From the NCBI GenBank assembly GCA_017557625.1, contig JAFYYG010000001.1, forward strand, positions 56,248 through 120,247: a stretch of 64,000 bases of DNA, in the 5' to 3' direction. Below, piece by piece: positions 1-64,000 of the stretch. This stretch comes from Muribaculaceae bacterium (GTDB lineage: Bacteria > Bacteroidota > Bacteroidia > Bacteroidales > Muribaculaceae). A program made the translations under genes and the position numbers. The notes beneath the pieces are model-generated. The model was not told the origin of the DNA. It searched no databases and saw only the letters and a program-made list of their open reading frames with translations. Within the stretch, counting starts at the first letter, position 1. Each line of letters opens with the position of its first letter.

Positions 1-109
1 CCCTACCCTTGCCAAACACTTGTCTGACATCGAAAGGGAACTCGATATACGCGGCATCCATTCCCTCAACAGGCTTAATCTCAGCATCGAAAACAAACTC
101 TTTCGCCAT
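1..109 (-). CDS. DUF1905 family protein, N-terminal fragment (runs off the left edge)
   Basis: Reading the minus strand from an ATG at 109 gives [20 protein letters not shown] followed by [16 protein letters not shown], open to base 1. The pattern (a short beta strand, then a hydrophobic-P-hydrophobic-DV..FGKGR segment) matches the start of DUF1905 proteins, small beta-barrel proteins of unknown biochemical role that are sometimes fused to a bacteriocin-protection (OmdA-type) domain. Only 36 codons are visible, so length and any fusion cannot be judged. It is divergent from the acetyltransferase gene at 204, and the two promoters must share the roughly 94-bp gap. The family call rests on the N-terminal pattern alone. 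Confidence 0.7.
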
Positions 110-169
110 TTTTCGTTTTTTTGATTCGGCAAAAATACAAAAAATCACCAATTATTGTTGTTTTTTGTG

Positions 170-177
170 TAACTTTG
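170..177 (+). promoter_or_regulatory. Bacteroidetes -7 box for the GNAT gene
   Basis: TAACTTTG matches the Bacteroidetes -7 consensus TAnnTTTG and lies 26 nt before the ATG at 204. A T-rich stretch with TTG words at about 155-166 lies upstream, but no TTG sits at the ideal 20-bp spacing. Confidence 0.5.
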
Positions 178-203
178 TGGTGAAAATATAAATCAGAGTT
201 ACA

Positions 204-1364
204 ATGAACATTCGATTAGAACAACCCAATGATTACCGTGAGGTGGAGGAACTCACGCGGGAATCGTTTTGGAACGTGTATCGGCCTGGATGCACTGAGC
301 ATTTTGTGCTTAATCAATATAGAAGCAATCCTGACTTCATCCCCGAACTTGACTTTGTGATGGAGGAAGATGGCAAGATTATAGGCCACATCATGTTTTC
401 AAAAGCCTTGCTTGTGCTTGACGACGGCACTAGTTGCCCATCTTGGACTTTCGGACCCATCAGCATCCATCCTGACTATAAGCGCAATGGCTATGGCCTG
501 AAACTGCTCAATTTCGCTCTCGAAAAGGCCCGAGAGATGGGCATCGGTTTCTTGTGCATGGAGGGCAACATAGAGTTCTACAAGAATGCAGGTTTCGACC
601 TTGCCAGCAAACTCGGCATCCACTATCATGCCGAGCCACGTGATGCCGAGGTGCCTTATTTCCTCGCTCAAGAACTCATCCCCAGTTGGCTGAGAAGCAA
701 TGGCATCATCGAGGCAACTTATTGCCCTCCTAAGGGATATTTTGTCACCGATGAGAATCCAGAGGCTTTTGCCGCCTACGAAGCCACTTTCCCAAAGAAG
801 GAGAAACTTCGCCTGCCAGGACAATTGACCTATGAAGGAATAATGGAAAATGAGAGAATATTACTGCGGCCATGGTGCGAGAGTGATGCCGAGGCGCTGT
901 TCACTCTTGCCAGCGATCCCGATGTTGGTTCGCGTGCAGGCTGGCCACCCCACAAGAGCGTGGAGGAGAGCCGCGAGATTGTACGCACCATCTTCATGAA
1001 CGATAGCACGTGGGCTATTGTGTTTAAAGAAACAGGTGAGGTTGTAGGCGCAATAGGATACGGCCCCTCGTGCGACTGCAACCTGCCCGCCCGAGAGGAC
1101 GAGCCACTAATCGGTTACTGGCTGGGCAAACCCTATTGGAATCAAGGCATCTGCACCGAAGCGCTGCGGCTTATAGTGGAACACATTGTCAAGACGACAA
1201 GCATCCCATCGCTCATCAGCGGCCACTTCATTGACAACCCCGCCTCAGGCCGCGTGATGGAGAAATGTGGCTTCATCTCAACAGGAGAGACTTGTATCGA
1301 CCCAAATCAATATCAAGGCGACAACCGCCCAATCCGCGTACTGAGACTGGAATTGAAACGATAG
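204..1364 (+). CDS. Tandem double GNAT N-acetyltransferase
   Basis: A 386-residue protein made of two complete acetyl-CoA-dependent N-acetyltransferase (GNAT) domains. The first (about residues 1-165) resembles YhbS-type acetyltransferases: GPISIHPDYKRNGYGLKLL holds the beta4 strand and the acetyl-CoA pyrophosphate-binding R/QxxGxG loop, and CMEGNIEFYKNAGF is the usual C-terminal motif. The second (about 214-386) starts at MENERILLRPWCESDAEALF and is RimJ/RimL-like: GYWLGKPYWNQGICTEAL carries its cofactor loop and VMEKCGF its end. Substrates are unknown. The second domain begins with its own internal Met in a typical start context, so the gene may be a fusion of two once-separate genes; it is open throughout with no frameshift. 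The start fits the TAACTTTG promoter 26 nt upstream. Confidence 0.85.
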   Translation: MNIRLEQPNDYREVEELTRESFWNVYRPGCTEHFVLNQYRSNPDFIPELDFVMEEDGKIIGHIMFSKALLVLDDGTSCPSWTFGPISIHPDYKRNGYGLKLLNFALEKAREMGIGFLCMEGNIEFYKNAGFDLASKLGIHYHAEPRDAEVPYFLAQELIPSWLRSNGIIEATYCPPKGYFVTDENPEAFAAYEATFPKKEKLRLPGQLTYEGIMENERILLRPWCESDAEALFTLASDPDVGSRAGWPPHKSVEESREIVRTIFMNDSTWAIVFKETGEVVGAIGYGPSCDCNLPAREDEPLIGYWLGKPYWNQGICTEALRLIVEHIVKTTSIPSLISGHFIDNPASGRVMEKCGFISTGETCIDPNQYQGDNRPIRVLRLELKR

Positions 1365-1387
1365 AAAACGATTTTTTATTAAACCAA

Positions 1388-1607
1388 AGAGGCTGTGTCA
1401 AAAATAAAAAACAACTGATTTTTAAATAAAATGCTCACCCTCGCAATGCATTGAGCAATCTCATGCTTTGACTCGCTTAACCGCATTTTTCTGATTAATC
1501 TGATTATTTATAAATTCACAAAAACCTATAAACCAGGGTGTTGAGAAATTCAGAACATTCAGATAATTCAGTTGTTTATATCAAAATCTGAGTTTGACAC
1601 ACCCTCT
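1388..1607. mobile_element. Candidate MITE-like element 1
   Basis: The left end AGAGGCTGTGTCAAAAA (1388) and the right end AGTTTGACACACCCTCT (ending 1607) are inverted repeats matching at about 15 of 17 positions. They enclose about 190 bp of AT-rich non-coding DNA. The same terminal sequence bounds a second element at 2072-2246. No transposase is present, so any mobility would depend on one elsewhere. Target-site duplications were not established. Confidence 0.5.
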
Positions 1608-1615
1608 TTCTCACT

Positions 1616-1700
1616 AAAGTCCCTTGAAAAAGTGTGGCACTCAACCAAAAGTCCCTTGAAAAAGTGTAAGATTTTACCCAAAAGTCCCTTGAAAAAGTGT
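1616..1700 (+). repeat. Orphan array of three 20-bp repeats at about 33-bp period
   Basis: AAAGTCCCTTGAAAAAGTGT occurs exactly at 1616-1635, 1648-1667 and 1681-1700, separated by 12- and 13-bp unlike spacers. The same unit forms the array at 4207-4324 in front of the AAA ATPase gene. Here no ATPase gene follows, only its apparent last 40 bp. Confidence 0.9.
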
Positions 1701-1716
1701 AAAAATATTTGGAAAG

Positions 1717-1758
1717 TTGCCTGACTTTATATGACATTTATGCTCACAGAGTTCTGAT
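1717..1758 (+). pseudogene. 3'-terminal remnant of an AAA/DUF4143 ATPase gene
   Basis: 1717-1758 aligns with 5658-5697, the last codons and stop of the intact ATPase gene. Both contain ATGCTCAC and CTGAT in register, and about 36 of 40 aligned bases agree, with a 2-bp insertion near the left end. Similarity stops just after the stop codon. With the orphan array directly upstream, this looks like a second copy of the array-plus-ATPase unit that has lost almost the whole gene body. Confidence 0.7.
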
Positions 1759-1931
1759 TTATGAGACATCGTAGCCAAAAGACAAATACACTAATCAAAA
1801 TTTTCTACTGCAACTATGGCTTTGTGACACCATAGGTGCAACTTTGTGAGAGTCCCACCCATTCACTTTCCCCAACACTTATAATTAACGTAAGTTCGAC
1901 GAATTTATCTTTTGATAATCACTCTGTTAGT

Positions 1932-2072
1932 AGCTCCCCCTCTAAGGCTCCCACCCCTCTGCCTTTCAGGCACCTCCCCTCAGGCAGGGGAGGAATTGGG
2001 GTTGTGGGGAGTATGATAGTCTCAAGGAATTACAATTTCGCTTTTATCATACCCCTCAGTCACTTCGTGACA
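1932..2072. repeat. Structured G/C-rich intergenic element
   Basis: A C-rich run with short palindromes. GCCTTTCAGGC and CCTCCCCTCAGGCAGGGGAGG fold locally, GTATGATA near 2011 pairs with TATCATAC near 2045, and GTCACTTCGTGAC forms a small hairpin at about 2059. It resembles the dispersed palindromic intergenic elements of Bacteroidetes genomes. It is non-coding. Confidence 0.4.
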
Positions 2073-2246
2073 GAGGGTGTGTCAAAATTCTGGTTTAGTG
2101 CGCTTCGCGCAGAAATCTAACAAATCATCACAAATCAAACATTTATTTAATTTGTTGGTTTCAAGCAAATTAATTATTTGTTAGATTTGGAAATATTTGA
2201 ATGATTTCTCACGCGTAGCGTGACTCCTCTATTTTGACACACCTCC
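2072..2246. mobile_element. Candidate MITE-like element 2
   Basis: AGAGGGTGTGTCAAAATT at the left and ATTTTGACACACCTCC at the right share an inverted 12-bp core (GTGTGTCAAAAT) and match the ends of the element at 1388-1607. The interior contains a perfect 12-bp inverted repeat (AATCTAACAAAT at 2114, ATTTGTTAGATT at 2176) and the hairpin TCACGCGTAGCGTGA. There is no open reading frame. Confidence 0.5.
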
Positions 2247-2293
2247 AACTGAAACACAGCAAGTTATTTTCGTCGAACTCACGAAAAATAAAA

Positions 2294-2333
2294 AACAAGT
2301 ACCGCGGTGTTTCAAAGGACCGCAGTACTTGTT
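2294..2333 (-). terminator. Rho-independent terminator for the LRR gene
   Basis: AACAAGTACCGCGGT and ACCGCAGTACTTGTT form a 15-bp stem with one mismatch and a 10-nt loop. On the minus strand a T-rich run follows directly, 25 nt beyond the LRR stop codon. Confidence 0.85.
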
Positions 2334-2357
2334 CTAGAGATATTATTGATTGTGTTT

Positions 2358-3728
2358 TTAATCTTTCCTATTCCCTAACAAGATGTCGTAGATTGCAGTG
2401 ACGTCGGCTGCAGTGACTACTCCATCACCGTTGACATCTCCATAAACTGGAGTGGTGCCACCGCCACCACCTTCTTCGATTATATTCAGGAACTGATTCC
2501 AAGGATAAGTAAATTGATATGACTCAAGTGTGCCTTCTGGAACATAGAGTTTGCAGTAATTAAAGCTTACCCCTCCGAAAATTTTGGTATTTGCGTTAGT
2601 CGTTTCATTATAGGTCACATTCTCAGGATTTTGGATTTTTGAATATATTGATTTCAAGCCAGTACAACCGTAAAATGCTGCCTTTCCAAACGAATTCACC
2701 GAGTTGCCTATAGTTACAGATGCCAAGTCAGTGCAATTACGGAAGGCCCATTCCCCAATAGAAGTCACCGAGTTTGGGATTTCTACAGAGGTCAAACCGG
2801 TTAATCCATTGCAGATAAAACTAGGAATAACCTTAATTTCGTTTCCAAATGTAAAAGTAGTAATTCCTAGGCCACCAAATGCCGATGACGATTCGCATGA
2901 TACCGCATTCCAATTCACTGTCTTTAGTCCTGTGCAATTTTGGAAAGCGCTATTGTTGATTGAGGTTAAAGAGTCAGGAATAGTTATTGATATTAAGCCT
3001 GTACAACCGAGAAAAGCCTGGTGTCCAATATAGGTAACCGAATTAGGGATGTCTATTGATGTTAACTCTGGGTATAAAGAAAAAGCATGGTTCAATATCT
3101 TTTTCACAGAATTTGGAATAATAGTGTTTGTGCAACCAGTTATTAGAGAATTTGTCTCGGTTTCTATAATGGCATTACAATTATCACGAGAATCAAACTT
3201 TGTATTGCCTCCATCTACAATAATTGAGCTTAAACCAGTACACCCTCCAAAAGCATTCATGTTATATCCCTGGCCTAATGTTACCACTGAATTTGGAAGA
3301 GATACCGAAGTCAAGCCAGTGCATTCACCAAAAGCCATCCATCCAATCGATGTCACCGAGTTGGGGATTTCAACCGAGGTCAAGCCACTGCAACCATAGA
3401 AAGCTTCAATGCTAATCGATGTCACCGAGTTGGGGATGGTCACCGAAGTCACGCCTGTGCAATTACAGAAGGCTTCGTCGCCAATCAAAGTCACCGAGTA
3501 AGTCGTGCCATTATAAGTCACACTTGATGGAATGTTTAATTCGCCAGTAAGATTTGAATAACCATATCCATTACTTCCTGTTCCTTCATATGTCACCGTC
3601 ACGCTTGTGCCATCGCTGTTGTAGTTATAGCATAGTCCATCTACCATAAAGTCGTAGGCACTTACCAATTGCGGAAGCATTGCTGCTATTATAGCGAGCA
3701 AAAATGATTTAAGAAATTTAATTTTCAT
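2358..3728 (-). CDS. Secreted BspA-like leucine-rich-repeat protein with a half dockerin
   Basis: A 456-residue protein with a Sec signal peptide (MKIKFLKSFLLAIIAAML..SA, cleavage near 24). From about residue 80 to 390 it carries BspA/LRR_5-type repeats built on variants of SVTIPNSVTSIGEWAFRNCT. Such surface LRR proteins are linked to adhesion to host or bacterial partners; the ligand here is unknown. After a Gly/Thr linker, the last about 29 residues (GDVNGDGVVTAADVTAIYDI...) are one calcium-binding dockerin-like repeat. Other tagged proteins in this window have two, so this tag is half-length. A strong terminator follows the gene. It sits between the two 20-bp repeat arrays. Confidence 0.85.
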   Translation of the reverse strand: MKIKFLKSFLLAIIAAMLPQLVSAYDFMVDGLCYNYNSDGTSVTVTYEGTGSNGYGYSNLTGELNIPSSVTYNGTTYSVTLIGDEAFCNCTGVTSVTIPNSVTSISIEAFYGCSGLTSVEIPNSVTSIGWMAFGECTGLTSVSLPNSVVTLGQGYNMNAFGGCTGLSSIIVDGGNTKFDSRDNCNAIIETETNSLITGCTNTIIPNSVKKILNHAFSLYPELTSIDIPNSVTYIGHQAFLGCTGLISITIPDSLTSINNSAFQNCTGLKTVNWNAVSCESSSAFGGLGITTFTFGNEIKVIPSFICNGLTGLTSVEIPNSVTSIGEWAFRNCTDLASVTIGNSVNSFGKAAFYGCTGLKSIYSKIQNPENVTYNETTNANTKIFGGVSFNYCKLYVPEGTLESYQFTYPWNQFLNIIEEGGGGGTTPVYGDVNGDGVVTAADVTAIYDILLGNRKD

Positions 3729-4206
3729 TTGTTTTATATATTAAATAATAAAGTTATTCATGCTTTATATAATAGACACTAAAGTTGATCTGATTACTTG
3801 CCATGTTAGTGGAATCTATATCATTTATGAATCTCTTAGTTTTTATGCATACACATGACAAATCTTCACAATCCTTTATGGTGGACTGTGCTTGGAGATC
3901 AATAGTGATGTGGATGAGTAATATCTATTTCTACTTATCGCAAATGGGGGGGGTAACAAGTTAATGCTCAATAAATTATATAATAATATTGAGATTCTTT
4001 TTAATATTTTGCAGCAAGTAGTCACGGTTTTTATAGCCTAATTTGGTTTATGATTTAGTGTAAATTAGTTTGCAAAAATAGTAAATATAAAGGAATTATG
4101 CAATAGTTATGACTTTTTTCAAGCAATAACTGAATGTTACTTGTGTGGCTCTGCCACAGGCACGAGAATTAGTTTGTAACTCATACGTCTTGTAATCTTC
4201 GCACCA
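3729..4206. other. AT-rich spacer with nothing recognised
   Basis: An AT-rich non-coding stretch between the LRR gene start and the repeat array. A G8 run occurs near 3947. I see no clear TAnnTTTG promoter for the leftward LRR gene, no gene, and no strong hairpin. Confidence 0.5.
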
Positions 4207-4324
4207 AAAGTCCCTTGAAAAAGTGTAACGAAAAACTAAAAGTCCCTCGAAAAAGTGTAAGAAACATTAGGAAAGTCCCTTGAAAAAGTGTAAATTTGCA
4301 GCGAAAAGTCACTTGAAAAAGTGT
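4207..4324 (+). repeat. Four-unit 20-bp repeat array upstream of the ATPase gene
   Basis: Units start at 4207, 4239, 4272 and 4305 (period 32-33 bp). Units 1 and 3 are exactly AAAGTCCCTTGAAAAAGTGT; unit 2 has one change (CTTG to CTCG) and unit 4 one change (GTCCCTT to GTCACTT). Spacers of 12-13 bp share no sequence. The array ends 40 bp before the ATPase ATG. The period is close to three turns of B-DNA, so every unit would present the same face, as expected for cooperative protein binding (inference). Confidence 0.9.
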
Positions 4325-4364
4325 AAAAAATTTAATTAATCAGCTAATTTACAATTATATATCT

Positions 4365-5696
4365 ATGTATAGGCGAAAAATAGAAAAAACTCTGCATAAG
4401 TGGAAGTCTCGGAACGACCATAATCCACTCGTCATTAAAGGGTGCCGCCAGTGCGGAAAAACTAGCAGTGTTCTGGCTTTTGCAAAGACAAATTATAAGC
4501 ATGTCATTTATCTCGATTTTCACGAGCATGAAGAGTATAAAGCATTCTTTGCTGGCGCATTAAATACCGACACTATAGTGCTCAATATCACCATCGGGAT
4601 GCCAGATGTAAAATTTGTGCCAGGTCATACTTGTCTCATACTTGATGAGATCCAAGAATGTCCAAGAGCCAGAGCGTCGCTCAAATTTTTTGCCTTAGAC
4701 GGTCGCTATGATGTAATTTGCACAGGATCGCTGCTTGGAGTGAGCGGCTACAAGCTACCCGATAAAACAGATAAACAAGCATCAATACCAGTTGGCTTCG
4801 AAGAAAGCATAAATATGTATCCCATGGACTTCGAGGAATGGCTTTGGGCAAATGGAGTGCAGCCGCAGCACTTTGATTACCTGCGACAATGCTTTGAGCG
4901 ACAAGAGCCAGTTAACGAGGCCATTCATCGACACATGAGAGAGTTGCTGCTGAAATATATGATTGTGGGAGGTATGCCTGCAGCAGTTAAGACTTTCTTC
5001 ACGTTCAACGACATGAATCAAGTGCAAACGGTTCAGCGTTACATAATTGAAGCTTATAAGGACGACATGATAAAATATGCCTCCAATCATGACCAACCGC
5101 TCATCAAAGAGTGCTTTGAGTCAATACCGGCACAATTAGCTCGTGAGAACAAGAAATTTACTTATTCCATCATTCGCAACAATGCCCGCGCTAGTCTGTA
5201 TCAAGGCAGCCTGCAATGGATTGAAGATGCCGGAATCATCAGGAGATGTTATAATCTGAGCATTACCGAATTACCTCTTGATGGTAACGCTATTAAAAAT
5301 TCATTTAAGGTATATATGGCAGATATTGGGCTTTTGGTCAGTATGCTTGAAGAGGGAACTGCTTGGAGTATCATGCAAGGCAATCTGCATGGCTACAAAG
5401 GAGCAATTTTTGAGAACCTTGTCGCCGACATTTTAGGAAAAATGGGACGAAAACTCTACTATTTCAAGAAAAATAGCGGATTGGAAATTGATTTTGTCAT
5501 CCGCTACAAGGGAGAATGCTGCCCCATAGAATGTAAAGCTAGCACTGGCAACACAAAGTCACTGAAGACTATTCTCAAGCACCCAGAACATTATCACGTG
5601 ACACACGCCATCAAACTAGGAGACTACAACATTGGTAAAAACAACTCAATATTGACCTTGCCACTTTACATGGCATTCATGCTCACGGAGTACTGA
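4365..5696 (+). CDS. AAA-type ATPase with C-terminal DUF4143 nuclease-like domain
   Basis: A 443-residue protein of the AAA_14/DUF4143 family. The Walker A motif GCRQCGKT is at residues 26-33, and Walker B LILDEIQE has D94 and E95. The C-terminal DUF4143 part keeps a PD-(D/E)xK-like arrangement: E350 in YKGAIFEN, D376 in LEIDFV, and E389-C-K391 in IECKAS. The length is normal and the frame is open. Members are common, often multicopy, in Bacteroidetes, and their cellular role is not established. The start codon lies 40 bp after the four-unit repeat array, suggesting that array and gene form one unit. A gutted second copy at 1616-1758 supports this. Confidence 0.9.
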   Translation: MYRRKIEKTLHKWKSRNDHNPLVIKGCRQCGKTSSVLAFAKTNYKHVIYLDFHEHEEYKAFFAGALNTDTIVLNITIGMPDVKFVPGHTCLILDEIQECPRARASLKFFALDGRYDVICTGSLLGVSGYKLPDKTDKQASIPVGFEESINMYPMDFEEWLWANGVQPQHFDYLRQCFERQEPVNEAIHRHMRELLLKYMIVGGMPAAVKTFFTFNDMNQVQTVQRYIIEAYKDDMIKYASNHDQPLIKECFESIPAQLARENKKFTYSIIRNNARASLYQGSLQWIEDAGIIRRCYNLSITELPLDGNAIKNSFKVYMADIGLLVSMLEEGTAWSIMQGNLHGYKGAIFENLVADILGKMGRKLYYFKKNSGLEIDFVIRYKGECCPIECKASTGNTKSLKTILKHPEHYHVTHAIKLGDYNIGKNNSILTLPLYMAFMLTEY

Positions 5697-5850
5697 TCTT
5701 AAAACCGAAATGAACTATTGGATGTGACCTTGGTCATGAGTGACAAAAGCCCCATCGCAAATGACTATGCTGCCAATCAAATTTTGAATTTAAATTACAT
5801 AAATTTCCAAAATAATCACCACTAATAGTAGAGGTTTAAGAAAAAAGTTG

Positions 5851-5858
5851 TACCTTTG
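5851..5858 (+). promoter_or_regulatory. -7 box for the acyl-CoA ligase gene
   Basis: TACCTTTG fits TAnnTTTG, 58 nt before the ATG at 5917. I see no well-spaced TTG element upstream. Confidence 0.45.
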
Positions 5859-5916
5859 TGGTTTGTAAAATTGTATTGACCTCAATACCTACTATTTACT
5901 GTTAATAATCATTTCT

Positions 5917-7536
5917 ATGAAACACTATCTGAAGACATTAGAGAACACTATCCGCAATCATTGGAACTTGAAAGCACTCTGTGACTATGGAGGCGAGTCA
6001 TTCACCTACGGCAATCTTGCCACTCACGTCGAGCAGATGCGCCTTTTCTTTGCCGCCACAGGCATCAAGAAAGGCGACAAAATCGCTATCTGCGCACGCA
6101 ACTCCGCACGCTGGGCGATGACCTTTTGGGGCATCAACGTGAACGAGTGCGTGGTGGTGCCTATCCTTGCCGATTTCCACCCCGACAGCGTCTCTAACCT
6201 CACCAACCATTCAGATAGCGTGATGCTCTTCACCAACGATGACATTTGGGCAAAGATGAATCCCGATGACATGCCCAACCTCAAAGCAGCCATCAACGTG
6301 AAGGACAACAACTTGCTTTGGCATCGCGACAATGCCGTGGCCAAGGCGTGGGAGAAGCGCGAGGAGGAGTTTAACAAACAATATCCCAGTGGCATGATGC
6401 CTGGTGATGTGACTTATCCCGGCGACAACTTCTACGACCTGGCAATCATCAACTACACATCTGGCACCACGGGCAATCCCAAGGGCGTGATGCTCACCTA
6501 CGGCGCCATGAGCGACACCGACGAGTTTGCCAATGCCCATTTTCCCAACACTCCCGGCGAGACCATCGTCTCAATGCTCCCAATGGCGCACATGTATGGC
6601 CTGGCAATTGAGTTCATACACCCCAACGTGGATGGCGTTACAGTCTATTTCTTAGGCAAGACACCGTCACCCACCACCCTGCTCAAAGCCATGCAGGAAG
6701 TGAGGCCCTATATGGTTATCACTGTGCCGCTGGTGATGGAGAAAATCTATGCCAATTCCATCAAACCCGCCTTAGAGAAGAGGGAAAAGCTACTGCGCAT
6801 CCCAGGCATGAAGCGTGTGATTTACAGCGCCGCACGCCGAACAATCATGAAGGTGTTTGGCGGACAAGTGCAATGCTTCATCATGGGTGGCGCGGCACTC
6901 AATCCCGAGGCCGAGAAGTGCTTCAAGAAGATGAAACTGCCTTTCACCGTGGGTTACGGAATGACCGAGGCATGTCCACTGCTGGGCTACGCATGGTGGA
7001 AAGAGTTTGTGCCAGGCTCATGCGGCAAGCCAGTGCATGAAGTGCGCATCGACAGCGAAGACCCACAGCACAAAGCCGGCGAAATCCAGGCGCGAGGCGC
7101 TAACATCACCATCGGCTACTACAAGAACCCCGAGGCCACTGCGGCATCTTTCACCGACGACGGATGGTTCCGCACTGGCGACCTCGGCATAATGGACAAG
7201 AACGGTAACATCTTCATCCGCGGACGCATCAAGTCAATGATTCTCAACTCATCAGGACAGAACATCTACCCCGAAGAGGTGGAAGCGGTACTTAACAACT
7301 GCCAGTATGTTGACGAGTGCGTTGTCGTGGACCGAAAAGGCAAGATTGTGGCGCTGGTATATACCGACTTGCCTAAAGACATGGACGACGAGACCAAAGC
7401 CGCACTGCCAGCACAAATCCGCGACGAGGCCAACCTTTCACTCCCAGGCTACAGCAAAATCTCACAAGTGGAAATGCTCGACACACCATTTGAAAAAACC
7501 CCTAAAATGAGTATAAAGAGGTTCTTGTACAAGTAA
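5917..7536 (+). CDS. AMP-forming long-chain fatty acid-CoA ligase
   Basis: A 539-residue adenylate-forming enzyme that activates a carboxylic acid (probably a fatty acid) with ATP and joins it to CoA through an acyl-AMP. The AMP-binding signature NYTSGTTGNPKGVMLTYG starts at residue 179. VGYGMTEACPLLGY is the A5-type motif. WFRTGDLGIMDKNGNIFIRG (about 417-437) carries the A7/A8 motifs with the ribose-binding Asp. ILNSSGQNIYPEEVE follows, and a C-terminal catalytic Lys is expected in KTPKMSIKRFLYK. It lacks membrane segments, so it is cytoplasmic. The length fits short bacterial FadD-like enzymes. It stands alone, without neighbouring beta-oxidation genes, so lipid recycling is as likely as degradation. 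Confidence 0.88.
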   Translation: MKHYLKTLENTIRNHWNLKALCDYGGESFTYGNLATHVEQMRLFFAATGIKKGDKIAICARNSARWAMTFWGINVNECVVVPILADFHPDSVSNLTNHSDSVMLFTNDDIWAKMNPDDMPNLKAAINVKDNNLLWHRDNAVAKAWEKREEEFNKQYPSGMMPGDVTYPGDNFYDLAIINYTSGTTGNPKGVMLTYGAMSDTDEFANAHFPNTPGETIVSMLPMAHMYGLAIEFIHPNVDGVTVYFLGKTPSPTTLLKAMQEVRPYMVITVPLVMEKIYANSIKPALEKREKLLRIPGMKRVIYSAARRTIMKVFGGQVQCFIMGGAALNPEAEKCFKKMKLPFTVGYGMTEACPLLGYAWWKEFVPGSCGKPVHEVRIDSEDPQHKAGEIQARGANITIGYYKNPEATAASFTDDGWFRTGDLGIMDKNGNIFIRGRIKSMILNSSGQNIYPEEVEAVLNNCQYVDECVVVDRKGKIVALVYTDLPKDMDDETKAALPAQIRDEANLSLPGYSKISQVEMLDTPFEKTPKMSIKRFLYK

Positions 7537-7661
7537 GCCAATTCTACTCATTCGCCGTCTGAAAAAAACTGCGAGAAATTTATAGCACATCCCTTAATAG
7601 TCCAAAACAATTCCCAATTCCTAGACTTTTGACTGGTTTATGACAAAAAATGCTCTTTTTC

Positions 7662-7692
7662 TTGCATATTAACATAATTATTAGTAACTTTG
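7662..7692 (+). promoter_or_regulatory. Promoter of the 7749 gene (TTG-20-TAACTTTG)
   Basis: TTG at 7662-7664, exactly 20 bp, then TAACTTTG at 7685-7692. The sequence around it (CTTGCATATTaaCATAATTATTAGTA) is nearly repeated at the 10112 gene promoter. Downstream, AAAACAACTATAT (7713-7725) is a leader word shared with three other genes of the cluster. Confidence 0.75.
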
Positions 7693-7748
7693 TCAACTTT
7701 TTAGAAAATTGTAAAACAACTATATTAACTCTCTAAATTTTGAATTTA

Positions 7749-9890
7749 ATGAAAAAACTATTATCTTTATTGACTGTCATGGCAGTTGCTCTGCCATTGA
7801 TGGCAGCAGGCACTGCCAGTGATGCTTATCTGAACATCTCTAAGTATGCCACCATCAATCAGGCAGGAGCTACCGTCGATGGTATGGAGACAATCTACAA
7901 GTACACTGAAGCCCCCGGAGGCTACTGGCTCACATTATCCAACTATGGTGTGATGATGACCGACGGTACTCAGAATTGGTTTACCAACGAGATGACCGAT
8001 GCTGACAACACAGCCACCTACATCAACGCATGGACAGCAACTGACGTTTTCCAGGGTCCAAGTGCCTATTTCGGTGAAAACACTGCTTACGCGGCAAAGT
8101 TCAAGCAGCCCACAAAGTACCAGAATTTCTATGTTACTTTCTGCACTCAGGTTAAGCAGTTTGCTTACAACCGCAGCAGCTCTTCTTATTACATTTTGAA
8201 GATGAACATCTATGAGTGTACACTCAATGGAGACGGCTCTCTCAACGTGAGCTCAACCCCAATCGAGACTTTGCAGAGCTCTGCAGTTGGTGCTGAAGTG
8301 CTTGCCTCAGGTGAACTCGACCCCGATAAGATTTACAAGGTAGAGATTGCCAACTCTTATTCATACCTCTATGAGATAGCTTTCAAGACTCCTGGTCTAT
8401 TTGATGGAGAGATTACTGCTCCCGAGGCTTACGACGTTACCGACCTTGTTACTCATCCCATTTATGAAGGTTCTCAAGATATTATTTCTGAGGCCTTTAC
8501 CTGCCATTGGAGCCCATGCCAGGGTGCCAAGAGCTACACTGTGCGAGTTTACCCGTCGTCAACTGAAGATGGCCTGGTCTTCCGTGACAAATTCTCAAAT
8601 TGTACCGCCAATGACGTGTATGAAGAGGCCTTTGAAAATGACGAAGACCATCAAGTCACGCTCAACGGCCATGCCGACAACAATGGATGGGTAGGTCGCA
8701 ACGTACAAGGTGCCGATGGTGGAGTCGTGATAAATAATGACGGAACCCTTTATTTGTCGGGTACTGAAGCCGATTTCAAGATTTATAGATACGTTAAGAA
8801 ATATACAATTAAATTCAAGGCAAAAGCCTACGGTAACGACACCAATTGCAAGCTCAGGTTGGCTAAAGGCGACGGTGGGCTTATTGTAGATGTGACTGAC
8901 ACCGAGCAGTATTATACCATGGTAGTCGAGAGGGAGTTCCCCGATTATTATGCGATTTTATATCCAGGTTTAATGTTCCAAAACATGTCATATGAAGAAG
9001 GAGGTAATAATCGTGTTGTGTTGAGCGATGTCAAGGTTTATTTTGGCGATTACAGCGAGCCACAGAATGAGACCCCCAGATATATACATCCTGCATGGGA
9101 TGGCGACACAACTTTCGTATATAACATTCCTTCCGACAGCACAAGCTTCAGATTTGGTAAATATATTAATGAGGCAGGTGAAGAGCAAATTGATATGTCT
9201 ATCGGACTCATGGATTATGCCCTCTATTATTATGATGTTCAGGCAGTATATTATGATGGTCAGGAGAGCGAGTGGTCTAACCAAATTCCTATCTGCATAA
9301 AGCCCTGGCCCGAAGACCTTTTCCTTGAGGATTCTGAAGACGACGATCCTATTATTCAACCCACTCCCACCGAATTCTACTTGGTAGGTACGTTCAATGA
9401 CTGGAATCAAGCCGAGGATGGCGGCCGTCTGGTATTTACCGCCACCGACACTGAAGGCGTTTATGAGACCGTAGGCACACTTGAGGACAATGCTGAGTTC
9501 AAGGTTATAACCCCTGCTGAGGATGGCTGGACCTGGTATGGTGGTCAAGATGACAACGGTGTTGGCTATTTCTTGATTAATAGCGACCTGCTCAATGCCC
9601 CATTGGCTCTGGTTGACGGAGCAAACTTCCGCATTGAGCAAGGTGGTGAATACACCTTCCGCGTTAACGCAAGCGACTTGACCCTCACAGTTGTTCCTGT
9701 AGCTAATCCTGGCGTTTATGGTGACGTTGACGGCGATGGATACGTGACAACTGTAGATATCACATGCATCTACAACTATCTGCTCAATGGTGACGAGACC
9801 TACATCGCCACCAGCGACATCGATGGTGACGGTTTCATTACCACCACCGACATCACTATCATCTATAACATCATGCTCGGAGGAGAATAA
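7749..9890 (+). CDS. Secreted modular protein: shared module, split Fn3, SusE-like domain, dockerin
   Basis: A 713-residue secreted protein without a recognised catalytic domain. The ATG at 7749 is preferred over an upstream in-frame TTG at 7740 because the paralogue at 10112 starts at the same MKKLLSLLTVMAV position. Domains: signal peptide 1-20; the shared YLNI-KY module (about 22-205, subtype A, with CTQVKQFAYNRS and YSYLYEIAFKTP); a fibronectin III-like fold interrupted by a beta-sandwich (about 210-520); a SusE/F-like starch-binding-type domain (about 541-654, TEFYLVGTFNDWNQ); and a two-repeat dockerin-like tail (655-713, GDVDGDGYVTTVDIT, then SDIDGDGFITTTDIT). It may bind or anchor substrate beside the proteases (inference). 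Confidence 0.8.
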   Translation: MKKLLSLLTVMAVALPLMAAGTASDAYLNISKYATINQAGATVDGMETIYKYTEAPGGYWLTLSNYGVMMTDGTQNWFTNEMTDADNTATYINAWTATDVFQGPSAYFGENTAYAAKFKQPTKYQNFYVTFCTQVKQFAYNRSSSSYYILKMNIYECTLNGDGSLNVSSTPIETLQSSAVGAEVLASGELDPDKIYKVEIANSYSYLYEIAFKTPGLFDGEITAPEAYDVTDLVTHPIYEGSQDIISEAFTCHWSPCQGAKSYTVRVYPSSTEDGLVFRDKFSNCTANDVYEEAFENDEDHQVTLNGHADNNGWVGRNVQGADGGVVINNDGTLYLSGTEADFKIYRYVKKYTIKFKAKAYGNDTNCKLRLAKGDGGLIVDVTDTEQYYTMVVEREFPDYYAILYPGLMFQNMSYEEGGNNRVVLSDVKVYFGDYSEPQNETPRYIHPAWDGDTTFVYNIPSDSTSFRFGKYINEAGEEQIDMSIGLMDYALYYYDVQAVYYDGQESEWSNQIPICIKPWPEDLFLEDSEDDDPIIQPTPTEFYLVGTFNDWNQAEDGGRLVFTATDTEGVYETVGTLEDNAEFKVITPAEDGWTWYGGQDDNGVGYFLINSDLLNAPLALVDGANFRIEQGGEYTFRVNASDLTLTVVPVANPGVYGDVDGDGYVTTVDITCIYNYLLNGDETYIATSDIDGDGFITTTDITIIYNIMLGGE

Positions 9891-9917
9891 TAGATTTTTT
9901 CCATAATATATAATATT

Positions 9918-9952
9918 AAAGAGTCGCCTCATCACTTTGGGGCGGCTCTTTT
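9918..9952 (+). terminator. Rho-independent terminator
   Basis: AAAGAGTCGCC pairs with GGCGGCTCTTT (one G-U pair), followed by Ts, 28 nt after the stop codon at 9890. Confidence 0.8.
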
Positions 9953-10022
9953 GCTTTGTTTTTTGTGATTACCATAAAAATCTTTGAAAAATATTGAAAA
10001 AACACAAAAACACCAATCTTTC

Positions 10023-10053
10023 TTGCATATTCGCATAATTATTAGTACTTTTG
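10023..10053 (+). promoter_or_regulatory. Promoter of the 10112 gene (TTG-20-TACTTTTG)
   Basis: TTG at 10023-10025, 20 bp, TACTTTTG at 10046-10053, then AAGGCTTTT. Leader word AAAACAACTATAT at 10077-10089. This is close to a copy of the promoter at 7662. Confidence 0.75.
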
Positions 10054-10111
10054 AAGGCTTTTAAGAAAAATTGTATAAAACAACTATATCCACTTTTAAA
10101 TTTTACACTTA

Positions 10112-11800
10112 ATGAAAAAACTATTATCCTTATTGACTGTCATGGCGGTTGCTCTGCCATTGATGGCTGCTAATGGCGATGCTAATAGCGCCTATCTGAA
10201 TGTCGCCAAGTATGCCACCATCGACGAGGCAGGAGCTACCGTTGATGGCATGGAGTCAATCTACAAGTACACAGAGCAAGGGACAAGTTATTGGCTCACA
10301 TTATCCAACTATGGTGTGATGATGACTGATGACACACAAAACTGGTTTACCAACGAAATAGTCGAGGCCGACAACACCGACCAATACACTGGTCCATGGA
10401 TAGCCACCGACGTCTTCCAAGGTCCTGCAGCCTACTTTGGCAACAACACTGCTTATTCGGCCAAATTCAAGCTGCCCACTAAGAAACAGACATTCTATGT
10501 AACTTTCTGTACACAAGTTAAGCAGTATGCCTACAACCGCAGCATCAATTCTTACTATATCATGAAGATGGAGATCTATGAGTGCACTAAGAATGCCAAC
10601 GGTTCAATAACCGAAAGCACCACTCCGATTGAATCTTTAGTGAGCTCAACTATTGGCACCGAAGTGCTCTCCTCTAGTGAGCTTGACCCAGAAAAGGTTT
10701 ACAAGGTTGTCGTCTCTAACGCTTATTCTCATCTCTATGAGATAGCATTCAAGACTCCAGGTCTATATGATGGTGATATCGTAACTCCCGAGGCTTATGA
10801 TGTAACTGGTCTTGACGTGGAACATGTAACTATGTCTTGGAGTGCTTGCCCAGGTGCCAAGAGTTACACTGTGCGCACTTATCCATGTGATGATAATGAT
10901 GAGAATTTTAGAGGATTGTTCTATCGAGAGAGATTCACAAACTGCAACGACGGTGACACCTATCAAGATTATGTGCATTTGGATGGCTATACCGACGACC
11001 CTAGATGGTACGGCAATTGCATCAGTGGAGCCGATGGCGGTATCGTGATAGATAATAATGGTTCTGTTGTGTCTCCATTGGACGGCATCGTGATAGCACC
11101 CTATCTTAAGAAATATACCGTTAAGTTCAAGGCAAAATCCTATGGCGACGACACTGATTGCAAGCTCACACTCACCAGTGGAAACAATTCTCAGACATTT
11201 GACATTTCTAGCTCCGAGAAAGAATATACCTATGTGTTCGAAAGGGCATATCCAGACTATTATTCTACCTTATATTCGTTGTATATATTCCAGAATCCTA
11301 GTTATGAGGGAGAACATCGTGTAGTATTGACTAATTTCAAGCTTTATTATGGCGATTTCGGTGAGCAACAACAAGGACCTTCCGCCAAATATGTGGTACC
11401 CGGGTGGAGTGGTGACACTACTTTCGTTAGCAACATTCCCGAAACCACCTTCTCTTTCGGCACTGCGCTTACCGACATTTCTCACTATAACGGCTATGCC
11501 TATTGGATTTATGATGTTAAATCGGTATATTATGGCGGCCAGGAAAGCGAATGGTCCAATAAAATCTACTACTCTCTCTCTCCATGGCCTGAGTTCCTTG
11601 AGGATGACGACGAGCCCGTTGTGGGCGTTACTGGCGACGTTGACGGCGACGGACACGTGACAACAGTAGATATCACATGCATCTACAACTATCTGCTCAA
11701 CGGTGACGAGACCTACCTCGCCACCAGCGACGTGGATGGCGACGGTTTCATCACCACAACCGACATCACAGTAATCTACAATATCATGCTGGGAAATTAA
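10112..11800 (+). CDS. Secreted modular protein: shared module, split Fn3, dockerin
   Basis: A 562-residue paralogue of the preceding protein, sharing its signal peptide (MKKLLSLLTVMAVALPLMA), the subtype A module (about 23-205; CTQVKQYAYNRS, YSHLYEIAFKTP) and the split fibronectin III/beta-sandwich region. It lacks the SusE-like domain and goes directly to the two-repeat dockerin-like tail (505-562, GDVDGDGHVTTVDITCIYNY). No catalytic motif is visible. Its promoter and leader nearly duplicate those of the 7749 gene, so the pair probably arose by tandem duplication followed by loss or gain of the SusE-like domain. Confidence 0.8.
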   Translation: MKKLLSLLTVMAVALPLMAANGDANSAYLNVAKYATIDEAGATVDGMESIYKYTEQGTSYWLTLSNYGVMMTDDTQNWFTNEIVEADNTDQYTGPWIATDVFQGPAAYFGNNTAYSAKFKLPTKKQTFYVTFCTQVKQYAYNRSINSYYIMKMEIYECTKNANGSITESTTPIESLVSSTIGTEVLSSSELDPEKVYKVVVSNAYSHLYEIAFKTPGLYDGDIVTPEAYDVTGLDVEHVTMSWSACPGAKSYTVRTYPCDDNDENFRGLFYRERFTNCNDGDTYQDYVHLDGYTDDPRWYGNCISGADGGIVIDNNGSVVSPLDGIVIAPYLKKYTVKFKAKSYGDDTDCKLTLTSGNNSQTFDISSSEKEYTYVFERAYPDYYSTLYSLYIFQNPSYEGEHRVVLTNFKLYYGDFGEQQQGPSAKYVVPGWSGDTTFVSNIPETTFSFGTALTDISHYNGYAYWIYDVKSVYYGGQESEWSNKIYYSLSPWPEFLEDDDEPVVGVTGDVDGDGHVTTVDITCIYNYLLNGDETYLATSDVDGDGFITTTDITVIYNIMLGN

Positions 11801-11856
11801 TTGAAGCATAATGCACAATTCTCTATCTGAAAACTCATAGAATTGATAACTAAAAG
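11801..11856. repeat. Heptamer-periodic spacer directly after the stop codon
   Basis: The bases after TAA divide into eight 7-nt units (TTGAAGC, ATAATGC, ACAATTC, TCTATCT, GAAAACT, CATAGAA, TTGATAA, CTAAAAG) with A(A/T) favoured at unit positions 4-5. The degeneracy is high here; the same pattern is much clearer at 16700. Confidence 0.45.
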
Positions 11857-11892
11857 AGTCGTTACCAAAAAAGAGAGTGACGACTCTTTTTT
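11852..11892 (+). terminator. Rho-independent terminator
   Basis: AAAAGAGTCGT and ACGACTCTTTT form a perfect 11-bp stem with a following T-run, downstream of the 10112 gene. Confidence 0.85.
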
Positions 11893-11914
11893 GTCTCTTT
11901 TTTGCACTAAAAGG

Positions 11915-11945
11915 TTGTGAAAGTGAATAATAATTCCTAACTTTG
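11915..11945 (+). promoter_or_regulatory. Promoter of the C10 protease gene (TTG-20-TAACTTTG)
   Basis: TTG at 11915-11917, 20 bp, TAACTTTG at 11938-11945, then ACGGCTTTTT. The upstream word GTTGTGAAAGTGAATAATAA is also found, on the minus strand, at the promoter of the M6 protease gene (25277-25307). Confidence 0.75.
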
Positions 11946-12021
11946 ACGGCTTTTTGTAAAGCTACTATTTCTTAGCGAAATTTATATACACAATTGTTCT
12001 ATAACAAATCCTTTAATTACA

Positions 12022-15000
12022 ATGAGAAAACTTTTATCATTACTCACTCTTGCCATGGTTGCCGTGCAGCTTATGGCAGCGCCTGTTGACGTGTCAACAG
12101 CGAAGACAAAGGCCGAGCAGTACCTTGCGCAAAAGGTGTATGCCGGCAACAGATCCATGACACCTGGAGCCACCAATGCCACCCTCATCAAGACCGAGAT
12201 GGGTGACAAAGCTCAGACTCCAGTCTATTACATCTTCAACACCGCGACAACCTTTGTGATTGTGTCGGGTGACGACCGTGCCGAGGAAATCCTCGCCTAC
12301 GGTGACAAACCTCTCTTGCTTGAGCGCATCCCTAAGAACATGGAAGCATGGCTCAACACCTACAAGGAGCAGCTCGACTGGCTGCTCACGCACCCCGAGG
12401 CAAAAGTTGAGAAACCCACCACCTTCAAGGCAGGGGGACTTGTTAATACTGTCACGGGTCCATTGATGACAGCCCTCTGGGACCAGACTGCACCCTACAA
12501 TAATCAGTGTAAGTTTACATATAGTGGTAGCACCTATACTTGCTTAACTGGTTGTCCCGCCACTTCGGCATCGATGGTGCTCTACTATTGGAAGTACCCC
12601 ATTGAGCAGGTTGGTCCACTTCCCGCTTACACTTCCACTCTCGACATTGGCGGTGGTTACTGGGGCAACCAAGTGACCTTTACTTATCCCTCCCTTCCAG
12701 CTACTACTTTTGACTGGGACAACATGAAAGACAAATATGGCACCTGGTATGATGAGTATGGCGCCACTCATAACGAGCCCTACACCACAGAGCAGGGCAC
12801 AGCAGTAGCTACGCTGATGCGTTATGTGGGTCAAGCCGAGCACATGATGTACGGTGTTAATGGTAGCGGAATCTACACTACCGATGCGCAGAACGTTGCC
12901 GACATGTTCATCGAGTTTGGCTATGACGAGTCAACTACTCAGCTGGTTCTTAAGTCAAGCTACAGCGAGACCAACTGGGCAAATCTTCTGCAAACCGAGA
13001 TAGCCGAAGGTCGTCCCGTTGTCTATATGGCTGTTGACTATAGCGCTGGCGGCCACGCTTTCAATGTTGACGGTTACAACTCAAGCACCAATAAATATCA
13101 TGTGAACTTCGGTTGGAGTGGTGACGGTAACAACTGGTGCGTTATGAATGCCTTCACAGATGGCAGTAACTACACCTTCAACAGCGACCAGCAGATGGTT
13201 ATCGGCATCCAACCTCCTATGGGAATGATAAAGGCCAATCCTTCGGAGGTTGCCTTCAACGGCTTTGCTGGTGAGACCTATACTCAGGTTGTGAAGGTTC
13301 AGGCCCGCAACTTAGAGAGCAATGTGGACATCGCTCTCAGCGGCGACAATGTTTACAGCATCAGTCACACCACCCTCACTCCCGCTCAGGCGGCAAATGG
13401 TGTTGATGTTACTGTGACTTACGCTCCTGAAGCTGCCGGCAACACTTCGGCAACCATCACACTCTCATGCGCCGATGAGGACGTGGAGAACGTTACCGTG
13501 CCCATCACCGGCGTAGCAGCTCCACGAGTTCCTACACTCTTAGTTAATCCTGGCGCACTCGATTTCAGTGCAACACTTGATAGAACAGTGACTAAGACCA
13601 TCGAACTCACTGGTGCATTCCTGACCAATGACATTACTGTTACCCTCAACGACACTCATGGCGTGTTCACTGTCGTGCCTGCCTCAATACCACAAAGCAG
13701 TACTGATGTCAACACTCCTATCACAGTTGCGGTATCTTTCAGCTCAGCAGTAGAGGGCACTTTCAATGGCTCAATCACCTTTGCTAGCGAGGGTGCCGAG
13801 AGCAAAACGGTCAACCTCACTGCTATAGCTCGTGATGGTGGCACGGCTGCCGACCCATTCCTCAATATCGCCAATTATGAGACAATCAACGAGGCTGGAG
13901 CTGCTGTGACTGGTATGACTTCGATTTACAAATACACAGAATACGATGACCAGGAGTGCGCTTGGCTCACTGTTTCCAATTATGGTGCTTTGAAGGCCGA
14001 TGCCACTCAAAACTGGTTTGAATCGCAATCACTGAGTCAGTACAGCAACTCTTGGAATGCCACTGACATATTCCCTGGCCAGAACGCTTACTTTGGCAGC
14101 AGCCAAGCTTATTCGGTTTATGGCAGCAGCTATCAGTCGTTCTATGTGACAAATTGCACACAAGTCAAGGCTTTAGTTAAGGGTGGCAGTTACAGCAGTT
14201 CTTCAGCAACCTTGTCAATCTATGAGTGCACACTCAATGCTAATGGAAGTATTACTCCTTCAAACACTGCTGTTGACACACAGTCAGGAAGCAACGACGT
14301 TATCACTTCGGCAGCCCTTGATGAATCAAAGATTTATTTGGTGAAGTTGACTGGTGGCGGTTCTTATCCCGACCTCTTGGAGATTGGCTTCCAGACTCCG
14401 CTCAACCAATTTAATGCTCCGGTTGCTACTCCCGCTACCGACATCACTGAAAACAGCTTCGTGGCAAACTGGACACCTTGCGAGGGTACTGACAGCTACA
14501 TCTTGCGAGTTGTGCCCAAGAGCTATGACATCCTTACTGAGACTTTCCAGAAATTTACCAAGACTGGCGCTCAGGACATCGGCTTACAGCTTGATAACTA
14601 CATGGACAATGCCGGATGGACTGGATATAGGGTATATTCCGCTATTGGAGGCGCACGTCTGGGTACTGGCTCTTCAACAGGCCATATCACTTCTCCAGGA
14701 CTCGTCCTCGGCGAGAATAAGGTTACTGTGAAGTTCAAGGCTAAAGCCCTCAACAACGATACCGACTGCGAGCTCAATGTTTCTTGCGGCGATGCTAGCG
14801 AGACAGTGACTGTTGCCGATAACAACGAGCAATCGTTCACCGTAGTACTTGACTGCAACGTTGGCGCCAACCAGAGTATCAAGTTTGAGAATGTGGTAAA
14901 TGGCAAGCGCGTGGTTATCACCAGTATTCACATTCAAGATGGTGACCGCAGTAATGCTACCCTCAACGCTATCGACGAGGACGGCATCACAATTACTGGC

Positions 15001-15315
15001 ATCACAACCAACAGCTACAAGGTTACCGACCTGCTGCCAGCTACAACCTACATCTACGACGTGAAGGCTGTTTATGGCGCTAAGCAAACCAAGTGGTCTA
15101 ACTTTATCATGGCAACCACTCTTGCTGGTGTATCAGTTTATGGCGACGTGGACGGCGATGGCGAGGTAACCACTGTTGATATCACCTGCATCTACAACTA
15201 CCTGCTCAACGGTGACGAGACTTATATCGACACCTGCGATGTGGACGGTGACGGACAAATTACCACCGTTGATATTACCATTCTCTACAATATCCTGCTG
15301 GGAAACAAAAAATAG
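12022..15315 (+). CDS. Secreted C10 (streptopain-type) cysteine protease, dockerin-tagged
   Basis: A 1097-residue protein. After a signal peptide (1-19) come a Spi-type propeptide and a C10 peptidase domain: catalytic Cys178 lies in TGCPATSASMVLYYWKYP, His345 in AGGHAFNVDGY, and the following NFGWSGDGN supplies the Trp/Asn environment seen in SpeB-type enzymes. Then follow two ASH/MSP-like immunoglobulin-type domains (about 398-605), the shared module (about 608-794, subtype B, CTQVKALVKGG and GGGSYPDLLEIGFQTP), a split fibronectin III with a beta-sandwich insert (about 800-1030) and a dockerin-like tail (about 1038-1097). It should be secreted as a zymogen and degrade protein outside the cell. 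A paralogue lies at 25454. Confidence 0.9.
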   Translation: MRKLLSLLTLAMVAVQLMAAPVDVSTAKTKAEQYLAQKVYAGNRSMTPGATNATLIKTEMGDKAQTPVYYIFNTATTFVIVSGDDRAEEILAYGDKPLLLERIPKNMEAWLNTYKEQLDWLLTHPEAKVEKPTTFKAGGLVNTVTGPLMTALWDQTAPYNNQCKFTYSGSTYTCLTGCPATSASMVLYYWKYPIEQVGPLPAYTSTLDIGGGYWGNQVTFTYPSLPATTFDWDNMKDKYGTWYDEYGATHNEPYTTEQGTAVATLMRYVGQAEHMMYGVNGSGIYTTDAQNVADMFIEFGYDESTTQLVLKSSYSETNWANLLQTEIAEGRPVVYMAVDYSAGGHAFNVDGYNSSTNKYHVNFGWSGDGNNWCVMNAFTDGSNYTFNSDQQMVIGIQPPMGMIKANPSEVAFNGFAGETYTQVVKVQARNLESNVDIALSGDNVYSISHTTLTPAQAANGVDVTVTYAPEAAGNTSATITLSCADEDVENVTVPITGVAAPRVPTLLVNPGALDFSATLDRTVTKTIELTGAFLTNDITVTLNDTHGVFTVVPASIPQSSTDVNTPITVAVSFSSAVEGTFNGSITFASEGAESKTVNLTAIARDGGTAADPFLNIANYETINEAGAAVTGMTSIYKYTEYDDQECAWLTVSNYGALKADATQNWFESQSLSQYSNSWNATDIFPGQNAYFGSSQAYSVYGSSYQSFYVTNCTQVKALVKGGSYSSSSATLSIYECTLNANGSITPSNTAVDTQSGSNDVITSAALDESKIYLVKLTGGGSYPDLLEIGFQTPLNQFNAPVATPATDITENSFVANWTPCEGTDSYILRVVPKSYDILTETFQKFTKTGAQDIGLQLDNYMDNAGWTGYRVYSAIGGARLGTGSSTGHITSPGLVLGENKVTVKFKAKALNNDTDCELNVSCGDASETVTVADNNEQSFTVVLDCNVGANQSIKFENVVNGKRVVITSIHIQDGDRSNATLNAIDEDGITITGITTNSYKVTDLLPATTYIYDVKAVYGAKQTKWSNFIMATTLAGVSVYGDVDGDGEVTTVDITCIYNYLLNGDETYIDTCDVDGDGQITTVDITILYNILLGNKK

Positions 15316-15350
15316 TTCACAGTTTATAGTTCATAGTTCACAGTACATAG
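15316..15350. repeat. Five 7-nt units directly after the stop codon
   Basis: TTCACAG, TTTATAG, TTCATAG, TTCACAG, TACATAG: five in-phase heptamers beginning right after the TAG stop of the C10 protease gene. Confidence 0.7.
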
Positions 15351-15370
15351 ATGGGCTGTGCATAGTGGTT

Positions 15371-15442
15371 TAAGACAATAAAGGACTATAAATATTTACG
15401 CTGCGCGTGGGGGAATTACCGACAATTCCCCCACGCTGGTTT
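15371..15442 (+). repeat. Hairpin-bearing intergenic repeat, copy 1
   Basis: About 70 bp nearly repeated at 46682-46757, also just after a dockerin-tagged gene. The centre GCGTGGGGGAATT..AATTCCCCCACGC is a perfect 13-bp stem. In copy 2 the third stem pair is A-T instead of G-C, changed on both arms, so the pairing is preserved. Confidence 0.7.
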
Positions 15443-15816
15443 TACCGCTTTGCTAGCTTGCCGCTTCGCTGGACGTTAGATACCAGAAGGTCGCGCTACG
15501 CGCTCAAAATTGAATAAAAATTGAAATAATAATTATTCAGGATATTTGTTCCGGCGGATATGAAATTTTAAAATAAATTTTAATCAAACCTTCAGCTCGA
15601 GTGAGTGAGCAGCATGAGTCGTGCGAAGCATGGTGTGCGAAAAGCGAACCTCACTCAATTTTAAGCGCAGCGCCCCCCAAGCCTCAAGAGCTTTTCGACA
15701 TCGTTAGATGCAACTTTTCGAGAGAACAATGAGGAGTCGCGGCTTTAGCGACAATTCGTGGAAATTTGTGGTTTTCGCGAAATTTGCGCAATTCGCCGTT
15801 TTTTTCTTTGTTTTTG

Positions 15817-15847
15817 TTGTGTTTTGCTTTTTTATTTCTTAAATTTG
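15817..15847 (+). promoter_or_regulatory. Promoter (TTG-20-TAAATTTG)
   Basis: TTG at 15817-15819, exactly 20 bp, TAAATTTG at 15840-15847, 44 nt before the ATG at 15892. Confidence 0.7.
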
Positions 15848-15891
15848 CAAACTAAACGCCTCAAAATATCAACTAATTAATAAAATACATT

Positions 15892-16698
15892 ATGAAAAAA
15901 ATCTTACTATTATTGTTACTGCCGGCGATGTTGCTGGTGGCATGTGGTGACGACAATGACGAGCCTACTCCTGGTCAACCCACAGTTCAGGAAGACAGTA
16001 ACTCCATGACAATCACCGTCAATGGTGTGTCGTTCAAGATGATTAAAGTGCCTGGTGGCACTTTTGAGATGGGTGCTAAGGAGGGAGACCCTGATGCCCA
16101 CGGTGTGGATAAACCATCTCACCAAGTCACACTCTCCTCCTATTATATCGGCGAGATGGAAGTGACGCAAGAGCTATGGATGGCGGTGATGGGTGGCAGG
16201 ATAGAAGCCATTTATTACAAACTTCCCAAGGATGAGCTTAACTTTGACGACTGTCACCAGTTTATTAACAGGCTCAACCAACTCACTGGCAAGAAATTCC
16301 GCCTGCCCACCGAGGCCGAGTGGGAGTTTGCCGCACGTGGCGGAAACAAGAGCAAAGGCTACACCTATAGTGGCAGTAACAACCTCAGCGCTGTGGCTTG
16401 GACCAAAGACAATAGTAGTGGGCAGTTACGAAACGTAGGCACTAAGTCGGCCAACGAGCTTGGCATCTATGACATGAGTGGCAACGCCTTTGAATGGTGT
16501 GAGGACTGGCAGGCTCCTTATACCGCCGCAGCGCAGACCAATCCCAAGGGTCCAAGTACAGGGACTTATCGCGTAGTGCGTGGTGGCAGTGTGAGTCCTG
16601 ACGCAGACCACCCCACCCGTCTGTGTCACGTATATGCCCGAGCCTGTAATTATACAAATATCAGAGACAAATACTTTGGCTTTAGACTTGCGCTATAA
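15892..16698 (+). CDS. Lipoprotein with FGE-sulfatase (SUMF1-like) fold
   Basis: A 268-residue lipoprotein: the signal peptide ends in LLVAC with Cys18 as the lipidated residue, followed by acidic residues (GDDNDE) that often mark surface export. Residues about 40-268 form the formylglycine-generating-enzyme fold: VPGGTFEMGA, EVTQELW, RLPTEAEWEFAARGG, GNAFEWCEDW, RVVRGGS and FGFRLAL. At the position where true FGEs have the redox cysteine pair (after RGGS), this protein reads VSPDADHPTRLC, so the pair is not kept and sulfatase activation is unlikely. No sulfatase is nearby. Only a 98-bp heptamer-repeat spacer and no obvious promoter separate it from the downstream subtilase, so the two may be co-transcribed. 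Confidence 0.85.
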   Translation: MKKILLLLLLPAMLLVACGDDNDEPTPGQPTVQEDSNSMTITVNGVSFKMIKVPGGTFEMGAKEGDPDAHGVDKPSHQVTLSSYYIGEMEVTQELWMAVMGGRIEAIYYKLPKDELNFDDCHQFINRLNQLTGKKFRLPTEAEWEFAARGGNKSKGYTYSGSNNLSAVAWTKDNSSGQLRNVGTKSANELGIYDMSGNAFEWCEDWQAPYTAAAQTNPKGPSTGTYRVVRGGSVSPDADHPTRLCHVYARACNYTNIRDKYFGFRLAL

Positions 16699-16699
16699 G

Positions 16700-16796
16700 T
16701 GAATGCATAATGCATAATGCACAATCTACAATTCTCGATCTCTGATCCCCGATCTCCGATTCCCAATCTCCGATAAACGAACAACGATAAACGAAT
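16700..16796. repeat. Spacer built entirely of 7-nt degenerate units
   Basis: From just after the stop codon at 16698 to the ATG at 16797, the sequence divides into fourteen in-phase heptamers: TGAATGC, ATAATGC, ATAATGC, ACAATCT, ACAATTC, TCGATCT, CTGATCC, CCGATCT, CCGATTC, CCAATCT, CCGATAA, ACGAACA, ACGATAA, ACGAATA. Position 4 is A in all, and position 5 is T in twelve. There is no TAnnTTTG promoter inside it. Confidence 0.85.
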
Positions 16797-19700
16797 ATGA
16801 GGAAGTTTTTTCTGCTGATAATGATTCTTTGCGTGTCGCTGGCAGTGATGGCTGGCGACAAGCTCACGGCTCCCACCAAGGCGTTTCTCGCCGAGCGAAT
16901 GGGGGGCACTCAAGACGACAACTCCACGCTTGTTAAGCCTAAAGCAATTAATGGAGTGCAATGTGTGGACTGCTTCATCTTCTTGAAAGGGGCTTCGGTC
17001 GCCGAATTGGAGAAAGCGGGGGTTACTGTCACGGGCAAGTACAGCACCTTTGTGACGGCACAGGTGCCTATCGACAAGATTGAGGAAGTGGCGCGACTCG
17101 GTTCGGTCACTCAAGTGGCAATCGCCCGCACCGCGCGGCATTTCACCGATGAGGCATGTGGCGTGGTAAATGCCGACAAGGTATGGGACGGCACGAACAA
17201 CGGCCTGCCCGAGAGCCTCACCGGCAAAGACGTGGTGCTTGGCATCATCGACGAGGGCATTGAGTTCAATCACCGCGCCTTTCTCGACGATGACGGTAAT
17301 TCGCGCGTGAAAGCCATCTATAAACCCAACGAAACAAATGCTGGCACTGGAGGCACTAAAATCTCTGTTGATGGCGTGGAACTGCCAGGCTATGCCTACA
17401 CCACTGCAGAGGCTATAGCAGCGCAAACTACCGACAACACCAATGCCGACCACGGCACGCACACCACAGGATGCGCCGGAGCATCGAAGGTGGGCGTATA
17501 TTCGGGCATGGCACCTGAGTGCGACTTGGTGCTGTGCGGTTTAGGCAACGACTTAACTGATGTCGCCATTGTCAATTCGGCGAATTTCATCGCCGACTAT
17601 GCCCAGAGCGTAGGTAAGCCATGTGTCATCAGCATTAGTTTGGGCAGCGACATCGGGGCTCACGACGGCACGAGCGGCATCTGCCTCGGCTTTGACGAAG
17701 TGGCCGAGAAGTATGGCGCGGTAATCCTCCTCGCGGCAGGCAATGAGGCCGACGCTACCGGTTATGCTACCAAGACTTTAGAAAGCGACGAAGACGCTAT
17801 GGCGGTGGTGCACACACCTGTTACCAGCACTGCACTCTATGGTAGCTGCGACATCTGGAACAGCACCAGCGATGAACTGAAAGTGGAGGTGGTGGTCTTG
17901 AATCCAAGTGGTGCCGTGAAATACCGCAGCATTCCCATGAATAACGGCACTATCAATGCTTCGACAATGGGTCTTGACGGCACAAGCATCACAATCAGCG
18001 GTGGCGTGGACCAGAACAACAACCGCTACAATATCTACATCTACAGCAAAGTTTATACCTACGCGACATCTGGCACAGGCAACAACCGTGTGGCTTACAT
18101 CATCACCGGCAAAGGCGGGAATGTGATAAACGTCTTCACTGATAACTATGGCACCGAGTTGGCATCCACTGGTGTAAGCATTAGTGGTGTCCCAATCTCG
18201 CTGGGCACTTCCGAAGGCTCTTTCAGCGATGACGTGACGGCGAGCAAAGTCATCAGCGTAGGGGCAATGGCGTCGCGCTCCACGTCAAACGGCTCCTACA
18301 GCCAGGGCGACATCGCCTATTTCTCAAGCTATGGCACCGACTTCAACGGCGTTGACCATCCGTTTATCACCGCGCCAGGGCACTATGTGATTGCCCCAAT
18401 CAATAGATATTACAAGCAGAGTGGCGTTTATTCGGTGACCTATAACGGCAAAACCGACTATTGGGACCAGAAGAGCGGCACCTCGATGGCTACACCCATC
18501 ACCGCTGGCGTGGTGGCACTGCTGCTGCAAGCTGATCCAACCCTCACAGTCGAGGAGGTGAAGGACGCACTGAAGAACACCGCCACCGCCTACGTCAACC
18601 CGCAAAGCCCGCCCAAGCAGCGTGGCAACGGCATTGTGAATGCTCTTGATGCCGCTCAGTATGTAGTTGTCAACAGCGAGAAGCCCAAAATGTTTGTCAC
18701 TCCCGCTTCGCTCGATTTTGAGGTGTGGGCGGGTGATACCTGCACAAGCGTTATCAACGTGAAGGGCAAGAACCTTGTTGGCGATGTCACAATAACCTCA
18801 AGCGACTCCAATTTCTTTGTCACTCCAAGCACAATCACTGCTGCTCAAGCCGAGGAGGGGGTTGACGTTACCGTCAGCTATGCTCCTGCCACTGCTGGTA
18901 GCCATCAGGCCACTATCACCGTTGCTACCGATAGTGTTGAGAGCAAGATTGTGGAAGTCAACGGCTTGGCTAAGGAGAAAGTTCCTGTCTTGAGCATCAC
19001 CCCAGAACTATTGAACTTCGCTACGAGTCTGACTACGAGCTCCACTAAGTACATTGAGGTCTCTGGAATGTTTATAAACGATGATGTGACCATCACTCTT
19101 GACGATGAGAACGGCGTGTTCTCTGTTTCGCCTTTGGTTATCCCTGCCGGCAGCATCACCGAGAACGAGCCGGTGATGGTGGAGGTCACTTTCACCCCAT
19201 CGGGCGAGGGCAACTTCAAGGGCGCTGTCACACTCAACTGCCCAGGCGATGAAAGCAAGGTTGTGATGCTTAACGCCTCGGCAAGCGACTATGCCACAGC
19301 AAGCAGCTCGTTCCTAGACATCGCCAAGTATGTGACTATCGACGAGGCGGGATGGAACACCGACGATATTCCCAACCTGTACCAGTATAAAGACTATCCC
19401 GAGGAAGAATGTGGCTGGCTCACAGTCTCCAATTATGGAGTGGTAATGGCCGATGCCACACAAAACTGGTTCACCAACTCGATTATCAAGACCTACGAGA
19501 CCACTTGGAGCAGTAATGACGTGTTCCTCGGCAGTGAGAGCTACTTTGGCAACAACACCAGCTATGCCGCCAATTTCAACGGCAACTACCAGCGCTTCTA
19601 TGTCACCAACTGCTCGCAGGTGAAGCAGTATGGCTACCACCGCAACGTGAGCAACTACCCATTGAAGATGAACATCTACGAGTGCACCGTCAACGATGAC

Positions 19701-20777
19701 GGCTCACTCACTGCGGGAACTACCGCAATCCAAACACAGAAGAGCACTGTCAACGGCCTTCAGGTTGTGGCTTCCAATGAACTGGATGCCAACAAGGTTT
19801 ACAAGGTTGAAATCTACAACAACTACTCCTACATCTACGAGATAGGTTTCAAGACTCCATTACAGACCTTGGATGTGCCAGTCGCCACCGATGCTACCGA
19901 CATAGCTGCAACCTCGTTTGTTGCCAACTGGGAGCCTTGCTACGGCGCGACTAGCTATATCTTGCGGGTAACCCCAAAACCTGAACCTGCCCTGCTCTTG
20001 ACCGAGACATTCGCCAAGTTCACCAGCGAGGGGAATTCAAATATAGGTCCGTATCTCGACAATTACATGGACAACATGGGCTGGGAAGGACACATAGTTT
20101 ACACCTACAAAGGAGGCATTCTCATGGCGACTTCCAACGCCAACGGCTATATCACAAGTCCCGAGCTTGACCTCTCAACAAGCTTTGGAAAGGTAACGGT
20201 TAAGTTCAATGCCAAGACCTACGGCACACAGACCAACTGCGGCCTGAAGGTGTCGTGCGGCAACGCTTCGCAGGAATTGACTATCCCCAATAACACCGAG
20301 AATGAGTATGTTGTGGTACTTGACTGCGATGAGGCACAAAACCAGAAAGTCACCATTGAGACAACAGCTAAGAAACGAGTGGTAATTACTCATCTTGACA
20401 TATATTCTGGTGAGTATGCTGCCGACGAGATGCGCGCCTATCCAGGCGAGTTCATCGTCACAGGCATTACCGACCATAGCTATAGCGTCACTGGACTGTC
20501 GCCTGCCGCTACCTACCGCTACGACGTGAAGGCAGTTTATGGCGACTCGCAGAGCAAATGGTCTAACCAAATCCACGTCACCACCCTCGAAGGCCCTGCA
20601 CCAATCATGGGCGACGTGAACTGCGACGGCAGCGTGACAACAGCCGACGTGACCGCCATCTATAATTACCTGCTCAACGGCGATGAGACCTTCATCGCAA
20701 CCAGCGACGTTGATGGCGACGGATTCATCACTACAACAGATATTACAATAATCTATAATATCCTGTTAGGGCAGTAG
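16797..20777 (+). CDS. Secreted S8 subtilisin-like protease, dockerin-tagged
   Basis: A 1326-residue protein. Signal peptide 1-20; an I9-like propeptide (about 50-125, VQCVDCFIFLKG to VTQVAIARTARH); and an S8 catalytic domain with Asp152 (LGIIDEGIEF), His219 (DHGTHTTGCAG) and Ser563 (SGTSMATPITAG), plus the oxyanion segment LAAGNEAD. The wide His-Ser spacing reflects an insertion also present in the two other subtilases here. Then come two immunoglobulin-like domains (about 630-830), the shared module (about 835-1020, subtype A, CSQVKQYGYHRN), a split fibronectin III (about 1025-1260) and a dockerin-like tail (about 1268-1326, GDVNCDGSVTTADVT). It converges with the M6 protease gene. Confidence 0.92.
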   Translation: MRKFFLLIMILCVSLAVMAGDKLTAPTKAFLAERMGGTQDDNSTLVKPKAINGVQCVDCFIFLKGASVAELEKAGVTVTGKYSTFVTAQVPIDKIEEVARLGSVTQVAIARTARHFTDEACGVVNADKVWDGTNNGLPESLTGKDVVLGIIDEGIEFNHRAFLDDDGNSRVKAIYKPNETNAGTGGTKISVDGVELPGYAYTTAEAIAAQTTDNTNADHGTHTTGCAGASKVGVYSGMAPECDLVLCGLGNDLTDVAIVNSANFIADYAQSVGKPCVISISLGSDIGAHDGTSGICLGFDEVAEKYGAVILLAAGNEADATGYATKTLESDEDAMAVVHTPVTSTALYGSCDIWNSTSDELKVEVVVLNPSGAVKYRSIPMNNGTINASTMGLDGTSITISGGVDQNNNRYNIYIYSKVYTYATSGTGNNRVAYIITGKGGNVINVFTDNYGTELASTGVSISGVPISLGTSEGSFSDDVTASKVISVGAMASRSTSNGSYSQGDIAYFSSYGTDFNGVDHPFITAPGHYVIAPINRYYKQSGVYSVTYNGKTDYWDQKSGTSMATPITAGVVALLLQADPTLTVEEVKDALKNTATAYVNPQSPPKQRGNGIVNALDAAQYVVVNSEKPKMFVTPASLDFEVWAGDTCTSVINVKGKNLVGDVTITSSDSNFFVTPSTITAAQAEEGVDVTVSYAPATAGSHQATITVATDSVESKIVEVNGLAKEKVPVLSITPELLNFATSLTTSSTKYIEVSGMFINDDVTITLDDENGVFSVSPLVIPAGSITENEPVMVEVTFTPSGEGNFKGAVTLNCPGDESKVVMLNASASDYATASSSFLDIAKYVTIDEAGWNTDDIPNLYQYKDYPEEECGWLTVSNYGVVMADATQNWFTNSIIKTYETTWSSNDVFLGSESYFGNNTSYAANFNGNYQRFYVTNCSQVKQYGYHRNVSNYPLKMNIYECTVNDDGSLTAGTTAIQTQKSTVNGLQVVASNELDANKVYKVEIYNNYSYIYEIGFKTPLQTLDVPVATDATDIAATSFVANWEPCYGATSYILRVTPKPEPALLLTETFAKFTSEGNSNIGPYLDNYMDNMGWEGHIVYTYKGGILMATSNANGYITSPELDLSTSFGKVTVKFNAKTYGTQTNCGLKVSCGNASQELTIPNNTENEYVVVLDCDEAQNQKVTIETTAKKRVVITHLDIYSGEYAADEMRAYPGEFIVTGITDHSYSVTGLSPAATYRYDVKAVYGDSQSKWSNQIHVTTLEGPAPIMGDVNCDGSVTTADVTAIYNYLLNGDETFIATSDVDGDGFITTTDITIIYNILLGQ

Positions 20778-20840
20778 TAGATTGAGCTCATGCCGCTCAC
20801 TGTGGCACCAGCATTATCAATCACTTTGGCGCAATAAGCA

Positions 20841-20873
20841 AAGAGCCGCCCCCCGATGTTGGGGACGGCTCTT
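20841..20873. terminator. Bidirectional terminator between convergent genes
   Basis: AAGAGCCG..CCCC and GGGG.CGGCTCTT pair in a strong stem, placed between the ends of the S8 gene (20777) and the M6 gene (20907). Confidence 0.8.
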
Positions 20874-20906
20874 ATAGTTTATAGTTTTCAGTCAAAAAAC
20901 TGTGAA

Positions 20907-23900
20907 CTATTTCACAACGACTTTGCGGTTGCCAACGATGTAAATGCCGCGTGGCAGGTTGCGGGTAGCCTCGCCGGCCTTCACACCCATGCGGATGAGC
21001 TGACCTTGAGCGTTGTAAACGTTCACGATAGTGTTGTAGCTATCAAGGCCAATGGTGCCAATAGCGGTTGGAGCATCAGGCATGCGCAGTGCGTAGCCAA
21101 GGTAGTTCTGGAAGTCGTAGTCGTAGTCCATCAAGTGGATTCCAGATTTAGTGCTCCAAGGTTCCTTGATGTTGATAGCGCAGCGCACCTCGTAGCGCTT
21201 GCCATTCTGCAATGTATTGCTTGAAGCGCCCCATGAAGTGTCGAGTGTCAAGCTCATACCCTGAGCGCCATTACCTGGCTCATAAGCACGCAGAGCGCCA
21301 TCGCTGGCGTTCCACCAGCCTACAACATCGATAACTTGGTTAACTTTAGGTGCGAAAGTGTCGGTCAGATAGAGTCTCTCAATCTCAAAGTCAACAACAT
21401 TCTCAGTTGTCTCAGCTAATGAATTGATGGTGAGTACAGGATTCTGGCCCATTCCACTGAGAACACCCTTGATAGTTCCACCCTTGATGTATTGGTTGTC
21501 GAGGAATGGCTGAAGCATTTCGTTGCTTGGCGCGTCGATGCGAATCCAGTTGCCTTGACCATCGGTAACGAAAGCATAGTTGGCATAGTCTGCCACGTCG
21601 GCTACAGCGAGGTCGTTGCTCACGATGTATTCCTCATCATCAACGCCAATCTCCAGAATCTCAGCGAGAGTGGTACCCTGCTCTTCGAGAGTGGTAACCT
21701 CAATCTGGTTAGACCAGTTGCTCTCCTTGTTACCGGCATAAACGGCCTTCACGTCGTAGATGTAGGTAGTGGCGGGTTCAAGACCAGTAACGATGTAGTG
21801 AGTGTCGGTGATGCCTGGGAACAGCATTTCGCCTGCTTCCTTAGATGCTCCAGCGGTGATGTCGCCAGCGTAAATCTCAATACTAGTGATAATCACACGC
21901 TTCTGGTTGGCTATAGAGGCAAATGACACATTCTGACCTGCAGCAGTTGTGCAGCTGAGAACTTGAGTGTACTCGGCCTCGGTGCTATTTGGAATAGTCA
22001 CGGTTTCACTCGAGCTGCCACAAGTTATCTTCAAGCCGCAGTTGGTGTCGTTGTTATAGGTCTTAGCCTTATATACTATACTTACCTTGCCGTTGCTGCC
22101 GGTCAGGTCGAGAGCAGGACTGGTAATAGATCCTGTAGATCTTCTAGCGCCCAAACGGAGTCCTCCAACAGCTGTATATACACCAGAGCCAGTCCAGCCG
22201 GCATTGTCCATGTAGTTGTTAAGCGAGTTGCCAACGTCGTTAGTGCCCTCGGTTGTGCACTTGCTGAATCCCTCGCTGAGGAGGAGAGTGTAAGTGGGAG
22301 CCTCAGGCTTAGGCATCACGCGCAGAGTGTAGCTCTGAGCATCAGCGCATGCATTCCAGTTAGCAGTAAACTCGTTAGTGCCTACCTCGGTAGCATCGGT
22401 CGCCACTGGAGTCTCAATGGCCTCAACAGGAGTCTGGAAGGCAACTTCAAGGAGGTCGGGATAAGAGCCTCCACCGGTCAGTTGCACTTTGTAAATCTTA
22501 GAAGCGTCAAGGGTTGCCGAAGTGATTACAGCCAATCCACTTGCACCGCCTTGCTGCGAGCTAACTGCAGTGTTAGATGCAGTGACAGTTCCATCGGCAT
22601 TCAAAGTACATTCATAGACTGCTAAGGTAGCTTTATAGCTGCTGCCATCCTTAACCAAAGCCTTAGCCTGGGTGCAATTGGTCACATAGAACACCTGGTT
22701 TCCACTTCCATAGATAGAATAAGCCTGATTAGAGCCAAAGTAGTAAGTCTGACCCTGGAATATATCAGTTGCATCCCATGAGTTGTTATACTGAGTGAGT
22801 GATGTAGTTGCTAACCAGTTCTGGTTTGCGTCGGCCTTCATTGCACCGTAGGTGTCGATGGTAAGCCAAGCGCAACCATCATTGGGATACTCAGTGTAAC
22901 CGTAAATCTTCGACATGCCGCTCACTGTAGCGCCAGCCTCATCGATGGTGGCATATTTGGCGATGTTAAGGTAAGCGTCGCTTGCAGTGCCGCCGTCATT
23001 AGCCTGAGCAGTTAGCTGAACGGTCTTGCTCTCGGCGCCATTGCTGGTGAAGGTGAGCGAGCCAGTGAAGTTGCCCTCTTCAGCCGAACTGAATGAAACA
23101 GTTACAGGAACACCGTTGGCTGCATTAGCAGCGGTGATAGTAGTTGGCGAAACGCTGAACACGCCATTGTTATCGTTAAGGGTCACTGTAACATTGTTGG
23201 TCAGGAACAAACCAGTAACGTTGACGGTCTTAGTCACTGTAGATGACAGGTTTGAACTAAAGCTCAAGGAGGTTGGGTCAACGGTGATGGTTGGAACCTT
23301 CTCTTGCGCTGTACCAGACACGTTCACTGTCACGCTCTCGGCACCAGTGCTCGAGAGAGTGAGAATGGCGTTAGTGTTGCCAGTTGTGGTGGGCTTGTAA
23401 GTAACGGTCACTTGAACACCTGTACTTGCATTTGATGCGGTGATTGTGGTTGGACTTACAGTGAAATAGCTCGAGCCCTGCTTGGAGATAGATATATTTC
23501 CAGTCAGGTTAATGCCAGAAACAGTGAAAGTCTTTGTGTAGGTCTCACCCGAATATCCCTCAAATGCGAGACTGTTAGTACTTACACTGATAGTCGGATT
23601 CTGAACTTCACCCTTGATGTACCAGAAAGAGGCTGTGCCGTCGCTGTTGAGGTTTATTTCAGTAACTGGCTTATCGACAGTGCCTGCTCCTCCAGTTGAA
23701 GACGACAGCGAGCCACTGGCACTCATGTTGGCCTTCATGGCTGGTGTTGTAGCTGGTCCAAACGCATGATTGGTCTCACCATAGAGGTCTTTGTTCAAGT
23801 TATTAGTTGAGAGCGAGTTGTCGGCAGGAATAATAGTTGCCAACTGTACGCTTTGGTTGTTGACAGTGTTAGCACTCCAACGGCTTGCAACGTATGTGAA

Positions 23901-25208
23901 GTGAGTAATCAAAATACCCTCATCTTGAATGTAATAGTCCCAATTCTGTTTCTTGCGATTTTCAAGAATCCAATATTCATTAGAGTTCAAAGCGGTGATT
24001 CTCACAGCCTTGTCATTCTCGGCAGTCTTGCTGTTGAATACTGGCAGAGTGTAGAAGGTATTTTCGGTAGCCTCAATGTAGTTGAGCCATCCCATAAAGT
24101 TCTTCTCATAGGCACTGTAGCCAATTGGGGTATCTCCATCTACTGAGCCGCCATTGTAGCAACCAGTATCCATCAAACTCCACCAACTCATGCCAAAGTA
24201 ACCATTGTTGTAGGTAGTCTCATAGAAGTCGGGCAAACCCAAGCAATGAGAGAACTCATGGCAGAAGGTGCCAATACCATCGAGGGTAGTGCCAGAGTCG
24301 CTGCTGCCAGCAACCTCGTTGAACACGGCAAACTTGTCGATAGTCACACCGTTGCGAGTCACAGCACCCGAGCCGTCACCGTAGTAGGCACCCGACGAAA
24401 GGCTCCACTGGCAAGGCCAAACAGCGTTTGGCACAACCCCGTAGGCCTGCGCCTCACCAACACCGGCATATACCACGATACACACGTCGGCTTCGCCATC
24501 GCCATCGTTGTCATATTGTGCCCAGTTGATGTCGTTTCCAGCCTTTGTGATAGCGTCACCCACCATCTTGGCAACTCCCTGGTCGTTGCCGCTGTTGTCG
24601 TTACCGCCGTATGTGGCACGAGAGCTGGGGAGGGTATAGATACCATAAATATCAAACTGAGGTGTGTACAAACCGTTACTTTGGTCTTTAAAGTAGTTGA
24701 ACACACTCTTGGCATCGGTTTTGTAATGCGCTTCAAATTGGGACTTGGTATTCGACATACTCTTGTCGGTGTACTGAACCAAGATAATTGGCACGCGAGG
24801 CGAACCGTTGTTGGGGACCTGAGTCGCTTTTAACGAAATGCCACGTGGACTTGAGGCACGCATTCTGCCTGTTTGCTCCTTGGCTTCTCGCAGTGCTGCC
24901 AAGGTCATTTGATCTTTGTTCGCGTTAACGAACGAGAGCTCGGTGGCGCTGCGGTCAGCAACCTCGTGAACTCTCACATCAGAGATATCGCCCGAAACGA
25001 CATAGTAGAACAACCCATCGTCGCCAAGGGCAATAGTAAGCCCGTCGGCAGTGGCAAGGCTATGGTTCCATTCGTCACCAATCACCTGCACCTGCAAGGT
25101 GCTACCATCACTCATAGTGAGGGTATTCAAACCAGGCTTAGCGGGTACCGCCATTGCCGTGCTGCAAGCCACAACAATAGCGATAATCAATAATAAGAAT
25201 TTTCTCAT
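20907..25208 (-). CDS. Secreted M6-family metalloprotease with T9SS sorting domain
   Basis: A 1433-residue protein. Signal peptide 1-20. The M6 (immune inhibitor A-like) peptidase domain carries the zinc motif HEFSHCLGLPD (His317, Glu318, His321, with Asp327 after the turn). Two immunoglobulin-like domains (about 533-735) follow, then the shared module (about 739-924, subtype B, YPDLLEVAFQTP), a split fibronectin III (about 930-1178) and an OB-fold-like region (about 1181-1345, starting LAEILEIGVDDEEY). It ends in a type A T9SS C-terminal sorting domain (NVYNAQGQLIRMGV, EATRNLPRGIYIVGNRKVVV) rather than a dockerin, so it should cross the outer membrane through T9SS and be cell-attached or released. 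It has its own promoter at 25277-25307. Confidence 0.9.
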   Translation of the reverse strand: MRKFLLLIIAIVVACSTAMAVPAKPGLNTLTMSDGSTLQVQVIGDEWNHSLATADGLTIALGDDGLFYYVVSGDISDVRVHEVADRSATELSFVNANKDQMTLAALREAKEQTGRMRASSPRGISLKATQVPNNGSPRVPIILVQYTDKSMSNTKSQFEAHYKTDAKSVFNYFKDQSNGLYTPQFDIYGIYTLPSSRATYGGNDNSGNDQGVAKMVGDAITKAGNDINWAQYDNDGDGEADVCIVVYAGVGEAQAYGVVPNAVWPCQWSLSSGAYYGDGSGAVTRNGVTIDKFAVFNEVAGSSDSGTTLDGIGTFCHEFSHCLGLPDFYETTYNNGYFGMSWWSLMDTGCYNGGSVDGDTPIGYSAYEKNFMGWLNYIEATENTFYTLPVFNSKTAENDKAVRITALNSNEYWILENRKKQNWDYYIQDEGILITHFTYVASRWSANTVNNQSVQLATIIPADNSLSTNNLNKDLYGETNHAFGPATTPAMKANMSASGSLSSSTGGAGTVDKPVTEINLNSDGTASFWYIKGEVQNPTISVSTNSLAFEGYSGETYTKTFTVSGINLTGNISISKQGSSYFTVSPTTITASNASTGVQVTVTYKPTTTGNTNAILTLSSTGAESVTVNVSGTAQEKVPTITVDPTSLSFSSNLSSTVTKTVNVTGLFLTNNVTVTLNDNNGVFSVSPTTITAANAANGVPVTVSFSSAEEGNFTGSLTFTSNGAESKTVQLTAQANDGGTASDAYLNIAKYATIDEAGATVSGMSKIYGYTEYPNDGCAWLTIDTYGAMKADANQNWLATTSLTQYNNSWDATDIFQGQTYYFGSNQAYSIYGSGNQVFYVTNCTQAKALVKDGSSYKATLAVYECTLNADGTVTASNTAVSSQQGGASGLAVITSATLDASKIYKVQLTGGGSYPDLLEVAFQTPVEAIETPVATDATEVGTNEFTANWNACADAQSYTLRVMPKPEAPTYTLLLSEGFSKCTTEGTNDVGNSLNNYMDNAGWTGSGVYTAVGGLRLGARRSTGSITSPALDLTGSNGKVSIVYKAKTYNNDTNCGLKITCGSSSETVTIPNSTEAEYTQVLSCTTAAGQNVSFASIANQKRVIITSIEIYAGDITAGASKEAGEMLFPGITDTHYIVTGLEPATTYIYDVKAVYAGNKESNWSNQIEVTTLEEQGTTLAEILEIGVDDEEYIVSNDLAVADVADYANYAFVTDGQGNWIRIDAPSNEMLQPFLDNQYIKGGTIKGVLSGMGQNPVLTINSLAETTENVVDFEIERLYLTDTFAPKVNQVIDVVGWWNASDGALRAYEPGNGAQGMSLTLDTSWGASSNTLQNGKRYEVRCAINIKEPWSTKSGIHLMDYDYDFQNYLGYALRMPDAPTAIGTIGLDSYNTIVNVYNAQGQLIRMGVKAGEATRNLPRGIYIVGNRKVVVK

Positions 25209-25276
25209 TAAATTGAAAGTTTAGTTAATAATATAGTTGTTTTATATATATATCGGTATTTATTATAAAAAGCCGC

Positions 25277-25307
25277 CAAAGTTAGATATTATTATTCACT
25301 TTCACAA
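25277..25307 (-). promoter_or_regulatory. Promoter of the M6 gene (TTG-20-TAACTTTG)
   Basis: On the minus strand, TTG (complement of 25305-25307), 20 bp, TAACTTTG (25277-25284), followed by GCGGCTTTTT. The leader (about 25209-25246) holds the AAAACAACTATAT word shared with three other cluster genes. Confidence 0.75.
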
Positions 25308-25330
25308 CATTTTAGTGCAAAAAAGATAGT

Positions 25331-25368
25331 AAAAAAGAGCCGTAAACTCTTTTGTTGACGACTCTTTT
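25331..25368 (-). terminator. Terminator of the second C10 gene
   Basis: On the minus strand AAAAGAGTCGT and ACGGCTCTTTTTT form a stem with a trailing T-run, downstream of the 25454 stop. Confidence 0.75.
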
Positions 25369-25452
25369 AGTTCTCAGTTCTCAATTTTAATTATGAGTTT
25401 GTAGATCGTGAATTGTGCATTAACGAAGGCACAGTCCACTTAACACTTATCA
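25369..25452. repeat. Heptamer-periodic spacer after a stop codon
   Basis: Read on the minus strand from the stop of the C10 gene to its terminator, the sequence divides into twelve 7-nt units such as AGTGATA, AGTGTTA, AGTGGAC, TGCACAA, TTCACGA, TTGAGAA, CTGAGAA. More degenerate than the 16700 spacer. Confidence 0.55.
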
Positions 25453-25453
25453 C

Positions 25454-28400
25454 TTACTTTTTGTTTCCCAGCAGGATATTATAGATTACAGTGATGTCGG
25501 TTGTGGTGATGAATCCGTCGCCATCCACGTCGCTGGTGGCGAGGTAGGTCTCGTCACCGTTGAGCAGATAGTTGTAGATGCATGTGACATCGGCTGTCGT
25601 CACACTGCCGTCGCAGTTCACGTCGCCAAGAACAACTGTCGAAGATGACTCGAGAGTGGTAACCTCAATAAGGTTAGACCATACGCTCTCCTTGTTACCA
25701 GGATAGATCGCCTTAACGTCGTAGATATAAGTTGTCTCTGGCAGGAGACCGGTAACAGTGTAGTGAGTGCCAGTGATACCCGTGAACAACATCTCGCCTT
25801 CTGCCTTAGATGCTCCAGCTGTGATGTCGCCAGCATAAATCTCAACATTGGTGATAATTACGCGCTTGCGGCCAGCAGTGGTGGCAAACGACACGTTCTG
25901 TCCATTAGCAGCTGTGCAGTCGAGCACTTGAGTATATTCGGCCTCTGTATTGCTCGGAATAGTCACAGTTTCGCTATTGTTGCCGCAACTAATAATGAAG
26001 CTGCAGTTGGTGTCGTTATTGTAAGTCTTAGCTTTATAAACGATGCTTATTTTTCCGTTGCTGTTGCTAAGGTCGAGAGCTGGGCTCGTGAGAGTGCCGG
26101 CAGCATTTCTTGAGCCTATACGCAATCCTCCTGTAGCAGTATAGACGGTAGAACCAGTCCAACCTGTGTTATCCAAATAGTTGTTGAGCGAGCTGCCAAC
26201 ATCGGCACTGCCATCAGATGTGCAATTGCTGAATCCCTCGGTGAGGAGTAATGTGGTAGCTGGAGCCTCGGGCTTGGGCATCACACGCAGGGTGTAGCTG
26301 TTGACATCCTCACAGGCGGTCCAGTTAGCGGTGAACTCTGTGGCTCCCACCTCGGTTGCATCGGTGGCAACAGGAGTCTCAATGCCCTCAATAGGAGTCC
26401 TGAAACCAATCTCATACAAGCGAGAATAGTCATTGTAGATTCTTACCTTGTAAATCTTGCTTGGATCCAAGTCGATTGAAGCGGTTATTTCGTCTTGATT
26501 TGTTGTCTGGCTCTGCTTATAGTCAACAGTTGAAGTACCTGCAGTGAGTGTTCCGTTAGCATTCAAAGTGCACTCATAAATCTCCATTTTTAAAGGATAG
26601 ACATTGCCAGTGTTATAAGACGACTGGATGTTGTAGGAATACTGCTTAACCTGCGAACAGTTGGTCACATAGTAATTAGTGTAAGCCTCGTTCCAGTTAG
26701 CATAATAAGCAGTGCCAGTATGGTAGCTTGCGCTGCCCAAGAATATGTCGCTGGCATTCCAAGTTCCCTCTGCTGGCTTAGCGGTTCCCTCGCAGTCGTA
26801 CCAGTTTTGGTTGGCATCGGCTTGAGATAAGCCATAGTTGGAAACGGTGAGCCAAGCGCAAGCGTCACTGGGATATTCAGTGTACTTGTAGATGGTGCTC
26901 ATGCCGCTAACTGTAGCACCTGCCTCAGTGATGGTGGCGTACTTGGCGATGTTCAAATATGGATCAGTGGCATTGCCGCCCTCTTGAGCCGAAGCAGTGA
27001 GCTGAACGGTCTTGGTCTCGGCACCATCACTTGCAATAGTGAGCGAACCAGTGAAATTGCCCTCATTCTCTGAACTAAATGAAACGGTAACAGGAACGCC
27101 ATTGGCTGCATTAGCAGCGGTGATAGTAGTTGGTGAAACGCTGAACACACCATTGTTGTCATTCAATGTCACAGTCACATTGTTGGTTAGGAACAGACCT
27201 GTAACGTTGATGGTCTTTGTTACTGTCGATGACAAGTTTGCAGCGAAGTTGAGCGAAGTTTGGTCAACATTGATAGTTGGAACCTTGGCTTGTGCACTAC
27301 CAGTTACGTTTAATGTCACGCTCTCGGCATTGGTGCTCGAGAGGGTGAGAACGGCGTTAGTGTTGCCGGTTGTGGTGGGTTTGTAGGTCACTGTTACCTG
27401 CACGCCATTAGCAGCATTGGCTGCTGTGATGGTGGTGGGGCTTACAGTGAAATAGCTTGAGCCTTGCTTTGAAATAGTGATGTTGCCCTCAAGATTGGCG
27501 CCTGTCACGGTGAAGGTCTTAGTGTAGGTATCACCTACATAGCCCTCAAACGCGAGGCTGCTTGGATCAACAGTGATTTGTGGACCAAGGGCTCCAGCAG
27601 GAGGTGCGATGCCAATAATCATCGCCTCGCCATAGTTGAAGGTGTAAGAACCACCGCCTTGTCCGGTAGAGTTGTTGCCGGTGGTGAAGTTGTGCAGTGT
27701 GCAGTAGCCATTGTCTTCACCACTCCAACCCCAGTTCACATAATACTTACCGTTGGCATCGCATCCAAACACGTTGAAAGCATGACCTCCAGCCGAAGGG
27801 TCCGAAGCGAGGTATTCAATGGGGCGTCCAGCATGCAACTCTTCGAGCATCCACGTGTTCCACTGCGAATCGGTGTAGTTCTGATTGTAGCCTGCATATC
27901 CTGTGGTAAGAGTAAGCAACTGCGCATCGGTGTAGCCCATAGTTAAGCAAGCCTGATGTATCTCATCGTCGTAGGCACCACTACCACTAGTGGTGTACTG
28001 CATGTTGCAGGCCTGGCCCACATAGCGCATAAGCCATGACACCGCCTCGGCCTGATCAGATGTGTAGCTGTAGTTGGTGGGGCCAGTATATTCATCGATG
28101 ATGTTGTCCCAGTCGGCCGCCTTCTCACTCAGTGCTGCTGCGGTGAGACCTCCACTTACGGAAACTTTAGGCAATGCAGGATAGGTCTTTGGCCATTTAT
28201 ACAGATAGAAGCACATACTCAGAGAGGTAGCAGGACAGCCGGTGTAGGCATGAGTGCTGCCACTGGTGGGAGTGTGATTCCAGTAAGGAGCACCCTGATC
28301 CCAGTTGGCGTTAACTAGTGGAGCAACAGGTGTAGTGGCCTTTGGGGTGTAGCCGTTGGGCTTAAGTGTGCCAGCCTTGAGACCGTCTATCTGGAATTTG

Positions 28401-28762
28401 TACTTGTTGAGCAGCCATTGCATTGCGGGTGGAATGTTGTCCAAGTTTACATTTCCCTCCTCACCGTACATCAGGATTTCGGGTGCCAAGTCATCACCGG
28501 CGATAACGACATACGCTTTGTCGGTGTTGAAGATGTAGTAGTCAACTGCTTCAGGATTAAATACCGAGGCTTCGGCCTTGACAAGCTTGAGATTGCTAGC
28601 GGCAGCGGCCCTTAGGCGACCGTTGGCCACTTGTCTAGCCATAAATGACTTTGCCAAATTCTGCGCAGTAGCCAAGTCAATATCGGCTGCCTGCATTTGT
28701 GCCGTCATGCACAATAATAGTGCTAATGACGACAGCACTTTTAATCGGTAGAAAAATTTCAT
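25454..28762 (-). CDS. Secreted C10 (streptopain-type) cysteine protease, dockerin-tagged
   Basis: A 1102-residue protein with the same plan as the 12022 protein. Signal peptide 1-25; Spi-like propeptide; C10 domain with Cys176 (TGCPATSLSMCFYLYKWP) and His327 (AGGHAFNVFG), then VNWGWSGEDNG. Two immunoglobulin-like domains (about 395-594), the shared module (about 596-790), a split fibronectin III (about 795-1040) and a two-repeat dockerin-like tail (about 1044-1102). The module is subtype A (CSQVKQYSYNIQ, YSRLYEIGFRTP), whereas the other C10 protease carries subtype B. Its immunoglobulin-like region is nearly the same as that of the adjacent M6 protease, suggesting gene conversion or recent domain exchange. 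Confidence 0.9.
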   Translation of the reverse strand: MKFFYRLKVLSSLALLLCMTAQMQAADIDLATAQNLAKSFMARQVANGRLRAAAASNLKLVKAEASVFNPEAVDYYIFNTDKAYVVIAGDDLAPEILMYGEEGNVNLDNIPPAMQWLLNKYKFQIDGLKAGTLKPNGYTPKATTPVAPLVNANWDQGAPYWNHTPTSGSTHAYTGCPATSLSMCFYLYKWPKTYPALPKVSVSGGLTAAALSEKAADWDNIIDEYTGPTNYSYTSDQAEAVSWLMRYVGQACNMQYTTSGSGAYDDEIHQACLTMGYTDAQLLTLTTGYAGYNQNYTDSQWNTWMLEELHAGRPIEYLASDPSAGGHAFNVFGCDANGKYYVNWGWSGEDNGYCTLHNFTTGNNSTGQGGGSYTFNYGEAMIIGIAPPAGALGPQITVDPSSLAFEGYVGDTYTKTFTVTGANLEGNITISKQGSSYFTVSPTTITAANAANGVQVTVTYKPTTTGNTNAVLTLSSTNAESVTLNVTGSAQAKVPTINVDQTSLNFAANLSSTVTKTINVTGLFLTNNVTVTLNDNNGVFSVSPTTITAANAANGVPVTVSFSSENEGNFTGSLTIASDGAETKTVQLTASAQEGGNATDPYLNIAKYATITEAGATVSGMSTIYKYTEYPSDACAWLTVSNYGLSQADANQNWYDCEGTAKPAEGTWNASDIFLGSASYHTGTAYYANWNEAYTNYYVTNCSQVKQYSYNIQSSYNTGNVYPLKMEIYECTLNANGTLTAGTSTVDYKQSQTTNQDEITASIDLDPSKIYKVRIYNDYSRLYEIGFRTPIEGIETPVATDATEVGATEFTANWTACEDVNSYTLRVMPKPEAPATTLLLTEGFSNCTSDGSADVGSSLNNYLDNTGWTGSTVYTATGGLRIGSRNAAGTLTSPALDLSNSNGKISIVYKAKTYNNDTNCSFIISCGNNSETVTIPSNTEAEYTQVLDCTAANGQNVSFATTAGRKRVIITNVEIYAGDITAGASKAEGEMLFTGITGTHYTVTGLLPETTYIYDVKAIYPGNKESVWSNLIEVTTLESSSTVVLGDVNCDGSVTTADVTCIYNYLLNGDETYLATSDVDGDGFITTTDITVIYNILLGNKK

Positions 28763-28839
28763 GTAGTGAAAGTTTAGTTAATAATATAGTTGTTTTATAA
28801 CATTTTTATGCATCTGGTTTATGTGTTCAAAAAATCTGT

Positions 28840-28870
28840 CAAAGTTATAGATTAAATTTCAATTGCCCAA
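28840..28870 (-). promoter_or_regulatory. Promoter of the second C10 gene (TTG-20-TAACTTTG)
   Basis: Complement of CAA at 28868-28870, a 20-bp gap, and TAACTTTG at 28840-28847, followed by ACAGATTTTTTG. The leader at about 28765-28802 matches that of the M6 gene over about 35 nt. Confidence 0.75.
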
Positions 28871-28913
28871 CTTTTTCTCACCTTTTTCAATAGCCATCCA
28901 TTTTTTATCAACG

Positions 28914-28951
28914 AAAAAGAGCCGCTCCCCTCTATGCTGGAAACGGCTCTT
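28914..28951 (-). terminator. Terminator of the T9SS-type S8 gene
   Basis: AAGAGCCG and CGGCTCTT arms around a C/G-rich centre, with a T-run on the minus strand, about 70 nt past the stop at 29022. Confidence 0.8.
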
Positions 28952-28960
28952 AATATTTGC

Positions 28961-29021
28961 CAGTTCTGAGTTATCAGTTGTCAGTCAACAAACTAAAAAC
29001 TAATGACTGAAAACTAACAAC
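28961..29021. repeat. Heptamer-periodic spacer next to a stop codon
   Basis: Seven-nucleotide units CAGTTCT, GAGTTAT, CAGTTGT, CAGTCAA, CAAACTA, AAAACTA, ATGACTG, AAAACTA run in phase between the terminator and the stop codon of the 29022 gene. Confidence 0.65.
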
Positions 29022-32000
29022 TTATTTCACCATAACTTTCTTGTTGCCTACGATATAGACGCCGCTTGGCAGGTTGCGGGTTGCCTCGCCAGCCTTCACA
29101 TTGCGGCGGATGAGCTGACCTTGAGCGTTGTAAACGTTCACAATCTCATTGTAGCTGTCAAGACCAACGGTGCCAATAGCTGTTGGAGCATCGGGCATGC
29201 GCAGTGCGTGGCCAGTGTAGTTCTGGAAGTCATATTCATAGTCAAGCAGCCCTCTCCAAGGCTCCTTGAGAGTGATAGCGCAGCGCACTGTGTAGCGCTT
29301 GCCATTCTGCAAGGTGTTGACATTAGCGCCCCAGGTGTAGTCGAGAGTCAAGCTCTGACCCTGAAGACCACCATTAGAACCCTCATAAGCGCGGAGAGCG
29401 CCTTCGCTTGCGTTCCAGTAGCCAGTTACGTCAACAACCTGATTGCTTACCAATGTGAATGGGTCGGCGAGGTTGATGGCCTCAATGTAGTTCACATAAT
29501 CAGGACTTAATGGCACTAATTCCTCAGGTTGTTCAGTAATGGTGAGCACTGGGTTGAGCTCAATGCCGCTGAGTGTGCCCTTGAGGGTTCCACCCTTGAT
29601 TAGAAGGCTTTCAACAAATACATTGAACACATCATCATCGGCAGCGGCAACACGAATCCAATTGCCATCGCCGTCGGTGAGGAACGCATAGTTCTCAACG
29701 TCGGCAACCTCAACCTTTATGAGGTCGTTGCTAACAGTGTATTCTTGGCCGTTAACACCATTCTCAAGGATGTAGGCGAGAGTTGTCTCCTGCTCCTCGG
29801 GAAGTGGAGTCTGGAAGGCTATCTCATAGAGATAAGAGTAGTCGTTATAAATCTCTACCATGTAAATCTTATCAGCATCGAGAGCTTCCGAAGTAAGGAT
29901 TTCGGTCTGACTGTACACAGAGCTCATTTTTGCGTCGATTGCTGTGGTGCCAACAGTTAGGCTGCCATCGGCGTTCTCGGTGCACTCAAATATGCGCATA
30001 TACAGAGGATAAGACGAGCTGCGGTTGTAAGCAAACTGCTTAACCTGAGTACAGTTGGTCACATAGAAGCGCTGATAGAGACCGTTCCAGTCGCTAGCAT
30101 AGCTCTGAGAAGAGCCAAAGTAATAGTCATCACCCACGAATACATCGGTAGCATTCCATGTTTGAGCGGCAGTGGTAGTCAACGAGTTAGCAATCCACTC
30201 TTGAGCTGCATCGGTCTTCTGGGCACCATAGTTTGAAACGGTGAGCCATCCGCAATCATCAGTCTCAGTGTACTTGTAAATAGTGGACATACCGCTTACT
30301 GATGCACCAGCGACATCGATAGTGGCATACTTGGCGATGTTGAGATACTTGTCGCTTGCAGTGCCGCCAGTGTTGCAACAACCAGTGAGATTGACTGTTG
30401 TAGTGAGATCTCCGCTGGTGAGAGTAATAGTGCCCTCATAGTTGTCTTCCTCGTCGCTCTCGAAGGTCACTGTAAGTTGTGTGCCAGCCTCGGCGTTGGT
30501 CTTGCTGATGGTGGTTGCCGAAACTGCGAATACGTTATTTGGATCGTTCAATGTCACAGTCACGTCACCAGGGAGCATCTTGCCACGAACGTTGATGGTG
30601 GCAGTTCCAGTCTCGCCAGGTGCCGTGGAGATTGTCACCTCAGTTGGGTCGGCAATAATCATTGGCTGGTTGAGCTCGGTCTTGAAGCCAATCTCCAGCA
30701 GGTCGGGGTAGCTGCCGCCACCCGCCAACTGTATCTTATAGATTTTAGCAGGATCAAGGCTAGCCGATGTTATCACGCCATTGGTGCTTTGCTTAGAGTC
30801 GGTTGCAGTAGTTGCGGCGGTAAGAGTGCCGTCGGCATTAAGTGTGCACTCATAGATCGACAATGTTGCACTTGAGCTAGAATAGCTGCTTCCCTTCACG
30901 TATGCCTTAGCCTGGACGCAATTGGTCACGTAGAAAGTTTGAGTGCCGCTGCCATAAATCGAAAAACTGTTGTTAGTGCCGAAATAAGCGTCATCACCGA
31001 GGAAGATGTCGGTTGCAGTCCAAGTGTTGTTGTACTGCGTCAAATCTGTGGTTTCATACCAGTTCTGGTCAGCATCGGCCTGCAGAGCACCATAGTTACA
31101 AAGTGTGAGCCAAGCGCCATCGTCTTTCATGGTATAATTGTAGATAGTGCTCATTCCGCTCACGGTAGCGCCAGCTTCATCAATAGTCTCATAATTGGCG
31201 ATATTGAGGAACGGGTCGGTGGCCACGCCCAAGTCGTTGGCCTGAGCGATGAGCTGAACGGTCTTGGTCTCGGCACCATTGCTGGTGAGGGTGAGCGAAC
31301 CAGTGAAGTCGCCCTCAACATCTGAGTTGAATGTCACGTTCACTGCAACTGGAGTGTCAGCACCTGTGCTATTCTTTGAAATAGTGGTTGGCGAAACGCT
31401 GAACACGCCATTCTGGTCGTTGAGAGTAACGGTGATGTCGTTGGTAAGGAACAGACCGGTCACGTTCACTGTCTTGGTCATTGGAGTTGACAGCTTAGCA
31501 CTGAACTCTAAGGTCTCGGCATCAACAGTGATCGTCGGCACTCTGGGTTGAGCAACACCAGTGATGGGCACGGTCACGGTCTCGGCATCGGCACTGGTGA
31601 GAGTGAGGGTTGCATTGGTTGTACCAGCTGCGGTGGGAGCATATGTCACGGTCACGTCAACACCCGTGTAAGCATCGCTGGCACTGATGGTGGTTGGACT
31701 CACGCTGTAAACGTTAGAGCCGCTCTTGGCGATGCTGATGTTGCCAGTGAGGTTGTAACCCTTCACGTTAAGAGTCTGGGTATAAGTCTCGCCCTGATAG
31801 CCCTCAAAGTTGAGTTCAGTGGGTTTTGCTACGATTGTTGGACTTTGGTTATTGAGGATATACTCGATACCTGCCACCGCGTTGATGATACCGTGACCAC
31901 GCTGCAAAGCGGGGCTGGAGGGATTACTATATGCGGTCGCTGTATTGGCAATCACATCCTTCACACGGTCCACGTCGAGTGTCGGGTCGGCCTGCAAGAA

Positions 32001-33656
32001 GAGAACAACCACACCTGCAGTGATAGGAGTAGCCATTGATGTACCACTCATCTGCCCCCATTTATAGGTGGTGCCGTTATAGGTTGTTGACCAAGATGAT
32101 GATTGTCCTGAATCATATCCGTTGATCGAAGAAATCACATAGTGGCCGGGAGCGGTGATGAAGGGCTGGTTGATGCCGTTGCAGTCAACACCATAGCTCG
32201 AGAAATAGGCGACATCATTAGTGCTGTAAGGACTATTAGAAGTGTTTCGAGAACACATGGCGCCCACGCTGATAGCCTTGGTGCAAGTCATGTCATCGCA
32301 CATCGAGTTCTCGTAGGTGCCAGGAGTAAGGGTGTATCCGCTCACACTGCCAGAAGTGCCAAGCTCGCTGTAATAGCAGTCGGTGTAAACGTGAACAGTG
32401 TTTCCTGCACTACCCTTGATGATATAGTAAGCAGACGAATTGCTGCTACTAATATACAGATTGTAGCGTCCATTGTATTGATCCACGCCACCTTGAACGG
32501 TAACGTTGTTATAAGATCCATTGCTCATCCAGTCGCTCTGAGAGTTGTTGACAACCACTTTAACCTGTAGCTGGTCACCAGTGCTATTCCAGATGTCACA
32601 ATCACCACCATAATAAGTGTAGTTGACGTTGTGACGCACCATCATGTAGTCGTTGTCGCTCGAGAGAGTCTTGACAGCTGCGCCAGTGATGTCGGCCTCG
32701 TTGCCTGCGGCAAGCAGGATAACTGCTCCATATTGCTCTGCCACATCTTGATAAGCGCGGCAGATACTGCTGGTACCGTCGTGAGGTCCTGTGTCACTAC
32801 CCAAGCTGATGCTGATAACGCAAGGCTTGCCAAGCACGTTCTTGGCATAGTTGCCAATATACTTAGCCGAACTAACGATAGCAGTCTCAGTAAGACTATA
32901 ACCACAACCGGCAAGAATTATGTCGGCCTCGGGTGCCATACCAGAATAGTCGCCCACGTGTGAGCCAGCGGCGCAGCCCGAGGTGTGAGTGCCATGGCTC
33001 TCGCTGCTGTCATCGCAGGTGAGGTTGCCTATCTGGCTCGCGGTGGTGTATTGATAGCCCATGAGCTGAACGCCGTCAACAGTAGCTTTAGTGCCGCCGT
33101 TAGCGCTTGTAGCGTTAGGCATATACACCGCCTTCACACGGGTGTTGCCGTTGTCATCAAGGAATGCACGGTGATTGAATTGGATGCCATCATCGATGAT
33201 ACCAAGAACAACACCTTGTCCAGTGAAGCCCTGGGGAAGACCATAGTTGGTGCCGTCCCACGCCTTGTCGGCGTTGACTACTCCTTTGGCCACATCGGTA
33301 AGAAGGCGTGCGTTACGCGCAATACCCACTTGCTTCACATCTTTCAGACGAGCTACGTCTTCAAGCTTGTTTACAGGAATACTGGCAGTAACAAAACCTT
33401 TGAACTTGCCAGTAATTTTCACGCCCATTCTCTCCAGGTCGGAGAAAGATGAGCCATCCAGAGAAATGAAGCATTCCACATACTCCATTCCATCCACATC
33501 CTTGGGCATGGCAAGTGTTGATTTGCCATCTGTCGGCTGTGGCACGGCGTCCGCGCGTTGCTGCAGGAACACCCGCGTTGGTGCGCTTAGTTTATCGTTG
33601 GCAAAAGCTGCCAGCGATAAAGTAACCGCCATCAATAATAGGAAGAATTTTCTCAT
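29022..33656 (-). CDS. Secreted S8 subtilisin-like protease with two shared modules and T9SS sorting domain
   Basis: The largest protein here, 1544 residues. Signal peptide 1-20, propeptide to about 125, S8 domain with Asp155 (LGIIDDGIQF), His221 (ESHGTHTSGCAAGS) and Ser540 (SGTSMATPITAG). Two immunoglobulin-like domains (about 604-812); module copy 1 (about 814-992, subtype B, GGGSYPDLLEIGFKTE); a third immunoglobulin-like domain (about 997-1090); module copy 2 (about 1095-1282, subtype A, CTQVKQFAYNRS); an OB-fold-like region (about 1290-1455); and a type A T9SS sorting domain (NVYNAQGQLIRRNV, EATRNLPSGVYIVGNKKVMV). It has no split fibronectin III and no dockerin. The end from about 1290 closely matches that of the M6 protease. 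Confidence 0.92.
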   Translation of the reverse strand: MRKFFLLLMAVTLSLAAFANDKLSAPTRVFLQQRADAVPQPTDGKSTLAMPKDVDGMEYVECFISLDGSSFSDLERMGVKITGKFKGFVTASIPVNKLEDVARLKDVKQVGIARNARLLTDVAKGVVNADKAWDGTNYGLPQGFTGQGVVLGIIDDGIQFNHRAFLDDNGNTRVKAVYMPNATSANGGTKATVDGVQLMGYQYTTASQIGNLTCDDSSESHGTHTSGCAAGSHVGDYSGMAPEADIILAGCGYSLTETAIVSSAKYIGNYAKNVLGKPCVISISLGSDTGPHDGTSSICRAYQDVAEQYGAVILLAAGNEADITGAAVKTLSSDNDYMMVRHNVNYTYYGGDCDIWNSTGDQLQVKVVVNNSQSDWMSNGSYNNVTVQGGVDQYNGRYNLYISSSNSSAYYIIKGSAGNTVHVYTDCYYSELGTSGSVSGYTLTPGTYENSMCDDMTCTKAISVGAMCSRNTSNSPYSTNDVAYFSSYGVDCNGINQPFITAPGHYVISSINGYDSGQSSSWSTTYNGTTYKWGQMSGTSMATPITAGVVVLFLQADPTLDVDRVKDVIANTATAYSNPSSPALQRGHGIINAVAGIEYILNNQSPTIVAKPTELNFEGYQGETYTQTLNVKGYNLTGNISIAKSGSNVYSVSPTTISASDAYTGVDVTVTYAPTAAGTTNATLTLTSADAETVTVPITGVAQPRVPTITVDAETLEFSAKLSTPMTKTVNVTGLFLTNDITVTLNDQNGVFSVSPTTISKNSTGADTPVAVNVTFNSDVEGDFTGSLTLTSNGAETKTVQLIAQANDLGVATDPFLNIANYETIDEAGATVSGMSTIYNYTMKDDGAWLTLCNYGALQADADQNWYETTDLTQYNNTWTATDIFLGDDAYFGTNNSFSIYGSGTQTFYVTNCVQAKAYVKGSSYSSSSATLSIYECTLNADGTLTAATTATDSKQSTNGVITSASLDPAKIYKIQLAGGGSYPDLLEIGFKTELNQPMIIADPTEVTISTAPGETGTATINVRGKMLPGDVTVTLNDPNNVFAVSATTISKTNAEAGTQLTVTFESDEEDNYEGTITLTSGDLTTTVNLTGCCNTGGTASDKYLNIAKYATIDVAGASVSGMSTIYKYTETDDCGWLTVSNYGAQKTDAAQEWIANSLTTTAAQTWNATDVFVGDDYYFGSSQSYASDWNGLYQRFYVTNCTQVKQFAYNRSSSYPLYMRIFECTENADGSLTVGTTAIDAKMSSVYSQTEILTSEALDADKIYMVEIYNDYSYLYEIAFQTPLPEEQETTLAYILENGVNGQEYTVSNDLIKVEVADVENYAFLTDGDGNWIRVAAADDDVFNVFVESLLIKGGTLKGTLSGIELNPVLTITEQPEELVPLSPDYVNYIEAINLADPFTLVSNQVVDVTGYWNASEGALRAYEGSNGGLQGQSLTLDYTWGANVNTLQNGKRYTVRCAITLKEPWRGLLDYEYDFQNYTGHALRMPDAPTAIGTVGLDSYNEIVNVYNAQGQLIRRNVKAGEATRNLPSGVYIVGNKKVMVK

Positions 33657-33717
33657 GTAAATAGTTATTAAAGTGAATAATTATGTATTATTTTATACAT
33701 TCGATACTAAAAGCCCA

Positions 33718-33725
33718 CAAATTTA
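33718..33725 (-). promoter_or_regulatory. -7 box of the 29022 gene
   Basis: TAAATTTG on the minus strand, followed by TGGGCTTTTAG. The leader between it and the ATG (33661-33685) is almost the same as that of the adjacent S8 gene. No TTG at the ideal spacing. Confidence 0.5.
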
Positions 33726-33800
33726 GTAAAAATAATTGATATCATTCTCTTTTTCACGAAAAATTAACTAAAGACAAAAGATAAATACACAATTATGTAC

Positions 33801-33881
33801 TCGAACGCTCGATTACTCGAATAATCGACTACTCGAATAATCAATCACTCTGAAAAATCGATAACTCGAGAAATCAAGAAA
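33801..33881. repeat. TCGA-type 8-nt periodic repeat
   Basis: Ten in-phase units, mostly TCGANNNN (TCGAACGC, TCGATTAC, TCGAATAA, TCGACTAC, TCGAATAA, TCAATCAC, one 9-nt unit, TCGATAAC, TCGAGAAA, TCAAGAAA), in the spacer between the two S8 genes, beyond the terminator of the upstream one. Confidence 0.8.
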
Positions 33882-33897
33882 CAGAATCTCTCTAAAC

Positions 33898-33928
33898 AAA
33901 GATGCGCCCCCTGAAAGAGACGCATCTT
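33898..33928 (-). terminator. Terminator of the dockerin-type S8 gene
   Basis: AAGATGCG and CGCATCTT form a stem with a 14-nt loop about 25 nt past the stop at 33953; on the minus strand TTTG follows. Confidence 0.65.
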
Positions 33929-33952
33929 GAATATCAAAAAGTTGATTAGGCT

Positions 33953-36900
33953 TTATTTAGCTCCCAGTAGAATGTTGTAGATTACAGTAATATCGGCGGT
34001 GGTGATGAAGCCGTCGCCGTCCACGTCGCTGGTGGCGAGATAGGTCTCGTCGCCGTTGAGCAGGTAGTTGTATAGACAGGTGATGTCAACAGTTGTCACT
34101 TCGCCGTCACAGTTCACATCGCCAACGATGCCACCATTAAGTGTAGTAACCATAATCCTGTTGGACCACTTGGTCTCCTTAGTGCCTATCACCGCCTTCA
34201 CGTCGTAGAAGTAGGTGGTGGCAGGATCAAGGTTAACTACCTTGTAGCTGGTACCTGTGATGCCAGGGATGGTGATGCCGTCAAAATCAATTGACCTGAG
34301 GGCTTTGGCGTGGTCGCCGTCCATGATGTGAATACTTGTGATAATCACGCGCTTGCCACCGGCAGTATTCTCAAATGTAATATTCTGTCCAGCAGCAGCG
34401 TTGCAGTCGAGAACCACAGTGAATGTTTCCTCTGTGTTATTGGCAACTGTAACAGACTGGCTTGCGTTTCCGCAAGAGACCTTAAAACCGCAGTTAGTAT
34501 CGTTGTTGAAGGTTTTTGCCTTGAACTGAACAGTAACCTTGCCACCGCTGGTTGTCAAGTCGAGACCCGGAGAAGTGAGAGTGCCTGCCGAAGAACCAGT
34601 GCCTAAGCGCGCCCCACCAATCGCCTCATAGATCTTAGAGCCAGTCCAGCCGGCGTTATCCATATACTCATCGAGTTTAGAGCTGATATCCTGTGCGCCA
34701 GCCTTAGTGAACTTAGAGAAACTCTCGGTGAGGATGTCATAGTTCTTAGGAAGGATGCGCAGGATATAGCTGTCGGCACCCTCAACGGCATTCCAGTTTG
34801 CCACAAAACTGCTGGCAGTAATATCGGTTGCTGCTGTTGCCACAGGACCTGGACCACAGAGCTCGGCCTTGAAGCCAATCTCCAGCAGGTCGGGGTAGCT
34901 GCCGCCACCCGCCAGTTGCACCTTATAAATCTTAGAGGCATCAAGCTCCGCCGAAGTGATAACTCCGTCACTGCCTTGCTGTGTGCTGGTTGCAGTGTTT
35001 GCGGGGTTGAGAGTGCCATCGGCATTGAGGCTGCACTCATAAATCGACAACGTGGCATTTGTACTGGAGTAACCGCCACCCTTAACGTAGGCCTTAACCT
35101 GGGTGCAACCGGTCACGTAGAACGTCTGACTGCCGCTTCCATAAATCGAATATGCGTTATTTGAGCCAAAATAAGCGGCATCGCCTAAGAACACGTCGGT
35201 CGCATTCCATTCGTTGTTATATTGCGACAGCGAGTTGGTCTCATACCAGTTCTGGGTGTCGTCGGCCTTTAATGCGCCATAGCAGGAAAGGGTGAGCCAT
35301 GCGCATTCATCGGCCGCATACTCGGTGTATTTGTAGATAGTGCTCATTCCGCTCACTGTGGCTCCAACCTCGTCGATAGTCTCATACTTAGCAAGGTCGA
35401 GATATGGGTCGCTTGCCATACCCTTGTCGGTGGCTTTAGCGGTGAGTTGAACAGTCTTGGTCACGGCACCATTGCTGGTGAGGGTGAGCGAGCCGGTAAA
35501 GTCGCCCTCCACATCGGAGTTGAATGTCACATTAACCGCAACGGGAGTGTCGATGCCAGTGTTGTCTTTTGAGATTGTAGTTGGCGAAACAGAGAACACA
35601 TTATTCTGGTCGTTGAGGGTAACAGTGATGTCGTTAGTAAGGAACAGACCGTTCACTTTCACTGTTCTTGTGGCTGGTGTTGACAGCTTAGCGTTAAAGC
35701 TGAGAGCCTCGGAGTCGGTGAGGATAGTTGGAACCCTGGGCTGTGCCACACCAGTGATGGTCACTGTCTGAGTCTCGGCCTCTGGGTTGGTGAGGGTAAG
35801 GGTCGCTGTGGTCTCGCCGGCTGCTGTGGGAGCGTATGTGATGGTAACGTCAACTCCATTGTAAGCATCCTCAGCACTGATGGTGGTGTGACTCACGCTA
35901 TAGGCGGCATTACCGCTCTTAGTGATGGTGATTGGGCCATTGAGGTTATATCCCTTAACCTTTACAACTTGTGTATAGGTCTCGCCGGCATATCCCTCAA
36001 AGGTCACTGCATCGGGCTTAGCGATGATGGTTGGTCCCTGGTGTTGAAGAATATACTCAATACCATCTAATGCGTTGATGATGCCATGCCCACGCGCCAT
36101 AACGGGGCTGGTGGAATTAAGGGGATAAGCTGTAGCGGTCTCAGCAATAACCTCTTTCACGCGATCTACGTCAAGTGTCGGGTCGGCCTGTAAATACAGC
36201 GCAACCACGCCAGCGGCAGTAGGAGTCGCCATCGAGGTGCCGCTCATCTGTCCCCAGTTGTAGGTTTGGCCATTATAAGTCATCGACCAAGAAGTAGATT
36301 GATATGTGTCATAACCATTTACCGACGAGATGACATAGTGACCAGGTGCGGTAATGAATGGCTGATTCACGCCATTGCAGTCAACTCCATAACTCGAGAA
36401 GTAAGCGACATCGCCTTGACCATAGCCATCGCTTGAACGCGATGCTTGGGCACCCACGCTGATTACTTTGGGAGAGGTCATGTCGTCGCACATCGAGCCC
36501 TCATAGGTGCCAGGAGTGATGGTGTAGCCACTCACTGTGCCCGAAGAAGAGGAAAGTGTGCTGTACCAGCAGTCGGTAAAGACATTTATCGTGTTGCCGG
36601 CACTACCTTTAATGACGTATGTTGCCGATGACGCACTGCTCTCAATATACAGGTTATAACGGTTGTTGTAAGCGTCCACGCCACCCGAAACAGTGACGCT
36701 GTTAAATGTTCCGCTGGTCATCCAGTCGCTCTGAGAACCATTTACAATCACCTTAATCTGAAGTTCGTCGCTGGTGCTGTTCCAGATGTCACAAGAACCT
36801 GAAGCAGACCCCCACCAACTTGAAACAGTGTTAGTAACTGCCATATAGTCGTCATCACTGGCAAGGGTCTTTTTAGCATGGCCAATGATATCGGCCTCGT

Positions 36901-37852
36901 TGCCTGCGGCAAGAAGAATCACAGCACCATAGGTGTTTGCAACCTCGGTATAGGCGCGACTGGTGATGCTCGTGCCATCGTGAGGACCGATGTCACTACC
37001 CAAACTGATGCTGATCACACAAGGCTTGCCAAGTTGCTGAGCGTACCAGCCGATATACTTTGCCGAACTAACTATTGCGTTTTCGGTCAAAGACGAGCCG
37101 CAGCCGCAAAGGATAAGATCGGCCTCGGGAGCCATACCGGCATAGTTGCCCACGTGTGAGCCAGCGGCGCAACCCGAGGTGTGGGTGCCGTGGCTCTCGC
37201 TGCTGTCGTCGCAGGTGAGGACACCAATCTGGCTGGGGGTGGTATATTGATACCCCATCATCTGCACACCGTCGATGACGGGTTTGGTGCCGCCGTTGGC
37301 ACTGCTGGCGTTAGGCAGATACACCGCCTTGACACGAGAGTTGCCGTTGTCATCAAGGAACGCACGGTGGTTGAACTGGATACCGTCGTCGATGAGACCA
37401 ACTACCACACCTTGCCCGGTGTAGCCTTGTGGCAGGCCATAGTTGGTTCCATCCCACGCCTTGTCGGCATTGACGATACCTTTTGCCACATCGGTGAGCA
37501 GTCGGGCATTGCGGGCGATGCCCACTTGCTTCACACCTTTCATTCGGGCAACAGCCTCAATTTTGTTGACAGGAATACTGACAGTTACAAAGTCGCTGAA
37601 CTTGCCAGTGACTTTCACTCCGTTAGCCTCAAGTTCGGCTATTGAAACCCCATTAAGGGAGATGAAGCATTCCACATACTCCACCCCGTTCACGGTCTTT
37701 GGCGAGGCAAGAATTGTCTTGCCATCGGGTGCCTGGGGAGCTGCATTGGCACGCTGCTGCAGGAACACCTTTGTCGGGGCGCTCAGCTTGTCTTGGGCCA
37801 TCATGCCCAGCGACACGCTAATCGCCATCAGGATTAGAATAAATTTTCTCAT
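33953..37852 (-). CDS. Secreted S8 subtilisin-like protease, dockerin-tagged
   Basis: A 1299-residue paralogue of the 29022 protein. Signal peptide 1-20; propeptide; S8 domain with Asp155 (VGLIDDGIQF), His221 (ESHGTHTSGCAAGS) and Ser540 (SGTSMATPTAAG). Two immunoglobulin-like domains (about 604-810), one shared module (about 812-990, subtype B, CTQVKAYVKGGG and GGGSYPDLLEIGFKAE), a split fibronectin III with beta-sandwich insert (about 995-1235) and a two-repeat dockerin-like tail (about 1243-1299, GDVNCDGEVTTVDIT). The first about 990 residues track the neighbouring T9SS-tagged subtilase closely, but the two diverge completely afterwards, so the tail has been exchanged. Confidence 0.92.
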   Translation of the reverse strand: MRKFILILMAISVSLGMMAQDKLSAPTKVFLQQRANAAPQAPDGKTILASPKTVNGVEYVECFISLNGVSIAELEANGVKVTGKFSDFVTVSIPVNKIEAVARMKGVKQVGIARNARLLTDVAKGIVNADKAWDGTNYGLPQGYTGQGVVVGLIDDGIQFNHRAFLDDNGNSRVKAVYLPNASSANGGTKPVIDGVQMMGYQYTTPSQIGVLTCDDSSESHGTHTSGCAAGSHVGNYAGMAPEADLILCGCGSSLTENAIVSSAKYIGWYAQQLGKPCVISISLGSDIGPHDGTSITSRAYTEVANTYGAVILLAAGNEADIIGHAKKTLASDDDYMAVTNTVSSWWGSASGSCDIWNSTSDELQIKVIVNGSQSDWMTSGTFNSVTVSGGVDAYNNRYNLYIESSASSATYVIKGSAGNTINVFTDCWYSTLSSSSGTVSGYTITPGTYEGSMCDDMTSPKVISVGAQASRSSDGYGQGDVAYFSSYGVDCNGVNQPFITAPGHYVISSVNGYDTYQSTSWSMTYNGQTYNWGQMSGTSMATPTAAGVVALYLQADPTLDVDRVKEVIAETATAYPLNSTSPVMARGHGIINALDGIEYILQHQGPTIIAKPDAVTFEGYAGETYTQVVKVKGYNLNGPITITKSGNAAYSVSHTTISAEDAYNGVDVTITYAPTAAGETTATLTLTNPEAETQTVTITGVAQPRVPTILTDSEALSFNAKLSTPATRTVKVNGLFLTNDITVTLNDQNNVFSVSPTTISKDNTGIDTPVAVNVTFNSDVEGDFTGSLTLTSNGAVTKTVQLTAKATDKGMASDPYLDLAKYETIDEVGATVSGMSTIYKYTEYAADECAWLTLSCYGALKADDTQNWYETNSLSQYNNEWNATDVFLGDAAYFGSNNAYSIYGSGSQTFYVTGCTQVKAYVKGGGYSSTNATLSIYECSLNADGTLNPANTATSTQQGSDGVITSAELDASKIYKVQLAGGGSYPDLLEIGFKAELCGPGPVATAATDITASSFVANWNAVEGADSYILRILPKNYDILTESFSKFTKAGAQDISSKLDEYMDNAGWTGSKIYEAIGGARLGTGSSAGTLTSPGLDLTTSGGKVTVQFKAKTFNNDTNCGFKVSCGNASQSVTVANNTEETFTVVLDCNAAAGQNITFENTAGGKRVIITSIHIMDGDHAKALRSIDFDGITIPGITGTSYKVVNLDPATTYFYDVKAVIGTKETKWSNRIMVTTLNGGIVGDVNCDGEVTTVDITCLYNYLLNGDETYLATSDVDGDGFITTADITVIYNILLGAK

Positions 37853-37910
37853 GAAAATAGTTATTAAAGTGAATAATTATGTTTTTATCATTTTGACATT
37901 AAAAAGTCCA

Positions 37911-37918
37911 CAAATTTA
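37911..37918 (-). promoter_or_regulatory. -7 box of the 33953 gene
   Basis: TAAATTTG on the minus strand, followed by TGGACTTTTTAATG, matching the initial transcribed sequence of the neighbouring S8 gene. A TTG lies 23 bp upstream, slightly too far. Confidence 0.5.
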
Positions 37919-38094
37919 GGGATAATAATTGAAAACAGAACCAACATTCCATTCAAAAAAACGTGAAAAAATAATGAAAAATCAAAATAAAACAAGATGC
38001 CAACATGATGAATTAGTTTTCACTTTACAACAGAGAGTTTATAAGTTATGATTGCTTCTATGCAAATCAAAGTGTTTTTTGGTATTTTCGATCT

Positions 38095-38565
38095 TTAATC
38101 TGCAAGCTCGCAAGTGGCAAAACCCATTTCTTCAGCCTTTTCGGGTGTTACCATGAAATAGGTGACTTCGCCTTCGGTGCACAGATTGCCGTTGCTGTCG
38201 GTTATCTCGGCGTGCATCGTTAGGATGTTGCGCACCTGCTTGACGATGCGAGCCCGGATGGTGAGCCTTGTGTCATTGCTGGAGATGGGCTTGCGGAACC
38301 GCACGTTGAGGTTGGCGGTGAAGCCGCAGGTTTGCATCTTGCGTGTCACCACCCATCCGCAGGTCTCGTCGATGAGGGTGCTGAGGATGCCTCCGTGCAT
38401 GGTGTCGACCCACCCCTGATAGTGCTCCGATGGATTCCAGAAACTCACGATGTCGTCACCATCCTCCCAGAACTCCATGTGCAGTCCAATAGGGTTATTG
38501 GGAGAGCATCCAAAGCAGTTATACTCTGGCCTGCCCACCCACGGACTTTTGATTTTTCTCATCAT
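38095..38565 (-). CDS. PaaI-type hotdog thioesterase
   Basis: A 156-residue cytoplasmic protein with the PaaI/4HBT hotdog pattern: an N-terminal FGCSPNNPIGLHMEF segment, then MHGGILSTLIDETCGW, where HGG and the following acidic residue form the usual thioesterase active-site helix, and ANLNVRFRKPI for the next strand. It probably hydrolyses an acyl- or aryl-CoA thioester; the substrate is unknown. The start is MM, and either Met may be used. Its first codon lies 3 bp after the stop codon of the upstream carbohydrate-binding gene, so the two should be co-transcribed, although their roles look unrelated. Confidence 0.85.
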   Translation of the reverse strand: MMRKIKSPWVGRPEYNCFGCSPNNPIGLHMEFWEDGDDIVSFWNPSEHYQGWVDTMHGGILSTLIDETCGWVVTRKMQTCGFTANLNVRFRKPISSNDTRLTIRARIVKQVRNILTMHAEITDSNGNLCTEGEVTYFMVTPEKAEEMGFATCELAD

Positions 38566-38568
38566 TAA

Positions 38569-40077
38569 TTATAAATTAGGAGTCGAGACGGTTACCAATG
38601 CCACGGCATTGTTGTAGAACGAAGGTATGTCAAATGAGATTCCTTCGCAGTTATACGTAGAACCGCCTGTCACAACCTGGTTGCGCAGGTATTTATATTT
38701 TTGTGTGTAGCCAGGAGATACCGTCGAGGACTTGCCGCCGATGCCTAAAATGTATCCTCCATTGGTGAAGAATCCGCACTTGCCGTTAAAGGCACGGGCA
38801 TCGTCACGGCTGGCAGCCACTTTCACGGTGCCTCCGCTTATGGTGATGGCTCCATCGGCCTTGATGCCTCCAGCTTTGGTGTCGTTAGTGGATGTGTACT
38901 CATACACGTCGCCAGTGGTGATGGCGGTGAATGTGCCACCGCTGATATTGACACTGCCGTCGGTGTTCAGGCCCTTACCGCCAATGCCTGTGCTGACAAG
39001 GTATACTGTGCCATCTGTCATGATGAAAGTGCTGTCGCTTTTCATTGCCGCGCAGCTGCTGATGTCGGCCGCTGCGGCGTCATACACCGCGTTTCCACTT
39101 GTGCTTGAAGTGATTGAGCCACCAGCAATTGTCATAATCGACTCGCACTTGATGCCTTTCACGGCGTTGGCGGTGGTGGTGACATTGAGGGTGCCGTTGT
39201 TCATGATGAACTGTCCGTTGTTGGTGTCGGTCTCATCTTTTGTGCATCCCACATCCACACCATCTCCGCCAGTAGTATAAATAGTCACGTTACCGCCATC
39301 CATTTGGAAGTACTGGTTGATGTGGAAGCCGTCGCTCACAGAGTTGGTCACGTTGATGGTGCCACTCATGATGCGGGTGTATTCATCACTAAAGTAGGCA
39401 TGTTTACTGTTACCTGTTAGGGTTAGTGAGCCCGAGCCGTCAATCACAGCGTGACCGTTGATGAAGCAGCACGCTTTATGTGTTCCGCCCGTAGCGTCGG
39501 TCAATGTATTGGTGCCGTTGAGAGTGAGGTCGATGCGCTTGCCGTTGTCGATGTTGATGGCAGCGCTGTCGGGGTTGTGGATGGAGAGGTCGGTAAGGTT
39601 CACATAGCACTTATAGTCACCGTCCATATAGAATGAGCCGTTGGTGGTTGAACCACTAAGGTTGTAGAACACAGAGTCTTGCAGAGCGGGGTCGGCCACG
39701 ATGTTGACATGCGCGCCGTTGACCATTACCGATATTTGGCTCTTGATGTTCTTGGCCACAGTAACAGTTGCCTCGTTGCCGTTATACACCACGTTGATTG
39801 TGAAATCGGGCAACCCCGGGTCGGGCTCGCCATTAAGGAGGACATCATAGACTGCCGTCACGTCGGCAGCGGTGATGTTACCGTCACCGTTCACGTCTCC
39901 ATTAACAATATGTGAGTTGTCGTTATTGAGCATAAAGTCATAGAGAGCAGTCACATCGGCAGCAGTCACAAAGCCATCGCCATTGACATCGCCATAAACG
40001 TTTCCAGCAAGTGCGCTAGTATTATATCCAATTGCTGCCATCATCATGAGCAGCACTGCAAATAACGTCTTTTTCAT
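38569..40077 (-). CDS. Cthe_2159-like carbohydrate-binding protein with N-terminal dockerin
   Basis: A 502-residue secreted protein. After a signal peptide (1-25) it carries a two-repeat dockerin-like segment at the N-terminus (about 27-84: GDVNGDGFVTAADVTALYDF, then GDVNGDGNITAADVTAVYDV), unlike the other tagged proteins here, which have it at the C-terminus. The rest is a parallel beta-helix-like repeat region (about 95-490) with phrases such as GSGSLTLTGNSKHAYFS, SDGFHIN, GGDGVDV and SVNISGGTFTAITTGD. This matches the carbohydrate-binding Cthe_2159 family (PF14262), whose founding member binds cellulose or acidic polysaccharide with calcium. The glycan bound here is unknown. It has a promoter at 40103-40133. 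Confidence 0.82.
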   Translation of the reverse strand: MKKTLFAVLLMMMAAIGYNTSALAGNVYGDVNGDGFVTAADVTALYDFMLNNDNSHIVNGDVNGDGNITAADVTAVYDVLLNGEPDPGLPDFTINVVYNGNEATVTVAKNIKSQISVMVNGAHVNIVADPALQDSVFYNLSGSTTNGSFYMDGDYKCYVNLTDLSIHNPDSAAINIDNGKRIDLTLNGTNTLTDATGGTHKACCFINGHAVIDGSGSLTLTGNSKHAYFSDEYTRIMSGTINVTNSVSDGFHINQYFQMDGGNVTIYTTGGDGVDVGCTKDETDTNNGQFIMNNGTLNVTTTANAVKGIKCESIMTIAGGSITSSTSGNAVYDAAAADISSCAAMKSDSTFIMTDGTVYLVSTGIGGKGLNTDGSVNISGGTFTAITTGDVYEYTSTNDTKAGGIKADGAITISGGTVKVAASRDDARAFNGKCGFFTNGGYILGIGGKSSTVSPGYTQKYKYLRNQVVTGGSTYNCEGISFDIPSFYNNAVALVTVSTPNL

Positions 40078-40102
40078 TTTTATTAGTTGTTGATTAATTC
40101 TG

Positions 40103-40133
40103 CAAATGTAAAGAAATAAAATTAACTATGCAA
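40103..40133 (-). promoter_or_regulatory. Promoter of the carbohydrate-binding protein gene (TTG-20-TACATTTG)
   Basis: On the minus strand TTG (complement of 40131-40133), 20 bp, TACATTTG (40103-40110), 25 nt before the start codon. Confidence 0.7.
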
Positions 40134-40349
40134 ATATTAAATCTATAAGAGACCTTTTTTTGTCAGCATTTTTATGCAAATCACCAATATTAATCAATAA
40201 AATCATAATGAATGGCTTTGGGACATAGTTAATAAACTACTTTAATTAGTCAAATTGTTCTTGTTTCCTTTTTTTTGCTTTTATAAAGACGAACCCATTG
40301 CATTAATTATTTTTAATTATTAAGAACATAAATTTTAGAATTATTGTTT

Positions 40350-40357
40350 TATCTTTG
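40350..40357 (+). promoter_or_regulatory. -7 box of the first GHL10 gene
   Basis: TATCTTTG fits TAnnTTTG, 39 nt before the ATG at 40397. No TTG at ideal spacing. Confidence 0.5.
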
Positions 40358-40396
40358 TCGGTTGAAATGTACACTAATAAAAAACTACTATAAAAG

Positions 40397-43300
40397 ATGA
40401 CAAAAAAAATAACAATTCTCATTCTGATGCTTGCTTTAGTGCTTCCGGCCTTGAAGGCCGAGGAGCAGAAGCGTGAGATGCGTGCCGCGTGGCTCGCCAC
40501 CGTGTCTAACATCGACTGGCCTAGCGAGCGTGGCACTGGCGCGGCAGTAATAGCCCGTCAGAAACAGAGCCTAATTGAATATCTCGACGGCTTTGCCAAC
40601 ACTAACATGAATGCCGTGTGCATACAGGTTCGCTCGATGTGTGATGCCATGTATCAGTCGAGCTACGAGCCCTGGTCGAGCTACCTCACTGGCTCTCGTG
40701 GCACTAATCCCGGTTGGGATCCATTAGCATTTGCCGTGGAGGAGTGCCACAAGCGCGGCATCGAGTGCCACGCCTGGGTGAATCCCTACCGCTATGCCAA
40801 CGGCGGTCCTAACACATGGAATACCGCACAGGATCAGGCGTTGCGTGAGTCGGGCATTCTGCTCACATATACAAATGGCTCAGGAACTACCACCACAGTG
40901 CTTAACCCCGGCCTGCCGGAGTCGCGTGAGCGCATCGTGAACGTGTGCCGCGAGATGATTGAGAACTACGACATCGACGGCATCATCTTCGATGACTATT
41001 TCTATCCCAGCGGCATACCTACCAACAGCACTGCCGCCGATTACCAGCTGTGGCGCAACAGTGGCACCACGCTGAGTTTCGCCAACTGGCGCCGCGCTCA
41101 GGTCAACCAGATGGTTGCCGACGTCTATAACATGGTTCAGATGACCAAGCCGCAGGTGCGTTTTGCGATAGGCCCCGCCGGTGTTGCGGGAACTGCCTCT
41201 ACCAGCGCTTCGCAGCACGGTGTGACCCCTTGTCCCACCGGCAGTGACTGGCAATATTCATCGCTATTCAGTGACCCGCTGGCATGGCTTGAGGAAGGAA
41301 CCATCGACTATATCTCGCCCCAGCTCTACTGGAAGCGGAACCACTCGACCAACCCCTTCGGCCCGTTGACCCAGTGGTGGAGCTATATCGCTAAGCACTT
41401 CGGACGTCACCATTATGCCAGTCAGAACATCTACTTCATGGACAACGACGGCAACACCCAGACAAGTTGGGAGGAAATTGTGGCTCAGGTGCAGCTAAGC
41501 CGTCAATATACCGAGAACAACGCCCCAGGCGTGAACTTCTACTCCTCGCGCTATATAAATGGCCCACGCATGACAGGACTGGGCAATTATTTAGTTAGCA
41601 CCATATTCCCCAAAAAAGCATTGCCACCGGCTCTTGAATGGAAGCCTAAGGACAACCTCGACACCCCTGAGAATCTGTCGATTGACGGAACCTCTCTGAC
41701 GTGGGATTTCGTGGATGGTGAACTGGTAAAATATGCCGTTTACGCCATTCCAACTAGCGTTGACGTGAGCACCATCACCAGCGAGCAGTTTGAGGGCATC
41801 AAGAGCGACTATCTCGTTGCCGTGACCTATAACACTAGTGTGACACTCGCCGATGAATATGCCACAGGCTATTGGTTTGCCGTGTCGAGCGTTGACGGCT
41901 ACAACTTCGAATACACTCCCGCCTACCTCAACTGTCCCGCCGGCGAGGCCGAGCAGGTGACGTTGATTTCGCCAGTTGGCGATGCCCAGGCTCAGTGGTC
42001 GCAGGAGTTCTCGTGGAGTGCTGTGGAGGGTGCAACCTTCAAGATTGAGGTCGCCAGCGATGAGAATTTCAACAACGTGCTTATCACAGAGCGTGGTCTT
42101 AGCGAGAACCATATCACCCTTGACCTTAACGCGCTTGCCTCTGCTACCCGCTATTATTGGCGCGTGACAACGGTGGAAACTGGAAAATTTGACAAGCAGA
42201 GCGAAGTGGCATCGTTCATGACCCTACAGCGCGACCTCGCACCGCAGCCCACGCTACTTTACCCCGAAAACGGAGCCGAGATTGACGATAACTTCAAGTT
42301 CCTCATCACCGACGTGGGTGCCGACACCTACAAACTTGAGATTGCCCGCGATGAGGCGTTCACCAACATAGTCAAGACCGCCAACTACCTCCAAAGCGAG
42401 AACGGCAACCTTAGCTATCAGTGCGTGATATCGCTGCTTGGCACAGGCACTTATTACTGGCACGTGAGCACCACCAAAGCAGACTGCGACCCCAATGTGA
42501 GCGAAACCCGCTCATTCACCATCACCAACATAACCACTGGCAGCACCGAGACAGGATATGTGCAAATGGTTGACGTTGACAACGACACCTATGCTCCCAC
42601 TGATGGCGTGTCGATTACAAATAATTGGATTCGCTCGGTGAAGAACAACTACAACAATTTTGAACAGGAAAATTACGGATCCTTCAACCGCTCGTTCACT
42701 GTACTTGGCGATTTCCTGTACTTGACTGGACGTTCTGTCAATAGCTCAAACGCCGACTGCTATCTGCGTGTTTACAGTGCGAGGACCGGCGAGTGGCAGC
42801 GCGACATTGAATTGCCTGCCGAAGTTCAGGGCGACTATTTCCCCTGCAACAATGTGCTCGTTGATGACGCTGGCAATCTGCTCATCAGCAATATGTTGCT
42901 CAAGATTAACAATACTCCGCTTGTCATCTACAGCGTAAACCCAACCAATGGCGAGGTGACACTTCGCGCTACACTCTCGACAAGTGAGGCTACGGGCCGC
43001 ATCGACCACATTGACGTGCGTGGCGACGTGGCAGCAGGAAACTTCGAGGTGTTTGCCGCTCTCTCACGCAACAACCAGATAATTCGCTGGACATTCCAGA
43101 ACGGCACCCTTACCGATACTAAGGTGACTACTGTTGCGGCATTCTACCCAAGTAGTGCAGCCAATTTTGGCACCTCTCCTCGCATCAAGGCGCTGGGCTC
43201 TGATATTGTTATTGTACACGGCTCAAATATCCAGCCCACCAAGTATAATGTTGAAACTGGAGCTGTTGTTGACAGTTTTGACGGCAATAGTGCCCTCATG

Positions 43301-43789
43301 AAACAGGGATCTAATAGCGATGGTATTGACGCCTTTGAATTGTGTGGCAAGCATTTCCTGGTATATTCAAGTGGCGACTATCAGACTGCCGATGGCCATA
43401 ACTACCGCTTGGCGATGAATGCCGAGGGCGAAGACTTCGCCGGCATGAATGTGCTGTGGACTCTGCCCAAGAATGGCATAGGAGTGGTGAACAGCACCAC
43501 AATGAGCACGCCTTGCCTTGCGGTGCCAGGCGACAAGAGCAATGAGACGCTTATCTACATGTATGTTCCTGGCAACGGCATAGCAAAATATACCGTGACA
43601 GTTGCCGCGGCTGTGCCAGGTGACGTTAACGGCGACGGCTTTGTGACTGCTGCCGATGTGACAGCCCTTTATGACTTCATGCTTAACAATGATACTTCAC
43701 ATCTTGTTAATGGCGACCAGAACGGCGACGGCGACATCACCAGCGCCGATATTACAGCAGTCTATGATATTCTCTTGACTTCAAAATGA
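40397..43789 (+). CDS. Secreted GHL10-like (DUF187) protein with Fn3, propeller-like region and dockerin
   Basis: An 1130-residue protein. Signal peptide 1-21. Residues about 27-390 form the glycosyl-hydrolase-like 10 domain (PF02638): REMRAAWLATVSNIDWPS, NAVCIQVRSMCDAMYQSS, HAWVNPYR, DGIIFDDYFYPS, YISPQLYW. Family members such as YngK are thought to act on cell-wall or other polysaccharide. Fibronectin III-like domains (about 420-715) follow, then a 350-residue beta-propeller-like region (about 720-1072) related to the proteins at 58638 and 60259. The C-terminus is a two-repeat dockerin (1074-1130) of the AADVTALYDFML type shared with the carbohydrate-binding and propeller-like proteins, not the type on the proteases. 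It is followed within 74 bp by a paralogue. Confidence 0.87.
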   Translation: MTKKITILILMLALVLPALKAEEQKREMRAAWLATVSNIDWPSERGTGAAVIARQKQSLIEYLDGFANTNMNAVCIQVRSMCDAMYQSSYEPWSSYLTGSRGTNPGWDPLAFAVEECHKRGIECHAWVNPYRYANGGPNTWNTAQDQALRESGILLTYTNGSGTTTTVLNPGLPESRERIVNVCREMIENYDIDGIIFDDYFYPSGIPTNSTAADYQLWRNSGTTLSFANWRRAQVNQMVADVYNMVQMTKPQVRFAIGPAGVAGTASTSASQHGVTPCPTGSDWQYSSLFSDPLAWLEEGTIDYISPQLYWKRNHSTNPFGPLTQWWSYIAKHFGRHHYASQNIYFMDNDGNTQTSWEEIVAQVQLSRQYTENNAPGVNFYSSRYINGPRMTGLGNYLVSTIFPKKALPPALEWKPKDNLDTPENLSIDGTSLTWDFVDGELVKYAVYAIPTSVDVSTITSEQFEGIKSDYLVAVTYNTSVTLADEYATGYWFAVSSVDGYNFEYTPAYLNCPAGEAEQVTLISPVGDAQAQWSQEFSWSAVEGATFKIEVASDENFNNVLITERGLSENHITLDLNALASATRYYWRVTTVETGKFDKQSEVASFMTLQRDLAPQPTLLYPENGAEIDDNFKFLITDVGADTYKLEIARDEAFTNIVKTANYLQSENGNLSYQCVISLLGTGTYYWHVSTTKADCDPNVSETRSFTITNITTGSTETGYVQMVDVDNDTYAPTDGVSITNNWIRSVKNNYNNFEQENYGSFNRSFTVLGDFLYLTGRSVNSSNADCYLRVYSARTGEWQRDIELPAEVQGDYFPCNNVLVDDAGNLLISNMLLKINNTPLVIYSVNPTNGEVTLRATLSTSEATGRIDHIDVRGDVAAGNFEVFAALSRNNQIIRWTFQNGTLTDTKVTTVAAFYPSSAANFGTSPRIKALGSDIVIVHGSNIQPTKYNVETGAVVDSFDGNSALMKQGSNSDGIDAFELCGKHFLVYSSGDYQTADGHNYRLAMNAEGEDFAGMNVLWTLPKNGIGVVNSTTMSTPCLAVPGDKSNETLIYMYVPGNGIAKYTVTVAAAVPGDVNGDGFVTAADVTALYDFMLNNDTSHLVNGDQNGDGDITSADITAVYDILLTSK

Positions 43790-43863
43790 ACTAAAAGAGA
43801 ACCATCCCCAATGAGTTCACCCAATGAATTCAAATTCAAAAAAAATATAAACACTTTATAACA

Positions 43864-46647
43864 ATGAAGAAGATATTATTATTGCTGATTGTGGCAGCCT
43901 CGCTGTTTAGTGGCAACGGCAATCTGTGCCAAGCGCAAGAGGCGATTAAGCGTGAATATCGCGCCACATGGATGGCGACGGTGTGGCGCCTCGACTGGCC
44001 AAGTGTGGCAGGAACTTCATCGAGTGTGATTACCAAGCAGAAGCAGGAGCTAATCAACTACCTCGACAAACTCGAGGCAATGAACATGAATGCTGTGTGC
44101 CTTCAGGTGCGTTCCATGTGCGACGCATTCTACCAGTCGAGCTATGAGCCCTGGTCGAGCTATCTAACCGGCACACGTGGCGCGAACCCAGGTTGGGACC
44201 CATTGGCATTTGCCGTGGAGGAGTGCCACAAGCGCGGCATTGAGCTTCATGCCTGGGTGAATCCCTACCGCTGGGCTACCAGCAGCGCTGGATGGAGCAC
44301 TAGTCAAGACCAGCAGCTGATAAACGCTGGAATGCTATTAACCTACACCAGCGGTTCCACAGTCACAACCATTCTCAACCCCGGTTTGCAGCAGTCGATA
44401 GACCGCATTGTGAATGTGTGCAGAGAGCTTGCCGAGAACTACAACATTGACGGCATAATTTTCGACGACTATTTCTATCCCAGCGGCATACCCACCAACA
44501 GCAGTGCCGACGATTACCAACTGTGGCAGAACAGCGGCACATCGCTTAGTTTCGCCAACTGGCGCCGCGACAACGTGAACCGCATGGTGCAGGCGGTGTG
44601 GGACATGCTTCAGGAGACAAAGCCCGAGGTGCGTTTCGGCATCGGGCCCGCCGGTGTGGCGGGAACGGCATCGACTGGCGCGTCGGCTCACGGTGTGACT
44701 CCCTGCCCCACAGGCAGCGACTGGCAGTATAACGGCATCTTCAGCGACCCGTTGGCATGGCTTGACGACGGCACAATCGACTATATCTCACCTCAGCTTT
44801 ACTGGAAGACCAACCATTCTACCAACCCCTTCGGGCCGTTGACACAATGGTGGAGCTATGTGGCCAACCATTTTGGCCGTCACCACTTTGCCAGCCACAG
44901 CATCTCGTTCCTCACTTCGTCAAACACCCAAAGCGACTGGGCCGAGGTGGCCGCGCAAATCAGACTCTCTCGTCAGTACACCGAGAATAATGCGCCAGGA
45001 GTGAACATCTACTCGGCAAAAAACATCAACGGCGACAACGGTGGAGTGAGCGGCCTGGGCAACTACCTTGCCGCCAACGTGTTCCAGCACAAAGCGCTGT
45101 TACCCGCCGTGACATGGAAGGAGGCTACACCTCATGCCGCGCCAGCCAGCCTTAAACTCACCGGCAACCGCTTGTCGTGGGAAGCGCAGGACGGCGTTCT
45201 TGTGAAATATTCGGTTTACGCCATACCCACAACTGTTGATGACGAGGAAGCAATGACTGCATCGGGCGACGGCATCAAGAGCGACTATCTCATTGCCGTG
45301 AGCTACAACAACTACTATGTTGTGCCCGAGGCCTACCAGAGCGGTTATTACTATGCAGTGTGTGTGGTCGATGGCTTCGACAACGAGTGGCCTGCCGCTT
45401 TCACTGGCGAGGCCACTGGCTATGAGCCATTGATAGATATCGACACCTATGATGAGACTCAGGGCTATATCTTGACCAGCAACTGGATTCGCTCGGTTAA
45501 GCCTGAGTATGACAACATCACCTTCGAGAATAACGGTCTGTACCAGCGTGGTATGGCGGTGGGCAACGACAATGTGTATGTTACCCGTCGCAGTGCCAAC
45601 AGTGGCAGTGCCGATATCTTCCTTGACGTATATAGTAAATCTAACGGCAAGAAGCTCAAGACTTTGACGCTGGGTAGTGAGGCGCAGGTGGATTTCGCGC
45701 CAGTCAATGACGTGTTCACCGACGCCGTCGGCAACGTACTTGTGAGCAACCTCTCGCTCAACATCAAGACTACACCAATCTACATCTTCAAGGTTGACAC
45801 CGTCACAGGATCTGTCACCCAAAAGGCCTGTGTGAGCATGAGTGACTACACTTCGCGCATCGACCATTGCAACGTGCTGGGAAGCGTAGATGACACCGAG
45901 TTCACTGTGATGGCTGCCGCCGCCAGCGGCAATAACATCTACCAGTGGAAGGTGAGAAATGGCGCTACAGTCAGCAGCAGTTATACTTATATTGGTAATT
46001 TCTATCCCAGCAGTGCTTCAAACTTTGGAATTGCGCCTCGCATTTACCCCATGAGCGCAACCAGTGCATGGGTTAAGGGTGCTAATGTCCAACTCACACG
46101 TTACGACCTCAGCACAGGCAATATCACCGACAACTTTGCCAGCAATACTGCTATTCAGGCAGAAGGTCTAAATGCTAACGGAGCCGCGTTCTTTGAATGG
46201 GACGGCAAGCATTTCATGACCTATGCCACTGCCGACAACGGCAGCAGCAACGGATTTCAGTTCGCCTTGGCTGTAAATGGCGAGGATGACGGCATTGCTG
46301 GAATGAGCAAGTTGTGGAAGTTCCCTGCACAGGGTATTGGTGATGTTTACAGTCAGACTTGGAGTGCTCCATGCGTGGCGCAAGTCAAAGCCGACGGCAC
46401 TGGCGTTGACCTTTACTACTATGTGCCAGGATGCGGACTTGCAAGCTACACTCTGTCAAAATCAGCACAGCAGTTGATAGGTGATGTGAACTGCGATGGC
46501 AACGTCACCACAGCCGATGTCACAGCCATTTACAACTATCTGCTCAACGGCGACACTACCTTCTTCGCCACCAGCGACGTGGACGGTGACGGATTTATCA
46601 CAACCACCGATATCACTATAATCTACAATATCCTGCTCGGAAATTAA
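43864..46647 (+). CDS. Secreted GHL10-like (DUF187) protein, dockerin-tagged paralogue
   Basis: A 927-residue paralogue of the preceding protein. Signal peptide 1-24 (MKKILLLLIVAASLFSG...CQAQ). The GHL10 domain (about 29-395) is strongly alike: REYRATWMATVWRLDWPS, NAVCLQVRSMCDAFYQSS, HAWVNPYRW, DGIIFDDYFYPS. It has only one fibronectin III-like domain (about 415-515) before the propeller-like region (about 520-868), explaining its shorter length. The dockerin (871-927, GDVNCDGNVTTADVTAIYNY, then SDVDGDGFITTTDIT) is of the protease type, unlike that of its paralogue, so the tail has been swapped. No terminator separates the two genes, and they are probably one operon. Confidence 0.87.
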   Translation: MKKILLLLIVAASLFSGNGNLCQAQEAIKREYRATWMATVWRLDWPSVAGTSSSVITKQKQELINYLDKLEAMNMNAVCLQVRSMCDAFYQSSYEPWSSYLTGTRGANPGWDPLAFAVEECHKRGIELHAWVNPYRWATSSAGWSTSQDQQLINAGMLLTYTSGSTVTTILNPGLQQSIDRIVNVCRELAENYNIDGIIFDDYFYPSGIPTNSSADDYQLWQNSGTSLSFANWRRDNVNRMVQAVWDMLQETKPEVRFGIGPAGVAGTASTGASAHGVTPCPTGSDWQYNGIFSDPLAWLDDGTIDYISPQLYWKTNHSTNPFGPLTQWWSYVANHFGRHHFASHSISFLTSSNTQSDWAEVAAQIRLSRQYTENNAPGVNIYSAKNINGDNGGVSGLGNYLAANVFQHKALLPAVTWKEATPHAAPASLKLTGNRLSWEAQDGVLVKYSVYAIPTTVDDEEAMTASGDGIKSDYLIAVSYNNYYVVPEAYQSGYYYAVCVVDGFDNEWPAAFTGEATGYEPLIDIDTYDETQGYILTSNWIRSVKPEYDNITFENNGLYQRGMAVGNDNVYVTRRSANSGSADIFLDVYSKSNGKKLKTLTLGSEAQVDFAPVNDVFTDAVGNVLVSNLSLNIKTTPIYIFKVDTVTGSVTQKACVSMSDYTSRIDHCNVLGSVDDTEFTVMAAAASGNNIYQWKVRNGATVSSSYTYIGNFYPSSASNFGIAPRIYPMSATSAWVKGANVQLTRYDLSTGNITDNFASNTAIQAEGLNANGAAFFEWDGKHFMTYATADNGSSNGFQFALAVNGEDDGIAGMSKLWKFPAQGIGDVYSQTWSAPCVAQVKADGTGVDLYYYVPGCGLASYTLSKSAQQLIGDVNCDGNVTTADVTAIYNYLLNGDTTFFATSDVDGDGFITTTDITIIYNILLGN

Positions 46648-47242
46648 CACAGAATGCGGAATCGGGCTGATGCCTGGTTTTTAAAGACGATTAAGGACAA
46701 TCAATATTAACGCTTCGCATGGGGGAATTACTGACAATTCCTCCATGCTGGTTTTATGTCTGCGGAGTTACGCCATGCGGGCGAAAATATGGAGCCTAAC
46801 GACTCTATATTTTTAATGGTGCTTCGCACTAAAATTTTATTATAAAATGATTTTAGCGCCCTTAGGCACAATGACAATTTTAGCACGAAGTGCTCCAATT
46901 TCCACTCCTGTGCAAGGATTGGCAGATTACAAGTTTTTATCGCAGTGCCCACAAGCAAAAACAAAGAGCGGTTATTGGCTATTATGCTAGGAACCGCTAT
47001 TCATGATCAGTGAAAAATGGATGATGTTTAATATTTTTACATTTTGTTGAGATTAATTTTGGCACTATGAAGTGTTATCTTTGCAAGCGTGAATTCTAGT
47101 ATTAATGTTAAAATCTTTTGTTGCAGATTGTCTATTTAATCAGTAATTTTGCAAACGCTAAGAATAAATTCATCGGCAATCATGCTGAAAGTAATATAAG
47201 GTTTTAATTCACAAAGTAATATTTCCATAAATATTTTTTTGT
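46648..47242. other. Gene-free spacer with hairpin repeat
   Basis: It holds the hairpin repeat at 46682-46757 and an inverted repeat (GTGCTTCGCACTAAAATT at 46819, AATTTTAGCACGAAGTGC at 46876). TATCTTTG at 47076-47083 could serve the small gene at 47243. No gene is seen. Confidence 0.55.
46682..46757 (+). repeat. Hairpin-bearing intergenic repeat, copy 2
   Basis: Matches 15371-15442 through AAGGAC..AT..AATATT..ACGCT and GGGGGAATTAC.GACAATTCC to GCTGGTTTTA. The stem GCATGGGGGAATT/AATTCCTCCATGC keeps pairing, with one compensated pair and one G-U pair relative to copy 1. Confidence 0.7.
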
Positions 47243-47464
47243 ATGAAAGTAAGTGTTCAAGTTGTCGAGCAAGCAATAAGCAGTGAACGATGCAAGTTCT
47301 GCGGCAGGCAGCACAGCGTAAAATTTGAAGGAGGCAACGATCCAGTGAACCCTGCTTTTGCCTACTCATTTTCTAATGACGCATGCGAAGAGTTTAAGAA
47401 TGCAGTAAAGGCTTTTGTCGCAAAGAAATTCGCCGATGCAGGATTTCCAGTGACTATACTTTGA
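47243..47464 (+). CDS. Small hypothetical protein with a CxxC motif
   Basis: A 73-residue protein that I do not recognise. It has a CKFCGRQH segment (residues 17-24), which could bind metal, an aromatic/asparagine-rich middle and a basic amphipathic helix (EEFKNAVKAFVAKKFADAGF). There is no signal peptide. It begins a run of small AT-rich genes at 47243-50019 unlike the flanking large secreted proteins. Coding status is plausible but unproven. Confidence 0.5.
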   Translation: MKVSVQVVEQAISSERCKFCGRQHSVKFEGGNDPVNPAFAYSFSNDACEEFKNAVKAFVAKKFADAGFPVTIL

Positions 47465-47512
47465 CAAGGCAAAGCTATAATACAGATTTATTAACGACTT
47501 TATCTTTTAACA

Positions 47513-47740
47513 ATGGGCAACGACATAAAGAAAGCTATACTCGCAAAAGTCAATCATGACATGCGAGAACGAGACAAATCGGTGCAGGCGATTTGGTATG
47601 CAATGGAAGGCAAGCTTCTCACCGAGCAAGATAGATTGTATCATATGGGTATAAAGGTCGAGGTTGAGGAGTTGTTGAAAGATGTTAGTGGTTTAATAAA
47701 CGAAACATTAAGTTCATTACAACAATCATTCAAGGTATAA
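47513..47740 (+). CDS. Small helical hypothetical protein
   Basis: A 75-residue charged, mostly helical protein (MGNDIKKAILAKVNHDMRER to INETLSSLQQSFKV) of unknown function without a signal peptide. Its stop lies 7 bp before the next start at 47748, so the two are probably co-transcribed and may act together. Confidence 0.55.
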   Translation: MGNDIKKAILAKVNHDMRERDKSVQAIWYAMEGKLLTEQDRLYHMGIKVEVEELLKDVSGLINETLSSLQQSFKV

Positions 47741-47747
47741 TAGAATT

Positions 47748-49106
47748 ATGGCACTATCAAGAAAAGAATTGAATAACATTAAGTTGCCTCTCTCGGATGA
47801 GGATTACGTGAGACTTCATGAAGAGGAAGTTAGTACTAACTATGAAGTGTGGAAGAATGCCGAGCTTAAGCTACGACTGCATTACGTTCTAAAATACATA
47901 GAATGCTATGATGAAAGGTTTCCTGGTAACCATGTCGAAGTTGAGCACATGAGATGGACTGCACCATTGACAAAAGACGAAAGAGATTTACTGAAGAAAT
48001 CAAGCATTCCTGTATTGACAAAGAATGAAGCAGAAAAGATCAAACTTCCTCTCTCTGATGAGGATTATATAAAATTGCGTGCCTTTGAGGATGCTGACCA
48101 ATACTTAACGTTGTGCAGTTACAAAGAATTGGAACAAGCATATAATGCTAAAGCCGCAAATTTCTTTGACAAAAGATATCCGGGTAATGATATTTCCATA
48201 GTTGAAATTTCATGGGAAAAACCCGACTGGCTCACGCTGAACACCGTTGACGAAATAAAAGACCCCCTCACAAAGAAAGTCGCCATGAAAGCCCTGATTG
48301 AACATCATATTGAATATCCCAATGGGCCTATTGATGAATATCGGTTGAACAAGTTGTTTAAGCGGTTGGAAGAAAACGAATCCACTTTCTCCAAAACTAA
48401 AATCCCTAACTCGAAGTTGCTGTCTTACGGCTTTCAGATGGCATTCTATCACATAGAGGCAGGGAGAAGAGATTTTCTATCCTTCGCCGAAGCCATGGAT
48501 AAAGACATCGGGCATTTTATACTACCATATCTTAGGTCGTTCTACAATGGAGCTCGTGATATGATGCTGGACTGCGGCACCGAGGAAGAGAAAAAAATGG
48601 CAGCCGAGATGGATGATTACTACACAATTGAAAAAGTGATTGACGAAATAAAGAATGATTCTATCACTAATGACGATGATTATGATGATGAAGAAGAATC
48701 AGACAACACGTTAGCATATATGGGTATTGAAGACAAGAAATCGAAGGAACGTGAGGAAATTGAAAGGGCTGGCTTTGAACTCATTAAGGACAGCGACGGA
48801 ATAGATTGTGGACAGTAGGCGTATGAGCTGATAAAAGCATATCCACATGAGGTTATAGATGAGTTCGGATCAAACCCTCTCGAAGTCGGAGGACTTATAG
48901 AAGAAATGTGGGCCATCGACGAATACGAAGACCCTGATAGCGGACTCACAATGAGATGGCCAGATTGGGCTACTTTTTTCAGTACGGATGTTGCAAAGAG
49001 TGTATATGAAGAACTAGTAGAGAAACATCGAAAATGTCAAAAATACGAATCTCGAGTTGAAGAACTCGAAAACAAGTTAGGAGAGCTGAAAAGATTTCTT
49101 GAATAA
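47748..49106 (+). pseudogene. Hypothetical protein interrupted by an in-frame TAG
   Basis: The frame opened at 47748 runs 356 codons to a TAG at 48816-48818, then stays open in the same frame to the TAA at 49104-49106, giving a 452-codon reading frame across the stop. The sequence after the TAG (AYELIKAYPHEVIDEFG... to a C-terminal coiled-coil VEELENKLGELKRFLE) continues naturally from before it, so TAG most likely replaced a sense codon; CAG (Gln) is one transition away. Residues about 7-90 and 97-160 are an internal duplication (KLPLSDEDYVRLHEEE and KLPLSDEDYIKLRAFE; ERFPGNHVEVEHMRW and KRYPGNDISIVEISW). No known domain is recognised. It could be a pseudogene, a sequencing error or a truncated protein of 356 residues. 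Confidence 0.65.
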
Positions 49107-49172
49107 TTTTATCAAATCAACTTAATATAAGTATCTCTGATGCATAATAGTAAACATTACAATAATTAAGAA

Positions 49173-49688
49173 ATGACAGGGTATATCATTGGGCTTGTAT
49201 TAGGAGTATTATTATTCTTAATGCAAAATTTCAAACTAACATCGTTTAGTTTTAGAGTATTGTTCCTTATTCTTACTGTTGCCTTTATGTGGGGCATCAG
49301 TTACGCGAATTTGAACTATTGGAATATTGTCATTATTCCTATAGGAGTAACTGTTCTATGTTTCATCTCAGCTTTTATCTTTCCATATGGAGCTAAATCC
49401 GCTATCACAGAATATGAGACCCTAAAAGGTCGCAATTATTTTGCAGAACTAAAAGATAACGATAAAATTGGAAAAATTGAGCCTCCAATGTTTAAGCAAA
49501 CTTACGACAGGATTTTGGCTGGTATTTTAACACAGATTGTTAGTTCTCAATCAGAGTTGCAAGAACTAGGCAATCTTTTATACAGCGAAAAATTCTACCC
49601 GATAAGTTCTCACACTAAAATTGAAGTATTGCAACATATTCGTCAATCTATTGAAATTGTTGCAAGATCTTCGCGCCATACTAATTAA
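49173..49688 (+). CDS. Small integral membrane protein of unknown function
   Basis: A 171-residue protein with three hydrophobic segments in the first half (about 3-17, 27-45 and 50-70), then a soluble, helical C-terminal half (about 75-171) ending in QHIRQSIEIVARSSRHTN. I do not recognise a family. It stands in the block of small AT-rich genes, 66 bp after the interrupted gene. A role together with those neighbours is possible but unsupported. Confidence 0.6.
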   Translation: MTGYIIGLVLGVLLFLMQNFKLTSFSFRVLFLILTVAFMWGISYANLNYWNIVIIPIGVTVLCFISAFIFPYGAKSAITEYETLKGRNYFAELKDNDKIGKIEPPMFKQTYDRILAGILTQIVSSQSELQELGNLLYSEKFYPISSHTKIEVLQHIRQSIEIVARSSRHTN

Positions 49689-49693
49689 TTCAA

Positions 49694-50019
49694 ATGAAAG
49701 CCGAACAAAATATTGAGCACATTTTTAATGTATATGTTTCAGTTATGTCTATTCACGAAGAAGCGACAAGAAATATCAATGAGATAAACAAAGATATTGA
49801 GGTGTGACTGAAGAGAACAATATGAATCTCTTAGGTGATATCGGTTGCTGGTTCAGGAGCAACGATTAGTATATCATCAAGAATTATTTGCTTCATAAAG
49901 GTGATGAGGAGGAGTGGCTTCTTGATGACTATGTGCTTGAAGCATTTCAATTAAGCACTAAATGGGAGTCAATTTATGAGCCAGAAGATGAATATTGGGA
50001 GGACACAGATGAAGTCTAA
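49694..50019 (+). pseudogene. Broken small gene (frameshift plus in-frame TAG)
   Basis: It starts MKAEQNIEHIFNVYVSVMSI and stops at TGA 49805-49807. Dropping one GT from the GTGT at the stop restores the reading into TEENNMNLLGDIGCWFRSND, then a TAG, then YIIKNYLLHKGDEEEWLLDD.. to ...EYWEDTDEV and TAA at 50017-50019. The combined reading gives one coherent acidic protein of about 107 residues. It would need both a 2-nt frameshift and a stop codon to be corrected. The family is not recognised. Confidence 0.55.
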
Positions 50020-50446
50020 AAAATGATGAAAATGTTGACAGGAAGAAGTTGCTCTCTTTGATGATTTAATGTTTAATAGCTCTGTTGTAATGAAAGGTTA
50101 AACTGAACAAGCATCAGTTGTTTTTTGGACACAAACTCTCTTTTTTTTCTGTCTTAAATTCAAATGACCAATTTGGGTTTAACTTAAAACTGTTAATATT
50201 TTTGTGGTTTGAGGTTGATTGCCCCCATTCGTGTTAAGGATGGTAAAAAATAGTAGTTAATGCTAAAAATTCAAAAAATTGTGAATTTTCTTGTTTTTTA
50301 TTAATGTGTATTCAAAATAAATGCTTAAGTTTGTAAATTGAAATAATTCGTGTCAAAAGTGCGTTACATTGCACTGCTGATTATCAAAAAATAAACCTTA
50401 TAAGGAAACATAAAAACAATACAATATAAACAAACATTAAGTAATT
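50020..50446. other. AT-rich spacer with the SusC operon promoter
   Basis: No gene is seen. It holds the candidate promoter at 50173-50204 and a second TAAGTTTG at 50326-50333. The long leader of 110-240 nt before the SusC start could hold a regulatory RNA element, but I identify none. Confidence 0.5.
50173..50204 (+). promoter_or_regulatory. Candidate promoter of the SusC/D operon
   Basis: TTTG at 50172-50175, 21 bp, TATTTTTG at 50197-50204, about 240 nt before the SusC start. Confidence 0.4.
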
Positions 50447-53400
50447 ATGAGAAAACAGCTACTCCTACTGTTATTTTCGGTCATTGCGATGACGGGCTAT
50501 GCCCGCATTGTGACGGGAGTTGTTACCCAGAAGAGCGACGGAGAGACCGTAATCGGTGCCTCGGTCCAGGTGAAGGGTACTTCTCGCGGCACAGCCACCG
50601 ACCTTGACGGAAAATACTCTATTGAGGTCAACGATGGAGAAATTCTCGAGATCTCTTATGTGGGAATGAACCCCGTCTCAATCAAGGTTGCCGGCCAAAA
50701 GGTCATCAACGTTGAGCTGGAGGACAATTCCCAAGTGCTACAAGAAGTTGTTGTGACCGCTTACGGTCAGACTCAGGAGAAGAAAAAGCTGAACTTCGCT
50801 GTTCAGTCACTGAGTTCCGACCAGGTGACCGCCGGTGGATCGAGCAACTTTGCCAACTCCCTTCAGGGAAAGGTTGCCGGCTTGCAGGTGGCTACCGGTG
50901 GTGGCTCTCCCAACTCCTCAACCCAGCTCATCATCCGCGCTATCAGTTCGGTCAACAACTCTCAGAGCAACGAGCCTCTGATGGTGGTTGACGGTGTGGC
51001 GATACGCGGTAAAGGCTCCACACTTGCCGACATCAACCCCGACGACATCGAGACGATGAGCGTCCTGAAAGGTGCCGCCGCCAGTGCGCTTTATGGACAG
51101 GAGGGTGCCAACGGTGTAATCCTCATCACCACCAAGAGCGGTAGCAAAGACGGCACAATCAAGGTCAATGCCAGCGCTACTGTTGAAATCAGCAACTGTA
51201 TGCGTGTGCCTAAATTGCAGAGCTTGTTCAGCCCAGGCTCTAAGGGTTTCTACAAGGAGAACAGCGGTGGCGGCGGCTGGGGACCATACATCCAGCCTGA
51301 AGAGACCGTGTATGACAACTTGGGCGACTTCCTCGGCACCGGCCTGCTGCAGAAGTACAGTGTGAGCGTTAGTGGTGGTACCGAGAAGTTCAACTCCTAC
51401 GCCTCAGTAGCCTACACCCGCCATCAGGGTGTTGTTCCCAAAGACTACAAGAATCAGATTACTGCATTCCTCAAGGGTATGTACAAGCCATCTGAACAAG
51501 TGACTATCCAGTTGTCACTCAACTTCATCGACTCAAGGGCACGTGGCTTCGGCAACTCGATGTCAACAATCTACAACTGGGGCCGCAACTTCAATATGGC
51601 CGACTACATCACCGCCGACGGTACCGTGAACTGGGCTAACCGCTACGACCGCTGGGACCTGCTGCTCGACACCGAGCGTATCGGTGCAACAGTGTCGCCT
51701 TACTACGGCCGCTACCTCGACAAGAGTTTGACCGAGAGCAACCGCTTCATGCTCAACGGACAGATAGCCTACGAGCCTATCAAGGGCCTTGTGTTCACTG
51801 GCAAGCTAGGATATGACAAGGGCTACACCCTGTATGACGCCTACACAGTGCCCCGCCTCTACGAGTCCGACTTCGTGGACATCAACAATGAAGAGGTGCA
51901 GACAGTGCTTGCCGCCAACAAGTCGCGCTTGGGAGAATATGCCTTCCAACCCTCACGTGGCGAGCAGATCACAGCTCAATTCTTTGCCAACTATGCCCAC
52001 ACCTTTGCTGAGGACTTCAACATCAATATCTTTTACGGTATGGAATATACCAAGTACAAAGGCATCGAGGGCAGCTTTGGCGCCTATGACTTCATCCTTA
52101 CCGACTCGCACAGTGCTGCCGACGGCTTCTACAGCTGGCAGAACATTGACCCCGAGACCTATCTCGAGCATGGCATGAGCCTCTATCACTCCAGCCGCGA
52201 CAAGTATGGTTACTTCGGTGAGGTTCGTTTCGACTATAAGGGCATCGCCCAGATTTCAGGAACCTGGCGTCATGACGGTGCTTCGCAGTTCAAGCAGAAC
52301 TACAAGACCAGCTACTTCTATCCTTCGGTAACTGCTGGTGTCATCTTCAGCGAGCTGTTCCATCTCACCAACAATTGGTTCAGCTACGGTAAGCTGCGCG
52401 GAAACTGGGCGAAGGTGGGTAAGACAAGTCCCGCTTATCTGTTTACCGACACCTATAAGCGCTGGACCACTTTCCCCGACCCAGGTTACGGTATCGACCC
52501 GACCACTTCTCGCGCCACAGTGCTCGAGCCTGAGATGACCAACTCTTGGGAGATTGGTGCCGACCTGCGATTCTTCAACAGTCGCACACGCCTCGATGTG
52601 GCTTACTACTCAACCTCTGTTGACAACCAGATTGTGAGCGTGCGCGTGTCGCCAGCTTCGGGTACCATTCTCCAGACCCGTAATGAGGGAACCATCGAGA
52701 ACCACGGTGTGGAGCTGTCGCTGCAACAAGACATTATCCGCACTCACGACATCGATTGGACCGCCACTCTCAACTACTCGTTCAACCGCGGACGTGTCAA
52801 GAAGCTTCCCGACGATGTGATTGAGATTCAGGGAACACAGTATGGCGACATCTTCCCGGTTGCCCGCCTCAACGGTTCTTCTACCGGTCTCTCGGGTAAG
52901 GACTATATGCGTGACCCCGACGGCAACGTGATTTGCAACAGCGATGGTTATCCAATCATCGATGCACAGAAGGGTATTTACATTGGTAACCGTGAGCCCG
53001 ACTTCCTGCTCGGTCTCGGTTCCAACTTCCGCTATAAAGGATTCTCGGCATCGTTCCTCTTTGACTGCCGCAAGGGTGGCGATGTCGCCAACGTGACAGG
53101 CCGCAGCCTTATCACCAACGGCATGAATCACCTATATGACAAGTATCGCAATCGCGAGATTATCTTCAAGGGTGTGGTTGACAACGGTGACGGCACTTAC
53201 TCGCCCAACACCACTCCTATCATCCTTGACCAGAACTTCATCGCGACATACTACAGCACCGTTTCTTCAAACTTCATCGAAGACGGTTCCTACATACGCC
53301 TGAGCTATGTGACCTTGGGATACGACTTCACCAGTCTGCTCAAGCCCAGCTGCCCGCTCAAGCACTTGAGCCTCAACTGCACTGGCCGCAACCTGTTCCT

Positions 53401-53533
53401 CCTGACAAAGTATAGCGGCAACGACCCCGCCATCATGGCAGGTGTTAGTGGAGGTACTGGTGGTATGGGTATCGACAACTACAACGTGCCATCCACTCGC
53501 AGCTTTAACTTCACTTTGAAGGCATCATTCTAA
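50447..53533 (+). CDS. SusC/RagA-type TonB-dependent outer-membrane transporter
   Basis: A 1028-residue TonB-dependent transporter. Signal peptide 1-19; an N-terminal carboxypeptidase-regulatory-like domain (about 21-95, VTGVVTQKSDGETVIGASVQ to YVGMNPVSI); TonB box-like EVVVTAYG near 100; a plug domain with the SusC signature (SLQGKVAGLQV, PLMVVDGVAI, IETMSVLKGAAASALYGQEG); then a beta-barrel ending in the aromatic RSFNFTLKASF. It imports a ligand, glycan or peptide, captured by its SusD partner, encoded 24 bp downstream. There is no hydrolase, sensor or sigma factor gene in the operon, so the ligand cannot be read from it. Confidence 0.95.
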   Translation: MRKQLLLLLFSVIAMTGYARIVTGVVTQKSDGETVIGASVQVKGTSRGTATDLDGKYSIEVNDGEILEISYVGMNPVSIKVAGQKVINVELEDNSQVLQEVVVTAYGQTQEKKKLNFAVQSLSSDQVTAGGSSNFANSLQGKVAGLQVATGGGSPNSSTQLIIRAISSVNNSQSNEPLMVVDGVAIRGKGSTLADINPDDIETMSVLKGAAASALYGQEGANGVILITTKSGSKDGTIKVNASATVEISNCMRVPKLQSLFSPGSKGFYKENSGGGGWGPYIQPEETVYDNLGDFLGTGLLQKYSVSVSGGTEKFNSYASVAYTRHQGVVPKDYKNQITAFLKGMYKPSEQVTIQLSLNFIDSRARGFGNSMSTIYNWGRNFNMADYITADGTVNWANRYDRWDLLLDTERIGATVSPYYGRYLDKSLTESNRFMLNGQIAYEPIKGLVFTGKLGYDKGYTLYDAYTVPRLYESDFVDINNEEVQTVLAANKSRLGEYAFQPSRGEQITAQFFANYAHTFAEDFNINIFYGMEYTKYKGIEGSFGAYDFILTDSHSAADGFYSWQNIDPETYLEHGMSLYHSSRDKYGYFGEVRFDYKGIAQISGTWRHDGASQFKQNYKTSYFYPSVTAGVIFSELFHLTNNWFSYGKLRGNWAKVGKTSPAYLFTDTYKRWTTFPDPGYGIDPTTSRATVLEPEMTNSWEIGADLRFFNSRTRLDVAYYSTSVDNQIVSVRVSPASGTILQTRNEGTIENHGVELSLQQDIIRTHDIDWTATLNYSFNRGRVKKLPDDVIEIQGTQYGDIFPVARLNGSSTGLSGKDYMRDPDGNVICNSDGYPIIDAQKGIYIGNREPDFLLGLGSNFRYKGFSASFLFDCRKGGDVANVTGRSLITNGMNHLYDKYRNREIIFKGVVDNGDGTYSPNTTPIILDQNFIATYYSTVSSNFIEDGSYIRLSYVTLGYDFTSLLKPSCPLKHLSLNCTGRNLFLLTKYSGNDPAIMAGVSGGTGGMGIDNYNVPSTRSFNFTLKASF

Positions 53534-53557
53534 TCACACTTGTAAAAAATAGAAATC

Positions 53558-55495
53558 ATGAATAAACTTAAAATAACAGCATTATTAGTTCTTACATGCC
53601 TGATGGGTGTGAGCTGTGAAGATATTCTTGATGACAATGTCAACCCCGACAAGCCACACTCTATCAGTGTCACCGAGGCGTTGCCAGTGGTTGTGTTCTA
53701 TGCTCAGCAAATCAATTATGACCACGCTGAGTATTACAACTACTTCTCACAGTTCCTCACCACAGGTGGTAAGAGCTCGGTGGGTGCCTACTCCTACAAG
53801 TGCGAGTGGGAGATGCTCACCATGAACCGCCACCCGCAGTGGCGCCGCCACTTCTACGACATTGGCGTTAATGCCAAGAACTTGATACAATTCTCGCAAG
53901 ACATTGGCTCACCAAACTATGAGCTGATTGCGCGCACCATCAAGCTGATGTCAACTCAGTTGACAACCGACGCTTTCGGAGATATGCCACGCTCACAGGC
54001 CTACATGACCAACGCACCCACCTACGACACTCAAGCGAGCATCTATAAGTGGATGTTTGAGGAGGCCGACGAGCTGATACGTCTCTATGAAGACCCTGCT
54101 TACACCCAGAACGAGCACAACCTGGTGATCGACGCGGCGCAAGACCGTGTATATGCCGGCGACCTCGAGAAGTGGAAGGGCCTTGTCTATGCCATCAAGG
54201 CGCGCCTGCTGCTGCGCAACATCCCTAATGTGGACCGCAGCCCTGCCATGTGCCAGAAGATTATTGCTGCCGCCGACGCTGCCATCAACCAGTGGCGCAA
54301 GGGCGACCTGCTCTACGGCGAGTGGTTCGGCAACGAGCCTCGCTACAACTTCGACGGTGGCACAGGAACCCAAAACTGCGTGTGGAGCCTCTCCAAGCCA
54401 GTTATCAACAGCTGGGAGTCGCGTTCCAACCTGCTCGACGGAGCCATCCCGAGCAAGTACTTCATGGTTGACGTGTTGGGCATCAGTGCTCCCGACAACG
54501 AGCGCTATTGCGGAACCTACAACGGTGGTACCGCATCGAGCTTCCAGGGCTATGCCAACGACCCGCGTTGCGTGCTGCTGATGATTCCGCGCACTGGACC
54601 TCAGTCGCCCAGCAACACCACCTCATCGGTCATCAAGATGCGTTACCTTGAGAACAACATCGGAATGAGCACAAGTTACAAGATTGCCAACTATCCCAAC
54701 CTCTATATGGGAGCTTATTGCGGTGACCCTGCTGGCTACAACCCCATCTTTACCATGGAGGAGCTTTACTTCATCAAGGCCGAGGCAATGTACTGGATGG
54801 GTGACAAGGCTGGTGCCTGCGCTCTTGCAAAAGAAGCTACCGAGCACAACATCGAGCGTCATCTCGACTTCTTCCTGAAGAAGTATCCTAACCCCAACTA
54901 CAACGAGACCACTGACAACAAGTATCCCGGTCAGGCCACCGTAAGTGGTGTGCCAGGCTACACTCAGGCTCAGTATTGGGAGGGTCAGATGAATGCCTTC
55001 CTCAACAACGAGGACTACTACACCTATACTTATAAGCCCGACGGTTCTATCAACAAAGCCACCCTGCGTGTTCCAAAGGTCACCGACCGTGGAAACAAGC
55101 ACTGGTTCTTCAATCCTTCAGAATTCTCTCTGAGCGACTTGATGATACAGAAATACGTGGCTATGGTTTACCAACCCGAGATGTGGACCGACATGCGACG
55201 CTACCACTACAGCAACAAGCGCAACAACTACGGTATTGGCGATGCCAATGAGATTATCTATCCCAATCTGCGACGCCCATACAACCTCTATGCACCTTAC
55301 TGGGTTGACGGCTTGACCGAATCACAGAAGGAGAACACTTGGATCCAGCGCCTGAACTACGACCCCGAAACCGAGGAGAAATACAACCGCTCGGAGTTGC
55401 AGCGATTAGGTGCCTACAAGAATTACAAGTGGCTGCAGGAGCCTATGATATGGTCGCATGCCTATGGCGAGGTAAGTTCGCTCACTGGTGAGTAA
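53558..55495 (+). CDS. SusD/RagB-like surface substrate-binding lipoprotein
   Basis: A 645-residue lipoprotein, lipidated at Cys20 (LMGVSC followed by EDILDD, the acidic stretch typical of surface-exported Bacteroidetes lipoproteins). The sequence has the SusD-like helical plan: an N-terminal helix pair (SVTEALPVVVFYAQQINYDH), the TPR-like region with TIKLMSTQLTTDAFGDMPRS and EADELIRLYED, AIKARLLLRN, and a C-terminal YFIKAEAMYWMGDKAGACA. It covers the barrel of the SusC partner and captures ligand. The gene follows SusC by 24 bp. It resembles the SusD-like_2 branch rather than starch-binding SusD. Confidence 0.92.
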   Translation: MNKLKITALLVLTCLMGVSCEDILDDNVNPDKPHSISVTEALPVVVFYAQQINYDHAEYYNYFSQFLTTGGKSSVGAYSYKCEWEMLTMNRHPQWRRHFYDIGVNAKNLIQFSQDIGSPNYELIARTIKLMSTQLTTDAFGDMPRSQAYMTNAPTYDTQASIYKWMFEEADELIRLYEDPAYTQNEHNLVIDAAQDRVYAGDLEKWKGLVYAIKARLLLRNIPNVDRSPAMCQKIIAAADAAINQWRKGDLLYGEWFGNEPRYNFDGGTGTQNCVWSLSKPVINSWESRSNLLDGAIPSKYFMVDVLGISAPDNERYCGTYNGGTASSFQGYANDPRCVLLMIPRTGPQSPSNTTSSVIKMRYLENNIGMSTSYKIANYPNLYMGAYCGDPAGYNPIFTMEELYFIKAEAMYWMGDKAGACALAKEATEHNIERHLDFFLKKYPNPNYNETTDNKYPGQATVSGVPGYTQAQYWEGQMNAFLNNEDYYTYTYKPDGSINKATLRVPKVTDRGNKHWFFNPSEFSLSDLMIQKYVAMVYQPEMWTDMRRYHYSNKRNNYGIGDANEIIYPNLRRPYNLYAPYWVDGLTESQKENTWIQRLNYDPETEEKYNRSELQRLGAYKNYKWLQEPMIWSHAYGEVSSLTGE

Positions 55496-55540
55496 TGAAC
55501 ACCTGACAAATGTAATGAATCAATTATAAATTCAAAAATT

Positions 55541-56590
55541 ATGATGAAGATTTTTAATATATTAGGTTCTCTGGCCCTTTTAATGGCCCTGACTACTGCA
55601 TGTGCCGTGAATGACCCTTTCGCCGACAACATGGAGATAGGTCAGGTGGTGCCTACTGTGTCGTGGGAACTCAGCGACGTGGCTAAGGCTGGTGGATTTG
55701 TCAACTTCAAGGCAAAATACTACACCAGCAGCGACCACAATATTGATCACTGCGAGGTGTGGGGACTAGTGACACGAACCACTGCGGCAGCCGCTACTTG
55801 CCGACTCACTACATCGCTGTCCTACACTAAGACGGTAAACTCTACCGACACCATCCGCAATAGTGTTAAGCTCGCCTCCTTCGAACATAGCAAGGCGGAG
55901 TGGGATGGACATGAATATGTGCTTGTTGATTCCTTCCAGGTGTCGTCAACTCTTGCCCCCATCACATGGGTGGAGCCTGAGATTTTTGACGAAGACCGTT
56001 TCAACATGTACTATCCCGAGACATTCCAGCAAGAGTTTGTTGACCATGTGGTTGAGTATTTGACTCGCGATAGCGTTTATTACAACGACCTGCGCAACAT
56101 ATATATCAACTACGACTTCACTGCCGAGCAGTTTGAGGCCCTCAACAACAAGTATGGTTTCTCAATCCCCTTCAGCACCGAGAGCGGCGACAAGAGTAAT
56201 ATGTGGTATGTAAATACCAATGTGGTGGACCATTACTACTATGTTACTATCGATGATGCGGGTGTGAAGACCGAGCATGAGATTGCTACCCCCGAACAGG
56301 CCCCTGCCGGTGTCAACATCTATGAGGTGTATGAGTCGAGTCCTTGGGTGTACAGCCGCTACAGCGATGACACTGGTGGTCGCATCACCTCGGTGCGCAA
56401 GCAGTATATGCCGTTCTGGAAAGACCTTATTAACGAGATACCTTTCAAGGACTGGATATACAACAGCAGCGACAAGAACTATTCGGTGAACTTCACCCGC
56501 AACTACATCCTTTATCCCACTTTCCGTGTCTTTGACGAGACAGGCAAGATGGGTAAAGATACCGAGATTAAGCAAATTTCTCTTAACTAG
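55541..56590 (+). CDS. SusE/F-position lipoprotein of unknown fold
   Basis: A 349-residue lipoprotein: MM start, signal peptide with lipidated Cys21 (LTTACAVND). After it, an immunoglobulin-like stretch (VPTVSWELSDVAKAGGFVNFKAKYYT, about 37-62) and a tyrosine/aspartate-rich region (EDRFNMYYPETFQQEFVDHVVEYL). I do not recognise a family. Its place, 45 bp after SusD and before a second lipoprotein, is that of SusE/SusF, which are surface ligand-binding accessory proteins, and an accessory role in the same uptake complex is likely (inference from context). Confidence 0.75.
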   Translation: MMKIFNILGSLALLMALTTACAVNDPFADNMEIGQVVPTVSWELSDVAKAGGFVNFKAKYYTSSDHNIDHCEVWGLVTRTTAAAATCRLTTSLSYTKTVNSTDTIRNSVKLASFEHSKAEWDGHEYVLVDSFQVSSTLAPITWVEPEIFDEDRFNMYYPETFQQEFVDHVVEYLTRDSVYYNDLRNIYINYDFTAEQFEALNNKYGFSIPFSTESGDKSNMWYVNTNVVDHYYYVTIDDAGVKTEHEIATPEQAPAGVNIYEVYESSPWVYSRYSDDTGGRITSVRKQYMPFWKDLINEIPFKDWIYNSSDKNYSVNFTRNYILYPTFRVFDETGKMGKDTEIKQISLN

Positions 56591-56618
56591 CGAACAAGCT
56601 TAAAAAACAATTTTAGTT

Positions 56619-58337
56619 ATGAAGATTTTTAAGAATTTAGCATTAATGACATTGATGGTGCTGGCGTTGGCATCGTGTGTCGAGAAGGAGCCTGAGTATG
56701 GCAACTTCGGAGGCAAGGATGTGGACTTCACTTACAATGTTGATGGAGATGAATATGCTCTCGATTTCTATGTGGTATCGACTATAAAGTTCAACAACAC
56801 CAGCGAGAAGAGCGGTAATGTGACTTGGGACTTTGGCGACGGCACCAGCTCCAGCGACCAGAACCCTACTCACAAATATGCTCAGGCGGGACTCTATCAG
56901 GTGACGCTCACCGTTGATGGCGTAGGCAAGCGCACCTATCCGCTGCTCATATACGATATTGCTCCTGTGCTTAGTGTAGCTGAGCAGAGTGCCGAGACAG
57001 TGGTCATCAACGACGTGACCGTGCAACTCGACATCGCTCTGCCTAACCCCGAAAACCTCGAGTGCAAGTATGTGTGGAAGTTCCCCGAGGGCACCGCTCT
57101 TGAGGACGGCACTCCTATTGAGGAGTTCACGGGTTATAGCCACAGCGACGGCACTGTTGACAACCCCGGCAAACTCAAATTCAAGAACATTGGCTCGCAG
57201 AAGATTGAGCTGCAGACTTGGTTTGATATCAATGGTGAGAATCGCCGTCTTGAGGACAGCTATGTCAACGTGCAGGTGGGTTCTTCGATTCCCTGCCCAA
57301 CGTTGTATTATGCGGTGTTTGGCGGCAACATCAAGGCCTACAAACTCGTGGATATGAGCCAGCTGCCTGCCGGCACCAAAAACATGCCATTTGATATGGG
57401 CGTGAGCTCGGGCAACATGCCTACCACCTTGGTATTTGCCAGCGTGGAGGACAAAGACTATGTCTATATCCTCGACTGCGGTAAGCAGTACTACTACGTC
57501 AACGACGAGAACGGCGTGCTTGGCGACGGCAAAATCAGCGTGATGACTGCCGACGGCACCGATGTTAGCACTATGGTCACCAATGTGGGAGGGCAGGCCT
57601 TTAACGACCCATTCCAGGGTTTCGCCGATGAAGCGACTGGCTACCTCTACTACACCGACCGCAACACTGGTATCCGCCGCTTGCCGCTCACCACGCGCGG
57701 CGAGCGTGAGCAGACGGTGTTCTCGAGCGTCGCAGGATACTTCTGCGTGAACAATATGCTCAACTACTACGGCAACGGCATAGCCTATGGTGCCATCCAC
57801 ACTGGCCTCTACCAAGACCGCACTGGCGTGTTCTGGTGGGGTAAGAACTATTCGGGCAATGGCATCTACCGCTTCCGCGTTAGCGACATCGGCGAGCCAT
57901 CGGCAACCAAGCCAGGTCCCATTCCGTTCCCCATCGTGCTGCAGGCCACCCAACCCCGTGCCTTCACCCTCGATGAAGACCTAGGCAACCTCTATGTGTG
58001 GATGAGCAAGGGTGGCACGCCAGGTCCAGGCTTCACCGCCTATCCCATGCCTGGCCCCACCCAGGGACTCGATTATGACCAGTACACCGCTTTCATCAAT
58101 ATGGAAGCCAACCCTGAGAACACTACAGCCGACGAGGGTGTTTACACAACTCAGTTTGCTGTCGATGCTCTCACCCATTTCGTGTACTTCGGCTTCCGTG
58201 CCGCATCAACCGAGAAGAACTACACTACCGGACTCAAGTACTACAACCCAACCGACAAGAAGGTGTATGACTTCAACGCCAACCGTGAGCGCATTCTCGG
58301 CCTCTGCGTCAACCCACGACTGACCTGTCTGTTCTAA
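56619..58337 (+). CDS. Surface lipoprotein with PKD domain and propeller-like C-terminal part
   Basis: A 572-residue lipoprotein lipidated at Cys20 (LALASCVEKEPEYG). A PKD domain at about 40-110 has the signature VTWDFGDGTSSSDQNPTHKY. A second beta domain (about 115-215) follows, then a beta-rich region (about 225-565) with phrases such as TTLVFASVEDKDYVYILDCG and EATGYLYYTDRNTGIRRLPL that suggest a beta-propeller. It is the last gene of the SusC/D operon (28 bp after the preceding stop) and is followed by a strong terminator. It probably binds ligand at the surface; the ligand is unknown. Confidence 0.8.
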   Translation: MKIFKNLALMTLMVLALASCVEKEPEYGNFGGKDVDFTYNVDGDEYALDFYVVSTIKFNNTSEKSGNVTWDFGDGTSSSDQNPTHKYAQAGLYQVTLTVDGVGKRTYPLLIYDIAPVLSVAEQSAETVVINDVTVQLDIALPNPENLECKYVWKFPEGTALEDGTPIEEFTGYSHSDGTVDNPGKLKFKNIGSQKIELQTWFDINGENRRLEDSYVNVQVGSSIPCPTLYYAVFGGNIKAYKLVDMSQLPAGTKNMPFDMGVSSGNMPTTLVFASVEDKDYVYILDCGKQYYYVNDENGVLGDGKISVMTADGTDVSTMVTNVGGQAFNDPFQGFADEATGYLYYTDRNTGIRRLPLTTRGEREQTVFSSVAGYFCVNNMLNYYGNGIAYGAIHTGLYQDRTGVFWWGKNYSGNGIYRFRVSDIGEPSATKPGPIPFPIVLQATQPRAFTLDEDLGNLYVWMSKGGTPGPGFTAYPMPGPTQGLDYDQYTAFINMEANPENTTADEGVYTTQFAVDALTHFVYFGFRAASTEKNYTTGLKYYNPTDKKVYDFNANRERILGLCVNPRLTCLF

Positions 58338-58369
58338 ACACTGTTCTCTGTTAGGGACTATCATAAACG

Positions 58370-58414
58370 CAACCACCCCGATGCATAATCGTGCCATCGA
58401 GGTGGTTGTTTTTT
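58370..58414 (+). terminator. Rho-independent terminator of the SusC/D operon
   Basis: CAACCACC pairs perfectly with GGTGGTTG, extended by CGATG/CATCG inside, followed by a T-run. Confidence 0.85.
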
Positions 58415-58519
58415 CTCGTCAGCTTGTTTGCCATTTAGTCTTTCATCGCCTAATTACCGATTTGGGTTAAATGAATTATAAGAATAAGTGATATTCGTTA
58501 TTAATAATGTGTAATTTTA

Positions 58520-58527
58520 TAACTTTG
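58520..58527 (+). promoter_or_regulatory. -7 box of the 58638 gene
   Basis: TAACTTTG, about 110 nt before the ATG. No well-spaced TTG. Confidence 0.45.
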
Positions 58528-58637
58528 TTCAGAAAAAAGTAAGAAAAATTTGGTAAATTGACGAGTTTTTAGTTTCTTTGTGGGTTGTAAAGAAAACTCT
58601 AAAAAATCATTATTAATATCTAAAAACATTTTGCAAA

Positions 58638-60080
58638 ATGAAGAAATTATTACTCGTATCAATCTTAGTTGCTATTGCGTTCACTAGCGCCTCGGCAGCT
58701 GGCTTGTTGCTGAAAAAAGACCCTAACGGCTATGAGACCGTGAATGGCATCAGCATGCGCAACCTGTGGCTCTTAGACCGTTTCCACTATGGTACAAATG
58801 AACTTCAAAACGACTTTGCATGGTGTAATGTCAAAGCCCGTACCGCTGTGATGCAGGATGGCGTCGTTTATATTGCCCGCAGTGAGGCAAAGCAGATTAT
58901 CACGCCAGGTGCCGACGGCAACGACACCATCATGTCTGCCGTGATTTATCGCTTTGATGCTATGACTGGCGAGGAGATGACTCCACTTGATGTTACCCTC
59001 AATGGTGAGCCTTACGGAGTGTTCCTTGGCGCGAACTCTATTGGCAAGGACAACTTCGGGCATGTGTGGGTGGCTCCTTACACCAGTGAAAAAACCGCTG
59101 ATTTACCCTTGTATCAGGTGAATATTGAGACTGGTGAACTCACACTCGTTGCCAATCTAAACAAGGGCGATGTGATTGCCCGTACCGACTATGTGGACCT
59201 CGTGGGCGATATCACTCTTGAGCAGGCTGAGTGCAATGTGCTCTCACCTGGTTCGGGTGTTCCCACCGTTTATGGCTGGCACAACGAACAGGGCGGCGAT
59301 GCCGACACTTGGGAAGGCTTCTTCAGTGGCGACCCCTACATGGACTTCGTAGAGATGTTCCCCGAGAGCCAGACACAATGGGGTACAGCTCCCGCAGCAC
59401 GATTTGTGCTAGGCGAGGATGAGGACACTCGCTATAGTGGTGAGACCTTCTACATCGACGGTTTCAACACTGTGCCTGTGCTCTATGCCAGCGACGGTAC
59501 TATAATTGACGGCTTTGGCAGTCTCTCTCAAGAAGAAATGGCTGCTGACAGCCTGCTGATGCCTAAGACCGGATGTAATGGTATTGCTGAGTTTGCTCTT
59601 GGTGACCACAACTTCATCGTTTACCCAATTGGTCAGTACGACGCTCCCAACTCTTGCCAGGTGAACATCTGCGAGCTTGGTGAGGGCATGGCATTCAGCG
59701 GAATGCAGCGTTACTGGACCTTCCCTGCCGACGGTCAAGGTCAGACCAGCGATAGCGGTCTTCGCATCCACCCCATCACAGCCGATTACACCACCGAGGG
59801 CGGCAAGGAAGCAGCAATCATCTTTGAGTACAAGTGCTACAACGGAATGGGTGTTTACATCGTTGGCGAAGGTGTGGTACCCGATGAGCCAATGGTTATA
59901 AGCATTCCTGGCGATGTTAACGGCGACGGTAATGTCACCGCAGCCGATGTCACCGCGCTCTACGACTTCCTTCTCACCAATGATGAAACCAATATCGTGA
60001 ATGGTGACCAGAACGGCGATGGAAACATCACCAGTGCTGATGTGACTGCCGTTTATGATATTTTATTAGGAGTTAACTAA
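58638..60080 (+). CDS. Secreted propeller-like protein, dockerin-tagged
   Basis: A 480-residue protein: signal peptide 1-20, a beta-rich region (about 25-415) and a two-repeat dockerin (423-480, GDVNGDGNVTAADVTALYDF, then GDQNGDGNITSADVTAVYDI). The middle has repeated strands around VMQDGVVYIARSEAKQ, IGKDNFGHVWVAP, LPLYQVNIETGELTLV, FYIDGFNTVPVLYASDG and YNGMGVYIVGEGV, suggesting a beta-propeller. The same order of motifs occurs in the C-terminal regions of the two GHL10-like proteins. No catalytic motif is recognised; carbohydrate or protein binding is possible. The paralogue at 60259 follows. Confidence 0.78.
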   Translation: MKKLLLVSILVAIAFTSASAAGLLLKKDPNGYETVNGISMRNLWLLDRFHYGTNELQNDFAWCNVKARTAVMQDGVVYIARSEAKQIITPGADGNDTIMSAVIYRFDAMTGEEMTPLDVTLNGEPYGVFLGANSIGKDNFGHVWVAPYTSEKTADLPLYQVNIETGELTLVANLNKGDVIARTDYVDLVGDITLEQAECNVLSPGSGVPTVYGWHNEQGGDADTWEGFFSGDPYMDFVEMFPESQTQWGTAPAARFVLGEDEDTRYSGETFYIDGFNTVPVLYASDGTIIDGFGSLSQEEMAADSLLMPKTGCNGIAEFALGDHNFIVYPIGQYDAPNSCQVNICELGEGMAFSGMQRYWTFPADGQGQTSDSGLRIHPITADYTTEGGKEAAIIFEYKCYNGMGVYIVGEGVVPDEPMVISIPGDVNGDGNVTAADVTALYDFLLTNDETNIVNGDQNGDGNITSADVTAVYDILLGVN

Positions 60081-60102
60081 TACAAAGTAGTAGAAACAGA
60101 AT

Positions 60103-60133
60103 AAGGGGGGAGGCTTGGTGGTTTTCCCCCCTT
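60103..60133 (+). terminator. Rho-independent terminator
   Basis: AAGGGGGG pairs with CCCCCCTT, followed by TTGTGTTT, 22 nt after the stop at 60080. Nearly identical to the one at 61705. Confidence 0.75.
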
Positions 60134-60166
60134 TGTGTTTAATTAAATAGCTAACAAAAAGAAAAA

Positions 60167-60245
60167 TCAAGAATCAAACATTCGAGAATTCGAACATTCG
60201 AATATTCGAATACTCGAATAATCGAAAAATCGAAAAATCAAGCTC
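60167..60245. repeat. TCGAA-type 8-nt periodic repeat before a start codon
   Basis: Nine in-phase 8-nt units (TCAAACAT, TCGAGAAT, TCGAACAT, TCGAATAT, TCGAATAC, TCGAATAA, TCGAAAAA, TCGAAAAA, TCAAGCTC), preceded by a 7-nt unit, ending 13 nt before the ATG at 60259. Confidence 0.9.
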
Positions 60246-60258
60246 AAAAAATAATAAC

Positions 60259-61683
60259 ATGAAAAAATTAATACTATTATCAATTATGGCGGTAATGACC
60301 ACCTTGAGCAGCTGGGCGGTGACCGACGGCCAGACCTATGCCAAGGTGAACGGCATAGGAGTGAAGAACCTGTGGATGTTTGACCGCGTGCACGCCAATC
60401 AGGCTTACCTTGCTTCGCCCATCTGCCACACCAATGCCCGCACCGCCACCATGACCGACGGCGTGATTTATGTGTCGCGTAGCCAAGAGAAAATAATTGT
60501 GATGCCTAATCCTGAAACCGGCAAGAACGACACAATCATGCAAGGCGTGATTCACTGCTTTGACGCCCTCACTGGTCAACCCACCAAAGATCTGGACCTG
60601 ACACTCAACGGTGTGCCTTACGGCGTATTCCTGGGCAACACCAGCATTGGCTGCGACAACTTCGGGCACATCTGGGTAGCACCCATGACCAGTGCCGCCG
60701 CAATTGAGATTCCTATCTATCAGGTGGATACCGAGAGTGGCGAGATGACTCTTGTGACTAATATGAGTAAAGGCGAGGTACCCTATCGCACCGATTACCT
60801 CGACCTTATTGGCGATATTACCCTTGAAGAGGCTGAATGTAACATTATGACCGTTGGCCACGACAGTAACAATCCTGGCAAACCCACTGTATATCGTTGG
60901 CATAATGATCAAGGAGGCGACATCGACACCTGGGAAGGAGGATTCAGTGGCGACCCCTTTATGGATTTCACAGAGTTCTACCCTGAGAGCAGGGTGGGAT
61001 TTGCCATGGCACCAATTGTAAAAATGCTGATTGGCGAAGATGAAGAAACACTCTACAGCGGTGAGTACTTTTACATCGATGGCTCCGATGAGGGACCAGT
61101 GCTCTACGCTGTCGACGGCTCTGTTATTGACAGTTTTGAGAATGTCCCAGAAGAGTTGAGGCAGAGAAGTTATACAGCCAACGGCATGAACGAATTTTCT
61201 CTCGGTGACCGCCATTTCTTCACCTATGTGAGATCTGACATGAACGGCAACGGCAATGGTTGCCAAATCAACGTGTGTGAGCTTGGCGATGGCGATATGC
61301 TTGAGACCATGACCAAATATTGGCAACTGCCGGCCGACAGTGTAGGCAAATTCAACGATAGCGGTTTGCGTGTGCACTGCATCGCAGTGGAGAAAGGTAT
61401 TGACGACCAGGGCAACGAGGAAGTGACACTGCTCACCTTCAAGGCCTATAACGGAATGGGCGTTTACAAGATTGGTCCCGCCATTGAGCCCGACGGCCCT
61501 GTGGCTGTTCCCGGCGACGTGAACGGCGACGGCAATGTCACCGCTGCCGATGTCACCGCTCTCTATGACTTCCTGCTAAGCAACGACACGACCAATCTCA
61601 TTAATGGCGACCAGAACGGCGACGGAGATATCACGAGTGCCGATGTCACGGCGGTCTATGATATATTATTAGGTGTTAACTAA
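60259..61683 (+). CDS. Secreted propeller-like protein, dockerin-tagged (paralogue)
   Basis: A 474-residue paralogue of the preceding protein. Signal peptide 1-20 (MKKLILLSIMAVMTTLSSWA). The beta-rich region has the same strand order: NLWMFDRVH, MTDGVIYVSRSQEK, IGCDNFGHIWVAP, IPIYQVDTESGEMTLV, YRWHNDQGGDIDTWEGG, YNGMGVYKIGPAI. The dockerin (417-474) is almost the same as in the first copy. Gene, terminator and repeat leader appear duplicated as a unit. No promoter of the TAnnTTTG type is seen between the terminator and the start, so how it is transcribed is unclear. Confidence 0.78.
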   Translation: MKKLILLSIMAVMTTLSSWAVTDGQTYAKVNGIGVKNLWMFDRVHANQAYLASPICHTNARTATMTDGVIYVSRSQEKIIVMPNPETGKNDTIMQGVIHCFDALTGQPTKDLDLTLNGVPYGVFLGNTSIGCDNFGHIWVAPMTSAAAIEIPIYQVDTESGEMTLVTNMSKGEVPYRTDYLDLIGDITLEEAECNIMTVGHDSNNPGKPTVYRWHNDQGGDIDTWEGGFSGDPFMDFTEFYPESRVGFAMAPIVKMLIGEDEETLYSGEYFYIDGSDEGPVLYAVDGSVIDSFENVPEELRQRSYTANGMNEFSLGDRHFFTYVRSDMNGNGNGCQINVCELGDGDMLETMTKYWQLPADSVGKFNDSGLRVHCIAVEKGIDDQGNEEVTLLTFKAYNGMGVYKIGPAIEPDGPVAVPGDVNGDGNVTAADVTALYDFLLSNDTTNLINGDQNGDGDITSADVTAVYDILLGVN

Positions 61684-61704
61684 TACAAAGTAGAAAAAAA
61701 GAAT

Positions 61705-61735
61705 AAGGGGGAGGCTTGGTGGTTTTTCCCCCCTT
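61705..61735 (+). terminator. Rho-independent terminator (duplicate)
   Basis: AAGGGGG pairs with CCCCCTT around GAGGCTTGGTGG; near-copy of the terminator at 60103. Confidence 0.75.
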
Positions 61736-61768
61736 TGTGTTTAATTAAATAGCTAACAAAAAGAAAAA

Positions 61769-61848
61769 TCGAGAATTCGAACATTCGAACAATCGAGCAA
61801 TCGAGCAATCGAGCAATCGAATACTCGATTACTCGAAAATTCAATCTC
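61769..61848. repeat. TCGA-type 8-nt periodic repeat before a start codon
   Basis: Exactly ten in-phase 8-nt units: TCGAGAAT, TCGAACAT, TCGAACAA, TCGAGCAA three times, TCGAATAC, TCGATTAC, TCGAAAAT, TCAATCTC. It ends 13 nt before the ATG at 61862, the same distance as in the preceding gene. Confidence 0.92.
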
Positions 61849-61861
61849 AAAAAAAAATTCC

Positions 61862-64000
61862 ATGAAGAAATTCAGTTTACTTGCATTATTTGCTTTTCTG
61901 GCGGTTTGCGCTTCGGCAAGCGACACTTGGACTTTGCGGGGAGTGGAATATCAGGTCGATACCCTCTTCCACAACCAGGTGGGGCCAGGCACAACGCAGA
62001 CCTCGCTGTGGTTCCATAACGAGAGCGGTGGCAAGCTGCGGGTGTTTTACTGCACTATCGACATGACCAACCCGTGGCTCTCACTGGCGGGGGTGTGCGC
62101 CACCGACAAACTCGCCGGCAACGAGCGCGTCTCGGCGATGGCAGAGCGCAAGAGTCAGCCTGGCAGGCGCTACTTCGCTGGCATCAATGCCGACTTCTTC
62201 AATACCAGCGGAACCACAGGACGTGGGGTGTCGATTGTTGGCACTCCGGTAGGCGCCACGGTGGTTGACGGCGAGATTTACCGCGCCCGCAACAATGCTG
62301 CGCTCTACAAGAATTTCATCGTCGATGAGGTGGGTGGGGTGTATGTCAACCCCTTCGTCTTTGGCGGCACGCTGACTACACCTGCTGGCAATACTGCCAC
62401 GCTGGGCGGCGTGAACACCTATTCGAGCGAGAACAACAATAAGATTGTGATTTACACCGACCGCTATTATGGCAGCACCGACCAGACCAACGCTGGCACC
62501 GAACTTGTAGCCCGCCTTGTGGAGGGCGACAAATTTGAGAGCGCACGACCTTACAGGATGGTGGTTGAGAGTGACACTTGCACAGCCGGTGACATGACTA
62601 TTCCCGCTGGAAAATATGTGATTCGTGGTCGTGGCACGGCGGCGACGGTTGTCAACACCCTGCAGATTGGCGACACCATCACCTTTTCTCCCACTTGGAA
62701 ATTTGGCGACCTCAGCGTGATACCCGAGCAGGTGATTTCGGGAAATCCCAAAATTCTTGGCGACGGCGTGGTGCTCGACACCGAGGGCGAACGTGCCGAC
62801 GCAAGTCAGCTGCATCCCCGCTCGGCGGTGGGCTACAGCGACGGAGGCGACAAGGTGTATTTCCTGGTTGTTGACGGACGCTCGCTCATCAGCGATGGCG
62901 TGAGAACCAGCATGCTTGCCGACATTATGCGCTATGCCGGTGCCACCGATGCCATGAACGTGGACGGCGGTGGCTCTTCCACGCTATACACAAGCTCTTT
63001 AGGCATCCGCAACAAACCTAGCGACGGCATCGAGCGAGCCGACGGCAACGCCATCTTTGCGGTGTGCAACGCTCCCGACGACGACGTGATTGCCTCGCTG
63101 CGTTTTGTCGATTTCAGCCTCGTGGTGCCCAAGTTTGGCGTTTATACTCCCAAATTCTATGGTTACAACCAATATGGTATGCTCATCGACACCGACGTGC
63201 AGGGTGTGGAGCTGTCGTGTCCCGAGTCGTTGGGAACGATTCGTGACGGCAAAACCCTCTTTGCTACTGGCAGCGGCACTGCCATGCTTACCGGCACGTT
63301 GGGCGACGTGAGTGTGAGCGCGCCTCTTACCATAATTGGCAGCGGTGATGCCATCGAACTGAAAAACGATTCTATCATCAACGACACCTACCGCACCTAT
63401 CGTGTTGACCTTCAGAGCCTGGTCGGGGAAAACATGATGCCCCTCGACCCCGAGGCGCTCACATGGAGCAGCAGCGACGAGAGCATAGTTGTCATTGACG
63501 AGAATACCGGGGTGCTGCAAGGTGTGCGCGACGGTGAGGCAAATGTCACTGGTGTCATAGATGAACAGTCGGTGATCATGAAAGTGACAGTGCAGAAACC
63601 AATAAAACGTGTGTATCCGCTCGATCCTGAGATGGACTTGAGCACTTGGTCGTTCAATATGAGCGGCGGCAAGAACCTGGTTACCGAGCCGCTTGACAAC
63701 GGTCTGAAAGTGACTTACACCGGTTCCAGCGCACGCGTCAACTACCTGCGCTTGAACAAGGATATAACACTGTGGAGCCTTCCCGACACCTTGCGTGTGC
63801 GCATCAATCCCGGAGAGGCGCCTGTCACTGGAGTGACTTTCGCCCTGCGTCCCAACGGCGGCAAGATAAGTTATCAGGCAGTGACTCCAGAGTCGGTGCC
63901 TGCCAATGTGGAGACCACCATCGACCTGCCCATCGACCAGTGGATAGATGCCGACGACATGGGAAACTATCCAATTGAATTGACATATATCCAAGTCACG
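61862..64000 (+). CDS. Secreted phosphodiester glycosidase (NAGPA-type), right end cut by the window
   Basis: 713 codons are visible with no stop before the window edge. Signal peptide 1-20 (MKKFSLLALFAFLAVCASAS). Residues about 50-400 form the phosphodiester glycosidase domain (PF09992): YFAGINADFFNTSG, RSAVGYSDGGDKVYFLVVDG and DAMNVDGGGSSTLY are its diagnostic motifs. Homologues remove N-acetylglucosamine from phosphodiester-linked glycans or cleave other sugar phosphodiesters. A BIG2-like immunoglobulin domain (about 525-580, LTWSSSDESIVVIDENTG) and a further beta-sandwich (about 590-713) follow. The C-terminus lies outside, so a dockerin cannot be checked. The TCGA-repeat leader matches the gene before it. 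Confidence 0.88.
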   Translation, partial: MKKFSLLALFAFLAVCASASDTWTLRGVEYQVDTLFHNQVGPGTTQTSLWFHNESGGKLRVFYCTIDMTNPWLSLAGVCATDKLAGNERVSAMAERKSQPGRRYFAGINADFFNTSGTTGRGVSIVGTPVGATVVDGEIYRARNNAALYKNFIVDEVGGVYVNPFVFGGTLTTPAGNTATLGGVNTYSSENNNKIVIYTDRYYGSTDQTNAGTELVARLVEGDKFESARPYRMVVESDTCTAGDMTIPAGKYVIRGRGTAATVVNTLQIGDTITFSPTWKFGDLSVIPEQVISGNPKILGDGVVLDTEGERADASQLHPRSAVGYSDGGDKVYFLVVDGRSLISDGVRTSMLADIMRYAGATDAMNVDGGGSSTLYTSSLGIRNKPSDGIERADGNAIFAVCNAPDDDVIASLRFVDFSLVVPKFGVYTPKFYGYNQYGMLIDTDVQGVELSCPESLGTIRDGKTLFATGSGTAMLTGTLGDVSVSAPLTIIGSGDAIELKNDSIINDTYRTYRVDLQSLVGENMMPLDPEALTWSSSDESIVVIDENTGVLQGVRDGEANVTGVIDEQSVIMKVTVQKPIKRVYPLDPEMDLSTWSFNMSGGKNLVTEPLDNGLKVTYTGSSARVNYLRLNKDITLWSLPDTLRVRINPGEAPVTGVTFALRPNGGKISYQAVTPESVPANVETTIDLPIDQWIDADDMGNYPIELTYIQVT

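Follow-up and report, generated by a model that had tools for sequence, protein, structure and literature searches.

The window analysed here, a 64,000-nucleotide stretch of a Muribaculaceae contig (JAFYYG010000001.1), probably comes from a rumen bacterium, and eight neighbouring proteins encoded in it contain one common module of about 190 residues, in nine copies in total. Two short proteins without a recognised catalytic domain carry a copy at their N-termini (7803..8396 in protein 7749 and 10169..10762 in protein 10112, both subtype A, plus strand), while the other six each pass the Pfam cut-off for a catalytic domain, which is of type C10 in two, S8 in three and M6 in one. On the plus strand, the C10 peptidase 12022-15315 has its catalytic domain (PF01640, E = 7.9e-43) at 12478..13137 and a subtype B copy at 13834..14400, and the S8 peptidase 16797-20777 has its catalytic domain (PF00082, E = 3.6e-31) at 17223..18632 and a subtype A copy at 19287..19862. 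The remaining four lie on the minus strand: the M6 peptidase 20907-25208, with PF05547 at 24093..24734 (E = 4.8e-19; 175.7 bits to TIGR03296) and a subtype B copy at 22428..22997; the C10 peptidase 25454-28762, with PF01640 at 27704..28303 (E = 2.5e-39) and a subtype A copy at 26390..26983; the S8 peptidase 29022-33656, with PF00082 at 31917..33221 (E = 1.4e-29), copy 1 of subtype B at 30675..31235 and copy 2 of subtype A at 29802..30371; and the S8 peptidase 33953-37852, in which the best stretch of PF00082 is at 36116..36622 (E = 8.5e-26) and a subtype B copy is at 34862..35428. The FGE-like lipoprotein at 15892 has no copy. Both C10 hosts also contain an I69 inhibitor propeptide, and similar upstream sequences hint that the hosts may be co-expressed.

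Dockerin type I tails (PF00404) were found in six of the eight hosts (42.4-47.3 bits, cut-off 22.9), at 9717..9872 in protein 7749 and at 11633-11782, 15139-15300 and 20610-20768 on the plus strand, and at 25469-25630 and 33965-34123 on the minus strand. The tail of the M6 peptidase gave 14.3 bits (E = 0.031) to the T9SS type A sorting domain TIGR04183, below its cut-off of 23, and the tail of the S8 peptidase 29022 is 86% identical to it. At least 133 dockerin places occur genome-wide (150 of 225 candidates were scored). The same genome encodes a 914-aa protein with three stretches matching the PF00963 cohesin above cut-off (E = 2.6e-15), and a profile made from the repeats of this protein marked 12 cohesin-like places in the genome; the matches of this profile to solved scaffoldin cohesins started at E = 0.11, and an unrelated chain scored better (0.01). 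Where a tail is recognised it is a dockerin in most hosts, and these may therefore be gathered on the genome-encoded cohesin-like proteins. One study describes what dockerins do in the PULs of rumen Bacteroidetes as not defined (PMC7480376), and another reports dockerin-bearing peptidase-like modules in cellulosome bacteria (PMC3573020).

A module family with two subtypes and a longer group

Measured from motif start to motif end, the copies are 178-189 residues long. A leave-one-out model of the other eight recovered every one of them (E = 2.6e-72 to 2.9e-84) among 1046 stretches between stop codons, each 30 aa or longer, from all six frames, and the same models gave zero matches to the reversed stretches, which bears out the original prediction of nine copies in eight proteins with the lipoprotein as the exception. 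That prediction had missed a relic of 18 residues from the N-terminus of the module (20774..20827, minus strand; i-E = 4.2e-4 with a nine-copy model), which lies mostly between two converging genes, its last four bases overlapping the end of 16797-20777. In the search of the whole genome all nine matches were inside the cluster; two weak matches elsewhere (G411, E = 6.5e-4; G850, E = 5.7e-4) are probably due to chance, and G411 was not found again in a longer stretch.

The module had gone unrecognised when read from sequence, and it likewise had no significant match in Pfam, NCBIfam, PHROGs or PDB sequences. For 80 module members, the best E-values were 0.011 in Pfam-A (among 25 of the 28 families listed) and 0.014 in NCBIfam, none above a curated score, and these sub-threshold matches were spread across unrelated families. 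The profile of the 80 rows reached E = 0.5 at best against PDB sequences, and we take the matches to tectonin, beta-xylosidase and leucine dehydrogenase (E = 0.5 or worse) to be chance. We recognised no description of the module in the literature; as a text search cannot detect an unnamed sequence, it may nevertheless have been published. By these comparisons, the module is a domain family without a named entry in the libraries searched.

On a tree of the modules, A and B form separate clades, and only three groups (A, B and a longer group) were found among 132 module rows. Within the window, eight columns are fixed differently between the five A and the four B copies, whereas none of the 125 remaining ways to divide the copies five to four gives more than one such column, so the subtype originally given to each of the nine copies was correct. 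Several copies show minor deviations from the motifs proposed for them: the start reads YLNV in 10112 and YLDL in 33953; the IY.YTE motif is missing in 16797 and reads IYNYTM in copy 1 of 29022; 25454 begins YYVT; QVKA is replaced by QAKA in 20907 and copy 1 of 29022; 20907 has QNWL and VYECT; and copy 2 of 29022 has QEWI and IFECT. Differences between A and B are concentrated in module segments 61-70, 91-100, 111-130, 151-160 and 171-180.

AlphaFold gave confident models of both subtypes, with mean pLDDT of 95.7 for A (from 16797) and 97.0 for B (from 12022), and the order of elements is identical in the two; the models are not independent, because the same 80 sequences were used for both. 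We read the module as a compact, beta-rich domain that is accessory to secreted peptidases, and it presumably folds alone. A disulfide between the conserved cysteines 109 and 133 was considered and lacks covariation support, because one cysteine occurs alone in 15 of the 80 members and none has neither, the remaining 65 having both. Homology with the neighbouring jelly-like region was rejected (profile comparison probability 0.9%), and comparison with the cohesin-like repeats revealed none either.

Among the relatives examined, the hosts are again S8, C10 and M6 peptidases, together with short companions without a recognised catalytic domain. Each protein has one to three copies; the module usually follows Ig-like repeats and is itself followed by either the C-terminal tail or an fn3-like stretch. 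Subtype had been said not to follow protease class, and this is true beyond the window too: C10 hosts have 29 A and 19 B, S8 hosts 14 A, 15 B and 17 long, and M6 hosts 5 A, 4 B and 2 long, both long rows coming from L022, whose M6 assignment is a 92-residue partial match unseen by Pfam. All 22 rows sorted as short are subtype A, one of which (L043_3_1823) is a contig-cut protein mis-sorted as short. Groups are mixed in 12 of 17 multi-module proteins, and in none of these proteins does a copy have its partner as nearest row. No glycoside hydrolase hosts were seen, with Pfam beyond the window covering five host frames only.

Separate histories of the module core and its hosts

The original prediction held that the module is exchanged among proteases, and this is well supported by sequence comparison, including near-identical peptidases with different subtypes and a conflict between core and flank trees. 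Two near-identical M6 genes (L054 and L061) have catalytic domains that are 95% identical, but their modules are only 53% identical and differ in subtype. The same was observed for an S8 pair (peptidase 90%, module 56%) and a C10 pair (90% and 52%). At catalytic identities of at least 65%, 9 of 15 M6, 30 of 71 S8 and 237 of 470 C10 pairs have first modules of different subtypes.

For the tree comparison we used quick trees of 64 single-module A/B peptidases. In the core DNA tree, B is a single clade with a support of 100, but this clade is rejected both by the Ig2 repeat ahead of the module (p-AU = 8.7e-100) and by the 45 codons past it (p-AU = 1.2e-68), with four changes forced by starred branches in the former and four forced in the latter. 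The N-part of the module (its first 55 or so residues) does not reject a B clade (p-AU = 0.287, one change forced). Where Ig2 identity is at least 75%, the 150 same-subtype pairs have 80.5% identity in the core and 84.8% in the N-part, compared with 41.3% and 77.4% in the 68 different-subtype pairs. The nearest neighbour shares the subtype in 57 of 64 cases by Ig2 and in 63 of 64 by the N-part, suggesting that the N-part often travels with the core. Judged from these sequences, the core (residues ~59-190) has a history separate from that of the rest of its host.

Between the M6 and C10 peptidases of the window, identity is 83% in Ig1, 86% in Ig2 and 74% in the jelly-like region but 49% in the module, the drop setting in somewhere in module residues ~53-72 and stopping at the last strand; this divergent core corresponds to about 22428-22823 in the M6 gene and about 26390-26809 in the C10 gene. 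Among five pairs inspected for breakpoints, the contrast is weaker in that of 20907 and L052, where the jelly-like region is not alignable; in L048 and 25454 the jelly-like region is low as well; and L043 and L063 have no contrast (Ig repeats 50-65%, core 52-64%). Partly against free exchange, catalytic and module identities are positively correlated (M6 0.55, S8 0.66, C10 0.39) and peptidase class is clustered on the module tree (20 changes, where shuffling gave 42.6 on average), which together with the subtype-sharing neighbours shows that modules do not exchange freely. Rapid switching through long identical repeats was also considered, but none was present among the 20 of 24 direct families and 25 of 28 inverted pairs listed, the longest of these inverted pairs (161-198 nt, 74-90% identity) lying in dockerin regions.

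Possible roles of the module

Accessory binding modules are well known from secreted enzymes, such as carbohydrate-binding modules and the adhesin domains of gingipains and other proteases. The module resembles these in that it is beta-rich, follows the catalytic domain on its C-terminal side, is repeated and is common to several enzymes, but unlike them it lacks a significant Pfam or NCBIfam match, and its core differs among near-identical peptidases of three unrelated families. A second likeness is to the family of the T9SS-dependent surface endonuclease AS87_RS02955 (NF052644), which the jelly-like region of 12022 matches at residues 837-983 (E = 4.4e-9), but with 36.1 bits, where the cut-off is 260, and the module itself matches in only one of 80 members (E = 0.064).

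The original prediction suggested a binding module, possibly of a lectin-like or adhesion fold. The computation supports one family with two subtypes and a longer group, its host range and the discordant core and flank histories; a binding role, the identity of a ligand and a difference in ligand between A and B would go further. We favour binding because of the short hosts, the one to three copies per protein, their mixed groups, the occurrence of A and B together in an assembly and the localised subtype differences, and we give about even chances to a binding module that can be interchanged and has two main specificities. Weighing against this reading are the variability of segments 61-70, 91-100 and 151-160 within subtype A and the restriction of the short rows to A. 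The module would bind a substrate or surface and so direct the peptidase to which it is attached; the short companions would be the binder alone without an enzyme, and A and B would be two binding specificities. Recombination in the conserved flanks could then swap the core, either alone or along with the module's better-conserved first ~55 residues, giving the peptidase a new aim while leaving its catalytic domain untouched.

It is unlikely that the module is merely a structural spacer or stability domain that distances the peptidase from its tail, with neutral A and B forms carried along by recombination. Its place among Ig-like repeats and fn3-like stretches would fit a spacer, as would the recombination of the flanks themselves, but the short proteins consist of the module, a jelly-like region and a dockerin, and of the 17 assemblies that have three or more A/B modules in the loci examined, 15 contain both A and B, which would be unexpected for neutral forms, although chance could produce it where copies are many. 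Distinctly less probable is antigenic or phage-receptor variation, in which an exposed core would be swapped for escape from recognition rather than for a change of substrate. The core does differ between conserved flanks, and segments 61-70, 91-100 and 151-160, which separate A from B, also vary strongly within subtype A; however, the separating segments 111-120 and 171-180 are conserved inside both subtypes, the many rows fall into just three groups, and the repeats listed include no long near-identical ones for rapid switching. We regard as slightly more doubtful still a regulator of the peptidase, acting as inhibitor or chaperone of the attached enzyme and in trans from the short protein. 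In the loci read, the recognised hosts are indeed either peptidases or short proteins without one, but a single module would have to serve three unrelated catalytic folds, tandem copies belong to different groups, and the C10 hosts of the window already have their inhibitor propeptide. Least probable of all is that A and B go back to old paralogues that stayed in place and whose flanks were homogenised by gene conversion while the core never moved, since the M6 pair L054/L061 is most simply read as core replacement, even though the nearly identical Ig repeats of the window M6 and C10 genes do call for flank conversion or transfer.

The hosts of the module invite comparison with the cohesin/dockerin systems of cellulosomes, which they resemble in their dockerin ends and in the cohesin-like places of the genome; they differ in that the organism belongs to Bacteroidales and the hosts are peptidases, whose docking is putative. 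It is intriguing to consider, as a speculation that we hold at low probability, that rumen Bacteroidales target extracellular proteolysis combinatorially, with this undescribed domain family providing an interchangeable specificity-cassette core that recombination plugs into enzyme-free adaptors as well as peptidases of three unrelated families, all collected by dockerins on multi-cohesin proteins as a protease counterpart of the cellulosome. Related bacteria that have nearly the same peptidase, joined to one or the other of two modules, provide a natural experiment, which makes the aiming of secreted proteases directly testable, and the module bears on protein breakdown in the rumen.

Module copies and predicted fold

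The original prediction placed nine copies of a module of about 190 residues in eight proteins between 7749 and 37852, and leave-one-out models bear this count out. Built from the other eight copies, these models recovered every copy among 1046 window stretches (E 2.6e-72 to 2.9e-84), and reversed window stretches gave no match. Their alignment spans 207 columns, 39 of them invariant, with identities of 43-54% between subtypes A and B, 66-73% within B, and 49-72% within A. At E 1e-3, no copies beyond these nine were found in the genome to which the window belongs (3.05 Mb in 76 contigs, 88% complete). An 18-residue relic of the module, located between converging genes at 20774-20827 on the reverse strand, is a remnant of gene loss or rearrangement. 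A quick tree of 132 modules, taken from 153 domain matches after removal of identical rows and of rows below 160 and then 180 residues, resolved subtype A (70 rows, support 94), subtype B (42 rows, support 95), and a group of longer modules (20 rows, support 97). This grouping costs two changes on the tree, the minimum possible.

The module had also been described as not recognised, and profile checks agree, returning no named family from Pfam, NCBIfam, PHROGs, or PDB sequences. Nothing better than E 0.011 was found for 80 members against Pfam and NCBIfam, neither of the two modules tried matched PHROGs, and the best module match among PDB sequences had an E-value of 0.5. AlphaFold models were obtained for A (mean pLDDT 95.7, pTM 0.92) and B (97.0 and 0.93) from the same 80 sequences in differing order. 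Both predict a helix at 17-20, strands at 32-37 and 42-48, a helix at 49-55, and strands at 62-64 and about 69-71, followed by a helix at 84-87 and strands from 93 onward. Because this listing is the same in both models, A and B are predicted to be one fold, as judged by secondary structure.

Host proteins and their distribution

The window hosts are two C10 (12022, 25454), three S8 (16797, 29022, 33953), and one M6 peptidase (20907), together with two short proteins (7749, 10112) in which a dockerin is the only domain above the Pfam cut-off. The translations contain HEFSH in the M6 enzyme, HGTH and GTSMA in the S8 enzymes, and Cys and His motifs in the C10 enzymes, which we take to be the catalytic motifs of these classes and which look intact. 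Signal-like N-terminal stretches suggest that the hosts are secreted. Six of the eight carry a dockerin at the C-terminal end, while 20907 and 29022 have a T9SS-like tail, below cut-off for 20907, the one scanned. An FGE-sulfatase-like lipoprotein without the module lies within the protease cluster (15892-16698). Elsewhere in the window are two adjacent GHL10-type glycosyl hydrolase-like proteins, each with a C-terminal dockerin (40397-46647), and a Cthe_2159-type carbohydrate-binding protein with an N-terminal dockerin (38569-40077, reverse strand).

The 198 module matches counted in relatives and the window together lie in 164 distinct reading frames: 66 C10, 40 S8, 10 M6, 25 whose module is N-terminal, and 23 unclassified, many of them cut at a stretch border. 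Beyond the window, host class is mostly assigned by resemblance to the domains of the window hosts. A Pfam scan of five frames from outside the window confirmed S8 for loci L066, L120, and L075, found a dockerin alone in the short L010 protein, and listed no peptidase in L022, where the M6 label comes from a partial match of 92 residues. Among the 164 frames (loci L010-L119 and the window), 95 tails are dockerins, 12 are T9SS-like, none is both, and 57, some of them cut, are neither. Of nine longer stretches, eight have the module on an S8 peptidase, and the ninth, from genome G411, shows no module.

Within the genus, the module occurs in 36 of 101 genomes (17 of the 48 better ones), among which G411 (one of the 17) and G850 have no more than weak matches. 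A family sample covering 30 genera had 7 positives in 149, all from the same genus and with G411 counted, and samples of the order and phylum had 2 in 295 and 1 in 395, the window's genome being counted in each. A second family of the order was positive in 5 of 15 genomes, with one match apiece and an S8 host in all three genomes read. The named loci (68, from the best 80 of 113 confirmed stretches) are Bacteroidales MAGs, many titled rumen or omasum, and these relatives suggest a rumen origin for the window's own genome.

Exchange of the module core

Peptidase class is clustered on the module tree, yet has switched repeatedly (20 changes against a shuffled mean of 42.6, for 105 rows with C10, S8, or M6). 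In multi-module proteins, the partner copy was the nearest row in 0 of 17 cases (best rank 10); groups were mixed in 12, with four B-B and one long-long.

Within the window, the M6 peptidase 20907 and the C10 peptidase 25454 share 83% and 86% identity in the Ig-like repeats before the module (Ig1 and Ig2) and 74% in the neighbouring jelly-like region, but just 49% in the module. Their DNA outside the module is 68-88% identical per 20-residue block, apart from a first block at 53%; within it, identity is 72-78% over the first 52 or so residues, 46-65% in the core (residues 59-190, approximately), and back to 80% in the last strand. A conflict of this kind, between catalytic domain and module, recurs in near-identical peptidases from separate genomes: 95% against 53% for M6 L054/L061, 90% against 56% for S8 L036/33953, and 90% against 52% and 86% against 50% for C10 L043/L063 and L048/25454. 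Same-subtype M6 controls gave catalytic and module identities of 86% and 92% (L052/L061), 96% and 97% (L053/L054), and 87% and 72% (L053/20907), which means that a fast-evolving core is not the whole explanation, although the core is not constant either. At catalytic identities of at least 65%, first-module subtype differs in 9 of 15 M6, 30 of 71 S8, and 237 of 470 C10 pairs, and across all pairs the correlation between catalytic and module identity is 0.55, 0.66, and 0.39, respectively. Of five pairs profiled along the gene, L054/L061 and L036/33953 drop in the core relative to both flanks. The contrast is weaker for 20907/L052, whose jelly-like region is not alignable; part of that region drops too in L048/25454, and in L043/L063 the Ig repeats are no higher than the core.

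Tree tests used 64 single-module A/B peptidases, with multi-module and long-group proteins left out. On core DNA, B forms one clade with support of 100. Ig2 DNA rejects this topology (p-AU 8.7e-100), as do the 45 codons that follow the module (p-AU 1.2e-68); on DNA of the N-part, the first 55 or so residues, the p-AU of the topology is 0.287. The nearest neighbour has the same subtype in all 64 cases by the core, in 57 by Ig2, and in 56 by the stretch after the module. As the same holds for 63 of 64 in the N-part, this part may often travel with the core.

Proposed function and the dockerin context

When the 220 nt upstream of each of nine genes were compared, 8 of the 36 pairs were more similar than shuffled sequences, including 7749/10112, 12022/20907, 20907/25454, and 29022/33953; the stretches of 16797 and 15892 belong to no such pair. 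The motif TA..TTTG, presumably the Bacteroidetes -7 box, occurs in all nine stretches except that of 16797. This similarity and the motif make co-expression of the cluster genes plausible.

Segments 61-70, 91-100, 111-130, 151-160, and 171-180 are enriched in positions that separate A from B; of these, 111-120 and 171-180 are conserved inside both subtypes and 61-70, 91-100, and 151-160 are variable inside A. From strand order, the ends near 93-98, 119-125, and 179-182 would lie at one domain end and could form a site. Of 17 assemblies with three or more A/B modules among the examined loci, 15 have both subtypes. We infer that complementary binding suits the short hosts, mixed tandems, and both-subtype assemblies better than a spacer role.

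At least 133 dockerin places (from 150 scored candidates out of 225) and 12 cohesin-like places were counted in the window's genome. Six of the latter lie within one 914-aa protein that ends in a C-terminal dockerin (L130:3881-6625, contig G000:C35); it adjoins a protein that combines a dockerin and one cohesin-like repeat with a T9SS-like tail (L130:2142-3860). At E 1e-3, 46 of the 101 genomes from the genus have PF00963 matches, which exceed the cut-off in 37. The repeat profile of the cohesin-like protein matched solved scaffoldin cohesins at E 0.11 or worse, which counts against the cohesin reading. A cohesin/dockerin system in a Bacteroidales is a possibility. One paper describes dockerins and cohesins from rumen Bacteroidetes bins (PMC6071333), another calls what such dockerins do in PULs undefined (PMC7480376), and a third reports none in its genome (PMC5831590). 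The parts are therefore already known, and their pairing with these peptidases would be a candidate use.
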